Assembly (NCBI GenBank): GCA_017893485.1
Contig: JACEHZ010000207.1
Span: 2,752,001 to 2,816,000 of the forward strand
Direction of reading: 5' to 3'
DNA: 64,000 nt
Source of the DNA: Hemerocallis citrina
Taxonomy: Eukaryota; Streptophyta; Magnoliopsida; Asparagales; Asphodelaceae
The translations under genes were made by a program, and so were the position numbers. The notes under the pieces are model-generated. The model searched no databases. It had not been told where the DNA came from and worked only from the letters and a program-made list of their open reading frames with translations. Numbering within the stretch: position 1 is the stretch's first letter; each line of letters starts with the position of its first letter. This document shows, in pieces, positions 1 through 64,000 of this stretch.

Positions 1-600
1 ACTCCTTCGTTGGGATGTCCAAAAGCAATCGACGCAACCACGCTAAAGTGCAGTCGATTCCCGAGCTCCTCTATCTCTGAGAATCTTTATCAAATGCATA
101 TTGCATCCGAATCCAGTGATCGAGCTTGCCATCAAGAATCGTCATTTTGTGAAGCAAATCCGACATTGACATCATTAAACTATGTAGCTGCTCGCCACAA
201 TGCTTTTTTGCCTCATGCAATCTGGTGATTACATCATTCACCGACGGTCTCCATTGAGTCACACCATCAATCGATTGCCGATCGTCCGCTATGGCCTAAT
301 TTCAAGACAATGAAAACACCAGTTAATAAAATTATAATGTGATCGGGGAAGAATTTAGAAGCTAGGGTTAGGAGATTGGAAATTTGAGAATGAAGATAGG
401 GAGAGAGACCAGGTTAGGGAAAATAAATCCAGAAATCAATTCATTCATACCCCCTGGATTACACTAATGACACACTTATATAACTAGAGAGCATTTACAT
501 AACATGCACGTGTATACAAACTGACCCACTACTAATACTCTTCTTATTCCTACATGCCTACTCATACTCGTATCATAATGATATTTATTAAAATATATCA
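1..600 (-). mobile_element. LTR-retrotransposon fragment: LTR, leader and start of gag
   Basis: Read on the minus strand, an LTR-like sequence starts at 600 with TGATATATT. It carries a TATA box (TTATATAAG, about 473-483) and an R/U5-like stretch. The PBS-like TGGTGTTTTCATTG lies at 308-321, of the type seen in plant LTR elements. A short open stretch (262-71, minus) looks like the start of a gag protein. The rest of the element lies left of the window. The LTR edge at 600 directly abuts a LINE reading frame at 601, so this element probably inserted into the LINE and removed its 5' part. The lineage is not determined and the second LTR is not visible. Confidence 0.42.
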
Positions 601-2956
601 CCCATATGGTTGACGGAAGGGATTAAATGGCAGTAGCGATCCAGAATTACATGGTTGAAGGAAAGGAACGTGAACACGACTTTCTTCCACCGCACAGCCA
701 GTGCACGTAGAAGGTCAAATCTTATACACTTTGTCGACACATACAATGGGGTGGTACAAAAGGAGGAAGAGGTGAGGCAGATCTTCCAAAACCATTACAA
801 ATACCTCTTTAGGAGTAAAAGGGATTTCAGGATACCAGCTAAGGAAGACTTCTCGGAAGCTAATTCGGACGACCTAAACTAAGCTTTAGAGTTCATCGAG
901 GAACTGTTCTCTATGGCAGAGGTGAAAGAAGTAGCCTCCCAAATGGGCAGGGAGAAAGCACTGGGGCTAGACAGATTTCCTACATTCTTCTACCACATTT
1001 TCTGGGAGGAGATCAAGGATGACCTCATGGCAAACCTGAACAAAATTTTCAACCACATACTAAAACTAGGTCGACTAAACTTCACAGAAGTAGTTCTTAT
1101 CCCTAAAAAAGGTTGACTCGCTTGGGGTGGGCTACAAATGACCTATCAGTTTTCTTAATTGTTCAATCAAAATTATCACCAAGGTCCTAGCCAACAGATT
1201 CAGAGGCATCATGGATCGATTAATTAATAAAGAACAATCTAGCTTCATTAAGGTTCGATGCATCTTAGATTGTGTAGCAACGGCTTAGGAGGTCATTCAT
1301 CAATGTCACGTTATTAACACTAGTAGTTATCTTCTAAAAATAAACTTTGATAAAGCATATAGCATATGATTTGGTTGAATGGGACTATGTTCTAGAGACG
1401 CTCAAAGGAAAAGGGTTTTGGTGGAAGATGGATAAGATGGATCCGTCATTGTCTTGAAACTAGTAGAACATCCATAGCAGTGAACACCACATCAGGCTGA
1501 CCTTTCTCATGTAGAAGAGGACTTAGACAGGGAGACCCACTATCACCACTCATATTCATAATAGCTGCAGATGTCCTTAAAATACTGCTCGACAACTACA
1601 AAGAAAGAGGTTGGATCAAACCGGTGGCTAATGGCAGGGGCCGTCAGGGATGCACCATTCTACAATATGCATATGATACCCTGCTCTTCGGCAACGGAGA
1701 CCTAGGCGAGACTATCACCTCTAAAGAGGCTCTTTATTGTTTTGAAGCATGGTCAGACCTACGAGTTAATTTCTACAAAACCACCCTTGTACAAATATCT
1801 TTAACACAAGAAGCGTCTATTGAACAAGAACTAACTTTGAACAGAAAATTAGACAACTTCTTAATCAAATACCTAGGACTCCCAATCCGTCCAGGGAAGC
1901 TTAAAAAGGAAGACTGGCTACCTATTATAGATAGAGTGGAGGCTAGGATGAACAGGATGGAAAGGAAAATTTTTATCACTTGGGGGGGGGGGTCATGCTC
2001 ATCAACTCGGTTCTTTCAAACCTGCCAACCTACAACTTGCCATTTTTTGAAATGCCACAGTGGGTAATTTAGTGAATTGATCGGATAAGGAAACACTTCT
2101 TATGGAAAGGAGCCTATACTAACAGAGGAAGCTACCACCTGGTGAAGTGGGAGAAGGTCTATATGCGAAATTCCCATGGGGGTCTTGGAATCATCGATCT
2201 CAGAAATATGAATCTAGCTCTCCTTGAAAAATTGTGGTGGAAAGTATTCGACCCAAATGGGGAAGGATGACAAGAGTTCATTCAATCATATTTACAGAGA
2301 AAAGATACAAGAACGTACAGATTCCGTATCAGACCAAAAGTTTCATGGTTTTGGAGAGGGGTAGCCAAATCTTTTGAACCTTTTCATAAAGGTGTCACCT
2401 CACACATCGGGAATGGTTTGAACAAAAGATTTTGGTAGGATAGGTGGTGCGGTGTACACCCCCTTAAAGAGTTGTTCCAGGATCTTTATGCAATATCGAC
2501 ACAACCTCACCTATCAGTAGCTAAAGCCTGGAAGAGAGGATCATGGAAACGAACCTTCAAAACACAGTTGAACCCTATGCTTCAACAGAGACTGGAGGAG
2601 CTCCAGTCGGTCATAGCACAATCTGGGGCCAAATACGCCCAAGGGCTAGACAGAAAGGCATGTGAAATGGAACGAAACAGTGCCTTCACGATGTGTTCCC
2701 TTTATAATTGTATCTATTTCAGAGGATGCAAACCATCGTGGTAATGAATTATTTGGAAAGGTAAGGTTTTCCTTTGGTTGGTTCTTAATAATGCAGTTCT
2801 CACCCAGGAGAACATGGTTAAAAGACAACCCACCTTCACCACACATTGTGGATTCTGCAACTCAACCATCGAGACTAGAGACCACCTATTCATTGAATGT
2901 CACAAAAGTAAAGTCGTATTGGTTGAGGTTCTGAGGGCACCTGGTACCAATGAGTA
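601..2956 (+). mobile_element. L1-type LINE, ORF2 reverse transcriptase region (5'-truncated, decayed)
   Basis: Plant LINE ORF2 in several frames with stops. Landmarks in order are TTFFHRTASARRRSN (about 670-715), KALGLDRFPTFFY (about 955-995), the RT motif LRQGDPLSPLIFI (about 1520-1560) and the catalytic box near 1665-1680. That box reads YAYDTLLF where the family has YADD or FADD, so one catalytic Asp is lost. A zf-RVT motif (CGFC...H...C) lies near 2850-2910. The sequence breaks at 2956 and resumes at 5697. The LINE is non-functional: it lacks ORF1 and the endonuclease, has frameshifts and has a mutated catalytic site. Confidence 0.85.
2811..2956 (+). repeat. 146-bp direct repeat of LINE ORF2, left copy
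   Basis: This 146-bp zf-RVT segment of the LINE recurs at 5697-5842 with the same length and only a few, mostly transition-type, differences. The two copies flank a 2.74 kb foreign segment. The right copy continues into the LINE 3' end; the left copy does not. Confidence 0.85.
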
Positions 2957-4146
2957 AAAACACAGCTGTAGTAAAAACACAGCTGTAGTAAAACGGGCAT
3001 AACTTTTGCTACACAACTCGGAATTCAAAAATTCAAGATCTTCTGGAAACTAGAAAGATAAGTCTACAATTCATATTCAGAAAGTAATTTATTTTAAGAT
3101 CGTTTACTGCTTCAAAAACAACAGTCAATATTCAGGTCAGCAAGCATATACATGGTTTTGGGGGTATTTTCATGAAAATAAATTAATTAAACAATATGTG
3201 TATCGATTCCCTAGTCAATAAATTGTGTAATCAACATGATGGGTGTCAAAACATGATAAATAAAACTAGAACACGCTCATACATCAATTTATCATCAATC
3301 GATCATCAATCGATCAAACAACATACAACCTAGCTATTGTCTCTACAATAATTTATTTGTGTGGCGATTATATGAACAACCTATTATCAATTCTATATGC
3401 ACTCATGAAAGATCCAAACTTTACAGTCAAAAGTGGCACGATGTCAAGAATATTGGGGTTAGCTCGTGTAAACCCTCAATAGACTCAACGAACAGATGAA
3501 CAATGGTTAGTATGATAACAAAGAGATCTACATGCAAGAGTTTCAATGACTTGAATTCGATGCAATTAACAATTCAAGAGGACGGTGACTTGCCTGTTAG
3601 ACGGTGAAAATGAATACCAAGAATAACGGGATGAGAATCTCGAAGCAACAAACCCACGAACAACAAAAGAACACGTGTAATATACGTGCACACACAAGGA
3701 GAACTCAGCAGCAACAACAAAGAGAGCAACACAGCAAGGAGCAACAATGGCAGCAAAAAGGGGGCTTGGCATCACTGGTAGTCGAGGTAGGTGGCATCGA
3801 CGCTGGCACCGACGGCGGGAGGTGGCATCGACAGGGGGTCGACAGCGAAGACTGAGGTCGAGCGGGAACAGGAGCATCCAAGGGGGTTGGGGTTTTGGCT
3901 GTCTGTCACTGATGTCGAGGACAAAGGAGTGGTCGGCGATGCTAGGAGGGTGGTCGCCGGAAGTGGGGTGGATGAAGGGGAGGTCGCCGGAGTGGTGCCG
4001 GAGGTTGATCGGTAGGGGCGGATCTGGGCCCAAGCAGCCCAAGCAACTGCTTTAGGCCCCCAATTTTATAGGGCCCAATAAGTATTTACAATGTTAAAAA
4101 GTAAAATGTAATATTTTTTTTATATAATTACATTATAGTAACCGTT

Positions 4147-4220
4147 GGTTTATTAGCTCAGTTAGTTAGAGTGTTGTGCTAATAATGTGAAGGTTGCACG
4201 TTCAAAACTTGCAAGGGCTA
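4147..4220 (+). pseudogene. tRNA-Ile(AAT)-like relic inside the hAT element
   Basis: The 74-nt segment aligns along its whole length with plant tRNA-Ile(AAU). It has the A-box TTAGCTCAGTTAGTTAGAG, the anticodon loop CTAATAA with anticodon AAT, a variable/T-arm region ending in GTTCAAAAC, and a 3' GGGCTA. Most departures from the expected gene are C-to-T or G-to-A changes, and the acceptor stem is largely G-U pairs with at least one mismatch. It is best read as a decayed tRNA gene or tRNA-derived SINE head; a working tRNA is unlikely. Confidence 0.65.
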
Positions 4221-4632
4221 ATTAATTTTTCAATTATTTTATTTTTAAAACTAATTATTTTTCACATAGCCATACATACATTTTACCATTTTATGAATTT
4301 AATATTATTTTTCACTTAGCTCATGTATGTCACTTTATGATATTTTTTTAATGTTCTATGGTATATCATATTTACCTGTTTATGATAATTTTCTAACCAA
4401 ATCTTCAAGTGCATATAGTTATTCTACATTTTAAGCTTTCAACTAGTATTCTCATATACATATATTCATCATCATTTAATTCTGATCGTGTTCTCTAATA
4501 TTTCATATTTACCTCTTTGAGATAACATATTTCGTTTTTGTTGTTAGAGTTTGTCCGAGTTTCTTTTGGCTATGAGGCATTTCATATAAAAAGCGTACGT
4601 TATCAATTAATTTTTTTTGGAAGCATATATAT

Positions 4633-4757
<125 letters not shown>

Positions 4758-5696
4758 TTTATTTAAATAGTTTGTTCTCAATTCTCCAAATTTGTTTGCA
4801 TTTAAATAATTGTCATTATTATTTTGTCAACTTGCAAAAGGCCCAATTTGAGAATTTGCTTAGGGCCCCCTGAAACTCAGATACGCCCTTGTTGATCGGG
4901 GAAGAAGCAGTAGATGGGTACAAAGGATTTGGGCAAGAATTCGGGGAGAGAGAAGCACAGAGGAGAGAGGAATAGGAGAGAGGAGAGAGATTAGACGGCT
5001 AGGATTTCAAAATTGTGCAATTTCTAGGGTTTGTACTAGGGTTGTATTTATATGGTACAGTTAGGGTACTGGGTTGGTGAATTAGGGTCCAATAATAGCG
5101 GATTTGGGTTAAGAACAAATGAAATTGGGTTTTAGGGTTCAATAAGAGATTGATCAAAATCAATAGGATTCAATTAAAAATACCCACAATTAAATAAAAA
5201 TAAAATGCAAAAGATAGATAACCCAACGAGATGGGTTCATGAACAAAAATTTAAATCCAGATAGATAAATAAATAATACAATGAAAAGAATATCAATTGG
5301 GCTTGAAAATAAATTGTGATTCGCCAAGAAAATTAGATCTGGTTTAATAATAAAATAATCCAATAGATGAATTTTAAATAGATAATCATGAAATAACAAT
5401 TAATAATCATAATCATAATAGTAATAAATTATACAATAAAATAGTATTCGGGTTTAACAATTTTATTAAAATAATCCAATAATAATAATACACTTGATTT
5501 TGGCTCAAATATAAATAGTCAATCAATAAGATATAAAAAATAAGATCAAAATACACCGTTATTCGAAATGGATAAAATTTTCGATTAGAAAATACTTTAA
5601 TAAAAGATCCAAACAGAATTTAACACAAAATAAATTTATAAAAATCAAACTATCGAAAATACACGGAAAATACTTATTTGCGGGAATGGGGGTTAC

Positions 5697-6217
5697 AACA
5701 TGGTTAAAAGACAACCCACCTTCACCACACACCGTGGATTCTACAACTCAACCATCGAGACTAGAGACCACCTATTCATTGAGTGTCACAAAAGTAAAGC
5801 CGTATTGGTTGAGGTTCTGAGGGCACCTGGTACCAATGAGTACCCCACCATCTACGAGGAACAATGGATATGTAAAAACTTGCTAGATGCAGATGTGAAA
5901 TGAAAGAAGTATGGTTCATAGCTGTTGTCTTAACAACCTGGGTTTTATAGCTAGATAAGAACAACTTTTACTTTCATGGGACAAGTATTGGGCCAACTCT
6001 GAATTAGATTACTCCCACCATCAAGGGATGTTGGGGGGATCTCTACCTTTGTACTTCTTTTTAAAAGTTCCCACCCTCCTAGATGTTGGAGGTCTATTGT
6101 TTTGCTTATTCACTTGTACATATTATTTTGTAATTTTGTTCAGTTTTGCTGAATTTGTTTCGTTGCCGTCTTATTAATAAAAATGGCGATTATACTCCAT
6201 ATTTTCTTTTAAAAAAA
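5697..6217 (+). mobile_element. LINE 3' end (second half of the split LINE)
   Basis: It starts with the second copy of the 146-bp ORF2 segment, where one zf-RVT Cys is replaced (CGFYNS). It runs through the end of ORF2 and a 3' UTR to a TTATTAATAAAAATGG motif and a short A tail near 6211-6217. The same 3' UTR signature recurs at 55190-55255 (+) and 55928-56120 (-), so these belong to one LINE family. Confidence 0.75.
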
Positions 6218-6750
6218 TTAATAATAATAAACATACTATGGTAGAAAGTTTAAGATATTAGTCATTTATGTTTGCATACAAGATATAGGGGACCAACTTA
6301 CAGGAGACAAGCTGTACTTAATGAACCAAATTTGGAAAGCTTTTAAAACAATATTGTGCATGTGTACTTTGATAATAATAACGATGACCAATATTGGAGA
6401 TTTGGAATGAAGTTGAAAAATATATCTTAAACACCACATGTAAATATACACATAGTCACATACACACCTCTGCATCTTACCATAATTCATAGACATACAC
6501 CTCACAGACATGTGCAGGTTTGTTTCGTAGTTTTTTTTGTTTTGTATTTGAAATAAACGATGGCAAGAGAATTGCTAGTGATTCAACTATTACAACTACC
6601 ACTGAAACATAAGTTCACAACATCTCAAAATACCAAGATCCCAACATACATAAACTCTCGGGAACAACTGAAAATAAGCTACAAAGTTATCAAAAGCAAA
6701 GCCACAAAACATCAAGCTAGACCATCATAGTCTCATCCAGAGTTACCAGG
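6218..6750. other. No recognised feature
   Basis: AT-rich DNA. I see no conserved coding motif, LTR terminus or TIR here. Confidence 0.6.
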
Positions 6751-6773
6751 AGTTCGTGGTATGTAGTGGTATT

Positions 6774-8392
6774 TGTTGATTTTGATTTTGATTCAGGGAT
6801 CTTGTTCGTTGCTCGGGAATCCGTTCCCGTTATTCTTGGTGTTCGTTTTCGTCTCAGTTAAGGCAAGTAACTTGTACTCCAATTCATTTGTTTGATACAT
6901 GTCAAAAATACCACATATAGTGTAGTTGGGTTTAGAGACGACTCTTGTTTGTGTTATGTTTGATGGGTTTTGTCTCTATTGTGAAAATTTGACCATAGAT
7001 AACTCACGACACAATATGGACATGAATTAATTTAGGTTTTATCCGTTCTTGATTTTGATCATGTATGTGAGACTTTTGTGAGAATTCGTGATTTGGTTGA
7101 AATCCATGTGATATATTTGGTGTTGACATACTAGACACCCTAAATTGTAATGTTTAGACACTTGGTAGACTCGATTTTCTGTTTGGTTGTGTTTTGAACA
7201 AGTTTGTATGATATATGTTAAGTTGTTGTTAAAGGGAAAAATCTATATTTTATCGCTGATCTGTTTTGTTTGCTGTTTTGGACTATTTTAAAGTCAGTAT
7301 CTTAATTTCGGTATAAAACATGAGTTTTAGAAAATTTCGTCTATTTTCAAACCCCTCTGACTTTACTTGATTTCGTTTTCATATGAGTGAGTTATGACTG
7401 TTTTACTACAGAGGTGTCGATCTTTTTCAGATTCTATTTTTCGATGATTTTGATGACTAATGATTTTGATGCTGATGCTACATATATTATTTTGATCCAA
7501 AACATTGGTCAGTATTTCTTTATCTAGTGGGGGACTACCCAAAGTTTTGGTGAATTTTATTGATGTGTTTTATATGTCGTTTCATGCATGTTTACAAAAG
7601 CCATACTTGTTGTATTTCGGTCGTTGTTTTGTAAAGAATTGTGTTTTCACCCTGATTCCTTTTACTATATAGAAAATTCTTGTGAAATATAAAAGTTAGT
7701 ATATTTTATCTATTTTCATATCCCATTGGCGGATTTGGATTTCGTTTCACGGCTTGCGAGATATTTCATTTCTCGTACAGCAGTGTTGGGAATTCCAGAT
7801 TGGCCAAAGTATCGTTTCTTAATGTTTTCTTATTTTTGGTGACTAAACTAATTTTACTGGAATATTATGAAACTTTATATTTTGATTCTAGACATATAGG
7901 GGAATACCCCAGATTTTTCCTGAATTTATTTGAGAGGTTTTGATGCGGTTTTTCTGACTGAGAATTTGTTTTACTGATTTCTGACTGAGAATTTGTTTTT
8001 CTGGATTCAAATCAGTTTTGAGTTATGGTTTTGTGAATTACTATGTGACTTATTTATATTCTTTAGATTCGGTTGGGAGTCTATTTTTCAGATTCTTTGA
8101 CAGATCCAGATTTGCATTTCTATAGCGACGAGATTCACTGTTTTAGTACTGCACTGTCTTGCTGTCCTGAATATGAACATACACTGTTTTGCTCGTTTAT
8201 GTGACTGTATCTCATCTATACATATTTATTTGTTTTCCTGAACCTAATAATGATTATACCATGTTAGTTTGACACTATTTTGTACACATTCATGCCTGTT
8301 TGATAACCATAATAAAAGTAACCAAGCCGGAATTTCTTAAGGAAAGATTTAGTATTGGAAAATATGGAAACGTGTACTTGGAAGAGAAGTAA
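6774..8392 (+). mobile_element. Gypsy-LTR-like segment with diverged internal repeats, flanked by 23-bp direct repeats
   Basis: A 23-bp sequence beginning AGTTCGTGGTATGTAGTGG occurs exactly at 6751-6773 and again at 8393-8415. Between them lies T-rich, non-coding DNA. The motif GAGTTATGACTGTTTTACTA near 7390 resembles the minus-strand motif of the LTR-like insertion at 2957. Loosely repeated blocks (for example GGGGGACTACCC near 7528 and GGGGAATACCCC near 7899) suggest diverged internal repeats of about 370-400 bp, as found in long Del/Tekay-like LTRs. LTR termini are not visible, so the class is tentative. Confidence 0.35.
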
Positions 8393-8415
8393 AGTTCGTG
8401 GTATGTAGTGGTATT

Positions 8416-9055
8416 CTTTCTTCCCTCTATCCAAATAATGAGGGCAGAGAGAAGTCTTAACCAAAGAAGACTTCATTAACTTTTGAATCTTCCAGAGTCG
8501 GCATTTTTTTTTTTTGGGTGTCAAGGGTCATCTGGAGAGTTGATAATATATATTACATCAGCAAATGATATGAGGTACAACTAACAAACACAAAAATGGA
8601 GGTGAAGATCTTGGTGGCCAAACCATGAAACTGTTCCAACTGAAGCAGAGACATGTGATTTTCAATTTTGCTTTTCATTTTAATTTTCTATACTGCATGA
8701 AGCTATTTATATATATACGTGTTACTTATGTGGAACGTAACCTAGTCAGATAGGTAATCTGTTTGATAAATATATATGGTCAACAACTGGAATACTTTCT
8801 TCTTACTTGCAATGACGACTGATATTCATCAATCATATATGGGTTCAAGCTTTTTAAAAATTTGAAATGGCATCATTCAAAGCATATGTACCTCATGAAA
8901 CAAAGATTATATCTCTTTTAGCTTGTCAACACTATATGCCTAATTCTTCTTCAAAATTAAGAACAATACGCTAAATTGTACTCTCTATTAAGTATGCAAT
9001 TAACATTTACGTACATTTTGTTTTCATCAACCATCCATCATTGATCTTAACCCTA
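8416..9055. other. No recognised feature
   Basis: AT-rich intergenic sequence without a coding or repeat signature I can support. Confidence 0.6.
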
Positions 9056-9064
9056 AAAGTTAAC

Positions 9065-9798
9065 GAATTTTTTACCAAACTATCCCACTTTTGTAAGTAT
9101 GTACGAAACTATCCCTGTTTGAAAATTTAATACCAAAACATCCATATCGCTAACTGAGTTAACGGCCTTGGTATACTTAGTGATTTTTTATGTACAAAAC
9201 ATCCCTGTCTGTTTGTTTGTGAAGATAGGCATGCACGTTAACTCAGTTAACGGCCTTGGTAAAACAAGGCACGTTAACTGAGTTAACGTGTGTGAGTATC
9301 TCCAATTTTCAGAAAGTTTCAACTTTCTGAAAACTTAAAATCTTCACACTCGTTAACTCAGTTAACGGTCTTGATAAGAATAGACACGTTAACTGAGTTA
9401 ACGTGTGTGTATCTCCAATTTCATCTTCACAGTCGTTAACTCAGTTAACGGTCTTGATAATAATAGGCATGTTAACTGAGTTAACGTGTATATACTTAGT
9501 GATTTTTTACCCACACTCCTCTTTTAGGTAGTGCTCAATACTGTTCCATATATGAACGCTAACCCCGTTAGCGCGAGTGGTTTACACACGCCCGCTATCT
9601 ATATTGGGTGAGCTTTTTGCCACACCCAAACAAAAGAGGAAAAGTTGTATCCCCTGCAGCACGCTAACTGAGTTAGCGCAAAGAAAATTACTAGGCACGC
9701 TAACTCGGTTAGCGATAGGGATGTTTTGGTATTAAATTTTCAAACAGGGATAGTTTCGTACACTCTTACAAAAAGTGGGATAGTTTGGTAAAAAATTC
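9065..9798. mobile_element. Mutator-like MITE with about 90-bp TIRs and 9-bp TSD
   Basis: The ends are near-perfect inverted repeats of about 90 bp. The left begins GAATTTTTTACCAAACTATC and the right is its complement ending at 9798. They are flanked by the 9-bp direct repeat AAAGTTAAC (9056-9064 and 9799-9807). Long TIRs with a 9-bp TSD fit Mutator-like elements. The 734-bp element has no transposase. Its interior carries repeated palindromes of the form GTTAACTSAGTTAAC and, near the right end, GCTAACTSRGTTAGC. Confidence 0.85.
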
Positions 9799-9807
9799 AA
9801 AGTTAAC

Positions 9808-10317
9808 AGCATATTAATCATATAAATGAAAGGTTTGTGCACTTAGATCAGAAGTGGTCCTAGATCAGAAGTGGTCCATCCCAGGGGCATATAAGAACCC
9901 AGCACTTGTACTATTTTACAGAATAACAGTATTTCCAAAGAATGTTAACTAGCTGTTATCTTCCATGAGTGCAGCTAGAATGCATTATGGCCTAAATAGG
10001 ACAGATTACTTGCAGCACTCACCATAAATGGCTCTTTTCTGCACTTCACAGCTATGGCTACTTCAAGTGGTGAATGCACTCATGGAAAGCATGAATGGTC
10101 CAAGTAAGAGGATGATCTCAAACAAAAGGAAAGACCAATATGGGTATATGTTAACATAACACGCACGGCTAAAAGAGAGTTACACCTATGACAACCACAT
10201 AGATAGTAGAAAAAGATATTGTCATTAATGTTTGACATAATTAACAAAGTCATTGACCAAAGGAAAAGATTTAATAAATAAATAAGTATTCATTTACTCA
10301 TGATTACATTTTCATTT
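9808..10317. other. No recognised feature
   Basis: AT-rich spacer. An 18-bp unit is duplicated in tandem near 9842-9878. Nothing else is recognised. Confidence 0.55.
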
Positions 10318-10481
10318 TGATAGAATTATTGGATTGATTATTGAATCTTGAATTGATTGAATAAACTGAGTACAATGTGTCTCCTACATATAGGAGAGAA
10401 GGGAATACTAAACTAATACATAATCAATATGAGACTAAACTAATCTTTCTCATAATATAATACCTAATATAATATCTAACA
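10318..10481 (-). repeat. 3' LTR of the small LTR retrotransposon
   Basis: 164-bp LTR, similar to 12077-12234 throughout. The adjacent polypurine tract (10482-10496) marks it as the 3' LTR of a minus-strand element. Confidence 0.85.
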
Positions 10482-10670
10482 CTCCCTCTCAAACTTAAAT
10501 TGGTTCAAGCAATATGAGTTTGGAATATTGACGATGTTGATGTTGCAGAGACGGCAAACAGTGATGCAGGAGGGAAGTCGCTCGATGGCGTAGGGAAGAC
10601 GAACAATGATGCAGGAACGACGCTCAAGTAGATGGTGCAAGGAAGACGCTCGATGGCGCAGGGAAAGCGC

Positions 10671-10808
10671 ACTATTGGCGCAAGTTGGGATCTCACCCCT
10701 GACTTAAGAATTATCGTATGTTGTGGAAGGAAGTGGCGTACTATTGGCGTATGTTGGGATCTCACCCCTGACTTGAGAATTGTGGTATGTTGTGGAAGGA
10801 AGTGGAGC
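10671..10808 (+). repeat. 69-bp tandem duplication
   Basis: ACTATTGGCG starts at 10671 and again at 10740, followed by nearly the same 69-bp unit (shared GGGATCTCACCCCTGACTT). It lies inside the small LTR retrotransposon. Confidence 0.7.
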
Positions 10809-10927
10809 CCCTGACTTGAGAATTGTCCCTGAACTGAACTGAGAACTGTGATGATGTTGATATCTCCCTCTCAAACTTGGTGTGAGTTTGCTGACAAACA
10901 CTGTAGAGGCTGAAAGACCTGCAAGAA

Positions 10928-10928
<1 letters not shown>

Positions 10929-10958
<30 letters not shown>
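10929..10958. repeat. Poly(T) run, poly(A) on the element's sense strand
   Basis: About 29 consecutive T. On the minus (element) strand this is a poly(A) run just downstream of the captured gene fragment. It would fit capture of a polyadenylated or internally primed cDNA, but a simple homopolymer expansion is also possible. Confidence 0.8.
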
Positions 10959-11059
10959 GGGTTTCGGGTTTCAGGTTTGGAAAGTGGTTAGGGTTTGGAG
11001 CGGATCAGGTTTGGGAAACAAATTTGGATTTAGAGTATAGGATAGGGTTTGAGGGTTTC

Positions 11060-11480
11060 GGGTATGGGTATGAGAGTTAGGATTTGGATATGAAATAAGG
11101 GTGATGGAGGAGGAGAAGTTGAGGTGGAAGGATTCGTTGAGGGATAAGGCGACGCCTTGGCGATGCGGTTGATGTTATAGAGGGAGGGTTGGACGAAGTA
11201 GATAGCGGCGACATCGACATAGGAGATGATGTCGCGGGGATTTTTGATGCGGAAGTCGGTGGTGATGTCGTGGGTGGGGAGATCCTCTTCGGTTTTCATT
11301 AAGGTGGATAGGATATTGGCACAGAACTCGTCCAAAATGAGGCTCTTATTAGTGTGTGTGTGTGGGGGGGGGGGGGGGGGGGAGGGGAGGGGGGGTTGGA
11401 TTGCGAGGAGGGGGGGAGGGAGGTTGATTGAAGATGGTGGTGATTAGGGCGAGTTGCTTTTGCTGGAGGTTCAGAGCCAT
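11060..11480 (-). pseudogene. Captured 5' fragment of a SLY1-like Sec1/Munc18 gene
   Basis: The minus-strand ATG at 11480 opens MALNLQQKQLALITTIFNQ, matching the conserved start of plant SLY1, an SM protein that binds ER-Golgi syntaxins. After a frame change in a C-rich run the reading continues with LDEFCANILS, DIISYVDVAAIYFVQPS and NINRIAKA, matching the family's DRFCQNILS and VPAVYFVQP blocks. A further shift gives LSLNESFHLNFSSSI, matching the next conserved block. Only roughly the first 130 residues are represented, with at least two frameshifts, so no functional protein is made. The match is from family knowledge and was not run as an alignment. Confidence 0.72.
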
Positions 11481-12076
11481 TGTCGGCTATCGGCCCAAAT
11501 CAAGAAATCGATTTAGGGTTTAAGCGAGGGGATTGGAAGTTCATTGCCGAGGATTGGGATTTCTGGAGTTGAAGTTCAACGGCGAGGGACGACGGCGAAG
11601 TTAGGTTTCAGAGGAGTTGATGGTGATGTGGTGCCTGGATCTGGAGGTTGACAGCGTGGGAAAGGATGCTGATGGTGACCACTAATTGAGTTTCTGGATA
11701 TGAAGGTTAATAGAGGGTTCGATGAGAATTTGGATGGTGTTGAGAGATTGTCGGAGTTGGGTTGAGAGGTTGCCGGAGTTGGAGTTGATGGTGTTAATGG
11801 CGTCGCCGGAAGTTGGAGGTTGATGCCGATGGGTAGTTGTTGTTGATGGCGCTAGGATTTTGGTAGAGGTAGTTGATGACGGCTAGGATTTTTGGATCTT
11901 GTTGTTTGATGACGGCTAGGATTTTGGAGACTTGATGGGGAGAGAGATTAGGGTTTTGGTATTTTGATCCGGAGCGGAAGAGAGGGATGTCGGGAGGTGG
12001 AGTGATTCCTGAAGACGAGAACCACTCTACCTTGACGAGAATAAAATTAGTATAGGGATTTTTGGCTCTGATAACA

Positions 12077-12234
12077 TGATAGAATTATTAGAATTATTAT
12101 TGAATCTTGAATTGATTAAATAAACTGAGTACAATGCATCTCATATATATAGGAGAGAAAGGAAATTGATACATAATCAATGTGAGACTAAACTAATCTC
12201 TCTCATAATATGATATCTAATATAATATCTAACA
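12077..12234 (-). repeat. 5' LTR of the small LTR retrotransposon
   Basis: 158-bp LTR. The PBS-like TGTTATCAGAGCC on the minus strand lies directly next to it (about 12063-12076). Confidence 0.85.
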
Positions 12235-12239
12235 CATTT

Positions 12240-12470
12240 AAGAGTTTTTTTTGGGGGGGGAGGAGGGGATAAAATGCGGCCTAACCGCGAACTTTCATAA
12301 ATAAGCAACTAATGAAACCAAAATGATACAAGAGTTAAGTCCTCAAACCTCTCCCGAGGTACCAGACTAGCACAACCAAAAGTGTAACCAACCAACAAGT
12401 CACGCCCCTCTCCATCATCCATCTCCCAATGCAGACCTGAGCCTAGGTATCCATTTTCATTTAACTGTTT
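12240..12470 (-). mobile_element. LINE-like 3' terminal fragment
   Basis: On the minus strand the sequence ends with a Met/Leu-poor UTR, a TTTATGAAAG...GCATTTT motif and then a run of C and A, resembling the 3' ends of plant LINEs. There is no coding domain. It abuts the small LTR retrotransposon. Confidence 0.35.
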
Positions 12471-13740
12471 GGATAGCAAAGAGATGGTTTATAAGTATGT
12501 GAAAATGTGGGGATGTTCCGGCCGGCTAAGAGATATCGCGGTAGCGGTATCGGTGAGCAAGGTACATATATGGACTAAGCAGTGTTAATATTTAACAAGG
12601 CAATCGTCGAGGATAAAGAAATAGCTAGCTTGATTACATTAAAGCAGGAGGATAAGCTATGTCAAGCCAATGCTTGTCTGTTGCAGAAAAGTTGGCATGA
12701 CTACATTACGCATGCATCAGTATATCAAGTTATCAACACCTTACACCTACCTATCCAAATCTATGGCTACTTACATTGTTCTAGTCACTTGGGTTATGTT
12801 TTGTGACTTGGGTCTTTTGACATCTCTTTGGTTCTCCCACTTGGACGTGGAATGATATACTACTACTGCACTACATGTGTTTAGCATATCTGTATCACAA
12901 ATTCACATAGTGTCTTCTAATTTCTAAAGACGTATCAAACTAGAAAACACATTCTAACTCTTGTTGTAAACAAAAATCATGCGTCCACTCATGGTTCTTA
13001 TGGCATTTATAGTTAAATGAGGAGATACTAATCTGATAAATGGACTAAGATTTACTAGAACTTATAAGATTTTGAGATACAATTTGAGATGAAATTGGGA
13101 TTTTAAGATTGGATGAAAAAAAGAGAATTCCAAAGCTTAAAGAAGAAAAGATTAAAGGAGCAATTTCATATGATTCATTGTCTCATTACAATGAAGGCCA
13201 GTTGGTAGCCTCACTCACACGAGTCACACCTCATGTCACGCCTCGTTGGTTTTGGGCACTCACAAAGTTAACCCGGGTTCTGATGCGTTTGGGCCTTGGC
13301 CTTCCATTAAATGACATGAGATCTTCAATCTTGGGGCCTTTGATCCTTGTTTTTTACACTTGTATGATAATCAGCCCATCACACAAAAACAACTTTGATG
13401 ACATAGAACCGACGTAAACAGCTAAGAGAGCTAACACTATTGTACTCTTGAAACTTATAGCACCAATGGACAACAAAAAGTCTGATAAATCAACAAGATA
13501 GTTATGCAAATACAATCATGCGTATTCACATCAAATTTTTAACTATACAAATACATTTGCGTACTCGATCGGTGATACCAACCATGAATGCATATATGAA
13601 ATAAAGGTACAGAAGGATCAATTCGACCCAACAAGCAAATTAGGAAATCGGAGCAGGTTAACAAACTTAAAGGGTTTTGTCGTATTCACAGGCTTCAGCC
13701 CATGCTTTGTGGGCTTAATTTAGCCTGTGTTCGCACTTAG
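12471..13740. other. No recognised feature
   Basis: Low-GC DNA with only short open frames (the longest is about 100 codons at 13109-13417). I recognise no domain. Confidence 0.55.
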
Positions 13741-14547
13741 GACTTTGTACTTTTCACTCCATCTAGTTTTGGAATTTTTTCCCATACTGACCCACTTTTT
13801 AAAAATATTGAGCAATCTGACTCTCTTTCGAAAATATTTACCAAACTGATTCAGTTTGGACTAGTCACCATTAACCGCTATTGGAAATAACGATATAGAT
13901 TATTTATATGTCGTTGTTTCCAATAGCGACATCTGTTAAAAAAAATCCGCATGCAGCAATTTGGAGTAACGGCATCAGTTAACTTAATCTCAATCGTGTA
14001 CTCTCTCTGACTTGAAAAAAAAATTGCAAGTGTAAAAAAAATCCTATAGCTGATACCGCTATCTCTAACAACGGCATCTGTAATGCGAATGCCGTTGTTC
14101 GGGATAGCGACATCAGTTATAATATTCATTGTTAGGAATAACTGATGTCGTTGTTTGCAACAACGGCAACAGTTTATTTTATTACTTATACTTGGTTAAT
14201 CTATTTCTGTGAACTATTGCCGTTGTTTCTAAAAACGGCTACAGTTATCTCATGTCAATGTTTAGAAGAACGATTGTGGAGGAAGGTAGTTTAATGAGTA
14301 TTATAACTGATGTCGTTATCTCCAACAACGACATCAGTAATGCGAATTCCGTTCTTGGGGATAATGACATTATTTATAAGTTGTTTCAGCACTTAAAATT
14401 TTTTCCAAGTCAGAAGGTTCACACTTGTATAAAAAATGTACTGATGCCGTTTTTCCAAACAGCGGCATGCTAAAAAAAATTTAAACTGATGTCGCTGTTT
14501 GGAAGAACGACATGAAATTAACCTATGTTTTTTTTCCCCAAGAACGT

Positions 14548-15012
14548 TGATGTTGCTGCTTTTATTGGTGGGAGCAACAGGTGTGAGTTCTTATGATTTG
14601 TTTGGGAAGAGACAGATCTCAACCGCAGATTCGGATTTGAAACAAGTTGATCTCCTGGGGAGCTGGAGAGAAGGTGCAGCTGGAGGCTGGCCGACCGGAA
14701 CACCTGCATGAGGTCTAGAAACATAGGGAGAGATCTCAGCGATAGGCCCTCTGACGATCTAGTCAATCATTGTCAGAAGGAGAAACTAGGGTTCAGGTAG
14801 AGAGAGAAATTACCTGCAGAAAGGGAGAGGGGGACTGGTATTTATAGGCAGAGAGAGTGGGGGTCCTAACCCTAATGGGCCGGATCGACCCGTTTCTCTG
14901 AGGACCTGAACAAGCAGAAGGCCCACCAGATCCTCTGGCCTGATGATCAGCGATGAGCGAAGTTTGAAGGGATCAGAAGGCTCTGATCGCGCCAGATAAT
15001 TTACCCACATCA
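14548..15012 (-). repeat. 3' LTR of the Tat element
   Basis: About 465 bp, clearly homologous to 25725-26175. It is followed inward by a 15-C run that forms the minus-strand polypurine tract GGGGGG...CTA. Confidence 0.9.
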
Positions 15013-15189
15013 TAGCCCCCCCCCCCCCCACTCCTGAAGGGTTGCATGTACCAGCCATTGAGTAGTAGCTTAATCTTGTGAGAATGTCTGCTTCAGTGTG
15101 CACCAGAATAGAGCAAAAGATCCCTTTGTGGGGGCGGTATGGGGCCGAGGTCGAGCAGTGTGAAGCATCGAGGGTCGAGCGTTAAGCGT

Positions 15190-15860
15190 CGAAGGCTTCT
15201 GAGAAACCAGTGGCTAGCTCGAAGTTTCTGCCGAGCATCGAGAGTTGAGCGTGATAAGCTTTGTGAGAAAGCCAGTGGCCTAGCTCAAGGCTCATGCCGA
15301 GCGTTGAGCGTCGAGCGTCATAGGCTTTGTGAGAAAAGCTAGTGGCCTAGCTCGAGGTTCATGCCGAGCGTCGAGTGTCGAAAGTCGAACGTCGAAGGCT
15401 GAGAAACCCAATAGCCAGCTCGAGGTTCATGCCGAGCATTGAGCGTTGTAGGCTTGTGAGGAGCCAGTGGCTAACTCAAAGTTCCTGCCGAGTGTCAAGA
15501 GTGATAGGCTTTGTGAGAAAGTCATTAGCTGACTCGAAGTTCCTGCCGAGCGTCAAGCGTCGAGCGTCGTAGGCTTGTAAGAAAGCCGGTAGCTGACTCG
15601 AAGTTCCTGCCGAGCGTTTGAGCATCATAGGCTTGTGAGAAAGCTAGTAGCTGGCTCGAGGTTCTTGCTGAGCATCGAGCGTCATGGTCTTGTGAGAAAG
15701 CCGGTAGCTAGCTCAAGGTTCCTACCGAGTGTCGAGCGTCATAGGCTTGTGAGAAAGCCGGTAGCTCGCTCGAGGTTCCTACCAAACGTCGAGCATCGTA
15801 GGCTTGTGTGAAAGCTAGTAGCTGACTCAAAGTTCCTGTCGAGTGTCGAGCATTATGTAC
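15190..15860. repeat. About 66-bp tandem repeat array in the Tat 3' region
   Basis: About ten degenerate copies of a unit containing GCTTGTGAGAAAGC, TAGCTCGAGGTTC and GCCGAGCGTCGAGCGT. Spacing between GAGAAA cores is about 65-67 bp. Short open frames here are products of the repeat. Tat-lineage 3' regions are known to carry such arrays. Confidence 0.9.
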
Positions 15861-15994
15861 TTGGGGGTACTTGCGAGAATCTGGTAATCATAGTGAACAC
15901 GTGGGTTGCACGTGCTATGCTGACATCATCCACCGTTAGATTTAGATATTTGAATTGGGTAGCTGAGAATTTTTGAGGATATCGAGGCACCGAA

Positions 15995-16160
15995 ACCTGC
16001 ACCTGCCTATATAATCCTCACCCCTCACCCTCATTCTCCATTTTGCTCTCCCTCTCTATAATTTGCGGAGCTTCTCTCTTTAGGAATTGTTTAGTGACCG
16101 GCGGCCAGCTTTATGACGTACTTTTCCAGCAATCTATAACAGGTTAGTATTTGCAATATT
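15995..16160 (+). promoter_or_regulatory. Putative promoter and leader of the Tat antisense ORF
   Basis: CTATATAATCC near 16008 is a good TATA box. It is followed by a CT-rich leader (CCATTTTGCTCTCCCTCTC) and the ATG at 16161. It points away from the element's own LTR promoter, so the antisense ORF could be transcribed independently. This is inferred from sequence only. Confidence 0.5.
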
Positions 16161-18425
16161 ATGTCGATGGCTCAATCCGGTTCTTCTGAATCTGTTTCTG
16201 GGAGGGGCGATGGGGATCGCCTCTCCGACTCCTCATCATGGGAGTTGAGTGAGAAGGTCTACGAGGTCCAGCCGCTTTGCAGCCGAAAGCCGTTTGTAGT
16301 TGAGTCGAGCCACTCGGACGGAGAAGCAGAGGTAGTTGATGGGGGTAATCCGGTCGAGGTGGGGGAAGCTGGAGATACTGACAGAGAAGTGGAGGTTGGG
16401 AGAATGGTTGAGGCGGACTATGGAAGTGGGAGATACCGATAGGGGTGCGGAGGCCGAGGCGGAGGAGACTGCAAATACCGATCGGGACGTGGAGGGTGAG
16501 GTCGATGCGGACGAGGTTGGCCCCTCTAATCTCCCACCATTGGCAACGCCATCCCCCCAAAGGCTCCTCGCGCACGGCGTAGGAGGTTGAGGTGGTCTCT
16601 TCCAAGCAGTCCAAGACAGCCAGACGAGTTTCTCCCCATACATGGGCTCGATGTCCCTTATCTTCAGCAACTTGGATCCATTAGGATGTATCCGGACGAA
16701 GTTGAGGACTTGGTACGGTATGGTGTGTAGCCTTCTTCACCGAGTCGACCCAAGATACGGATGGACACGACACAGAGCGTGTTGACGGTCAATGACTTGC
16801 CGATGATACGAGCAAATTATTTCATAGGGCTGGAATATGAGCTGATGGTTCCGAACCCCGGTCTCTGCCCAACAGACAAGTTGGCCCCCTGCTACTGCAT
16901 GTTTCTTGTGCTTCAAGAAGGTGATGAACTGGGGGGTCTTAGTCTGATGCAGTATGGGCCAAATTCCTAGAAGCTGCTCGTGTGCTTCATACTGCTTTGT
17001 GAGGAGAGAGAAGTGCCTCTGAAGCTCAAGTACTTTCGGGCTGTGTTGGGGCTCAGCTCGTCAGGAGAGCACGAGGGAGTATATTACATATCCCTTCGCC
17101 CCCACAAGATGGTCGTCCATGGGCATCCGGACTCCATCAAAGGTTGAAAGGAGAAATACTTCGTCGTCCAGAATCTGGTGCCTTGGGAAATTCCTACGAC
17201 TTGAAAATTTTACAAACCAAATCACAAGCCTCCGAAGAAAGCAGATTTGACGGTCAAAGCGTGGGCCGATGTAGATCGGATCGTCGGTAGTAATAGCATC
17301 GTCTGATCGAACGTGACTGAAAAGCATTTGGCTAGGATCGGAATAAGCCTCGTCGACCCTTGTATGTTTTTCGTTTCCTTTTTTGTCAAACATTTTTCCT
17401 TCGTTCTTATAGTACTTTCTCTTTTTTTACAGCATTGGACAATGCAGCCATCAACATGAGGAGAGCCCTCCTGGCGAAGCAGCTTAAGAGGCCCCCTCAG
17501 GGGGGTTCCGAAGGGACTTCAAACAGGAAGTCCAAGAAGCAGAGGGCCCTTACGACAACCGGGACCCCACGCGCTGAGAAGGAGGCATCGAGCTCGAGTA
17601 ACCTTAAGGTTACAGATGCTTTGAGGGGTGGCATTCCACCTGTCCATTTCGCGATTCAGGAGATCGTGGGAGAAGAGGGGCTCTGACCGTGGGCGCCTAA
17701 CTGGGTCGTGAAGACGGCCGATACGCTAACTGATGGGTCATTAAAGATGGATGTGGTGGAGCACCTGGCCCCACAGCGCGATAGGGAGTTACTGGCGACC
17801 GAGACTGTCGAGTCGTGCAACATGAGGTGGGCATAGGCCAACATGATGGTAAGGTTTCTCCCAACCTCTCGTTCCATTTGTTGAGACTTTTTCCATTGAC
17901 TTTTTCTAAGTCTTGGCCCCTCGCTTGCAGGCATCCATGGTTGGAGCCTAGCTAAAGAGGTTGTACACTCGCAAGCTCCAGTGCGAGGTCAAGAACGCTC
18001 AGCAGTATGAGCGCGAGATGAAAGATCTCAAGCTGAAGCTTGATGCGTTCGAGTCACGTGAGCAGATCCTCAAGGCTAATTTGGTCTCCCTTGCCGACGA
18101 CCGGGTTCGGGCGGAAGGTGAAATAAAGAAGGCGGACGCTCGGGAAATCAAGAAGATCAAGAACGCTGTCATGGACAAGGTGATTAAGGCCCAGAACAAG
18201 GCTTATGACCAAGCCCTCATGCACATCTTGTATTATTACCCCGAGTGTCGGCTCGAGGGGTTTCATTACGCCATGAAACTCCCCGAACACCCTAAGACGC
18301 CTGGGGGAGACGGCGAGGAGGAGGGGGTTGAAGTGCCACCGGGCGAGGGTGACCCAGCGTGGGCGGACGATCCCGATGCCGACGTAGAGGCTAACGAAGA
18401 GGTGCCCCTCTATACCAGGCAGTAG
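16161..18425 (+). pseudogene. Tat antisense ORF (extra gypsy-type transposon protein), two introns, decayed
   Basis: It is coded opposite to gag-pol between pol and the 3' LTR, where Tat elements carry an antisense extra ORF. An acidic N-terminal part (16161 onward) leads to a region with QPTDKLAPC- and PHKMVVHGHPDSI-like blocks typical of plant 'putative gypsy type transposon' proteins. Two good introns are visible: 17362-17432 (GTATGT...TTTTTACAG) and 17849-17930 (GTAAGG...CTTGCAG). The C-terminal part (17961-18425) is a charged coiled coil (YEREMKDLKLKLDAFESRE) followed by a YYYPECRLEGF block and an acidic tail. Several stops (for example TAG at about 17949) break the frame. Its molecular role is unknown. 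Confidence 0.7.
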
Positions 18426-18429
18426 TCTG

Positions 18430-19260
18430 CATATATTGTTGTTTTTGTGTGTTTCTTTTTTAGTATTTGCCGAACGCGGACTGGCCACCGCTATTTTGTA
18501 AGAATTTTTGTGAATATGCTTTTTGGGCCAAACTCTGTTTGACGTAGTATACACTTGTGATTTGTCCAAGTCCCCGAGGCACGGAATGATATGTCCTTTC
18601 CCTCTTTGTGTCAGATGACCGAGCCCTTCGTGGCCGATCAGCGTGATGTCAATGTGGAGCTCCTTAGGGCAAGCTGAAATCCATGGAGTTCGTCTTGGTG
18701 CGGTATGGCAACTAGGCTCGAGACCGGTAAGCCACTGTTTCTTATTTTATGAATAAGTCGAAGGGGCTTAGCTTGGATTCAGCTAGTCTGAAGAAGACGA
18801 TTACCGACCGCGACTTGGGGAGCGCAGGGACTAGATGGTCGATGTCTGGTACTTCCGCTCGGCGACCGACCTCTGAATCTTTCCTCCGCGAGGTTATAGC
18901 GGAGAAAGAATTAAAGATACAAAGGTTCAAGGTCATGCTTGGAATGGGTGGATCCCGATCCCATTCTTTAGGGGGCGGTTGGCCCTCCAATGGAGGCCTA
19001 TCTCCGACCCTGAGGCTAGAACTGGCGAGGCCGAGGGATTCCCAGAGTTCCGTTGCGGGGGTATCCACCTTAGCAACCCCGAGGGATCTCGGTGGGCTTG
19101 TCGACGAGCAAACGCGTTCGATCGTTTTTTATCAGGTTTGGGTCAGTCCTAAGCCCCCCGGGAGGAGGGTTAAGCCAAGATTGAAACAGTTGCAATCATA
19201 TGGTCGAGATTGTGATAGTTGTAATCATATGGTCGAGATTGTGATAGTTGTAATATGACC
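18430..19260 (+). other. Downstream part of the Tat antisense transcript region
   Basis: This stretch contains another open frame, 18749-19258, with a hydrophilic Ser/Arg-rich product I do not recognise. It may be a further exon or UTR of the antisense unit. A 27-bp unit (CATATGGTCGAGATTGTGAT) is tandemly duplicated near 19196-19250. Confidence 0.35.
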
Positions 19261-19369
19261 GCGCCGATTATATCAACAAAATTTGTTGTAATAAAAATGT
19301 TGCATCCGCTTTTTGTGTAGTCTCTCCTTATGAGCCGAAGACTAAGCCGAGCGGGGAGGACATGAAAGA

Positions 19370-20140
19370 CTTTGCTAGAAAGCCAGGAGCTAGCTCGAAA
19401 TTCAAGCCGAGCATCAAGCGTGATAAGCTTGTGAGAAAGCCAGTAGCTGGCTCGAAGTTCAGGCCAAGCATTGGGCGTGATAGGCTTGTGAAAAAACCGA
19501 TAGCTAGCTCAAGGTTCCTGTCGAGTATCGAGTGTGATAGGCTTGTGAGAAAGTCGGTCGTTAGCTCGAAGTGCCTACCGAGCGTCGAGCAAGATAGGCA
19601 TGTGAGAAAGCCTGTTGCCAGTTAGGTTCATGCCGAGCGTCGAGTGTGATAGGCTTATGAGAAAGCCAGTGGCTAGCTCGAAGTTCAGGTCGAGCGGCGA
19701 GTACGCGAGAGATTGAGGAATCCCTCATTTGGGGTCGAAGTCCATGTGAGTTTGAGAAATCTCTTGTTATGGCTCTAAGTCCAAGCCCAGCGGCGGGGAC
19801 ATGAGAGATTGAGGAATCCTTCGTTTGGGGTCGAAGACCATGTGAGAGATTGAGAAATCTCTCGTTATGGCTCGAAGTACAAGCCGAGCGGCGAGAACGT
19901 GAGAGATTGAGGAATCCCTCGTTTGGGGTCAAAGTTCATGTGAGAGATTGAAAAATCTCTCATTATGGCTCGAAGTCCAAGCCGAGCGGCGAGGACGTGA
20001 GAGATTGAGGAATCCCTCGTTTGGGGTCAAAGTCCATGTGAAAGATTGAGAAATCTCTCATTATGGCTCGAAGTCCAAACCAAACGGTGAGGACATGAGA
20101 GATTGAGGAATCCCACGTATGGCGTCAAAGTAAACGCGTG
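19370..20140. repeat. Two more tandem arrays in the Tat 3' region (57-60 bp and about 95 bp units)
   Basis: 19370-19690 repeats the AGCTTGTGAGAAAGCC...GCTAGCTCGAAG unit of the first array at a shorter period. 19690-20140 has about five copies of an approximately 95-bp unit with GAGAGATTGAGGAATCC, GTTTGGGGTCGAAG and GCCGAGCGGCGAGGACGTG. The arrays sit right after pol, the classic place for Tat 3' repeats. Confidence 0.88.
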
Positions 20141-20239
20141 ATATTCTGACTCGGAAAATAAAGGAAACGTCATTTTATTTGCTTGCTTGATTACACAAAA
20201 GGAATAACGCACAACGCGGACTATAATCACGGACGTCCT

Positions 20240-21601
20240 TATGTTCCCTCATGGAACTTAATAAGGTGCGCAGTGCTTCAAGGCCTCTTGATTATCCTGC
20301 CCCCCATGTCTTTGAATCGGTACGTGCCTAGCGTACCACTTGGGAGACCTTGTACGGTCCTTCCTAGTTTGGGGCCAGTTTGCCTTTCGCGGTGGGGTGA
20401 GAAATAGCGAGCTTCCTGAGTACGAGGTCACCCTCTTTGATATCGGTCGGGCGGACCTTCTTGTTGTAGAACCTTTCAATCCGCTACTGATAGATAGCTC
20501 TTCTGATGGTGCATCTTTCACGAATTTCGTCGACCAAGTCCAAGTTGGCCATGAGGTCAATCGAATTAGATTCTTCATTGAAGCCCATGATCCTGGGTGA
20601 AGGGAGCCTGATTTCCAGCGGGATGACAGCTTCTGTCCCGTACGTCAGATTAAAAGGGGACTCGCTCGTGGGGATTCTTTTGGTCGTTCGATATGACCAA
20701 AGGACGCTCGGTTATTCGTCAACCCATAGTCCCTTGGGAGATTTGTCCCACCATTTTTTGAGACCTTTAAGAGTTTGGCGGCTGGTGTTTTCGGCCTTAC
20801 CGTTCGACTTGGGATGTGATATTGCTGAGAATCGCTGCAGGACCCTGAGGTCGTCGCAAACTTTTCAAAAATTTATGCCGACGAATTGAGTCCGTTATTA
20901 GTGACGAGTGCGCGGAGGATCCCGAATCGACAGATGATATGTGTCCAAAAGAATTGTTGAGGTTGATGCTCGGTTATTGTGGCCAAGGGTTCTGCCTCGA
21001 CCCACTTGAAGAAATAGTCAATGGTAACAATGAGGAAATGCTTTTGAGCCGAAAGGGTCCGACAAGATCCATCCCCCACATGGCAAAGGGGGCTGGACTA
21101 GAGAGGGTTCTTAGTTCGGCATGTGGCGTGCACCTGATCGGATAGAATCTTTGACAGGGACCGCACTGTTTCATTAGATCACGAACATCTTACAGTATTG
21201 TCGGCCAATAATACCCTTGGTTGTGTACTTTTCTTGCGAGCGATCTGCTGCACATATGGCACCCCCAATTTCCTCATGTAACTCTTTCAGCGCATATCTC
21301 TCATCGGATCCAAACATCGGATGTATGGTCTCTTGTCTACCTTGATGTATGAACACTTGAAGAGGATATTCTCAATCAAGGTGAACCTTGGAGACCGGAC
21401 CCTTATCTTTCTAGCCTCGACAGGGTCTTGTGGTAGTTCGCTTTCTGCCAAAAATTTTGAGACGTGATCCATCCAATTATATGAATGCGTGCCTGTATTG
21501 AGGCAGAGGACCTCGGGCTTCTCGATGTTAGGCTCGTGGAGGACCTCGATGAGGACCGTGTGGTCGATGCCTTCGAAGGACAATGAGGCAAGCTTGGACA
21601 A
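20240..21601 (-). pseudogene. Tat integrase (decayed)
   Basis: Minus-strand fragments in different frames correspond to gypsy integrase. A degraded N-terminal zinc-finger region lies near 21356-21174. It is followed by KQCGPCQRFYP (about 21170) and APFAMWGMDLVGPF at the start of the catalytic core. Next comes IDYFFKWVEAEPLA with FGILRALVTNNG (about 21040-20890), where the family has SDNG. The C-terminal part includes GTEAVIPLEI-like coding near 20620. Frameshifts separate all blocks, so no active integrase is made. It would have inserted the element's cDNA. Confidence 0.8.
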
Positions 21602-21960
21602 GGCGTCTGCCTGGTTATTTTGTTCTCTACGTATTTGCTCGACAGCGGCGTATTCGAAGGCTTAAAGAGGAGTTTGACAAGGGCCAAGTATCGGACCATC
21701 CGAGCATCATAGGCTTCGTAATCCCCTAAAATTTGGTTAATCACGAGCTGAGAATCACTGAAGGCTCTGACTCATTTTGCCCCAGCATTGCAGGCTAGCG
21801 TGAGGCCGGCGGTCATTGCTTCGTATTCCGCCTCGTTATTAGAGACCTGAAAATTAAGGCGTAAGGAACACTGGATGACAAAATCATCGGGACCACAAAT
21901 TATGATGCCAACTCCACTTCCGCCCTTGCAGGACGATCCATCTACATAAATCTCCTAGGT
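21600..21960 (-). pseudogene. Tat archaeal-type RNase H (aRNH) domain
   Basis: On the minus strand, YVDGSSCKGGSGVG (about 21950), SNNEAEYEAMTAG (about 21830) and FSDSQLVINQILG (about 21750) give the D..E..D catalytic pattern of the second RNase H found in Tat gypsy elements. One in-frame stop lies between the last two blocks. Its presence separates Tat from chromoviruses. Confidence 0.82.
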
Positions 21961-22078
21961 GGGTTCCTCTGTTGGGATCTCGGGTGCTTCGGAAATGGTG
22001 CACTCTGTGATGAATTCGGCGAGGGCTTACCCCTTGATGGCTATTCGGGGTTGGTAGTTGATGTCGTTTTGGCTCAGC

Positions 22079-23071
22079 TCAATCGAACACTTGATTAGTC
22101 GCCCTGAATTTTCTGGTTTGTTGAGGACGGGCTTGAGTGGCTAATCTGTTAGGACTTGAATGGAATGAGCTTGGAAGTACGATCGGAGTTTTCGAGCAGC
22201 CATTACCAATGCATACGCGATCTTTTCCATTCGGGCATATCGGAGTTCTGCGTCGTGCAGGACTTTGCTCCATGATGAATACGGCGTTGAGCTCATGTTC
22301 AGATGCAACCAGATAGAGGTAGAGGGTCTTGCCTGGTTCTGGTTTACTGAGGAGCTGAGGGTTGGCCAGGTAGGCCTTCAGTTGGTCGAAGGCCTGCTGT
22401 TGTGGTTCGCCCCATTCAAAGCTTTTTGCCATCCTAAGCACTTTGAAGAATGGGAGCGACTTTTCTCCAAACTTGGAGAGAAAACGGTCGATGGCCGCCA
22501 ACCGACCTGTGAGCCTCTGAACTTCTTTGACATTTCTTGGAGGGGTCATGTCCAGTATGGCCTAAATCTTCTTGGGGTTCGCCTCCATGCCCCGCTGGCT
22601 GACCACGAATCCGAGAAATTTTCCTGAGGTGATGCCGAAGGCACATTTGGAGGGGTTGAGTCGCATATTGTGGGACTGTAGAACCCCAAAGGCTTCCTCG
22701 AGATCGGTGACGTGGTCTTGGCCTCGACAACTGTAAATGAGCATGTCGTCGACGTAGACCTCCATGCTCTTTATATCCCGATTGACAAGCCTTTGGTATA
22801 GCATCGGCATTCTTCAGCCCGAAGGGCATGGCCCAGTAATAGTACAGGCCCTGGTCGGTCACAAAGGCAGTCTTAGGGATGTCGGGGGGAACATTCTAAT
22901 TTGGTTATAGCCTGAGAAGGCATCCATGAAGCTCAGCAGCTCATGACCAGAGGTCGCATCTATCAGGGTGTCGATGCTCGGGAGCGAGAATGGATCTTTG
23001 GGGCAGGCCTTGTTGAGGTCCGTAAAGTCTATGCAAATCCTCCATTTCTCGCTCGATTTCTTCACCATCAC
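22079..23071 (-). pseudogene. Tat reverse transcriptase and first RNase H (decayed)
   Basis: Starting at 23071 (minus) the RT shows WRICIDFTDLNKACPKD and FMDAFSGYNQI. The catalytic box YVDDMLIYS (about 22756-22730) is intact. LNPSKCAFGITSGKFLGF follows. The connection and first RNase H region (22549 down) includes EVQRLTGRLAAIDRFLSK and PQLLSKPEPGKTLYLYL. Frameshifts split the domains. It would copy element RNA into DNA. Confidence 0.87.
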
Positions 23072-23719
23072 TACATTGGCCAGCCATTCGGGATAACTGA
23101 CCTCCTGGATAAAACAAGCCGAGAGGAGCTTGTTACTTATTCTCTGGTCGCATGTTGCCTTTTAGGAGCGAACTTGCGACGCTTCTACTGGACAGACTTT
23201 GATTCCGGGTGGACGCTCAGTCTGTGCATGATGAGGTCCTCTGAAATTCTTGGCATGTCAGAGGGTATCCAGGCGAAGAGATCAACGTTCCGTCTGATGC
23301 AGTCAACAACAGCCAGTTTTAGGTCTGGGGCAAGAGACTGGCTCACTCGGAACTAATTAGATATGTCCTCATCAGAGAAGGGGATTTCTTCCAACTTGTC
23401 AACAGGCTCCAAGCCCAATGAATTCCTGTCGGACGGGAGTTCGACCGCGTCAAGGGGAAAAACTTTGCCTCCCACTGTGACCATGTAGCAAGACCGGGGG
23501 GATTCTTGGTTGCCTCCAACCACGCCGATCCCATGGTCTGTAGGAAATTTCATCTTCAAGTGGTAAGCGGAGGGGCACTACTTGTAGGGAATAGAGGCCG
23601 AGCCTGCCGATGATTACATTATAGGCGACTTTGACATTGACCAACATGAAATCCATGGCTTCTGTTCGGGTGTTTGGGGCTATTCTAGCTGTGACATCGA
23701 GCGTGATGATTCCCTCAAT

Positions 23720-24124
23720 CTATACAGGAGTGCCTGAAAACCCATGTAGCGTGTACCCAGCCGACTTCAGCCTTTTCCGATAGAGTTTGAGCGCTTCGAA
23801 TGCAGCCTGGAACCGAATGTTGACCGAGCTTCCATTGTCAACAAGGATGCGGTGGACCTCGTGATTTACCATGCCGAGGCTAATTACCAGGGCATCATAA
23901 TAAGGCATTCGAATGCCCTCCAGGTCATCGTTGGAGAATAAGACCGCCAGTCCTTGGTTTCTGGGGGGCGGATGATCATGGACCGAGTTAACCTCTCGCA
24001 CGAAGGCCTTGCGGAAAGTATTCGACTCCCCCCCCCCCACGGGACCACCGTGAACAAAGTGAAGGATGGCCAGCCTCGCGGCATCCTCGAGCTCGGGGTC
24101 CGCCTTTGGACGTCTGCCAACCAT
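23720..24124 (-). pseudogene. Tat aspartic protease region
   Basis: This 134-residue open stretch contains FSNDDLEG, MPYYDALVISLGM and the retropepsin-type site ILVDNGSSVNI, where the family has VD(N/T)GSS. It is typical of the protease between gag and RT in Tat elements. Confidence 0.82.
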
Positions 24125-24139
24125 TCGAGGAGGGGGCGA

Positions 24140-25650
24140 AGCCTTCTAGTCCCACAGGTTAGTTCGAGTGAACTCTCTCGTGTATCCCCTCTGGATGAGA
24201 GCCTTGATCTCGTCTTTGAGAGTCCGGCAAAGATCAGTCTCGTGCCCGTGGTCCTGATGGGACCGACAATAAATCCTCCGGTCTTTTTTTATGTTGTTGT
24301 TGAGTCGAGGAGGAAGGGGGACGATCCCCTTATCCTCAATCTCCATAGGGATGGCACACACTGTGAGTCAGCAGAGTGAATTTTTCGAAGCGGGGGACCG
24401 GAGGCGGTCATTTCTGACCGAGTGGATCTTTTTTAGCCTTCTTCGTAGGTTCGGGATCATCTGCCTTTATCTTCTCCTTAGTGGGGGCTTCTGCCAGACC
24501 TTGGGGGTGTACCACCTCTTCAGCTCGGATATCTTCTCGACCCTGTTGAGGAGGTCAGGGAATTCAATTGGAGGTTTCTTCACTAAGGAGGCATTCAGTT
24601 GGCCGTGGAGAACATTATGCCAGAAGGCTGCGGATGCAATGCCAGCGTCGAGAGAAAAGATCACCCTAGTCTCATCGGTGAACCTCGGCACAAAGTCCCA
24701 AAGGGACTCTCCTTCCTTCTGTTTGAGGTCCAGAAAGGACACGCTCGTCTTCTCGACCTTAAGACTGGTCACAAAGTGAGCGAGGAAACTCGCCTCGAGC
24801 TGCTAGAATGAAAAGATCGAGTTGGGGACGAGCTTTGAGAACCATTCCTATGCTGGACCACCCAGAATGGTGGGGAACGCTCGACAGAGGAGAGGATCCA
24901 AGGCTCTGTGAATCATCATGAGGGTTTTGAATCCCTCCATGTGATCAGCTGGATCACTCTCTCCCTCACATGTCTCAAACTGAAATGGTCTGAAGTTCCT
25001 TGATATCGGGGCATCGAGGATTCGAGCAAAGAATGGGGGTCCGATAGGCTGGTGCCCTTGACTGGATTGGCCTCCACCCTCGCCGATCTGGGCGAGGCGA
25101 TTCTCCATCTCCTGATGGCGCTTAAGGACAGCGTCATCCTTTCTCGCTGGTCGGGTCGAGTCATGTGACTCGTTACCCTCGTTTCGCACATCCTGGAAGG
25201 GATCGTGGCTTAGACCTTCGGCTCTTGGGCCTCCTCGGATGGCCTGGAGAACTTCATTCCTGAACTCTTGGAACTCGGTCCTCATGACGGGGAACTCGGT
25301 ATTCGGGGGTCATCGATCTCTCGAGGAGAAGCTGCATCATTGCTCTCGACTCTGGGTTGGGTGGATGCTATGGGTCGAAGCCTGGTTGGAGAGAGCAGCT
25401 CCACTCCTACAGTGGTCGAGCTGTTTCTGGAGGTCATCCTCAGGTCTTCAATGATTGATGACTTTCCGAAGATCATTGGCTTCTTGGAGCCTGGGTTGCC
25501 TTGCGGCCAAGCGTGAGGTGCTCGGACCCGGACCCAATGGATCCTCAGGTCAGTGCCTTCGGGAACCCTGGGTGTCCGCGTGGCTGTGAGTCGGGTGATG
25601 AAGGTCGACATTTCGTCCTGTGTGGCTGCCCTCCTGGGTTTGAGTGCCAT
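24140..25650 (-). pseudogene. Tat gag (decayed)
   Basis: Minus-strand fragments: an N-terminal part from ATG 25650 (MALKPRRAATQDEM); then IGPPFFARILDAP, FQFETCEGESDPADHMEGF; then SLWDFVPRFTDETRVI and WHNVLHGQL, matching the Tat gag core. YCRSHQDHGHETDLCRTL (about 24260) resembles the C-terminal zinc-knuckle-like block. Several frameshifts and stops are present. Confidence 0.8.
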
Positions 25651-25699
25651 GGAAGGAAGGAGCAGCAGGAGGGGACCGGAAGCTGGTTTTGGATTTGTC

Positions 25700-25724
25700 T
25701 AGTTTCCCACAAACTGCGCCAACC
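25700..25724 (-). promoter_or_regulatory. Primer-binding-site region of the Tat element
   Basis: The minus strand reads TTGGCGCAGTTTGTGGGAA directly inside the 5' LTR, close to the TTGGCGCCGTYTGTGGGAA signature of Tat-lineage elements. Confidence 0.75.
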
Positions 25725-26175
25725 TAATGCTGCTTCTCTTAGCGATAGGAGAAACATGTGTGAGTTCTTATAATTTGTTTAGGAAGAGACATATCTCAAC
25801 CGCATATCCGAATATGAACCGGGGGGGTCTCCTGGGGAGCTGGAGAGGGGGTGCAGCTGGAGGCTGGTCGACCGGAACACCTGCAAGAGGCCTAGAAACG
25901 ACGACAGACTCTCTAACGATTTAGCCAATCACAGTCAGAAAGGGAAGATAGGATTCAGGTGGAGAAAGAGAAATTACCTGCAGAAAGGGGGAGGGGTCTG
26001 GTATTTATAGACAGAGAGAGTGGGAGCCCTAACTCTAATGGGTCGGGTCGACCCGTTTCTCTGTGTGTTTGAACAAGCAGAAGACCCACTGAATCCAATG
26101 GCCTAATGATCAGCGAAGAGCAAATTTTGAGAGGATCAGACGGCTCTGATCGCGCCAAATTATTTATCCACATCA
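25725..26175 (-). repeat. 5' LTR of the Tat element
   Basis: About 451 bp, homologous to 14548-15012. TATTTATAG near 26000 is a plausible TATA box on the + reading of the complement. The outer end CATCA abuts the TSD AACGT. Confidence 0.88.
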
Positions 26176-26302
26176 AACGTGTTATGTTGTCGTGTCCAAA
26201 ACTGGATCAGTTGGGTAAATATTTTCGTAAGTGGGTCAATTTGGTCTATATTATCAAAGTGGGTCAGTACAGAAAAAAATTTCCTAGTTTTGACAGGTGA
26301 AA

Positions 26303-29247
26303 GCGTGGACACAGACCATTAGATTTACAACCATTACATTTCCGCACACAATTTTCACTGTAAATGAGTACTTACAGGATGTTGTTTTGAATAAAGGGCT
26401 ACCAAGTAGCCTGGTCTGAACCCTCTCTTAAACTATGCTAGTAATTTACACGTGAGATGCATGTTTAATAAATATATAATTTTTTAATGTAAAATCTTTA
26501 ACGTAGTCTGGCCTCGAACTTAAAATATCCTTTATATAGTTATGCATGAACAATGCACGAATTTGTTGTCTACAAATGATAACTCCAACTCTCCCATTAT
26601 AATATTAGAAATATTAGATGTTTGAGATTAGAGATTAGAGATTTTGAAATTAGTTTCATTCTAAGGCGTGCAGCAAATTACACAACATGCTCGACCAAAA
26701 CAAAACAGAAGAAAAAGGCACAGAGACAAAAATTCACGTGGAAGCAGTAATACACACAAATGCATACATGTGAATTAAGGAGGTGGCGAAAGAAACCATT
26801 GCAAATACAGAGATCAAATGCATGGCAAGTCAACGCATGAGAACGTCGAGAAGAGACAATGGAAGGAACTCGTAACAAGAAGTTTTGGAGCAACGGATAA
26901 GAGAAGAAAAGCAAAGGGCCAAAGCTCTCTTTAATACACAACAAGAGTAGCAGTGATTTCAAACTATTATGCTTGTGGCCAAACAAATACATACAAGATG
27001 AGGACAACTAGAACTAGCCCGTGAACATGGTAGGTAGCCATGATTTTAACATAGTTATCAGAATCATATATAGACCACAAATTGAAATGCATCATTCTTA
27101 TAGAACATAATAAGTACAATGGTAAAAACTTTTGGTAGCAAGTAAGAAATCTGAGTTCAGTTTTCACCTGCATTCTGTTCTGGAGGGGGACGTTGGAGAC
27201 ATTGACTTGCATGCACACTCACAAGACTAACAGAGGTATGGAAAGTGAAGTTCTAACTGAAACATCACATGACCAACAAATGACCAGCCGAACCATATAG
27301 ACAATTGATATGAGAAAATGATCATATATAATTTGTATACACCATCATGAATCACACAAGCATGAAGATGAATACAAGAAGCATGAAGACACTGTGTCAG
27401 GTCTTATTTTGAGAGATCGATATGATACTCACTATTAATGTCTTTGTCTGGAATTTCAAACTAATGAAAACTCCGATAAGGTAAAGTTTGTGCAGGGGAA
27501 CTAAAACAGTTGTGGATTAATATTACAGAACCAAGTAACAAGAATGGGTTTAGCACTTTCGCTTGAGGGAAGAATAGGAATACCCTCTTTTGAGTGAAAG
27601 TAAGAATGCGAACAGTGTGGGCGACTAAGCTGAGATCATGAAGAAATTAAAGAAGAAAGACGCAGCACAAACAGCAATCGCAGGTGAAGATCGCATGTAT
27701 GGATCTTTTCTAATATATTAAAGATGCTGACCAGTTCCGAAAATGGTAGAAATAAATAAATAATAATAATACATGCAACGCGTGTGCAAAATCAAGTATA
27801 ATACAACAACAGCTGCAACCGCAAGGTCCAAAGAGCCAGCAGAAAACGTCGAGTTGGTTATACAAGGAGCGGAATGGTGAAAACTTCCAAGACTGATTTG
27901 TAATACTTGCAGCCGGCAGGGCAGAGAGAAGTATTGAAGAAGACAAGTAATGCAAAATGAATTGAAAGGGAACGAAATACTATTACATGTCATGTGATAC
28001 GTATATGGCAAGTTTTATTAGTATATATTAATATACGTATACTAATTGATTCATGGCAAGTTGAACAAGATTACAGAGTAGAGACAATTACATATATATC
28101 ACATATTTTAGGCAAACGTTACAATCAGAAAAGTTCGGTTGGTTAACGCCAAGGACTGCCAGCCAGCCAGGGCAACCATTTGGGCCATTAATTTCATCCA
28201 TCATGATTGCCTATTTTTTTTATAGTTAATAGTGACTCCCGACCACCAGTTAACCAGTTAACGAAACACAAAGTATGAAATATTACAAACCAACTCTAAT
28301 GCAAACTATTACACCAAGCTACAAATTGATACATCAACTTCCCAAAAAAAATACAGCATATGAATTGCTACATCATGATTGCCTATTCAAATTATCGTTT
28401 CTTCTCTTCTATTTCATTTTTTTCATTTTAAATGTTAATGGTTTTTACATACATACATAGATCTCTGTCAATCACGATGCAAATACTATACTGTTTATTT
28501 GTTTGTTTGTTGGTTGTAATCTATGTTGCTAAACATCAGTAATTTAATATAAAACTTAGCTCATGCGTCATGCAGGACAGCTCCAAGTGCGTCTAAATTT
28601 GTGAAATGTAATCCTACAGGCCACAAAGGAGAGATAGAGAGAGAGAATTGATTAAATTTTCGGCATGTCTGACATCCAGTGACGGTATATAGCTGAGTTA
28701 GGGCATACGATAGAAGTTAGCAATTACCAACCGTAGTTGCACAGGAGTTGAATCGCATGCAGCCATACTGCTATAGTTGCAGCACACTGGAAAAATATGG
28801 GGTTAAGTTAGCATTCAGTGGTGATGATGACAATGGAGGTTGTTTGACTGTGGCCATGGCTAATGGTGGAGGCAGGGTAGAATAGTAGCAACTGTAGCAA
28901 CATTAACTACTTGTCTACTTGCAACAATTTCGAGTGCAAGTAAAAACTTATAATTCGATAACATTTTGCAACGACACTTGCTGCAGTCCATCAAAGCACT
29001 CAAATTCAGGCACAGTTATGTAACTAGAGTTGCAAGGAAACAAAAGAACCCATATGTAAAACAAATGCACACAATGAAATTGTAGTCTTTCAATCAATTA
29101 AAATAAAAACAATGCCTAGTGAATTTAAAATCAAATCAAATAAAAATTCAATCAATTCAAAACCAAATCAATTTATAAGCAAATCAAATCAATTAGTAGA
29201 CAAACCTAGTGAATTGTAAAATCAAATCAATTATATATAAATATATA
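26303..29247. other. No recognised gene or element
   Basis: About 2.9 kb of AT-rich, mostly unique-looking sequence. A 17-bp word (CATCATGATTGCCTATT) occurs at about 28200 and 28371. Short frames show no domain I recognise. It could hold regulatory DNA or old TE remnants. Confidence 0.5.
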
Positions 29248-29515
29248 AGTTGTAAATGCCTGATTCTCGATCATTTCCAATAATTTAAAATAGAAGAATA
29301 CTAAATTCATAGGACCTACCAAACAAGTAGCACACGGGGAAGTGACAGAATTTGTGCTATATTAGACACTGCCATTGTCCCATTTGTTCAATAATTAATT
29401 GTTAAAAATATACAACAATCCAAAAATAAAATAAAATAAATTCGCAATTTCAGGAAATGTGTGCTCATTCTTCAAGGATCACCCCAAATTAACTAACCAC
29501 CTTCCTTGTCAAAAC
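29248..29515. repeat. Module X, first copy (also at 37207-37483)
   Basis: About 268 bp, closely similar to 37207-37483 from AGTTGTAAATG through TAGCACACGGGGAAGTGA to CCACCTTCCTTGTCAAAAC. This copy is followed by the Helitron array; the other by module Y. Confidence 0.9.
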
Positions 29516-29534
29516 ACACACACACACACACATA

Positions 29535-30106
29535 TATATATAATAAATTACAAATTACAAAGAAAGCTATCACGTGGCTCACAATCAATCCCCCCCAAAA
29601 TCAAAGGCCCATATCAAACATCACAAAACACATTTTCCCTCCAAAATTTCAAATCCCAAAACAAAATTTTTCCTCCTAAAAAACTCATTACTTTATTACT
29701 ATCTCGCTCTTCTCTCTTTACTTTTTCATATTTCTCTCTTTCGCTCTCTATCTCTATCTCTCTCTCCCATTCTTTCTTTATTATTTATAAATTTAGATTT
29801 TAAGATTTCAGTTTTGTAAATTTTCAGAATTTTTATGTTTTTTTTATTACACATGTTATATTGAAAATAACAAATATTTCTTCAACAATTAAATTTCATT
29901 ATTTTCCACACTTAAAGTTCTAAGAAGTTAGATTTTATATCCCCATTTATAATTATTTTTCAACATATACTAATGGAAACATAGACTTTTATTTATAACT
30001 AATTATTGTCATACTATTCAAACTTGAGCTACATAATTATTGTTTTGCTGTTTACATGTATTGTTCCGAAGACGTGCCGTAGGCACGTGCCCACGGGCAA
30101 ATCTAG
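29535..30106 (+). mobile_element. Helitron array unit 1
   Basis: It starts TATATATAATAAATTACAAA, followed by AGAAAGCTATCACGTGGC. It ends with a hairpin (ACGTGCC-GTA-GGCACGT), GCCCACGGGC and the terminal AAATCTAG|T. A CTAG end a few bases after a hairpin is the Helitron 3' signature. It is non-autonomous, with no Rep/helicase coding. Confidence 0.78.
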
Positions 30107-30107
30107 T

Positions 30108-30213
30108 ATATAATAAAACACAAAGAAAGCTATCAAGTGGCTCTCCTTCAATTCCCCCAAAATCAAAGGCCCAGATCTAACATCACAAAACACATTTCCC
30201 CCCAAAACTCAAA

Positions 30214-30273
<60 letters not shown>

Positions 30274-30466
30274 GGACTTTTATACCCCAATTTATAATTA
30301 TTTTTCACCGTATACAAATGAAAACATGGACTTTTATTTATAAATAATTATTGTCATACTATTCAAACTTCAGCTAAATAATTGTTGATTTACTGTTTAC
30401 AAGACTTTTCATATGTTGTATCGTTCTGAAGACGTGCCGTAGGCACGTGGCCACAGGCAAATCTAG
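30108..30466 (+). mobile_element. Helitron array unit 2 (shortened)
   Basis: Same start (TATAATAAAACACAAAGAAAG) and same 3' hairpin plus CTAG as unit 1, but internally shortened. It contains a (CT)n(TA)n tract at 30211-30273. Confidence 0.78.
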
Positions 30467-30468
30467 TA

Positions 30469-30749
30469 TCTATATAATAAAACACAAAGAAAGCTATCAA
30501 GTGACTCTCCTTCAATCTTTCCAAAATTTTTCTAACATCGCAAAACACATTTTTCCTCCTAAAAGTTTTCCCCCAAAACTCAAATTCAAATCCTGACTTT
30601 TATGGAAACATGCACTTTTATTTACAACTAATTATTGTCATACTATTCAAACTTGAGCTACATAATTGTTGATTTACTATTACAAGGCTTTTCATATACT
30701 GTATCGTTCTGAAGACGTGCCGTAGGCACGTGCCCACAGGCAAATCTAG
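30469..30749 (+). mobile_element. Helitron array unit 3 with intact TC start
   Basis: It begins TCTATATAATAAAACACAAA, the best 5' end in the array (Helitrons start with TC and insert between A and T). It ends at the hairpin and CTAG (30746-30749). It is the shortest unit, about 281 bp. Confidence 0.8.
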
Positions 30750-30917
30750 TATATAATAAAACACAAAGAAAGCTATCAAGTGGCTCTCATTCAATAGGGT
30801 TGAAATCAATGGTCCAGATCTAACCTCACAAAACATATTCCCCCCCCCCCCCAAAAGTCCCCCTCCCTCCAAAACTCAAATTCAAATCCCCCCAAAACAA
30901 CTCCTTTATTTATTTAT

Positions 30918-30965
<48 letters not shown>

Positions 30966-31308
30966 ATTTACTCAGAAATTTATATATTTTCAGATTTCAG
31001 GTTTGTAAATTTTCAGATTTTTTATGCATTTTTTATTGCTCGTGTTACATTGAAAATAGCAAATATTTCATCAACAATTAAATTTCATCATTTTCCATAC
31101 TCAAAATTCCAAGAAGTTGGATTTTACACCCCCATTTATAATTATTTTTCAACATATACTAATGGAAACATTACTTTTATTTACAACTAATTATTGTTTT
31201 ACTATTCAAACTTGAGCTACATAATTGTTGTTTTACTGTTTCCAAGACATTCATATGTTGTATCATTCCGAAGACGAGCCATAGGCACGTCCCCACGGGT
31301 AAATCTAG
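30750..31308 (+). mobile_element. Helitron array unit 4 (long form)
   Basis: Same ends as the other units; its interior matches unit 1. It contains a (CT)n tract at 30920-30962. The terminal hairpin carries changes (GACGAGCC...GGCACGTC). Confidence 0.76.
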
Positions 31309-31508
31309 TATATATAATAAAACACAAAGAAAGTTATCAAGTGGCTCTCCTTCAATCCCACAAAATCAAAGGCTCAGATCAAACCTCACAAAAACACATT
31401 ATCCCCCTAAAAGTTTTTCCCCAAAACTCAAATTCAAATTCCCCCCCCCCCCCCCACCCACAAAAACACACACACACACAAAAAAAAACAACTCATTTAT
31501 TTATTTAA

Positions 31509-31602
<94 letters not shown>

Positions 31603-33666
31603 AAACATGGACTTTTATTTACAACTAATTATTGTCATACTATTCACACTTCAGCTACATAATTGTTTTTTCCTCCCCCCCCCCCCCCCCCCCCCCCCCG
31701 CATTCTATTAAAAAGAATTTAACAAAACATACAACCAAAAATAAGGCTTATGAAGTCCAGATCCCAACAGGCTGGGTTCTAGAACTCATACACCCCAACC
31801 AACAAATAAAAAATATAGCAAAATCTAATCCTATTAATCGGCCGACCTCGTCAGAGCAATTTTTTCGTGCCAATTTGAGCTCACTCTCTCACTTAGTCTC
31901 TCGCTTGTACACAGTTTATCCTCTGTAACTATCACGCGATCGCCTCTGTCGCCCCCACTAATGACCCAAACGTCAACACTATGCACCATATGAGAGACAC
32001 CACAGGCACTCCACCAATCTAACATCTCTCTGTCCAGATTGAGTCCTCGTTCTCATCCCCTCGCTTAACCCTTGTTGACTCTCACCGCCATTTCGCGACG
32101 AAGGCAGACTTCGCACCTGACCCCTTCAAGTCCCCTGACATGAGAGAGACCAAAGGCACCCCTCATTTTGACCAGACTAAGTCAGAATAGAGCCCAAACT
32201 ATAAAATTGTCTGGCAATCTGCAATCATCGCCCACACCAACTAGAATTCATTTCACTGCGAATTGTAAATCGGTTGTAATTTGGATATTAGGAAAAATCA
32301 TTTGGATATTAGGGATGACCTTTTAGTGGAGGAAAATATCACTCCACCCTCTCCCACCTTCTCCATCGGCAACATCAACAGTAGCCGAAGAATCCCCAAA
32401 CCAGCAGCACCAGTTGCTACCGTCGACCTCTTCCGTCATATGTCGTCGACCTCTTCTGCCTTTCCAACAGTAGACGATAAAGTCCCGAACCTGCAACGCC
32501 AGTAACAGCCGACCAATCCCCTAACCTGTAATGCCCTGGTTTTTCATTTAATGAAAAATTATTTTATTTTGCACGTGGTGTGCACGTGCAATATTTTGGT
32601 TGAATTAAATCTTATAATTATTTTTATTGTGGTGTGTGTGAATATTTAAATATATGTTTTCAAATTATTTTTATACAAAAGCCTTTTTCTTTAAATAGAT
32701 AGAAAGCCTTATTTTAAAGCCTTTTTCTTAAAGCCCAAAATATATTTTATTTATTTTATTTTAAAATAATTATTTTGGCCCAAAACTAAAGTCCATGGAC
32801 TATTTTTTTTATGCAATACAATTTAAAGGCTATATTATTTTTATATAAAATTAAATGCACAATTTTTGGGCCTAGTTACTTGCACGTGCACTACACGTAC
32901 ACATGCAATATGCACTTTACTTCATGGCCGGTTGTGGACTTTTGGAGGGAGATTCAAAAATTGTAATGGTGATCATGGTGGTGGTTATTTAGGTGTGGGT
33001 AGTTATTGTAACTCCTACTCTCATCCTAGCCTTCCATCCTACAACCAACCAATTAATCCTAGCCCTCCATTCTATTTGATTTTTAGTATAAATACCCCCT
33101 CCCATGGCTAGTTATTTTGTGCTTAATATCCCTTCCAAATCTATAGTCTAATTAGTAGTAGTTTGTGATTTAAAAAGATTGAGTGGTGAGTGGTGAGTGC
33201 TTTCTTTCTACCAAGGAAGAGAAGGGCCGGCTAGGAGTTTTCGGTGGTGCTTGTGGAGCTTGTGCGCGCATCATCTAGGAAGAGGTGCATCTCATTTGCA
33301 AAGGACTTTGTAACTATTGTGTTTGTTCTCTCCATACAAGGTGGGTAAAATTCTCCATATTTCTAAAGTAGAAATGCTTGTTAGAATGAATGAATGATAG
33401 TGGGTTTAAATTTCCTTATTCCTAATTAGGAATCATGCTAGTATTATATTGAGTAAAGATGCATGAAAAATATTAATAAGAGTACACTTCTAATTGGAAA
33501 ATTGACCTATGAATTGATTGGAATATGGATGTGAAATTGTATGTAATTTGATTGGTAAAAATCTGAGTTGGCATGGATTAATTATAGCCATGAATGTGTG
33601 TAATTGGCGAATAAAGAGATTAGTGGCATTAATTGTTGAGAAATGTTGAAAAGAAATGTTCTGGTA

Positions 33667-34463
33667 AGTAGACTTAGGACCTTGTAAGTCGACTTATGTA
33701 CTCATTTAAGTCGACTTATGTTTTTATAAGTCAACTTCTTGCTTAATTTATTTCCTTAAAATCATGAATGTTCTCCCCCTGGACAGTCGACTTACTACAG
33801 TATAAGTCGACTTACTACAGTATAAGTCGACTGGTACTGATGGATTTTTTATATAAACTGGAATGTTCTATTTTTCCTAAAATTACATGGGACTTTATGA
33901 AGATAATTTGGAAATTGTTGCATGAAATAAAATGTGATTTGAGAATAAAAGGTGTAATTAGGACTATGATTTTGGATATGTGTATTTTTGGGAAAGTATA
34001 CCTTGCAAAAGAACTGGGAATGAAGAAGATTAGTATAGTAAAGATTGAAGTGACATTATGCGATAGATGTATGAAAAATATGAATTGGGAATATTTGTTA
34101 GTATTTCTCATTTTGAGAATAAGGTGATAACCATGAAATATGAATTATTCTCGTTGGAGAATAGTGCAACAAATTATGATGTGTGAATAGAATGAAGGAA
34201 TGATCCCTTAATTTGAGATTTTAACCTGTTCAGTCGACCTGATGTGTGTAACAGTCGACTGTATCGAACCTGAGAAATTACATAATTGAACTCTGCAGAA
34301 CAGCTAACTGTGTTGAACGACAGTCGACTGTCCTGTGATTGATAATTGAAATTGGAACTCTGCGGAACAGCCGACTGCCATGTGCAGCAGTCGACCCTTC
34401 CGAGCGATTATTGAAGAACTTTGTTTGACTGAACAAGTCGACTGGAACAGCTCCAAGTCGACT
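33667..34463. repeat. Paired AGTCGACT palindrome array in the solo LTR
   Basis: Starts of intact or one-base-variant AGTCGACT copies: 33667/33687, 33709/33729, 33785/33805/33825, 34232/34253, 34302/34322, 34369/34389, 34436/34456. Within a group the spacing is 20-21 bp. The last four pairs repeat every 67-70 bp. Confidence 0.92.
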
Positions 34464-34977
34464 GTTCAGAAGTACTTTTGGTATACCAGAAACTCTATGA
34501 TTGGTTTATAATAAAGGTTATGAATCTTATGTTGATTATTTGGTTATGACAGTAAATTCAATTTGTCTTTACGTGAACTTACATGAAGTGAATCATTTAT
34601 TAGAACTTGTCAAAGTTGTATGAATGTGAAAGTTATGAACATGAAAAAGGAAAATCTATCATGATTATGAAAAATGAACTCATGAGCTGGAAGTGCTCAG
34701 ATTATGTTAGAATTTGTGAATTGGAATTGAAATGAAAGAGTAGCTAAGTCTCCCCCGGCAATTGGAAAGAAATTGAAATGAATTATTGAAAAGAAAGACC
34801 AAGGTTGGTCAGGTTGAAATGAATGAATAAGTTCGGTTTAGTGGAGAGGCTAACTCTAGAGCTTTGATTTTGTTCATGATTCTAATAAAAACTAAGGATT
34901 AGTACATAGTGGAGACGTGATGAAAGTAGGAGAAAAACACGAGTGAGGGCCATCGGATTTGCGGCGGAGTGTATTTC

Positions 34978-35230
34978 ACAGGTTCTTCACGATGAGTCGT
35001 GACATGACGTGGATACGGCTCCAGGGTACCGTGGCGGCGGAGAGTATTTCACAGGTTCTTCACGATGCGTCGTGACATGACATGAGTACTGCTCCAGGGT
35101 ACCGTCCCGGTGGCGACGCTTGTGGGATGTTTGGTGACTGCATGAGGATCGTGTGCCATGAAGGAGGCTGAATTGCCACAGGTTCTTCACGATGAGTCGT
35201 GACATGACGTGCGATTCCCCTCCAGGTTTT
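34978..35230. repeat. Three copies of a hairpin repeat
   Basis: CAGGTTCTTCACGATGAGTC and the following GTGACATGACGTG recur near 34979, 35052 and 35179. Each contains TCACGA...TCGTGA, which can fold into a small stem-loop. They lie in the 3' half of the solo LTR. Confidence 0.8.
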
Positions 35231-36885
35231 CTGTACACGTGCTTGCACTCATAGATCATCTAGGATACCTACCATAGTTACAGTAGTAGATTAAGTCATA
35301 ACGAGGGATTGAACCCTACCAAGATGAAGAACGATTAAGGGCTTGCCCTCGGACCTATGTAGTATGGGATGCATAGAATCCGAACAAGTGCGCATTAGTG
35401 TCATGTATTATAAATAAATGCATTAAGGACTAAGTGCACAATCACAACACGACATCAATAGGGTAGTCCCTTTAGTTCGATTTGTGACAAGTTTGTGTTT
35501 GCTAAATATGGAAAATTAAGTTATACTATTTCCGGCATAGAGAGGATGGCCGTGTATAATGATCGTCGGTTGAATAAACTGACGTACCCACAGTCTTATA
35601 TGCAGGTAAATGGCTTGATAAAGATTAAAGAGGAATCAATGCTTAAAGATTACTTCATGATCGTTGTATATTTATTTCATTGTTGTAAATTTTACTTCCG
35701 CTGTGCAAATGTAAAGTGTAATATTGATGTAAACTCTGATGTAAAGTGAAAAGTTTAAATTTCCTTGTAAAATTGTACTAAAGAAAGTGAAAAGATCTTG
35801 TAGAACATCTCGAATTCAGTGTATTTGGGATTCGGGGCGTTACATAACCAGCAACGCCAGCACCTGCCGACGAAGCCCCGATGATTCTAGAGCCATGCCA
35901 GCACCATCCCCGCATCAACCGATGCATCCTGTTCCGACCCCAGCCGTCGTCCTCCCCGACGAACGCCACCAGCAACGCCAGCACCTCCCGACGAAGCCCC
36001 GATGATGCTAGAACCATGCCAGCACCATCCTCGCATCAACCGATGCCTCCTAATCCGACCCAAATAATTTGGATATTAGAAAGAAAAAAATTGGATATTA
36101 GGGGTTCCTCAACTTCAACACGACTTTCAAACATGCATTCGACAATCGAATCCCTAACAACAAAACTCCCAAACCCAAAAAAAAATCAAAATCAATTTCG
36201 AAATCAATTTTGGAACTCAGATTTCCCCCTCCCTCTCAGCCTATCTCACCATTCTCCCCCACATACCTCCACGGCAGTGCCAACACTCCTGACGTTCGTC
36301 GTGCGCAACCCCACGCCAACGTCTGACCGCTCTCCCGCCTCCAGCCCCGGTGCCACCAACCTGAACCCCAACTGAGGGCTGCGCCGGTCGCCCCGACCTG
36401 CCTCCACGCTAGCCCCCAGTTCTTGACTGCCGCTGCACCATCGACACCAAGCCAAATCTTGGCGCCCCCCACTGACCGCCGCCAAACCGAACCCCAAACA
36501 GCGCAAACAGCCAACCCCCCACCATCCCGCCTTGCGGGTCGGGACCGACGCCACGTCGAACCCACCGGATGTGAAAATAAGGGATTTGAAGAGAAACAAG
36601 AAGATGAGGGAGAATACGGAGTGATCTAGGAGATCTTTGAAGATGTGAAGTTGGGAACGGAGGTGGGGAGGGGGGCGGCGAAGCTAGCCGCCGCCCCCCA
36701 AGAGTCAGATCTAGGGTTAGGGTTTCTTCTGGGGGATTTTTTTTGAGAGCTTCTCTCTCTAGAATTCTAGAGAGAGAAAGCTCTTTTTTCAGCTACATAA
36801 TTGTTGATTTACTGTTTACAAGACTTTTCATATGTTGTGTCGTTCTGAAGACGTGTCGTAGGCACTTGGCCACGGGCAAATCTAG

Positions 36886-36922
<37 letters not shown>

Positions 36923-36923
36923 C

Positions 36924-36997
36924 CCAAGATGAAGAAAAACTGCCACATAAAAAATATTTGCATATATTACAAGCATTACTGTCAGTACAACAATAAA
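36924..36997. repeat. Module Y, first copy (also at 37517-37589)
   Basis: CCAAGATGAAGAAA...ATTACAAGCATTACTGTCAG is shared with 37517-37589. It lies just after the Helitron array and an (AT)n(AC)n tract. Confidence 0.85.
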
Positions 36998-37014
36998 TTC
37001 TTCCATTGCAAAGG

Positions 37015-37182
37015 TACTGCAGCGTTTGCAAACGTGCAAACCACTTAGCCTGTTATTGATAACGATGGATTATGTTATAATGAACCCGTTGTTTGAAAAC
37101 AACAAGTTCAGTTTTAATATGCCTTAACCCGTCATTGCCAATGACGGGTTAAGCGATTTGTACGTTTGCAAACGCTACAGTA
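37015..37182. mobile_element. 168-bp MITE
   Basis: Inverted ends of about 26 bp: TACTGCAGCGTTTGCAAACG at 37015 and its near-complement at 37157-37182. The interior contains inverted GTCATTGCCAATGAC and GTTGTTTGAAAACAAC motifs. No clear TSD was found. It lies between module Y copy 1 and module X copy 2. Confidence 0.7.
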
Positions 37183-37206
37183 GCGTTATATATATATATA
37201 TATAAA

Positions 37207-37483
37207 AGTTGTAAATGTCTGGTTCTCCTCTCCAATAATTTGAAATAGAAGAATCCTAAATTCTTAGGACCTACCAAACAAGTAGCACACAAGTAGCACA
37301 CGGGGAAGTGAGAAAATTTCTGCTAATTATTAGACACTGCCATTGTCCTATTTGTTCAATTATTAATTGTTCAAAATATACAACAATCCAAACATAAAAT
37401 AAAATAAATTCGTAATTTCAGGAACTGTGTGCTCATTCTTCAAGGATCACCCCAAATTAACTAACCACCTTCCTTGTCAAAAC
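37207..37483. repeat. Module X, second copy
   Basis: Partner of 29248-29515. Here it is followed, after about 34 bp of AT repeat, by module Y, which probably shows the order before the Helitron insertion. Confidence 0.9.
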
Positions 37484-37516
37484 TTAGATATATATATATT
37501 TTATATGAGGTATATA

Positions 37517-37589
37517 CCAAGATGAAGAAACATTGGCACCAAAAAATATTCGCAAATATTACAAGCATTACTGTCAGTACAACAATAAA
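37517..37589. repeat. Module Y, second copy
   Basis: Partner of 36924-36997, in the uninterrupted X-Y arrangement. Confidence 0.85.
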
Positions 37590-38628
37590 GTTTTCTCACA
37601 GTGAACCAGAGGTCTGAAGTTTAAATTTCACGGGTATCAGTTTATCGTCTATTCTTGCAAACAAAAAACAAATATTAATTTACACATACTTATCTTTTAA
37701 TTAAATTATTGAGAGGTTTGGATTGAAGAATATAAGTAGTTGAATAGCATAAGAGTTGTGTGGTGATGGTGGTTGGAGGAATGGTTGGCTGTTGAGGATT
37801 TTGGTGAAGCTGATCTTTAATTCTCCATTACAAAATATACCATTATTCATCTCATTTCTTGGCACTTTGGCAGTTGCTAAGCTCCTAACAAAGTTCCAAA
37901 ACATATATTTCCGCCCGTGACCGTTGCATGTGACGAGGCAAGAGCTGTTATAATCACGTCAATGCATTGCACTGCCCCCACTTCCATATATCATACTGCT
38001 CTCTTCTCTCTCTCTATCATACAATCATACTGCTCTCTTCTCTCTGCCTTCTCTCTCCCTTCCACATAATCACGTGACCCATCAGTATGATTTATGCCAT
38101 TTATATTCAAGACTACCCAATACTGTTACTAGAACAAATATATATACGAGCCATGTTGCTAGATACATGCAATTGACACGACACTAGCTTTTGCTATGTT
38201 TTCAAAATTTTGACTGTGCAGTGTGGCTCATTGTCATGGCATGTCGGCATGTTCTTTTCAACCTTACTTCTTAATGACAACAAAATTTAGAATGCTGCAA
38301 CTATAGAATTATTTTAAGAGGGTTTAACTTCTTCAAGCTTAGTTTCCCCATCAGCTATGTCACTCCTTCATAAAACTAGCTGGCTAGCAGTTCTATGATT
38401 ATATTATATAACAGAATATACCTTCTATTTAGGAGAAAATTGAGAAAGGACGTGAAGAAAAGATAAGATTCGAGAATTATAAGATACGAATCATGAAAGA
38501 GATAAACTAATACTAGTAGGAATATGATATAGGTAAAGGAAGAATAATACATTTAAATTCGTTCTGATAATTAGATGAATATCTTTAGGCCTATGTGGAG
38601 TGTGGGGGAGGGCATGCATGAATGGTGT

Positions 38629-38675
<47 letters not shown>

Positions 38676-38848
38676 TTCAGTCGGTCTATTTAAACACCAA
38701 ACCTTCCCTCCTTCCTTATGACCTCTCAACTAACTCTCTTCTGTTTTTCCCTCTTCCACTTATCTCTATATCTCTAATTATATGCAAAACTGAACTTGCA
38801 TGCAAGAGCTATAGGTTCATTCTTCAAATTCTTCAAATAAATAGAAAG
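37590..38848 (+). promoter_or_regulatory. Upstream region and 5' UTR of the polygalacturonase gene
   Basis: CTATTTAAACACC at about 38686 is the best TATA-like element. A (GA)n tract (38632-38672) lies just upstream, a common feature of plant promoters. CT-rich leader sequence follows up to the ATG at 38849. No other gene is recognised here. Confidence 0.55.
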
Positions 38849-41800
38849 ATGGGTTTATTTAGGTTTAAAGGTATTCTGCTAGCTCTTCTCCTTGTCTCCC
38901 TTCTACTCTGTTTGAGATTCGAGGCCACTGATGCAAAGCGAGGAAGGCACTGGAGGCCGAGGAGGTCAGTTCCCAATACTTCATCTTTGACCAAAAAGAA
39001 AGTAAAAGTTGGCAACCGTCATCACCGCTCTCAGCACTCTGGTGGTGGTGCTGACAGGCGGTCAAGCCCAAGCCCAAGCCCAAGCCCAAACCGAAAACCG
39101 AATCCAAGTCCAAGTCCAAGTACTCCCAGCTCGAACCCGAATCCAAGTCCAAGTCCAAGTACTCCCAGCTCGAACCCGAATCCAAGTTCTAGTATCCCCA
39201 CCCCAGCCCCGAATCCTAGTCCAACTCCCTTTCCAAGTCCGATTACGCCAACCCCAACCACGAATCCTAGTCCAAGTCCGATTCCAAATCCTAGTCCAAG
39301 TATCCCCAGCCCGAACCCGGGAAAAGGAAACCTACCATCCCAACATGCAGTGGTGTTCAATGTGCTCAACTTTGGAGCAAAGGGAGATGGAGTCGTCGAT
39401 GACACGAAGGTGGCTCTCACTACTTTTCCTTCACTTGACCAACTGAACTGATGAGGGTTTTTATAATTTGCCTGTTTAATATCTCACGACAATATGACAA
39501 TGTAATTTGTAACAATAATCACATATACAATAATATAATATAAACAAAATACAGGCATTCCAAGGGGCATGGGCAGAAGCTTGCAAAGTAGAGGCTTCAA
39601 CAGTATTAGTTCCATGGGGTTATGAGTTCCTTGTGGGTCCCATCTCCTTCTCTGGGCCCTACTGCCAACCCAACATTGTATTTCAGGTAACACTCTGCTC
39701 ATTCTCCTACTTATTTTTGTTGACTTGCTCACCAGAAAACAAACCAACCAACTAATGCATTTGTAAGGTCAGGAATCTGGCTGGTCATGCCGTCATGGGG
39801 TACTAAACAACAAATTTTGGCAGCCATCTCGTGAGTTTGGATAAATTGCAACAAAATAAATAAATAAATAATTTTTTAAAGAAAAACTTGTGAAGTAAGG
39901 AAATGTATATGATCCCCTAAACTAAGAATTATGCAAATAACCTCCTGTACTACTTCTGGGAGTTCATGAAATTGGATTGGTGTTCAAAATATAGCACGTG
40001 CTTGTCATGTAACCTACTTTAGTCTTAGAGTGACCAAAATGACCCTTTTGCCACCTTTTTTTTTCTCAAAAAAAATAATGGAACTAGACCTTCAAGGAAA
40101 CGGAAAGTCGGAGAAAATCGGGTTTTGCAGAAAAAAATGAGAGGAGGTAATGAGAAGGTGGATTAATGTATCCATCATAAAGGGAAAGGGGCAAGGAGAT
40201 GTATGGAATTAACATCGGTAGTTAGGTCATAACCCCTTCCCGTCAAGAATAACAAAAAATTCCATCTCTTATTAAAGACAAATAACTAGAGGGATAAAAG
40301 TTCAAGGCATCCAACAATGCAGGCACATATATGCAAACATATACTTGTAGGAGGAATTATAAATACGGCATTTGTTAATGACATGTATTCAGAAAAAAAC
40401 CCTTTATTTGTTACCAGTGAAGACAGCATATGTACCCACAATTCAGGTCCTGCACTTGTCGTATAGTTTATAGAATCTGGTCACAGAATTAGCCAGATGA
40501 GTGATATATACATGGGCATATTTCCAGATTCAATCAAATCTTATATACATATATTGGTCCAGATCAAATAATATCTTGGAGATTGGCATAATGCAGGACC
40601 ATTAAAAATCAGCATTTTATGGACTAAGTTTCAAATCAAACAATGGCGTGCACTCTTTGCACATATGATTGAAATTCGTGGCAGATTCAACTGCGATCAA
40701 TCACACATCAATCGCACGCAAAAGGTGCAGAAAGATATAGCAGAATGCAAGCGCTAGAAAGCATAATCAGTTAAGCCTAGGCTAATAGTAATAGAAGATC
40801 TAAACACTTCATGCATTTTCAATTGGAAAATATATGTGCGTTTTTTGGTATCCATCTAATCTAACTACATGCACTGCTTTATCCTCGTAAACTGGATAAA
40901 CCAGCTTGCTGAGAAACATGCTAATTGTAATAGATATGTTTAAGTATAACTCAATAGATATGGTAGCCACCATCAGATGAACCAGCTTGCTAAGAAACAT
41001 GCTAATCGTAATAGATATGCTACTAACCGCAATAAGCAACTTGGTAACTTACCATGAAAATAAATAGAACGTGATGTAAGTAAAAGCAATGTTGACTTAC
41101 TTTTCAGAATTACGACAATTCAGTTGCACCATTGCTAGTCAATTAACCATCACTTAACCTTCCAACCGTCATAGATATGTTTAAGTATAACTCATGCCCC
41201 TAATATTGTTGAAACAAACCAGAAGGTTGATTAAACTGAGTACGAGCAATGGTAATTCATAATAGCAACAATTTCAAGAGACTTACAACTGTTGATTGAG
41301 TCTGTTTTTTTGCCCTCTGTTACAGTTGGATGGGATGATCATTGCTCCCAAAAGCCCCAAGGCTTGGGGTGCTGGCCTGCTGCAGTGGCTTGAGTTTACC
41401 AAGCTTAGAGGCATCACAATTCAAGGTCGTGGTGTCATAGAAGGCCAGGGCAGCGTGTGGTGGACCTATTCACAGTCGGGTGAAGAACCGGTAGGCCCCA
41501 TGGAAACACTCTTATTTTGATAAACCCCCAAAATTCTCACTTAAATATGAAATCTCAACTATTTACTTAATAACTTGTTTACCAGATAAGCGCTGATCTG
41601 AATGGAAATATGCCGAGCATCAAACCAACGGTGAGCAGTACTTTCTGCTAAATATCATATCTGTCTTGTCTTGTATGTTTTAAGGCCTCACGCATAGCAA
41701 AAAGGTTCTCTTGACGCAAGTTCATATGAGTTCTGATTTGATAACCTGCTTCTGAAGCCCTTGGATTAAGGGGGGCTCATCAGAAAGTGCCTCCCTAAAA

Positions 41801-43762
41801 GATCTCAACAAAATTCGAGCAGAGTGTGTATGGTGCACTTAATCCAAGGCCTCTAAGAAGCAGGGTTACAAGAGTCCTATAAACCGGCTTCCAGTGGATT
41901 TCTTTTCCCCCACAAACATGACCCTAATATGCCTTATTAATCTTTTGTCGGCAGGCTCTAAGGTTCTACGGGAGTTACAATGTCACCGTCACGGGAATAA
42001 CAATCCAGAACAGCCCGCAATGCCACCTCAAGTTTGATAATTGTGAAGCCGTCATGGTCTTTAACATGACCATCTCATCCCCAGGAGACAGCCTTAACAC
42101 TGACGGAATACACCTTCAGAATTCCCAGAGTGTTTCCATCCATCATGTCAACGTGGCCTGCGGTAATTATTCATTTACATATGTTAACTACCTGCCTCAG
42201 ATAATAATCAAGTAAAAGAGAGAAAAATAAATTAAAGGAAAATATTCATTATAGATATGATATATACACTTAAAGGTGTAAGCACAGTAGAAAATAGTTA
42301 CCTAGCTGCCACAAATTGAATATGAAGTAGACAATTGGAATCAATTACATGTGACAATTATCTGTTTTTATGATGCTGACAAAAAATCTACAATGACAGG
42401 CGATGACTGTGTCTCCATACAAACAGGATGCTCCGATGTAAAAATACACAGTATTCATTGTGGTCCTGGCCATGGTATCAGCATTGGAGGGCTTGGGAGG
42501 GATAACACTAAAGCTTGTGTCTCAAATATTACTGTCCAAGATGTTGATATCCACAACACAATGACAGGCGTTCGAATCAAAACCTGGCAGGTACCAACAT
42601 TTCTCACCTCACAGAAAAACCTCACAACTCGCAATTTTTTTTAAAATAAAATTCCTCGCAAACTAATTCCATTAAAAATAATAACGTATGCAGAGAACTT
42701 CCCTTTAAAATAACCTACGTATCACCATTTTCATCACACCCTTTCAATGTAGGAAGCACGGATGCAGGTATCAAAATGGGACAAACACACACAGCCACAG
42801 TAAACTATATGTTGTGAGATTATGTATCACAGTTATGCCTAAACTTAATTTAAGTGGCATCCATCATGAAAGAGTTTGAATAGAAGGTGAATTAAGAGAT
42901 GTCTAATTTATGTAAAAGTAGTTTTAGTTTCATCATCTGCAAAATTTACAAAATACCAGAAAATCCAGTCCTCTCAACTATAATAGAAGTTTTCTAGTAT
43001 TAGAAATGTGAAAGTCATTGAAATTGATTCCTATATGCTCGATAGTGTCAAGAAGTGTTCAAAATTTAAAAGAGTAAAATTTTGGACACTTGAAATGCGT
43101 CACACACATGTCCAAGTGTCCACGAAGTGCCGATGTCCATCCAACAAAGATACGACTTTACGATAATGTCAGTGCAACATAGGTATCAACACTCTAACAG
43201 AGCGTACACATTCTTTACGGATCTTCAACTTGACTCTTATCTTATAAATTCATGATTCCGTATATCAAAAATTGAAACATACCTATACTATAAAGAATTT
43301 CAAAGACCTAGAACAGGCTGAGTAAAAACGAAAACACGTTTCCTAATGTAAGGAAACTTTTGTCAGCAGGGTGGATCAGGGTCAGTGCAGGGAATAAAGT
43401 TCTCAAACATTAGAATGTATGAAGTTCAAACACCAATAGTGATTGATCAATTCTACTGCGATCGAAGCACTTGCAAGAACCAGACATCAGCAGTGGCACT
43501 GACAAGCATCAGCTACGAGAGCATCATCGGGACATACACTGTCGAGCCTGTGCGCTTCGCATGCAGCGACTTCACTCCTTGTTCAGACATCAGCCTGACT
43601 GAGGTGGAGCTCAAGCCAGTACAAGAGCAGTACCACATGTACGAACCCTTCTGTTGGCAGGCATTTGGCGAGCTGTACACACCAACAGTCCCTCCCATCT
43701 TCTGTTTGCAGAATGGGAAGCCACTAAGCAATCGTGTCCTAGCTGATCATGATACATGTTGA
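38849..43762 (+). CDS. Polygalacturonase (glycosyl hydrolase 28), seven exons, Pro/Ser-rich N-terminus
   Basis: Secreted pectin hydrolase that cuts alpha-1,4 galacturonan in the cell wall. Exons: 38849-39409, 39555-39686, 41326-41490, 41586-41630, 41955-42162, 42400-42590, 43370-43762. All introns are GT-AG and the joined frame is open, 564 aa. Residues 1-29 are a signal peptide (hydrophobic [14 protein letters not shown]). Residues about 70-165 are Ser/Pro-rich repeats. The GH28 fold starts at [13 protein letters not shown]. All four catalytic motifs are present: NTD (349-351), GDD (371-373), GHG (394-396) and RIK (429-431). The Pro-rich domain and exon layout resemble the At1g48100-like (PGX3) clade. 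An upstream in-frame ATG at 38600 reads through the (GA)n tract and is rejected. A copia element lies 281 bp downstream, tail to tail. Confidence 0.95.
39101..39178 (+). repeat. 39-bp in-frame tandem repeat in polygalacturonase exon 1
   Basis: A 39-bp unit starting AATCCAAGTCCAAGTCCAAG occurs at 39101 and again at 39140. It adds 13 codons (Pro/Ser/Asn-rich) per copy without breaking the frame, so it can change linker length. Confidence 0.88.
40895..41195. repeat. Short direct repeats in polygalacturonase intron 2
   Basis: ACCAGCTTGCTRAGAAACAT with the following GCTAATYGTAATAGATATG occurs near 40900 and 40981. ATAGATATGTTTAAGTATAA occurs near 40930 and 41171. Otherwise the 1.6 kb intron (39687-41325) shows nothing I recognise. 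Confidence 0.75.
41738..41880. repeat. Foldback in polygalacturonase intron 4
   Basis: TAACCTGCTTCTGAAGCCC and CTTGGATTAAG (left arm) pair with CTTAATCCAAG and AGAAGCAGGGTTA (right arm). This makes an imperfect stem of about 30 bp with a loop of roughly 80 nt. Confidence 0.7.
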
Positions 43763-44042
43763 TACAAAATACCTAAGTCTGCAAGTACATGTGTGTGGTT
43801 GTGATTATTCCAACCCCTTAGTGCCAATGGCGTAGGATATATAAATATGCTATTATATTCCAACCTAGGGATACTTTTCATATCACGATTCTAGAGAGCT
43901 CATATTTGATTCTATGCAAGAAAATCCTACTTGTGATATTAAAACGATCTTCACCTCTAATAATTTTACATGAACAACACAAAAGCATGATTACTGATTA
44001 TTTATTTTAAAAAAATAAACTGATCTGGAAATCGGTGAGGAG

Positions 44043-44155
44043 TGATAAAACATCCAAACCAAATCAAGACATCAAGATTCAAAGAGAAATCATAGCAGAG
44101 AGAAATGGAAAGTAGGGTTTCATTCATTTTGGGGCTGCCATAGAAAATAGAATAC

Positions 44156-44188
<33 letters not shown>

Positions 44189-44246
44189 CACTTGACAGCC
44201 AAAAGGACTATAATACCCTTATAGTATAAGCATAATTACTTTAATA
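44043..44246 (-). repeat. 3' LTR of the copia element
   Basis: 204 bp, homologous to 48792-48989. It contains a longer (GA)n tract (44160-44187) than its partner. Confidence 0.9.
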
Positions 44247-44259
44247 TCCTCCCTCAAAC

Positions 44260-44661
44260 TCACGATGCGGCTGCAATAAGCAATGAGAGTTTGCCAACAA
44301 GAAAACAAAAACGTGAAATAGAATGTGACTTGGTAAAAAAGTTTGCAATCTGCATGGAGGAAGGAACAAACGGTAAAGTAATGGTGCCATGCTTGAGGTG
44401 GTGACGAGTAAAATGACAATCAATCTCGATGTGTTTGGTCTGTTCATGAAAAACTGAGTTGTGGAAAATCTGAATAGCACTTTGGTTGTCACAATACATA
44501 GGAGTAGGATGAGAAAGAACAACACCCATATCTGTAAGTAACCAACGTAACCAAATAATTTCTTTAGTAGTGGATGTCATAGCACGATACTCTGCCTCCG
44601 TAGAAGATTGAGAAACAACAGTTTGTTTCTTACTTTTCCAAGAAATAAGAGAATCACCCAA
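44260..44661 (-). pseudogene. Copia RNase H
   Basis: On the minus strand, ISWKSKKQTVVSQSSTEAEY and TKHIEIDCHFTRHHLKHG are hallmark copia RNase H blocks (E and D catalytic residues visible). The stretch is open for 133 residues and ends near the PPT. Confidence 0.88.
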
Positions 44662-45910
44662 AAAGATACAGAAACCAGAAACCAGTAACAGACTTGCGAT
44701 CTGTGGGGATCACGCCCGTGATCAACATCAGAGTATGCATGCAACTCCAAGGAAGAAGTGGATGGAAGCAAAAGACTCTGAAAAATGGTCCCTCGAAGAT
44801 ACCGCAAGATACGAAGAACAGCTGCCCAATGTACGGTGGTAAGGGAAGCAACAAACTGACTAACAATATGAACAACATAAGCAATGTCTGGACGAGTGAT
44901 GGTGAGGTAGACCAAACTTCCAACAATAGTGCGGTATAAAGTAGGATCAGACAAAGGAGTACCATCAGAAGGAGCGTACTGAACATTCAGCTCACAAGGA
45001 GTATCAACAGTTCTAGTATCGTAAGACGAGCACGCTCAAGAATATCAGCAGTGTACTTAAACTGAGAAAGAAGATAACCTTTTGGAGAAAATGCAACTTC
45101 AATACCCAAAAAATACCGTAGAGAACCCAAATCCTTCATTTCAAATTGATGAGCTAATTCTGACTAATACTACAATGCCATCAACATCATCACCAGTAAT
45201 AATCATATCATTAACATATAGAGAAAGTAAGATACGACCAATAGGAGTACACTTAATAAAGAGAGCCGAGTAATGATTGCTGGAGGAAAACCCAAGAGAA
45301 GTGACAATGGTAGAGAATTTCTCAAACCAAGCTCGAAGTGCATGTTTGAGGCCATACAACGCTTTCTTAAGTTTACAAACTTCTCCATGATTATGAGAGA
45401 CCAGGTGGGGGAACCATATAAACTTCTTCATGCAAATCACCATTCAAGAAAGCATTCTTAACATCCATTTGAGATATATGCCATTGACGAACAGATGCAA
45501 CTGCAATAAGAGTAAGAACTGTGGTTATTTTTGCAACAGGAGCAAAAGTCTCCTCATAATCCATACCATACTGCTGAGAAAATCCCTTAGCAACCAATCC
45601 AGCTTTGTAGCGCTCAACCGATCCATCAGACTTTGTCTTGATTTTATAAACCCAACGAGAACCAACTGCACTCTTACCAGAGGGTAAAGGTACCAAATCC
45701 CAAGTGTGTCTTTTCCAAGGCAGAAAGTTCTTCATTCATCGCATGATGCCAATGGGGGTCAAGAACTGCCTCATTGTAGGATGAGGGCTCAGAGAGACAA
45801 TGAATAGATGCTAAAAATGAAGAGAAAGAAGCGGAATAACAGAAGTAAATAAAATCTGGTAGGTGAGTAGACTTACGAGAACGCTGAGAATAACGAGAAG
45901 AGGAATCCAC
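44662..45910 (-). pseudogene. Copia reverse transcriptase (frameshifted)
   Basis: [20 protein letters not shown], then [33 protein letters not shown], then [17 protein letters not shown]. The catalytic box reads YVNDMIITGDD, with Asn in place of the first Asp of YVDD. SDPTLYRTIVGSLVYLTITR follows. At least two frameshifts. This copy cannot encode active RT. Confidence 0.9.
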
Positions 45911-46129
45911 AATCCCATGAGGAGTTTGGGCTCCGACGGGAGGAGGGGAGAATCACGAGTGTCAAACTGCGAATCACCAGTATCTCCAGAACTAACAGTG
46001 CGAGTCCTGCGAGAATAATGAAAAGGAAATGGAGCTACAGGAGCAAGTGATGAGTCGGAGTTAGGAATGGGAGAGACTGGTGCAAAAATGTTCTCTGTAT
46101 GGTCAATAAAAGGATCAATATAAATGAGC

Positions 46130-46844
46130 TCAGATTTGGTCAAGTTGTGAGAAATAGAAGGAATAGAGAAGAAAGGTATATGCTCCAAAAACAAAACATG
46201 GCGGGAGACATAGTTTTTGCGAAGCTGGATCAAAACAACGATATCCCTTTTCTCCCTCACCATAACCAATAAATACACAAATGGCAGAGTGAGACGATAA
46301 TTTCGTACACTCTACATGTGGACGAAGGACAAAGCAAGTAGAACCAAAGACTCTCAATGAGGAATAGTAAGGAGCATGCCCATATAGTTTTTCAAAGGGT
46401 GTTAAACCTAAAATAATAAATGATGGGATCTTATTAATTAGGTTGACTGCAGTAAAACTGCTTCTCCCCAAAACTCACTAGGAACTTAAGATGACAACAA
46501 AAGATAACGAGCAGTTTCAACAATGTGCCTATGTTTTTTTTTTCAGCAACACAATTTTGCTCAGGAGTATTAGTACAAGAAGACTGGTGAACAGTTCCAT
46601 CTAAAGCAAGTAAATCACAAAATTTATTCGAAGTATATTCACCACCCAAATCACATCTAAAACACTTGATAACAGCACAATGTTGAGTTTTTACAAGAGA
46701 TCGAAAGTTTTTATAAACGTCAAAAAAGTCAGAACAACGTTTCATGAGATAAACCCAACAAAAATGAGTGTGATCATCAATGAAAGAAACATATATCATA
46801 TATAGACCCCCCTTTTGTAACAAAAGGGGAAGACCCCCACACAT
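46130..46844 (-). pseudogene. Copia integrase core
   Basis: FIDDHTHFCWVYLMK, FRCDLGGEYTSNKF and the degraded TPEQNCVAEKKN (normally NGVAERKN) give the DDE core. A following block FEKLYGHAPYYSSLRVFGS is the conserved integrase C-terminal part. Open in pieces only. Confidence 0.87.
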
Positions 46845-46899
46845 CCGAATGGACTAAATCAAATGGCGCAGAAGAGCAATAAGTACTTAAATTAAAAGG

Positions 46900-47330
46900 C
46901 AATGCAGTAAATTTGGCAAGTTTACAACACTAGGAGCTGCAAATACTGGTAACTTCCGCTCATCCAAGACATATATTCCCCCCTTCTACGGCTTGTCCCA
47001 ATCAACTTCTGGGAATACGGATCCTGCACATAACAAGAGGTAGAAGAAAATGTTACTAAGTAAGCAGAATCACACAACTGACTAACAAATACAGGACTCA
47101 GCATAAGCTTAGAAATATGGTAAACATTAGAAAAAGAAAAACGAGGTGCGACAACATAACCAATTCCCTCTAATGGCATAGGAGTACCATCAGCAATCAT
47201 GACAGACACAAATGATGTAGGATGCAAAGAAACAAAAAGGTTTGAATCAGGAGACATGGTGTGAAGCTCTAGAATCCAAAACCCATGTGGAAGGAAAAAT
47301 ACCTGAGGAACTAGGGGGTAGCTGACCTAT
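46900..47330 (-). pseudogene. Copia protease and pre-integrase region
   Basis: Where copia proteases read WILDSGASHHMSPD, this copy reads WILELHTMSPD. The DSG catalytic triplet is lost by a small in-frame deletion. NVYHISKLMLSPVFVSQLCD follows, as expected of the GAG-pre-integrase region. Confidence 0.75.
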
Positions 47331-47423
47331 GGATGAAGAGGCAGACATAGCATGCGGCTGTGATGCAATGAGCATTTGTAGCTGCTCAGAAATGGTAGCG
47401 AGTGCAGGGTTTGACGATGAGGC

Positions 47424-48353
47424 TCAAAAATCTGAGAAGTCTGATTGTGGTATGGCTGCTGCAGTGCTAAATTGTGGAGGATGATATGGTCGTGGTTGAG
47501 GTCGGTTGCTAAGATGTAAGGGCCTGAATTGTTGCTTTTGTTGATGTTTTGGTTGTGCTCGATTTGATAGCCTAGGACATTGAGCCTTCCAGTGACCTCT
47601 CTGCTTGCAAAAACTGCACTCATCCACACCAACCTTTGAATAAGGTTTATTCTCATAGTGAACAGAAGGTCTAGAAGGGACTGCCAAAACAGAAGAAGTA
47701 GGTACTGAAAGAATTCTTTTTCTTGCTTGAGATTTAAGACACATTTCATCAGCTAAGAACTCACTAACCATTGAATCAACTGAAGGAAGTGGGACACGAT
47801 GTAGGATAGAACCACAAAGTCCCTCAAAATCATCTCGAAGTGCCATCAAAAATTGAACTAAGTGTTGTTCCTCTCTATGAACGATGTAAGTTGCACAAGC
47901 TTGTAGTTCTGCCGATTCTGTAAAAGCTAATTGATCCTAAAGATCTGACATTGCAGAATAGAACTCTTGAATGCTCCTGTCATTCTGTTGAAGAGCTTGA
48001 ATATCAGATTCTAACTGATATTGTTTGGCAAAGTTAGACTGTGTATACAACCTTGCAAGATGTTTCCAAATATCCTTCGTTGTTTCATACTTTGCCAATT
48101 TGGTACCTATTGATTGTTCAACAGAATTGTTTATCCAAGTGATAATTTTGGAATTAGCTACTTCCCAATCATCTAGTATGGTTACATAGTTTGCAGCTTT
48201 ATCATTTGTGGGTTTATTCACAGTGCCAGAAACATAACCCCATATTTTCTTTCCTTTCAAAAAGTTTTTCATCACATAACTCCAATACGAATAATTTTTT
48301 CCATCCAACCTCACACTAATAGATTGAAGCGAATCATCTTTATTACTAGCCAT
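47424..48353 (-). pseudogene. Copia gag with zinc knuckle
   Basis: It starts MASNKDDSLQSISVRLDGKN, then SYWSYVMKNFLKGKK, WKHLARLYTQSNFAKQYQLE and, after a stop/frameshift near 47940, the CCHC knuckle CSFCKQRGHWKAQC. This matches plant copia UBN2-type gag. It would package element RNA. Confidence 0.88.
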
Positions 48354-48505
48354 TTTAAAAGCAAATAAGATCACAACTTTCAAGATCACAGCTTTCAAGT
48401 TGCAAATCCAAACGAACTGTCAAATTTGCATACCCACAATCTAATTAATTAGGCATAAACATCCACAGTAAAATCGTCCATTATGCAGCTAACTCTAAAC
48501 CCCCA

Positions 48506-48515
48506 AAACAGTAAC

Positions 48516-48545
<30 letters not shown>
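48506..48545. repeat. (TTC)n microsatellite in the copia leader
   Basis: About 13 TTC units (GAA on the element strand), between the PBS and gag. Confidence 0.95.
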
Positions 48546-48546
<1 letters not shown>

Positions 48547-48791
48547 ACCCATAAATCCAACAAAACAAAGCTTTCCAAAAGAAAACAACAAAAAACAGCC
48601 CTAACCTCAAATTTGCAGCTTCTCCCTAAAAGCCTGCTCCAATCCGAGGGTTTGAGGAAGACGATCTGACGGAGCAATAGGAGTAGCAAGATTCGGGTTT
48701 CGAATTCGGGTGCGAGCTCGGAGGAGATCAACGATGGCAGCAACAAGCAACAACGGCAAACCATGTAGGAATCAAAGCTGCTCTGATACCA

Positions 48792-48989
48792 TGATAAAAC
48801 ATCCAAACCAAATCAAGACATCAAGATTCAAAGAGAAATTATAGTAGGGAGAAATGGAAAGTAGGTTTCATTCATTTTGGGGCTGCCATAGAAAATAGAA
48901 TACAAAAGAGAGAGGGAAAGAGGGCTCTTAACAGCCAAAAAAGAAAAGGACTATAATACCCTTACACTATAAGCATAATTACTTTAATA
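48792..48989 (-). repeat. 5' LTR of the copia element
   Basis: 198 bp. The PBS lies immediately inside (48778-48792, minus). Confidence 0.9.
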
Positions 48990-48994
48990 AGGAG

Positions 48995-51800
48995 ATATAA
49001 GTAAATGAAGATAAGCAGAGATAAAATGATGTAAAGGTCACAAGATCTTTCGGCACTATGCTAAATAATTTGTGATTGGAGTGAACAAGCATGCTTCCAA
49101 GTGAAACATCGAACGGTAAGCCTCAACATGAATAGAATGCATACTAGAGTAAATAAAAGACAGTTACTGAAAATCATAAAAATAATAAAATAAGGAATAC
49201 AAAATTGAAGCCTCAACCATGTAAATAACCATAAACAAAGAATAAATTGATGCTTTCTTAGGCTTTTTCCAGTTTCTAACCATGGATTCAGACTCAAAAG
49301 AGGGATATATCTATGGATACAAGGGCAGATTGCTGGAAACTGAAAAACATGTCACGGGCAGAGTTCAAAGAGAAGCTTACAAGCGATGAATGTCTGACAA
49401 TTTCCACTCAGAATGTCGAAAATACACTAAAAACTGTCTACATTGCGTAATATGGATAGTGAATTAAGAAATGTTTTAGTATGGAAAAGATCTAAAAGAA
49501 AAATCCTTAGTGTTGTCCATTCCTAAATTACATGGACCAGTACCATAAGTTCAATGCAAAATTCTTTCAGGGGATCCAATGGTGTGCATTTCTAATTTGG
49601 GGTGTTCATCATGCAAATTCAGGAAGTAACCCAACCTGAATATTCTGAAAATTGCAACTCTCCTTGTGTTAAATTTTCGTTGTTCTTTCTATGCATTCTT
49701 GTTTACCTCTCTTATGGCTCTATCTTCTCTCCTTGATCTCTCATAGGCTTTGGCTTTTCAGATATAAAGTAATTGTCTTTTCCCACTGTATGTTATTCAC
49801 GGGTTGATTTCTTTGAATTATTCCTAAGATCCTTTCTTTGAAGAATATATGGTTCCTGGTTTGAGCATGATTTAAGAGCTCTCATCTACTCACAAATGGA
49901 AATATTTTTTCGACTATATTAGGACTCTGAACTCTAGGTAAAATTACAATCTAAAAAACTCATAATTCCTAAAATATCCGAGAAACTTTAGATGCAACTC
50001 ACTAAATGTTAATACAGTGAAATCCATCCAAAATAGCACTGACATTTGGCTCCATATTGCCAGATCATATCCATAACGAGAAAAGCATTCTAATGGATCA
50101 AGTTTCATTCTTGCCCCCTTAACCACCTTCCCGTCCTATCCTAATTATAGGTTGCAAAATGCAAATATCAATCTTAGCTCTCCTCCGTTGTTGAATGTAA
50201 AATACTCATTTTCCCTAACAAGTTTTGGTACATTAATCAAAAGAAATGCTCTCAAAATTTATTAAATGTTTGGAGATTGACCCCTTCAAAATTGGATTTG
50301 TTAAATTAGTCAGATGCCTTAGGAATTTGGCTAATCAAATTACTTTTGATAGAGTATTGAATACCTATCAAAAAGAGAAATTTGGTCATACGTCGGTTCC
50401 ACTATTCCATTACTAAAAATGGCGCAAGTCAACATGGTGATCTTCTGATAAAATAAAATTTCCTAAGAATTTGAACTTCATCAAGTTTCTGGAAATTGGT
50501 GTTTTGTTGTAGGTCTCGGTTGTTGACCACGGTGTGGCAAAACCTGATCGTAACTTTATTTCCACACCGATTTGTTGAGCTGGGTATGGGACTGCTGATA
50601 CTCTCTTCTCTCTTGATGTTGCCTTGGTTCTCATGGATCTAGAGCTAAAATCCCCATGCAGATGATTTCCCATCAAGGTAAAACCCAATGAACCTTCTCT
50701 TGCCTGTATGCTCCTTTTTAAGGAATCCTTTCTTGTACAATCAAATTGACATCTCGTTTTGACGAAATTGTTCTGAGATTTGAGGCATTGGCCTAGATTT
50801 ATAACAGTTTCCCAAGTAACTCTTGTCTTAAGAGCTTCCAATTCAAGATTACATGAAAATTTAACTAACAAAAAGGATAAATTTGGACCTAGCCTTAGGG
50901 GTTCTGTGGAAGAGACTATTACTCTCGGATATCATGGAAGAGATATTCATAATTTCATATTGCATAAAATAGGATACAATGATCAAAGCATTTCTAATCA
51001 TCAAATCGTCAAAATAGGATACAATCATCAAACTCATCATGTCAACGTCATCATTGAAACATTTCTATTCAAATGGAGAGCAAGACTCCATTAATGATTT
51101 TACAAAAGCTTTTCTACCACTCATCCATCTAATCATAGTTCGTAACTCAATACAGCAATGGTGTATGAACATGCAATATTTCGGTATTACCGGACATATT
51201 AGAAGTATCGGTATGAAAAGTTTTGAACTGATACGACGGTTGCATCATGATATAGGTTGCAATTTGGAACCATGGATCAAGTTTGCACTTAATTTGTTAA
51301 ACTCCGATCCATGGAAAGTACCAACAAGAGAGGGAAAAACCATAATCCCAAAGGGAAAGTTGATGTTGATGTCCTCCAGTTTCTCATATGCATGTCATTT
51401 CACTTCCGGCACTCACGGATATGTAATGTAAACCTCTATTCGCCTCAATAGCATAGAAGATGAAATATGTGATGCTCTATTCTATTTTTAAAAAAATGTT
51501 TCTAGGTTCATTCATACACAAATAACAATCCAATGCATATATCTCTATAATTTCGAGTCAATTTTTTTTTTATAAATAAATAAATCCCTATAATAAAAAC
51601 AACACACATTCAAAGAAGCCATCTGTTGAACTCAATACCTATCTTCATTTAAGTTTAGTTCTTTCTCATCCCCTCGGTAACTCTCGAAATCTAACCCCTG
51701 GCATCACTCTCCACATTTAAAATAATAAATAAAAAATAAACAGAAAAGAGCAGTGATTTTGCAACAGCTGATTCAGAAATCGATGAAGCAGAAGGAAGGT
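48995..51800. other. No recognised gene
   Basis: AT-rich. Open stretches at 50413-50871 (-) and 51039-51431 (+) are 152 and 130 codons but overlap no domain I know, and their composition resembles the flanks. They could be exons or remnants of something unrecognised. Confidence 0.45.
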
Positions 51801-51814
51801 AAAGCATAAAGCAT

Positions 51815-52010
51815 ACCCGTACGTGAAATCGAACATCAATTTCATCCATCTGATTTCTTCTTTGGTGAGTAGGAGAGAAAGAGAGGGAGGGGAGAGTGGG
51901 TTCTTGAATTTTGCGGATAGTAACGGGCCCTGTTCGGGCCGAACTCATAGGTCAATTTATGAGCACATTTTGTTACGAGTCCCCCATTTATATTGGGCCT
52001 TGCAAGTTGC
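51815..52010 (-). promoter_or_regulatory. Possible promoter and first exon of a minus-strand gene
   Basis: The minus strand shows GGCCCAATATAAAT (site-II-like GGCCCA plus TATA, about 51986-52000), then GGGCCC, a CT-rich leader, an ATG at 51849 and MDEIDVRFHV. A GTATGC donor-like site follows near 51818. This looks like the 5' end of a plant gene. I cannot find matching downstream exons, so it may be a relic. Confidence 0.28.
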
Positions 52011-52140
52011 CCTAAAGCTATATATGAATTAGACAAAATTATTTATGTTATGTTTTTACTGCTCTTGGGATGTCAAAGTAGATGGAAGTCGGATTCATAC
52101 ATGATATACGCAGAGATTGTATTATATGCATAGCCATGTA

Positions 52141-53723
52141 TTTGAGAACAAAGGTAACATCGTCACTGCTTCATTAATAAAAAATTAACGAAATAAGTAG
52201 TACAAATAATTTACATCTATCTGTTTCTAAACGGAACAGTGGAGAACAATTACGAAGTACAACCTACATTTCTAACTAGTTCCTCCCCTAGCTAAATTTG
52301 TAGACTAGGCATCTGCATCCTGTTCTCCCATCAAAACCTCCAAGATGTACTTTGAGTTCCAACCAAAATCAAATTTGGAATTCAAAATCCATCGATCTAG
52401 CTCTCCACCCCAGACTCCCTCCACCATCCCCCGAACGTCCTCCAGGCAACAACCACAGCCACCATCTCTTGCTGGCATGCTTACTTCTCTCCCACGACAT
52501 TGCCATCGTGTATCCGCCAAACCAACCCCACCGCAGTGCCATCTTTCGATTGCGTCAAATCCAATTCTCAACAGTAGTCGTTGTTCTCAACCGAAAATGA
52601 GAACGTTTGCACTCACCGATAACTCCACCAAATGTAATTTAAATTACAAACAAAGCTGATTTGAAATTCAAATTACACTAGAATATTCACCTCATACTCC
52701 CCAACTAAAATTTGAATTTCAAAAATCTATATTAAAATTTCAAATTCAAAGAATCTCCCCCTCCACACTTCCAATTCAAATTTAAATTTTGAAACCCTAA
52801 ATCGAAATTTGAATCATCTGAATCTTTCCCCAAATGTAATTTGAAATTCAATAACTCTAATTTGAATTTCAAATTTTAAATTTCAACCCAAACCCCCCTC
52901 CCCACTCCGACGAGTCGACTCTTCCGACGAACACCCCAGCTAAGGCAGTCTCGACGTCAGACGCCTGCAACCACTTCCCTCACTCTCCCACCACCCTCGT
53001 CCCCCACATCTTCTTATGGGCATTCCACCAAACACCATGTGAGCAAACCCATACTCTTCAAACTGGAAGTCATACCAATCTCTAGTGATGGGTCGAAGTC
53101 GTTGATCTCTTCTGCCTAGCCAGCACACCGCCGACAAAGCCATCAACTGGACAACTCTCACTCTGCCCTCGACATCACCCCGTCGGTGCTGTCGACCACA
53201 TGCCCGCAGTCGAACACACCTGAAGTTAGCCATCCAACCTCGTCGCCGCCCTGACGTCGTCCCCTATCCGCCCTCAACCGCAACCCGACGTTGCCAACGA
53301 GCCATCCCCGACGCCAGACGCCAGACCTCATACGGCAGCCTGACCTCGGAATGACGGTACATCCCATCGGCGGAAGTCACTCCCACTCCCGCTCAGCCTT
53401 GACCTCTCCCGACGGCACAGCACCTCCCTTCGACGTCAGCCATCTTGACGCCGGTCATCCCCACCTTGCCGACCACATCTATACATCAGATCTACAAATA
53501 AATCTGCATCTATCCCTAGTTGGTTACATCGACGATCTCACCTCCGCACTGGAGGTGGGGTAAAGGGGTGGTGGCGGGAAGGAGGAGGAGGAGGATGGCG
53601 AGGGAGTCCTCCCCCTCCCCAATTAGAGCTTCGATCGGCTCCTTTTGCCTTTTAGGTTTTTCGTGGAGTTTCTCTCTCTAGATTTTCTAGATTTTTTAAA
53701 GAGAGAAACTCTTTTTTTGTTTC
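52141..53723 (-). mobile_element. Second non-LTR (LINE-like) element of the 31668-36787 family
   Basis: The flanking duplication is TATGCATAGCCATGTA (52125-52140) versus TATGCACAACCATGTA (53724-53739), 14 of 16 identical. On the minus strand the 5' end is the hairpin AGAGTTTCTCTCTTTAAA and its partner (about 53668-53720), as in the first member. A GC-rich 5' region follows, and the 3' end carries TTATTAATGAAGCAGTGACG. No RT is seen. It is about 1.58 kb, non-autonomous. Confidence 0.62.
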
Positions 53724-53825
53724 TATGCACAACCATGTAGCTCGAAGAGAGAATCACTATTGAGTGGCTAATGCTTGAACTATTATCTCAAAGTAGTTTT
53801 TTTATGATCTTATCAGAAGAAAGTA

Positions 53826-53866
53826 AATAGATAAATAAATAGATAAATAAATAAATAAATAAATAA
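53826..53866. repeat. (TAAA)n microsatellite
   Basis: Tandem TAAA/TAGA tetranucleotides. Confidence 0.9.
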
Positions 53867-53969
53867 AATTTTAAGATCAAAGGACACGGAAATTGAAAAT
53901 TAAACTTTTAATTTCTTTCTCCCAAATTGCTGTCTTAACATCTCTCCATATCTCTAATATTATAATTGG

Positions 53970-54060
53970 AGAATGTCTTAGTGTCATTTGTGAATCAATC
54001 AATGCGTGTATTACACGTATATAATTAATATGAAGGAGATCTCAGGTTCGAGTCCTCACT
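53970..54060 (+). other. Possible tRNA-derived SINE head
   Basis: A perfect pol III B box, GGTTCGAGTCC (54045-54055), lies 71 bp downstream of an A-box-like TGTCTTAGTGTC (53974-53985). The spacing is long for a tRNA but acceptable for a SINE promoter. No tail or TSD was found. Confidence 0.3.
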
Positions 54061-54155
54061 ACGTCAGATTGTTTACTTTAAATTTTTTAATATATTAAAT
54101 GTGCATCACATGTGTAAATTACTATCTATCTATCTATCAATAATATAATATATAA

Positions 54156-54356
54156 TCTACTATTATAATGGAAGAGTTTGAGTTGTAAATCTATCTACTT
54201 ACGTGCAACGCTAACTCTATCTCATTATAGTCTTCACATTTACTCCTAAAAATATACAATCCTATTTATTAAGACATATAATGTACGTGTAAAACAAATT
54301 TTTTACTTTAATTTTTTTTATAAATTAATACGTGAATCGCACGTGTATATTACTAG
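54156..54356 (+). mobile_element. Small Helitron-like element
   Basis: It begins TCTACTATTATAATGGAAGA. It ends with ACGTG-AATCG-CACGT (hairpin) and TATTACTAG followed by T, consistent with Helitron ends. Non-autonomous. Confidence 0.45.
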
Positions 54357-54765
54357 TCTCTACATATACACGTGCGATGCACGTAAGTAGATACAAATCT
54401 GTGCGCTGGAGTTGTAATTTGTCAACATACAAATCTGTGCGTTGTACGTGCAACTCAAACTCTCCAATTAATTACAAAAAAACTAACAAACAAGAAAATT
54501 TTACCTATTTAAAACGTTCAACGCACGTACAAAATAAATTTTCAAAATTTTTTAACACCAAACATATACATATGTTGCACGTACAACTCAAATTCTACTT
54601 ATAAACACGTGCATTGCACGTACAAAATGTAATCTTTTCTTCAAAATATATTTTCCAATTACGTGCAACGCACGTCCAACTCCAAAACTATTTCTTAATA
54701 CATATATCGCATGTGAAAACCCTCCAACTCTTATCAAAACGTGCATCAGACGTGAAAAATGCTAG
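54357..54765 (+). mobile_element. Second Helitron-like element, abutting the first
   Basis: It starts TCTCTACATATACACGTGCG and ends AAATGCTAG|T at 54762-54765. Its interior has at least six CGTGC...GCACG motifs. The head-to-tail junction CTAG/TCTC repeats the array logic seen at 29.5-31.3 kb, in a different Helitron family. Confidence 0.42.
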
Positions 54766-54769
54766 TTAT

Positions 54770-55189
54770 ATTTAAGTTTTTCTCTCTCTCTCTTTCCAGT
54801 GTCTTGCCTATGTATGACTATCACTTTTGTGTCCTCTTTGCTCAATTGGTGTAGAGGCCTTTGCTTGTGTCTCACTCAGTTCGCCATTAAGTTTACCATA
54901 TGTGTTAGCTAAGCTGTACAAACTCCACTGAAAGACAAACCCCTGAGATATAAAAACCAAGAACTAGAGCTCATTCTACATTAAAAAGGATAAATAAATA
55001 CTATAAATAAAAAAAATAGATCGGTGCATTATCAAAGGTTGTGGTACAGTAGGTTATGTGATCAAATAGACGTTGAAGTGAAGGAAAAAAGAAAACTCGA
55101 TCAATCAGAAAATTGGAAAATCGCTCAACATGATAGTTCCAACTTAAAGTTACATTACATATATATTTCAATAAATTTGAAACAAAGTT
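54770..55189. other. No recognised feature
   Basis: AT-rich spacer with no element end or coding motif I can support. Confidence 0.5.
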
Positions 55190-55262
55190 TATTTTATTAA
55201 TCTCTTATTAATGAAATAAGGTGGTCAGACTTCACCTTTTCTTTTAAAAAAAATAAATAAAT
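55190..55262 (+). mobile_element. LINE 3' tail
   Basis: TCTTATTAATGAAATAAGG...CTTTTCTTTTAAAAAAAA matches the 3' end of the LINE at 6165-6217. A strongly 5'-truncated copy. Confidence 0.5.
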
Positions 55263-55439
55263 AAATTTGAAACATAATGTGCTACCCCAATATTTAAGGA
55301 GCTTATATTTGAGTTAAATAATAAAAAGGGCTAACTAGATTGTGGATAGAGGTTAGCTTATATTTCAGATATCATAAAATTGTGAGTTCGTTCGGAGTTG
55401 CTGGGGAATAGTGAAGATCATAGTAGAGCTGGTATCGAG

Positions 55440-55868
55440 GCTTATTGGGTCCTATCGGGTCCTCCATTATCCAGATTAGGGCCCGAACACGGTACCTCAG
55501 GGTCCCAAAATTGGACCCGAACTCGGATTTGCGAGAATCGGGTGCGGGTACGGGTCCGAGTTAAAAAAAACTTACTCATCGGGTTCGATAGCGGAAAATA
55601 AATATTTGCACTTAAATATTTTTCCACCCGATACCCTATGGTTCCAACAATTTTTGTACTTAAGTACATGAATAAATATTATATTTACACATTTATATTC
55701 AACAATTACTATTTAAATGTATAATCTTATAACCCTATTATTCAAATTCCATGTTTTTTTTGGTATTTTTTAACGGGTCTGGGTCCAGTCTATTTTGAAC
55801 GGACCCAGATCTGAATTCGTATAGATCGGGTCGGTTCCGGTCTAATGCTGGATCTAGGTCGGGAGCCC
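55440..55868. mobile_element. MITE-like element rich in GGGTC motifs, 10-bp flanking repeats
   Basis: It is flanked by TGGTATCGAG (55430-55439 and 55869-55878). The element has GGGTCCTATCGGGTCC near the left end and GGATCTAGGTCGGGAGCCC at the right end, and GGGTCGGGT-type words throughout. An 8-bp core of the repeat would fit a hAT element, but the TIRs match poorly. Confidence 0.5.
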
Positions 55869-55927
55869 TGGTATCGAGTTTTTGTATGAGAGGGATGATG
55901 ATCTAACTATAATTTTCCTTTGAAATT

Positions 55928-56120
55928 GATTCTTTTTTTTTTAAGGAAAAGATGGAGTATGGCCACCCTGTTTCATTAATAAGAAATTAATGATACAAAC
56001 TTAGCGAACTGAGCCAGATTACAACCTATAGATAGGAAATAAAATATACATGAAGTAACATGACCCGTACAAACAACAAATTCCTCCAACAACCCTGGAG
56101 GGTGGGCCGATAAATAAGCT
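55928..56120 (-). mobile_element. 5'-truncated LINE with poly(A) tail
   Basis: The minus strand reads CCCACCCTCCAGGGTTGTTG, later TTATTAATGAAACAGGGTGG and CCATACTCCATCTTTTCCTT, ending in an A tail (55929-55940). Same order of motifs as the LINE 3' UTR at 6000-6217. Confidence 0.65.
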
Positions 56121-56360
56121 CGGTCCAGCAAAATTATATGTACGTCGGTTTAGCTTCGTACATGAGTGAGGTGGAATGGCATGTCAAGTGTGTATTAACC
56201 TTAGTTAATTTATTTACACCTACCATAGAGTTTTTTTCTCCCCAAAATAAGCCTCCCCAAGCTGGTAGACTCTTTTTTACCACATTAGCAGAAACCATAG
56301 TGGCAAAATGGAATATGTGGCTCCTTCCAAAAACTAAAACTAAAACTAAAAAAACCAATA

Positions 56361-56364
<4 letters not shown>

Positions 56365-56434
<70 letters not shown>
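56365..56434. repeat. (AT)n microsatellite
   Basis: About 35 AT units, then a short CA run. Confidence 0.97.
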
Positions 56435-56438
<4 letters not shown>

Positions 56439-56779
56439 GCACACACACACATTTAAGCTGCTATTTCCATCTAAGGCGTCAGCTCATTTTGTAAATAGTT
56501 GTGGCTGCTGTTTGAGAACTGCGGTCTTATTCAAATGTAGGTCACAGTTTTTAATAGCGACTGTGTCTCAAATTAACACAGTTATTTGTTTGTATGATTT
56601 GAGACCGAGGAACCTCTTTAACAAATGTTCAAATTTTATATAGCTCATTCACAAATTATTATTTTCATGTAGCTCACTAACAATGTAAGACTCGCTTCAA
56701 AATACACGATTTTTTTTAAAAAGGCACTTTTTGAAAAATTTTGCTGAAAGATGACAGTGGCTAAAGATTTGTACTCGTA

Positions 56780-57020
56780 GACTCAACAACTAAACTCGTC
56801 ATTCCCAACGGCAAGTTTAGTTGTTTCATACTCGCCGTTGGGACACAGCAAGTTTATTGCTAATTTTTTTGAAAAACTCGTCGTTCCCAACGGCGAGTTC
56901 AAATCGAAATTTTCAATGAAGACTCGTTGTTCCCAACGGTGAGGACATTTATACTAGAATCGTTATTGGTAATAGCGAGTTTAGTTCAAAATTTTCAATA
57001 AGCAGTTCCCAGCGGCAAAA
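56780..57020. repeat. Cluster of CCGTTGGGAACGAC-type inverted motifs
   Basis: Repeated words such as AACTCGTCGTTCCCAACGGC followed by GAGTT (56874-56898), ACTCGCCGTTGGGA, GACTCGTTGTTCCCAACGGT and ATCGTTATTGGTAATAGCGA. Each is an imperfect hairpin. They resemble the motifs in the interrupted Mutator-like element at 13.9-14.5 kb and the MITE at 37.1 kb. Confidence 0.7.
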
Positions 57021-57030
57021 ACATTTACAT

Positions 57031-57453
57031 TGTAATACCCTAGTTTGGCAGTGAACAGTCGACTGGTCAATCGTACAGTCGACTGGTACTGCATATTTGA
57101 GACGGATTTGAGAAGGATTTGAGAAATTTAGTCCCATATGGGAAGTTTGATATGATAATTTGAGTATAAATATAATTAGCCAATGATCAAGAGTCACCTA
57201 ATTGGTTAACCACCTTTTGAGAGGCAGCCTGTGGTGGGCAGTTGTACTACATAGTATCTAATTTGTCTTCTGAAAAATATTAAAATTGTTTGAGTATTGG
57301 GGCGGGGCGTTACAAATGGTATCAGAGCCAACTTTCGACACCGGGTGTAGTAGAGGTCAGTATGATCTGCGGTGCTGAGAGTCATTGATCTCCGGGGTCG
57401 GGTATACTCTGCGGTGTTGAGAGTCACAGGTAGTGATTGATAGCCGGGTATCC
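57031..57453 (+). mobile_element. Gypsy-type 5' LTR (284 bp) with PBS, truncated by the Sirevirus
   Basis: The LTR starts TGTAATACCC (57031) and ends GGGGCGTTACA (57314). TGGTATCAGAGCC (57317-57329), the initiator tRNA-Met PBS, follows directly, then about 120 bp of leader. At 57454 the Sirevirus LTR begins. Termini resemble the solo LTR at 32527, but this LTR is far shorter. It carries one AGTCGACT pair (57057/57077). The rest of the element lies right of the window. Confidence 0.82.
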
Positions 57454-58879
57454 TGTTGGATCCTGTAGGCGAGGCAACAAACACTAGAGGGGGGGGGTTG
57501 AATAGTGTTAATTAAAATAAACTGCGGAATAAAGACTTTTTCTTCGGTGCAGTCGACTTAGTGTGAACCAGTCGACTGATATAACTAAATAAAAGAAAAC
57601 TCAAACCACTCTGTGCAGTCGACTTAAAGTTAGACAGGCGACTGAAGACACAATAAAAATTTAAAGAAACGAGACTGACCAGTCGACTGATAATATGCTG
57701 AGTCGACTGTCCAGACAAGTTTCACAGAACTTAAACAGAAACAAGTAAATGCAAGTACGAGAGAAACAATCACAGAGTACACACGATATATCCTGGTTCG
57801 GTCCTTCCGACCTACATCCAGTCCCCAAGCAACCCACTTGAGGTTTCCACTATTCTTGAAAAACAAGTTTACAAGAATACCCTACGGCGTTTAGACAACA
57901 ACCTTGTCTAACCCGTAGTCCTTTCTCTCAACCAGAGAAAGCAGACCCACTCTACCACCAAGAGTGAAACGACCGACTCTACAACCTAGAGTCTAACTCT
58001 CCAACCGAGAGCAAAAAGAAACAATAAAAATTTACAGTCAACCTATAGCCTTGTTGATGTTATGTGATGTAGAACGTGGCTAAAAAGAGGTCGACTTCTA
58101 TACCCAGTCCAGAACGAATTCCGATGTTATACTGGACTGAGTGTAGAGAACCAAAATTTTAGAACTTGAAAGCCTTTTCTCTTTAACACTTTGAAATGCT
58201 CAAAGATTGCTCGGGATTCTTTAAAATGTTGTTAGATCTTTTTCAGTGAGTTCTGAACTCTATTTATAGAGTTAGAACTCCTGGACGTTGGGAGACAGTT
58301 ATTCCAACTGTCAACCAACGGATCCAAGAGCTTTTTAAATTTGAAAATCGATTTTGAAAACAGAAAACGGTCAAAAGCACTCGAACAGTCGACTGGGTTG
58401 CCATAATGAGTCAACTAGTCAGAGTTTGAATAAATTTAAACAGTTTTGTACTGCCAGTCGACTGATAGAATCATCGGTCGACTGGTACTCAACAGTTAAA
58501 TTATTTCAAACTGTTTTGACATTATTTTTGATGTTTTAAAAACACACATTGTAAAATAGTGAGTGTATGTGTGTGTGACAAGGCTTTACATCATACTAAG
58601 ACTCAACAAAAATAAGATTACATTGTTTACAAGACATGACTATAATTGACACTTTTAAGCTTGAGACTTTGGCTTGAGTCTTGAGTCTTGGCTTGAGTCT
58701 TGAGTCTTGTCATGAGTCTGGAGTCTTGAATGAAGCTTTAACCATTGTCTTTATCTGGAGCCTTTGTGCTTGTTCATTTGTTCAGCTGAATAGTCTTTTG
58801 TGTGTACAACCTGCAATTTAGCTGTATAGCATAGACACATATTACAGTGTGTTGTGATCATCAAAATCAAGAATCAACA
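57454..58879 (-). repeat. 3' LTR of the Sirevirus
   Basis: 1,426 bp. On the minus strand it starts TGTTGATTCTTGATTTTG and ends GGATCCAACA, so the ends are TGTTG...CAACA. It carries AGTCGACT pairs at 57551/57570, 57617/57636, 57681/57701, 58387/58409 and 58456/58476. A TATTTATAG-type TATA (minus CTATAAATAG, about 58258) is present. Confidence 0.85.
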
Positions 58880-58903
58880 TTCTCCCCCTTTTTGATGATG
58901 ACA
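58880..58903 (-). promoter_or_regulatory. Polypurine tract of the Sirevirus
   Basis: Minus strand CATCAAAAAGGGGGAGAA directly upstream of the LTR start. It primes plus-strand DNA synthesis. Confidence 0.85.
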
Positions 58904-59184
58904 ACACAATAGCTGATAATAACAAGAAAATAATACAAGCATAGTAATGATATGCTCCCCTATTAAAAACACAACATGCATACATAAAAATGTATCATAA
59001 AATAGATTGTATCAGTCAACTTATAATGGAAGCAGTCGACTGATCAGAGAAAAAATAAACATACACACAAAAACACAAATACAGTAACACATCAGTCGAC
59101 TTATACTTTTAACAGTCGACTTACCAGTGAAACAACAAAAAAATACACAGAACACTCAGAACAGAACACAGTAAACAACTAAGA

Positions 59185-59208
59185 GGTATTTCTCCCCCTT
59201 TGTCATCA
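59185..59208 (-). promoter_or_regulatory. Second polypurine-like motif of the Sirevirus
   Basis: Minus strand GATGACAAAGGGGGAGAAAT, about 300 bp upstream of the true PPT. Sireviruses commonly carry such an extra copy just after the last ORF. Confidence 0.7.
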
Positions 59209-59310
59209 ACAAAAATAAAAAATAACCAGTCTTTTGCAGAAATAAACACAGAAATAACTGTCTTATACATAAACTAACAAGTTCATCAATACATAGGAAA
59301 AAAATAATCA

Positions 59311-60402
59311 TCAATCGCCGTCTTCTGAGTCTTCATCAGCAGCTTGATATGGAGGGGGAAATTGAGAAGTAAAGAAGTTGGTTAGGTGGGTGATTTTGGA
59401 GTCAAGAGAGTCAAGCTGAGAATCAACAGAGATTGAATGTTCCATATGATAATAGAAACATTCATAAAGAGTAGATGGATCTTCATAATTAGCATGAGGA
59501 CAAGATGAACTAGAAGATGCTGATGGTCTAGCAGAAGATGCCAAAGGTACTTGTGAGGGAGGAGGAGACCTAGGTGAAGTTCTAGGAGGAGGGTCAAGAA
59601 GCTTCATACGAGCTAAACTAGCACGATCGAAGCATTCATAGTGCTTCACGACATTGGTCTCGGAGTCGAGATCAATATCATAAGCCTGAAAGACCCTGGT
59701 AAGGAGACCTCCAAAGGTTAAGAAATGAGTATGATTTTGTTCAAGTTTGGAAAAGATGACACGACCCCAATTTATGACAATTTTACCAAAAATGGCATAA
59801 ACAGCTTGTTGCAGTTCCATAGAATGCTGATCATAACTTCCTCTTTTGGGAAGAATGTTATAAGCAAGTATTCTTGCAACCAATTTTGCAACAGATGTTA
59901 TATTCTTACTAGTCATTGGGGGTCCATGATTGGGCAAGAATATTTTAGATAAAACAGATAAATCATCCATGATAATGTCACCTAGATAAAGTCCCTCGTC
60001 ATCAATACCCTTTATGAGATTTATTCTCTCGGGTGTGAGAGTCATCTTAGTATTTTTGACTGAGGAACGGATCACAACATCTCCATCTTTCTTTTGAATA
60101 ACTCTCATGTTCGTGTAAAAAAGATAGATAAGTTGGGGATAATAATCGGGTTGATTGGCTAAAGAAAGATAGTCATAAAGACTACAGTTTTGGAAAATGG
60201 GAACTAGGTTAAACCTATCTAGGTCACTAAAATTGACAAAACGACCTGGAAAAATAACAATGCTACACATAAGATACCATCGTTCTAATAGATCAGGACT
60301 TAAAAGATATTGGGAATAATCTTGTGATGATGAACTAGCATCATGAGATCTTTTAGAACGTTTGGGTGCCATAAGAAAGGAGCAAAGGGAATATTTTACC
60401 AA
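59311..60402 (-). CDS. Sirevirus post-pol ORF (env-like / putative plant transposon protein)
   Basis: An open frame of 363 codons between pol and the 3' LTR, the place of the third Sirevirus ORF. The likely start is the second Met (60372; MAPKRSKRSHDASSSS), 353 aa. An N-terminal basic, Ser-rich tract leads to a globular part (SPDLLERWYLMCSIVIFPGR...ILPKRGSYDQHS). A Pro/Ser-rich linker follows (PPPRTSPRSPPPSQ), then an acidic end (AADEDSEDGD). I see no convincing signal peptide or membrane span, so the name env-like is historical; the function is unknown. Unlike pol, it has no stop. Confidence 0.78.
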   Translation of the reverse strand: MVKYSLCSFLMAPKRSKRSHDASSSSQDYSQYLLSPDLLERWYLMCSIVIFPGRFVNFSDLDRFNLVPIFQNCSLYDYLSLANQPDYYPQLIYLFYTNMRVIQKKDGDVVIRSSVKNTKMTLTPERINLIKGIDDEGLYLGDIIMDDLSVLSKIFLPNHGPPMTSKNITSVAKLVARILAYNILPKRGSYDQHSMELQQAVYAIFGKIVINWGRVIFSKLEQNHTHFLTFGGLLTRVFQAYDIDLDSETNVVKHYECFDRASLARMKLLDPPPRTSPRSPPPSQVPLASSARPSASSSSSCPHANYEDPSTLYECFYYHMEHSISVDSQLDSLDSKITHLTNFFTSQFPPPYQAADEDSEDGD

Positions 60403-60846
60403 GAGGGAAGAGAAAGAACAACTAGGAGTCGATCAGCAGCAGCACGGCAGTCGACTTCTTCTTTTCTGGACTTATGGTTTTGAATTTGGGGGTAATGGTA
60501 AAAGGTGAAGATGGAGGTTGTGAGAAGGGCTTTTAACTGAAGATAGATGGCTGTGATTGAAGGAGAAGAGATCAACGGCTGATGGAGAGAGTCACGGGTG
60601 AAAGGAAGAGAAACTTTTATCTCAAAGACTGTGTGATGAATCGTCGCTGAAGACAATTGAACTCGCGACAGTCGACTGATAGGGTAGAGCAGTCGACTTA
60701 ATCGAGAAGAAAATTAATTTTTATATCTACTGATCAGTCGACTTGAATAAGGATCAGGCGACTATTCAGAGAATAAAAATAAGTATATATAAAAATACAG
60801 TACAGTCGACTTAATCAAAACACAGTCGACTTAACAGATGAAATTT

Positions 60847-62274
60847 TCACCAAATATCAGTTAAATTACATATTCCAAGTTCTCTTCTTAAGTTAATAAA
60901 AGTATCTTCTTTAAGGGGTTTGGTAAAGATATCTGCTACTTGTTTATCAGTAGAGATAAAGTCTAAAGATATATCTCCTTTTAAAACATGATCACGTAGA
61001 AAATGATGTCGAATATCAATATGTTTCGTACGTGAATGTTGAATCGGATTTTTAGATAGATTAATTGCACTGGTATTATCACACATAATTGAAGGTTTTT
61101 CAAAGAAAATACCATAATCTAATAAAGTTTGTTTCATCCACAAGATTTGTGCACATGCCAAACTTGCAGCGATATATTCAGCTTCTGTAGTTGATAAGGA
61201 TACTGATTTTTGCTTTTTACTGCACCAAAAAACTAGTGAATGTCCCAAAAAGTGACATGTTCTACTAGTACTCTTGCGATCAGTCTTACTACCAGTAAAA
61301 TCAGCATCGCTATACGACAAAAGTTGAAAATTATCGGTGCGTGGATAAAATAAACCATAATCAGATGTGTCTTTAATGTATCTTAAAATTCGTTTCACAG
61401 CTTTTAAATGAGACTCTTTAGGACTAGACTGATATCTAGCACATAAACATACGCTGAACATAATATCTGGTCTACTTGCGGTAATATATAAGAGTGAACC
61501 AATCATACCCCTATAGAGTTTTTGATCAACACTTTTACCTAATATATCTTTGTCAAGGGTAGTAGTAGTAGCCATAGGTGTGGATTTACTACTTGTACTA
61601 TCCATGTTAAACCGTTTGAGTAATTCCTTTGCATATTTTCCTTGATTAATAAATATGCCATTTGAGGACTGTTTAATTTGAAGTCCAAGGAAATAATTGA
61701 GTTCACCCATGTGACTCATCTCAAACTCGTTTTTCATGGTATTAGCAAACTCTTGACATAGATTATTATTAGTAGAACCAAAGATTATATCATCAACATA
61801 TATTTGTATGATTAAGATATCATTCTTAACTCTCTTAATGAACAAGGTAGTGTCTACTTTACCTATCACAAATCCTGTTTCTAAAAGAAAAGTTTTCAGA
61901 CGATCATACCAAGCACGAGGTGCTTGTTTAAGACCGTACAAAGCCTTTTTCAATTTATAAACATGATCTGGAAATTGTTCATGTTCAAAACCTGGTGGTT
62001 GTTTAACATAAACATTCTCTTTAATGAACCCATTAAGGAAAGCACTTTTAACATCCATTTGATAAAGTATAAAATTCATGAAACTAGAAAAAGATAATAA
62101 AATTCTAATTGATTCTAGTCTAGCAACAGGAGCATATTTTTCATCAAAATCTATACCTTCTTCTTGATTATACCCTTGAGCAACTAGTCTAGCTTTGTTC
62201 CTTACAACTTGTCCTGATTCATCTAACTTATTTTTGAATACCCATTTGGTACCAATAATAGTCTGATCAGGAGG
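60847..62274 (-). pseudogene. Sirevirus reverse transcriptase and RNase H
   Basis: It is in the same frame as the integrase part, after a TGA at 62275-62277. [13 protein letters not shown], then [36 protein letters not shown], the intact catalytic box [11 protein letters not shown] and [15 protein letters not shown]. RNase [21 protein letters not shown] and [12 protein letters not shown]. The stretch from 62079 is open for 410 codons, so this part is the best preserved enzyme in the window. It converts element RNA to cDNA in cytoplasmic particles. Confidence 0.92.
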
Positions 62275-63918
62275 TCATGGAACTAAATCCCATACATCAT
62301 TCCTTATAAATTGGTTTAATTCATCTTGCATGGCATTCATCCAAAATTCATTCTCACAAGCTTCTTGTATATTTTTCGGTTCAAAATCCGACAAGAATGC
62401 TGTATGAGAAATCATATTAATATGTGATCGTGTCTGAATACCATGGGAGATGTCACCAATTATTAAGTCATGAGGATGATCTTTAACTTCAACAAAAGAT
62501 TTTGGTAAAGTTGAAGATATCACAATGGGATCAGTCGACTTGACAGGTTCTTCAGTCGACTGCTTTGCTTCAGTCGACTGGGAGTCCTTATCAGTCGACT
62601 TATCAGCCAGACTAGTTTGTTCTAAAGATTTAATCACATTATTTAAAGGTGATGAATCAGTTTCATCATCTTTATTTAAATTTGATGAAGGCAGAGATTC
62701 ATCGAATGTAACATGCATTGACTCTTCAATAGTCATTGTCGACTTATTTAAAATTCTATATGCTTTACTCCTATTTGGGTATCCTAAAAAGATACCCTCA
62801 TTAGATCTAGGATCAAATTTATCTAGATTATCTTTAGTGTTCAGAATAAAACACTTACAACCAAATATCTTAAAATAAGAGACTTTAGGAATTTTGTTAA
62901 AAAACAACTCATAACAAGTCTTCTTTAGCTTAGGTCTTATAAGAATCCTATTTAAAACATAACAAGCTGTAGCAACGGCTTCAGCCCAAAAGTACTTTGG
63001 TAAATTGCTTTCAACAAGCATGGTACGTGCGCATTCTTTCAAAGTCCTATTTTTCCTTTCAACCACTCCATTTTGTGGTGAAGCTCTAGGAAATACAAAT
63101 GAATGTGTTATACCATTCTTGTTGCAATATTCTGTAAATGTTTCATTCTCAAATTCTCCACCATGATCACTTCAAATAGTGACTATGGTTAGAGATCATT
63201 GATTTTGAATACGTTTACAAAAATTTGCAAATTCATCAAAGGCATCATTCATATGCTTTAAAAAGAATGTCCAAGTGAATCTTGAAAAATCATCTACTAA
63301 AACAAATACATATCTACTTTTATTTAAAGAAGCAACTCTAGTAGGGCCAAATAAATCCATATGAATTAATTCGAGCGGCCTACTAGTAGAAATTACTTCT
63401 TTTGTTTTAAAAGTGGATTTGATTTGTTTTCCTAGTTGACATGCATCACATAACATATCCTTTTTAAAGGATAATTTTGGCAGTCCTTTAACTAGGTTAT
63501 ACTTAGATATTTTTGAGAGATTCTTCATATTCACATGTCCAAATCTTCTATGCCAAAGCCAAGAGTCATTGTTAGAAGCTATTAAACAAAAATCATTTGA
63601 AAACTCAATTGTATTCAAACACAATTCATAAATATTGTTTTTGCGAAAACCTTGAAAAATGATATTTTGCATAGTAGAATCATAAATCAAACATGCATCT
63701 TTTTCAAATACTATTTTATATCCTTTATCCCACAATTGACTAATACTTAACAAATTATGTTTTAATCCACTAACTAACAACACATTTTCTATAGTGGGGT
63801 TAGAATTTTTACCAACCATGCCGATATCTATGACTTTTCCTTTGTTGTTATCACCAAAGGTAACTGTTCCTCCATCGATGCTTTGAATGGTGGATAGAAG
63901 GTTGGCATGTCCGGTCAT
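62275..63918 (-). pseudogene. Sirevirus pre-integrase and integrase with three stops
   Basis: GAG-pre-integrase: VSGLKHNLLSISQLWDKGYK and SWLWHRRFGHVNMKNLSK (HHCC finger with CDACQLGKQ). Core: PLELIHMDLFGPTRV, FVLVDDFSRFTW, then SDHGGEFEN and the NGVVERKNRTLKE block. The frame is continuous but broken by TGA at 63196-63198, 63172-63174 and 62275-62277; two of these fit CGA-to-TGA decay at conserved Arg sites. The C-terminal linker (about 62600-62520) contains repeated STD/STE tripeptides encoded by AGTCGACT palindromes. Confidence 0.9.
62533..62600. repeat. Four AGTCGACT palindromes in the pol integrase-RT linker
   Basis: Starts 62533, 62553, 62572, 62593 (spacing 20, 19, 21 bp). They are translated on the minus strand as KST(D/E) and QST(D/E) steps. 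Confidence 0.93.
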
Positions 63919-64000
63919 ATGTTTTGAACAGCCGCTGTCAAGTATCCAGCAATCTTTCTTGGGTACCTATAAAATATTCAAGGTAAATATGGTACCCTTT
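63919..64000 (-). pseudogene. Sirevirus protease active-site region (runs off the window)
   Basis: The minus strand encodes KDCWILDSGCSKHMTGH, the copia protease active site (DSG) followed by the conserved HMTG. In frame with the integrase part. Confidence 0.85.

Follow-up and report, generated by a model that had tools for sequence, protein, structure and literature searches.

Why does one short palindrome recur, at fixed distances, in several retroelements of a single 64,000-bp stretch of DNA (the window)? The window has 32 intact AGTCGACT sites, whereas 0.69 would be expected by chance (100 shuffles). Three retroelements hold 43 sites at ≤1 mismatch, 31 of them intact, matching the preliminary description, which had counted about 43 intact or near-intact sites and placed them in pairs about 20 bp apart. 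The pairing is equally clear: a partner lies 18–22 bp away for 39 of the 43 sites, and 13 distances between intact neighbours in the window fall at 18–22 bp, seven of them at exactly 20 bp. Redistributing sites within their own clusters (20,000 trials) gave 2.2 distances at 18–22 bp (maximum 10) and 0.43 at exactly 20 bp (maximum 4). The longer word TCGACTGGTACT, described earlier as common to all three elements, indeed occurs in each (33827, 57079 and 58478). Two further retroelements of the window, gypsy remains at 16–26 kb and a copia element at 44.0–49.0 kb, contain zero intact sites, with four and one one-mismatch sites, respectively.

Paired sites in gypsy and copia elements of the window

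The first element is a 3,318-bp solo LTR of gypsy lineage A2 type (32527..35844, forward strand), with the target-site duplication TAACC on both sides. Its 14 sites at ≤1 mismatch form two arrays, one at 33667..33832 (sites 33667, 33687, 33709, 33729, 33785, 33805 and 33825), in which the group 33785–33832 is a perfect 20-bp tandem repeat, and the other at 34232..34463 (sites 34232, 34253, 34322, 34369, 34389, 34436 and 34456), with a layout of about 20 + 47 bp. Relatives lie at loci L065, L090 and L091, and gypsy coding pieces (L084 and L085) sit between A2-type arrays. The second element has a 284-bp LTR (57031..57314, forward strand) with one pair, 57057/57077, followed at 57317 by TGGTATCAGAGC, which we take to be a plant tRNA-Met primer site. 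Read from the sequence, the 3.3-kb and 284-bp LTRs have the ends TGTAATRCCCTRG...CGGGGCGTTACA in common and so are not clearly two unrelated families. This qualifies the earlier division into three families.

The third element is a Sirevirus (57454–64000). Its pol is of copia type (60847..63966, reverse strand), with RVT_2 and the integrase-side domains retroviral SH3-like, GAG-pre-integrase and Pol_BBD spread over several frames with intervening stops; the integrase core rve scores below its curated cut-off. An extra env-like ORF, a feature of many Sireviruses, lies between pol and the 3′ LTR (59311..60432, reverse strand; PF20167, 'putative plant transposon protein') and may encode an envelope. 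The 3′ LTR (57454..58879, reverse strand) has the ends TGTTGATTC...CCAACA and carries TATAAATA at 58268; candidate polypurine tracts, read by eye, are GGGGGAGA at 58881–58888, directly before the LTR, and at 59191–59198. The order of parts suggests that this LTR lies inside the element with the 284-bp LTR, in its internal region. No relatives of the Sirevirus pol piece were found among viral contigs.

Arrays lie on both sides of the TATA box of this LTR. The U3 array (58387..58483; pairs 58387/58409 and 58456/58476) is about 120–215 bp upstream of it, and a downstream array (57551..57708) comprises three pairs, 57551/57570, 57617/57636 and 57681/57701, all six positions of which are intact in a relative (L070). 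Two more flank the env-like ORF, one between it and the 3′ LTR (59014..59121; pairs 59014/59034 and 59094/59114) and one upstream of it (60670..60831; pairs 60670/60691, 60736/60756 and 60804/60824). These positions bear on the idea that the sites belong to LTR enhancers and bind a host transcription factor of stress or development, coding and linker copies being by-products. The U3 array fits this idea, as does the presence of the sites in unrelated families, expected of a host protein, and stress-factor matches are mainly what is reported for Sirevirus repeated motifs in the relevant part of PMC2829016. Arrays that follow the TATA box, flank the env-like ORF or lie in frame in pol, however, sit where no promoter enhancer is needed, and we regard this explanation as possible but doubtful.

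A genome-wide pair rule with outer boxes

Pairs of AGTCGACT at start distances of 18–24 bp number 216,859 in the genome, compared with 15 for the reversed word. Their spacing, proposed earlier as a check on the pair rule, is not flat: the 74 distinct pairs listed lie at 18–22 bp only, with a peak at 20–21 bp, and none of the 74 falls at 23–24 bp, which was also searched. Taken over 30 steps, distances of 25–54 bp gave 92,277 matches, compared with 101; of the 90 places among the matches listed, 66 fall at 44–54 bp. Within arrays, pairs are mostly 56–80 bp apart. Helical phasing of the gaps between pairs, with R = 0.40 near 10.5 bp (uniform null, p = 0.0014), is suggestive only, the period being broad and the sources related. 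No site at all was present in 10 of 11 10-kb stretches chosen regardless of the motif; 10 of the 11 come from minor contigs and so give no estimate of site density. Viral contigs contained 24 pair matches, and 38 prokaryotic contigs had three sites; one of these, L042, is a bacterial 21-bp tandem repeat. Among the literature matches listed for AGTCGACT or CAGTCGACTG there was no such paired motif.

The outer side of pairs favours GNNCNGA. Exact GNNCNGA outer flanks number 102,889 genome-wide, whereas a C/G-swapped control gave 674. In stretches other than those that revealed the box, CNG occupies +4..+6 in 34 of 80 outer and four of 90 inner flanks, and in 15 of 34 against three of 40 once similar spacers are dropped. 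The CNG outer boxes are a preference and not invariant. No plant factor is known to us that recognises a composite site of this kind.

Flanking positions also speak to whether the palindromes act as an RNA or DNA hairpin signal in packaging or small-RNA production, either by base-pairing with each other within a pair or by dimerising the genomic RNA. Any palindrome pair could form an 8-bp stem, clustered palindromes of maize Sireviruses are described as folding and attracting small RNAs (PMC10760457), and in a first test of 32 pairs the outer +1 positions paired more often than expected (0.69 against 0.52). Across 64 distinct pairs, however, outer +1..+7 and inner +2..+6 positions pair no more than when permuted (outer +1, 44 against 43.2), save, in one of the 12 tests, inner +4 (24 against 15.7; p = 0.015), and a loop does not need spacings of 20–21 bp with none at 23–24 bp. 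With no consistent covariation of the flanks, we rejected hairpin or RNA structure as a candidate and consider it quite improbable.

Sites are conserved and their flanks are not

Between diverged copies of four array families, 742 of 760 site bases (97.6%) are kept, compared with 1626 of 2032 (80%) in other CpG-centred 8-mers and 10791 of 13788 (78%) elsewhere, site conservation being inflated because most loci were picked for holding intact pairs. The footprint of 33 pairs has core positions at 94–100% and flanks at 58–85%, against a background of 78.4%, and single flank positions past +1 are not conserved above that background. Conserved sites beside unconserved flanks are as expected for, and support, a putative protein-binding unit. 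Three of 10 sites differ between two Sirevirus LTRs that are 94.6% alike and appear to belong to one insertion. Site change within this insertion is thus close to the divergence of the remainder, which places the constraint on lineages rather than dead copies. For the Sirevirus pol array, conservation (30/32) does not clearly exceed that of the adjacent sequence (2570/2904).

In both a copia and a gypsy polyprotein, palindromes are moreover translated in frame into KST repeats that precede RT. The Sirevirus array lies in the integrase–RT linker (62533..62600, reverse strand; sites 62533, 62554, 62572 and 62593, spaced 21/18/21) and codes for KSTDKDSQSTEAKQSTEEPVKST; the amino acids between KST units differ between the copia and gypsy arrays. 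Linkers could be extracted by pattern from 35 of 122 proteins, query included: the query has four KST units, two relatives have one each and the other 32 have none, for which reason we rejected selection on the KST peptide. At locus L069, two of the four pol-array sites are altered and the peptide is kept.

Sharing between copia and gypsy

As claimed earlier, gypsy elements follow the same pair rule as the Sirevirus, array regions flanking coding sequence in two gypsy lineages, whose RTs share about 32% identity. Descent of all sites from one recently duplicated segment, which the preliminary description had also raised, is contradicted by the mean cross-family flank similarity (8.71 against 8.84 column-shuffled). 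Since this mean is not above the null, there was no general descent from one cassette. The tail does exceed the null, with at least 15 matches in 38 of 2706 cross-family comparisons (shuffled mean 7, maximum 16) and a best match of 20 (null maximum 18). Six of the eight best matches join gypsy A1 to A2, which have an array segment in common; the other two join the Sirevirus to gypsy B at 17, within the null. Together with copia–gypsy matches of 38–50 bp around pairs, the excess tail makes an old exchange of cassettes between families conceivable.

Old sequence exchange and tandem-repeat dynamics might in principle account for the arrays altogether, conservation then reflecting homogenisation and not function. 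Besides the matches just described, array 1 of the solo LTR is partly homologous, in inverted orientation, to the array of a gypsy A1-type locus (L077; 73–87% over 77–176 bp), and arrays grow by tandem duplication within a family, so that pairs of one family are not independent. Homogenisation would nevertheless keep the spacers also, and those between window sites have a mean identity of just 0.30; flanks past +1 are at or below background beside conserved cores, and slippage alone would hardly yield in-frame arrays in two unrelated polyproteins. We judge this explanation unlikely.

A candidate recognition unit

The same paired palindrome in unrelated families, partly in coding sequence, suggests one protein for many families. 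On balance we lean towards the pairs being docking arrays for one such DNA-binding protein, an activator or anti-silencer. Its recognition unit on double-stranded DNA would be (TCNGNNC)AGTCGACT-N11..14-AGTCGACT(GNNCNGA), about 42 bp or some four helical turns, probably bound by one dimer per palindrome and two dimers per pair. Pairs would be strung into arrays within LTRs, spacers beside the env-like ORF and coding sequence, and elements of several superfamilies would keep them because the bound protein, presumably common to all, helps them to stay transcribable. This leaves the kind of protein open and so overlaps with the host transcription factor considered above. For the env-like protein as a possible binder, there was no match at E 0.001 among 2325 candidates, and its single-sequence structure (pLDDT 38.8) was uninformative. 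A more far-reaching version, which we hold only tentatively, is that one host- or element-encoded protein reads the 42-bp dyad of four boxes and serves many large LTR families of this genome in trans, copia and several gypsy lineages having independently evolved or captured arrays, even bending their polyproteins (the KST repeats). A host repressor could instead read the sites to silence the elements, as mammalian zinc-finger repressors do on retroelements; CpG palindromes in many families would suit such a target, but selection would then favour site loss, and the elements retain and multiply their sites, making this most unlikely.

If one protein does act in trans on many families, competing retroelements would share a genome-wide anti-silencing or activation code. 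If coding sequence has been shaped for DNA sites in two unrelated polyproteins, protein sequence would have given way to cis-regulation, which is unusual. The pair motif makes a clear prediction for methylation and chromatin data, and its more than 200,000 precise instances offer an exact probe for finding the protein.

Comparison with known systems

Palindrome arrays are already known in Sireviruses. The Sirevirus repeated palindromic motif (RM) is a short palindrome present in multiple copies, in LTRs and in the linker that precedes the env-like gene, with copies also at the start of env (Bousios et al. 2010, PMC2829016), and the element described here likewise has a multi-copy palindrome in its LTR and upstream of env. 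The RM was termed Sirevirus-specific, with a CGG-CCG core in 12 of 13 cases (the exception being Tnd-1), and its role was left open in 2010 (Bousios et al., PMC2829016). Here the core is AGTCGACT in place of CGG-CCG, and it occurs in gypsy lineages too, in array regions flanking their coding sequence. The Vitis RM, CGGTCGACCG, has the same GTCGAC core, and CpG transitions at its two ends would turn it into CAGTCGACTG. Pair spacing, outer boxes and pol copies set our arrays apart from the RM as portrayed in the relevant part of PMC2829016.

The maize Sirevirus palindrome CACCGGACNNNGTCCGGTG is also the top motif of structured Helitron regions (PMC10760457), and is thus, like ours, a single palindrome in two element superfamilies of the same genome. 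It differs in lying in structured, miRNA-like regions, described in the pertinent part of that source without a spacing rule or selection test. The VANC6 motif of Arabidopsis VANDAL elements is shared by AT9TSD1, an unrelated element that loses methylation (Hosaka et al. 2017, PMC5735166). VANC-type anti-silencing targets belong to DNA transposons with an element-encoded VANC, and their motifs are non-palindromic; the part of PMC5735166 concerned describes no pair rule for them. Our arrays nonetheless resemble them in two respects, the tandem growth of motif arrays and the sharing of the motif with an unrelated element.

Paired palindromes in three retroelements

Intact copies of the CpG palindrome AGTCGACT number 32 in the whole window, against 0.69 expected. 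The preliminary description had placed about 43 sites, mostly paired, in three retroelements, and both statements hold: counting up to one mismatch, these elements contain 43 sites, of which 31 are intact and 39 have a partner 18-22 bp away. Redistributing intact sites inside their clusters gave a mean of 2.2 neighbours at this distance, compared with 13 observed. Two further retroelements of the window have no intact site (one-mismatch sites, 4 and 1), and hence the motif is not general to retroelements here.

The first carrier is a gypsy solo LTR (32527-35844) with TAACC at either side. It shares its LTR ends, starting TGTAATRCCCTRG and finishing CGGGGCGTTACA, with the second, a 284-bp LTR (57031-57314) followed by TGGTATCAGAGC at 57317. 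The third, a minus-strand copia Sirevirus that by the order of parts is inserted internally in the 284-bp-LTR element, comprises a 3' LTR (57454-58879), an env-like ORF (59311-60432; PF20167) and copia pol beyond it as far as the window edge. Besides its palindromes, the solo LTR has a different repeated unit, a 73-bp tandem repeat containing GGTTCTTCACGATG (34961-35233). Elsewhere, a copia element (44043-48989) with gag and integrase remains between repeats 95-97% alike, ~4.75 kb apart, holds no intact AGTCGACT, and glycosyl hydrolase family 28 gene pieces (Pfam) lie amid retroelements at 42306-43762.

Spacing across the genome

AGTCGACTN{10,16}AGTCGACT has 216,859 matches in the 3.775-Gb genome, which its retroelement relatives mark as that of a plant, against 15 for the backward-read word. 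The genome-wide check proposed in the preliminary description bears out non-random spacing, start distances being concentrated at 20-21 bp among the matches listed (76 words among 100, repeats dropped; 74 distinct spacers: 18 bp, 1; 19, 2; 20, 33; 21, 29; 22, 9), with none at 23 or 24 though the searched range covers both. Pairs at 25-54 bp number 92,277 versus 101 for the control; among 90 plus-strand matches listed, 66 fall at 44-54, the gap from one pair to the next; of the remainder, 17 span 36-43, with 42 (twice 21) accounting for 8, and 7 span 25-35. In 15 sequences, some of them related and two being LTRs of a single insertion, neighbouring sites up to 130 bp apart give 144 distances, and 91 of these are 18-22 bp. 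A three-site scan picked up a Treponema MAG contig (L042:6310-6720) in which AGTCGACT is tandemly arrayed with a period of about 21 bp, probably a bacterial repeat without relation to the plant motif.

Outer boxes and conserved cores

Outer and inner sides of a pair differ. CNG occupies positions +4 to +6 beyond the palindrome on 65/140 outer sides, facing away from the partner, and on only 4/168 inner sides; the figures are 34/80 and 4/90 in stretches fetched later, and 15/34 and 3/40 with similar-spacer pairs removed. After genomic pairs with spacers of 11-14, GNNCNGA occurs 51,385 + 51,504 times, compared with 357 + 317 for its C/G-swapped control, GNNGNCA; exact GNNCNGA flanks make up ~24%, counting two flanks for each of the 216,859 pairs. 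Because the two flanks of a pair do not covary, with inner +4 the one exception (p = 0.015 in one of 12 tests), selection is unlikely to act on a hairpin.

Counting sites intact in either copy, site bases are identical at 77/80 positions between the window's Sirevirus LTR and its relative L070 (outside, 935/1310), and at 46/48 between gypsy LTR array 2 and its relative L065 (outside, 459/635); the gypsy cluster 1 alignment was left out as too diverged (45%). Over four families, 742/760 site bases are conserved, as against 1626/2032 in other CpG-centred 8-mers and 10791/13788 elsewhere; these 14 comparisons define sites in one copy only, use loci found via intact pairs and often read the same pair both ways, so the counts are not independent. 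Per position, core bases of 33 pairs are 94-100% conserved, flanks 58-85% and background 78.4%. Within a single Sirevirus insertion, whose two LTRs are 94.6% alike, 3/10 sites differ between them, and a second same-element pair agrees at 23/24 site bases and 500/510 elsewhere. Such differences within one element indicate that constraint acts on the lineage and not on old copies.

Arrays within coding sequence

Four sites spaced 21/18/21 in Sirevirus pol code for KSTDKDSQSTEAKQSTEEPVKST in the integrase-RT linker. In gypsy lineage B, four at 21/21/21 code for KSTYEEDKSTDETYKSTEDHDKST in L129, a stretch without a Pfam match that is in pieces 50-80% alike to L086/L087. L087 holds another four at 21/21/30, of which three are intact; different residues separate them, and the frame continues into RT. 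The insert is absent from L086. Thus identical DNA sites, read in one and the same frame and spaced in multiples of three, precede RT in two unrelated polyproteins. A counterpoint is that conservation of the Sirevirus pol array is 30/32 versus 88.5% in its surroundings, so selection on the array is no more than a possibility.

Copia and gypsy carriers

In six cases among the matches listed, arrays recur 6.0-8.3 kb apart, and 2.5 kb between copies was sampled. Gypsy protease, RVT_1 and RNase H occur in L082, L084 and L085, and RVT_1, RNase H and an integrase zinc-binding domain in L083. Aspartyl protease scores near the Pfam cut-off of 24.3 bits in L086 (24.1) and L087 (25.2), the latter also having RVT_1. 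Type A1 (L082/L083) is related to A2 (L084/L085), and the B RT (L086/L087) is ~32% identical to theirs; the window's solo LTR aligns with array regions of A2 type at 66-70%. The two array copies around coding sequence suggest that these gypsy arrays lie in LTRs. Since the Sirevirus belongs to copia, the motif is common to copia elements and two or more gypsy lineages, upholding the sharing with gypsy described previously. Array 1 of the solo LTR (33656-33832) is 73-87% alike over 77-176 bp to inverted L077:3451-3905, of another gypsy type, which hints that gypsy LTRs have swapped segments; cassettes may also have passed between families long ago.

Putative docking sites and known systems

Pairs about two helical turns apart, outer boxes, conserved cores with free spacers, arrays and sharing across superfamilies fit docking sites of a putative multimeric DNA-binding protein, encoded by either host or element, that would benefit the elements. 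In the Sirevirus, one array occupies U3 upstream of its TATA box (58268), and the others lie toward the far LTR end, to either side of the env-like ORF and inside pol. An enhancer acting at promoters only fits somewhat less well than a candidate chromatin or anti-silencing role, since arrays are dispersed over LTR, linkers and coding DNA. The anti-silencing reading has a precedent in VANC6, whose motif, according to PMC5735166, is likewise present in an unrelated element, which then loses methylation. In the window's Sirevirus, the copies in the LTR and upstream of env match the arrangement reported for Sirevirus repeated motifs by Bousios et al. (PMC2829016).
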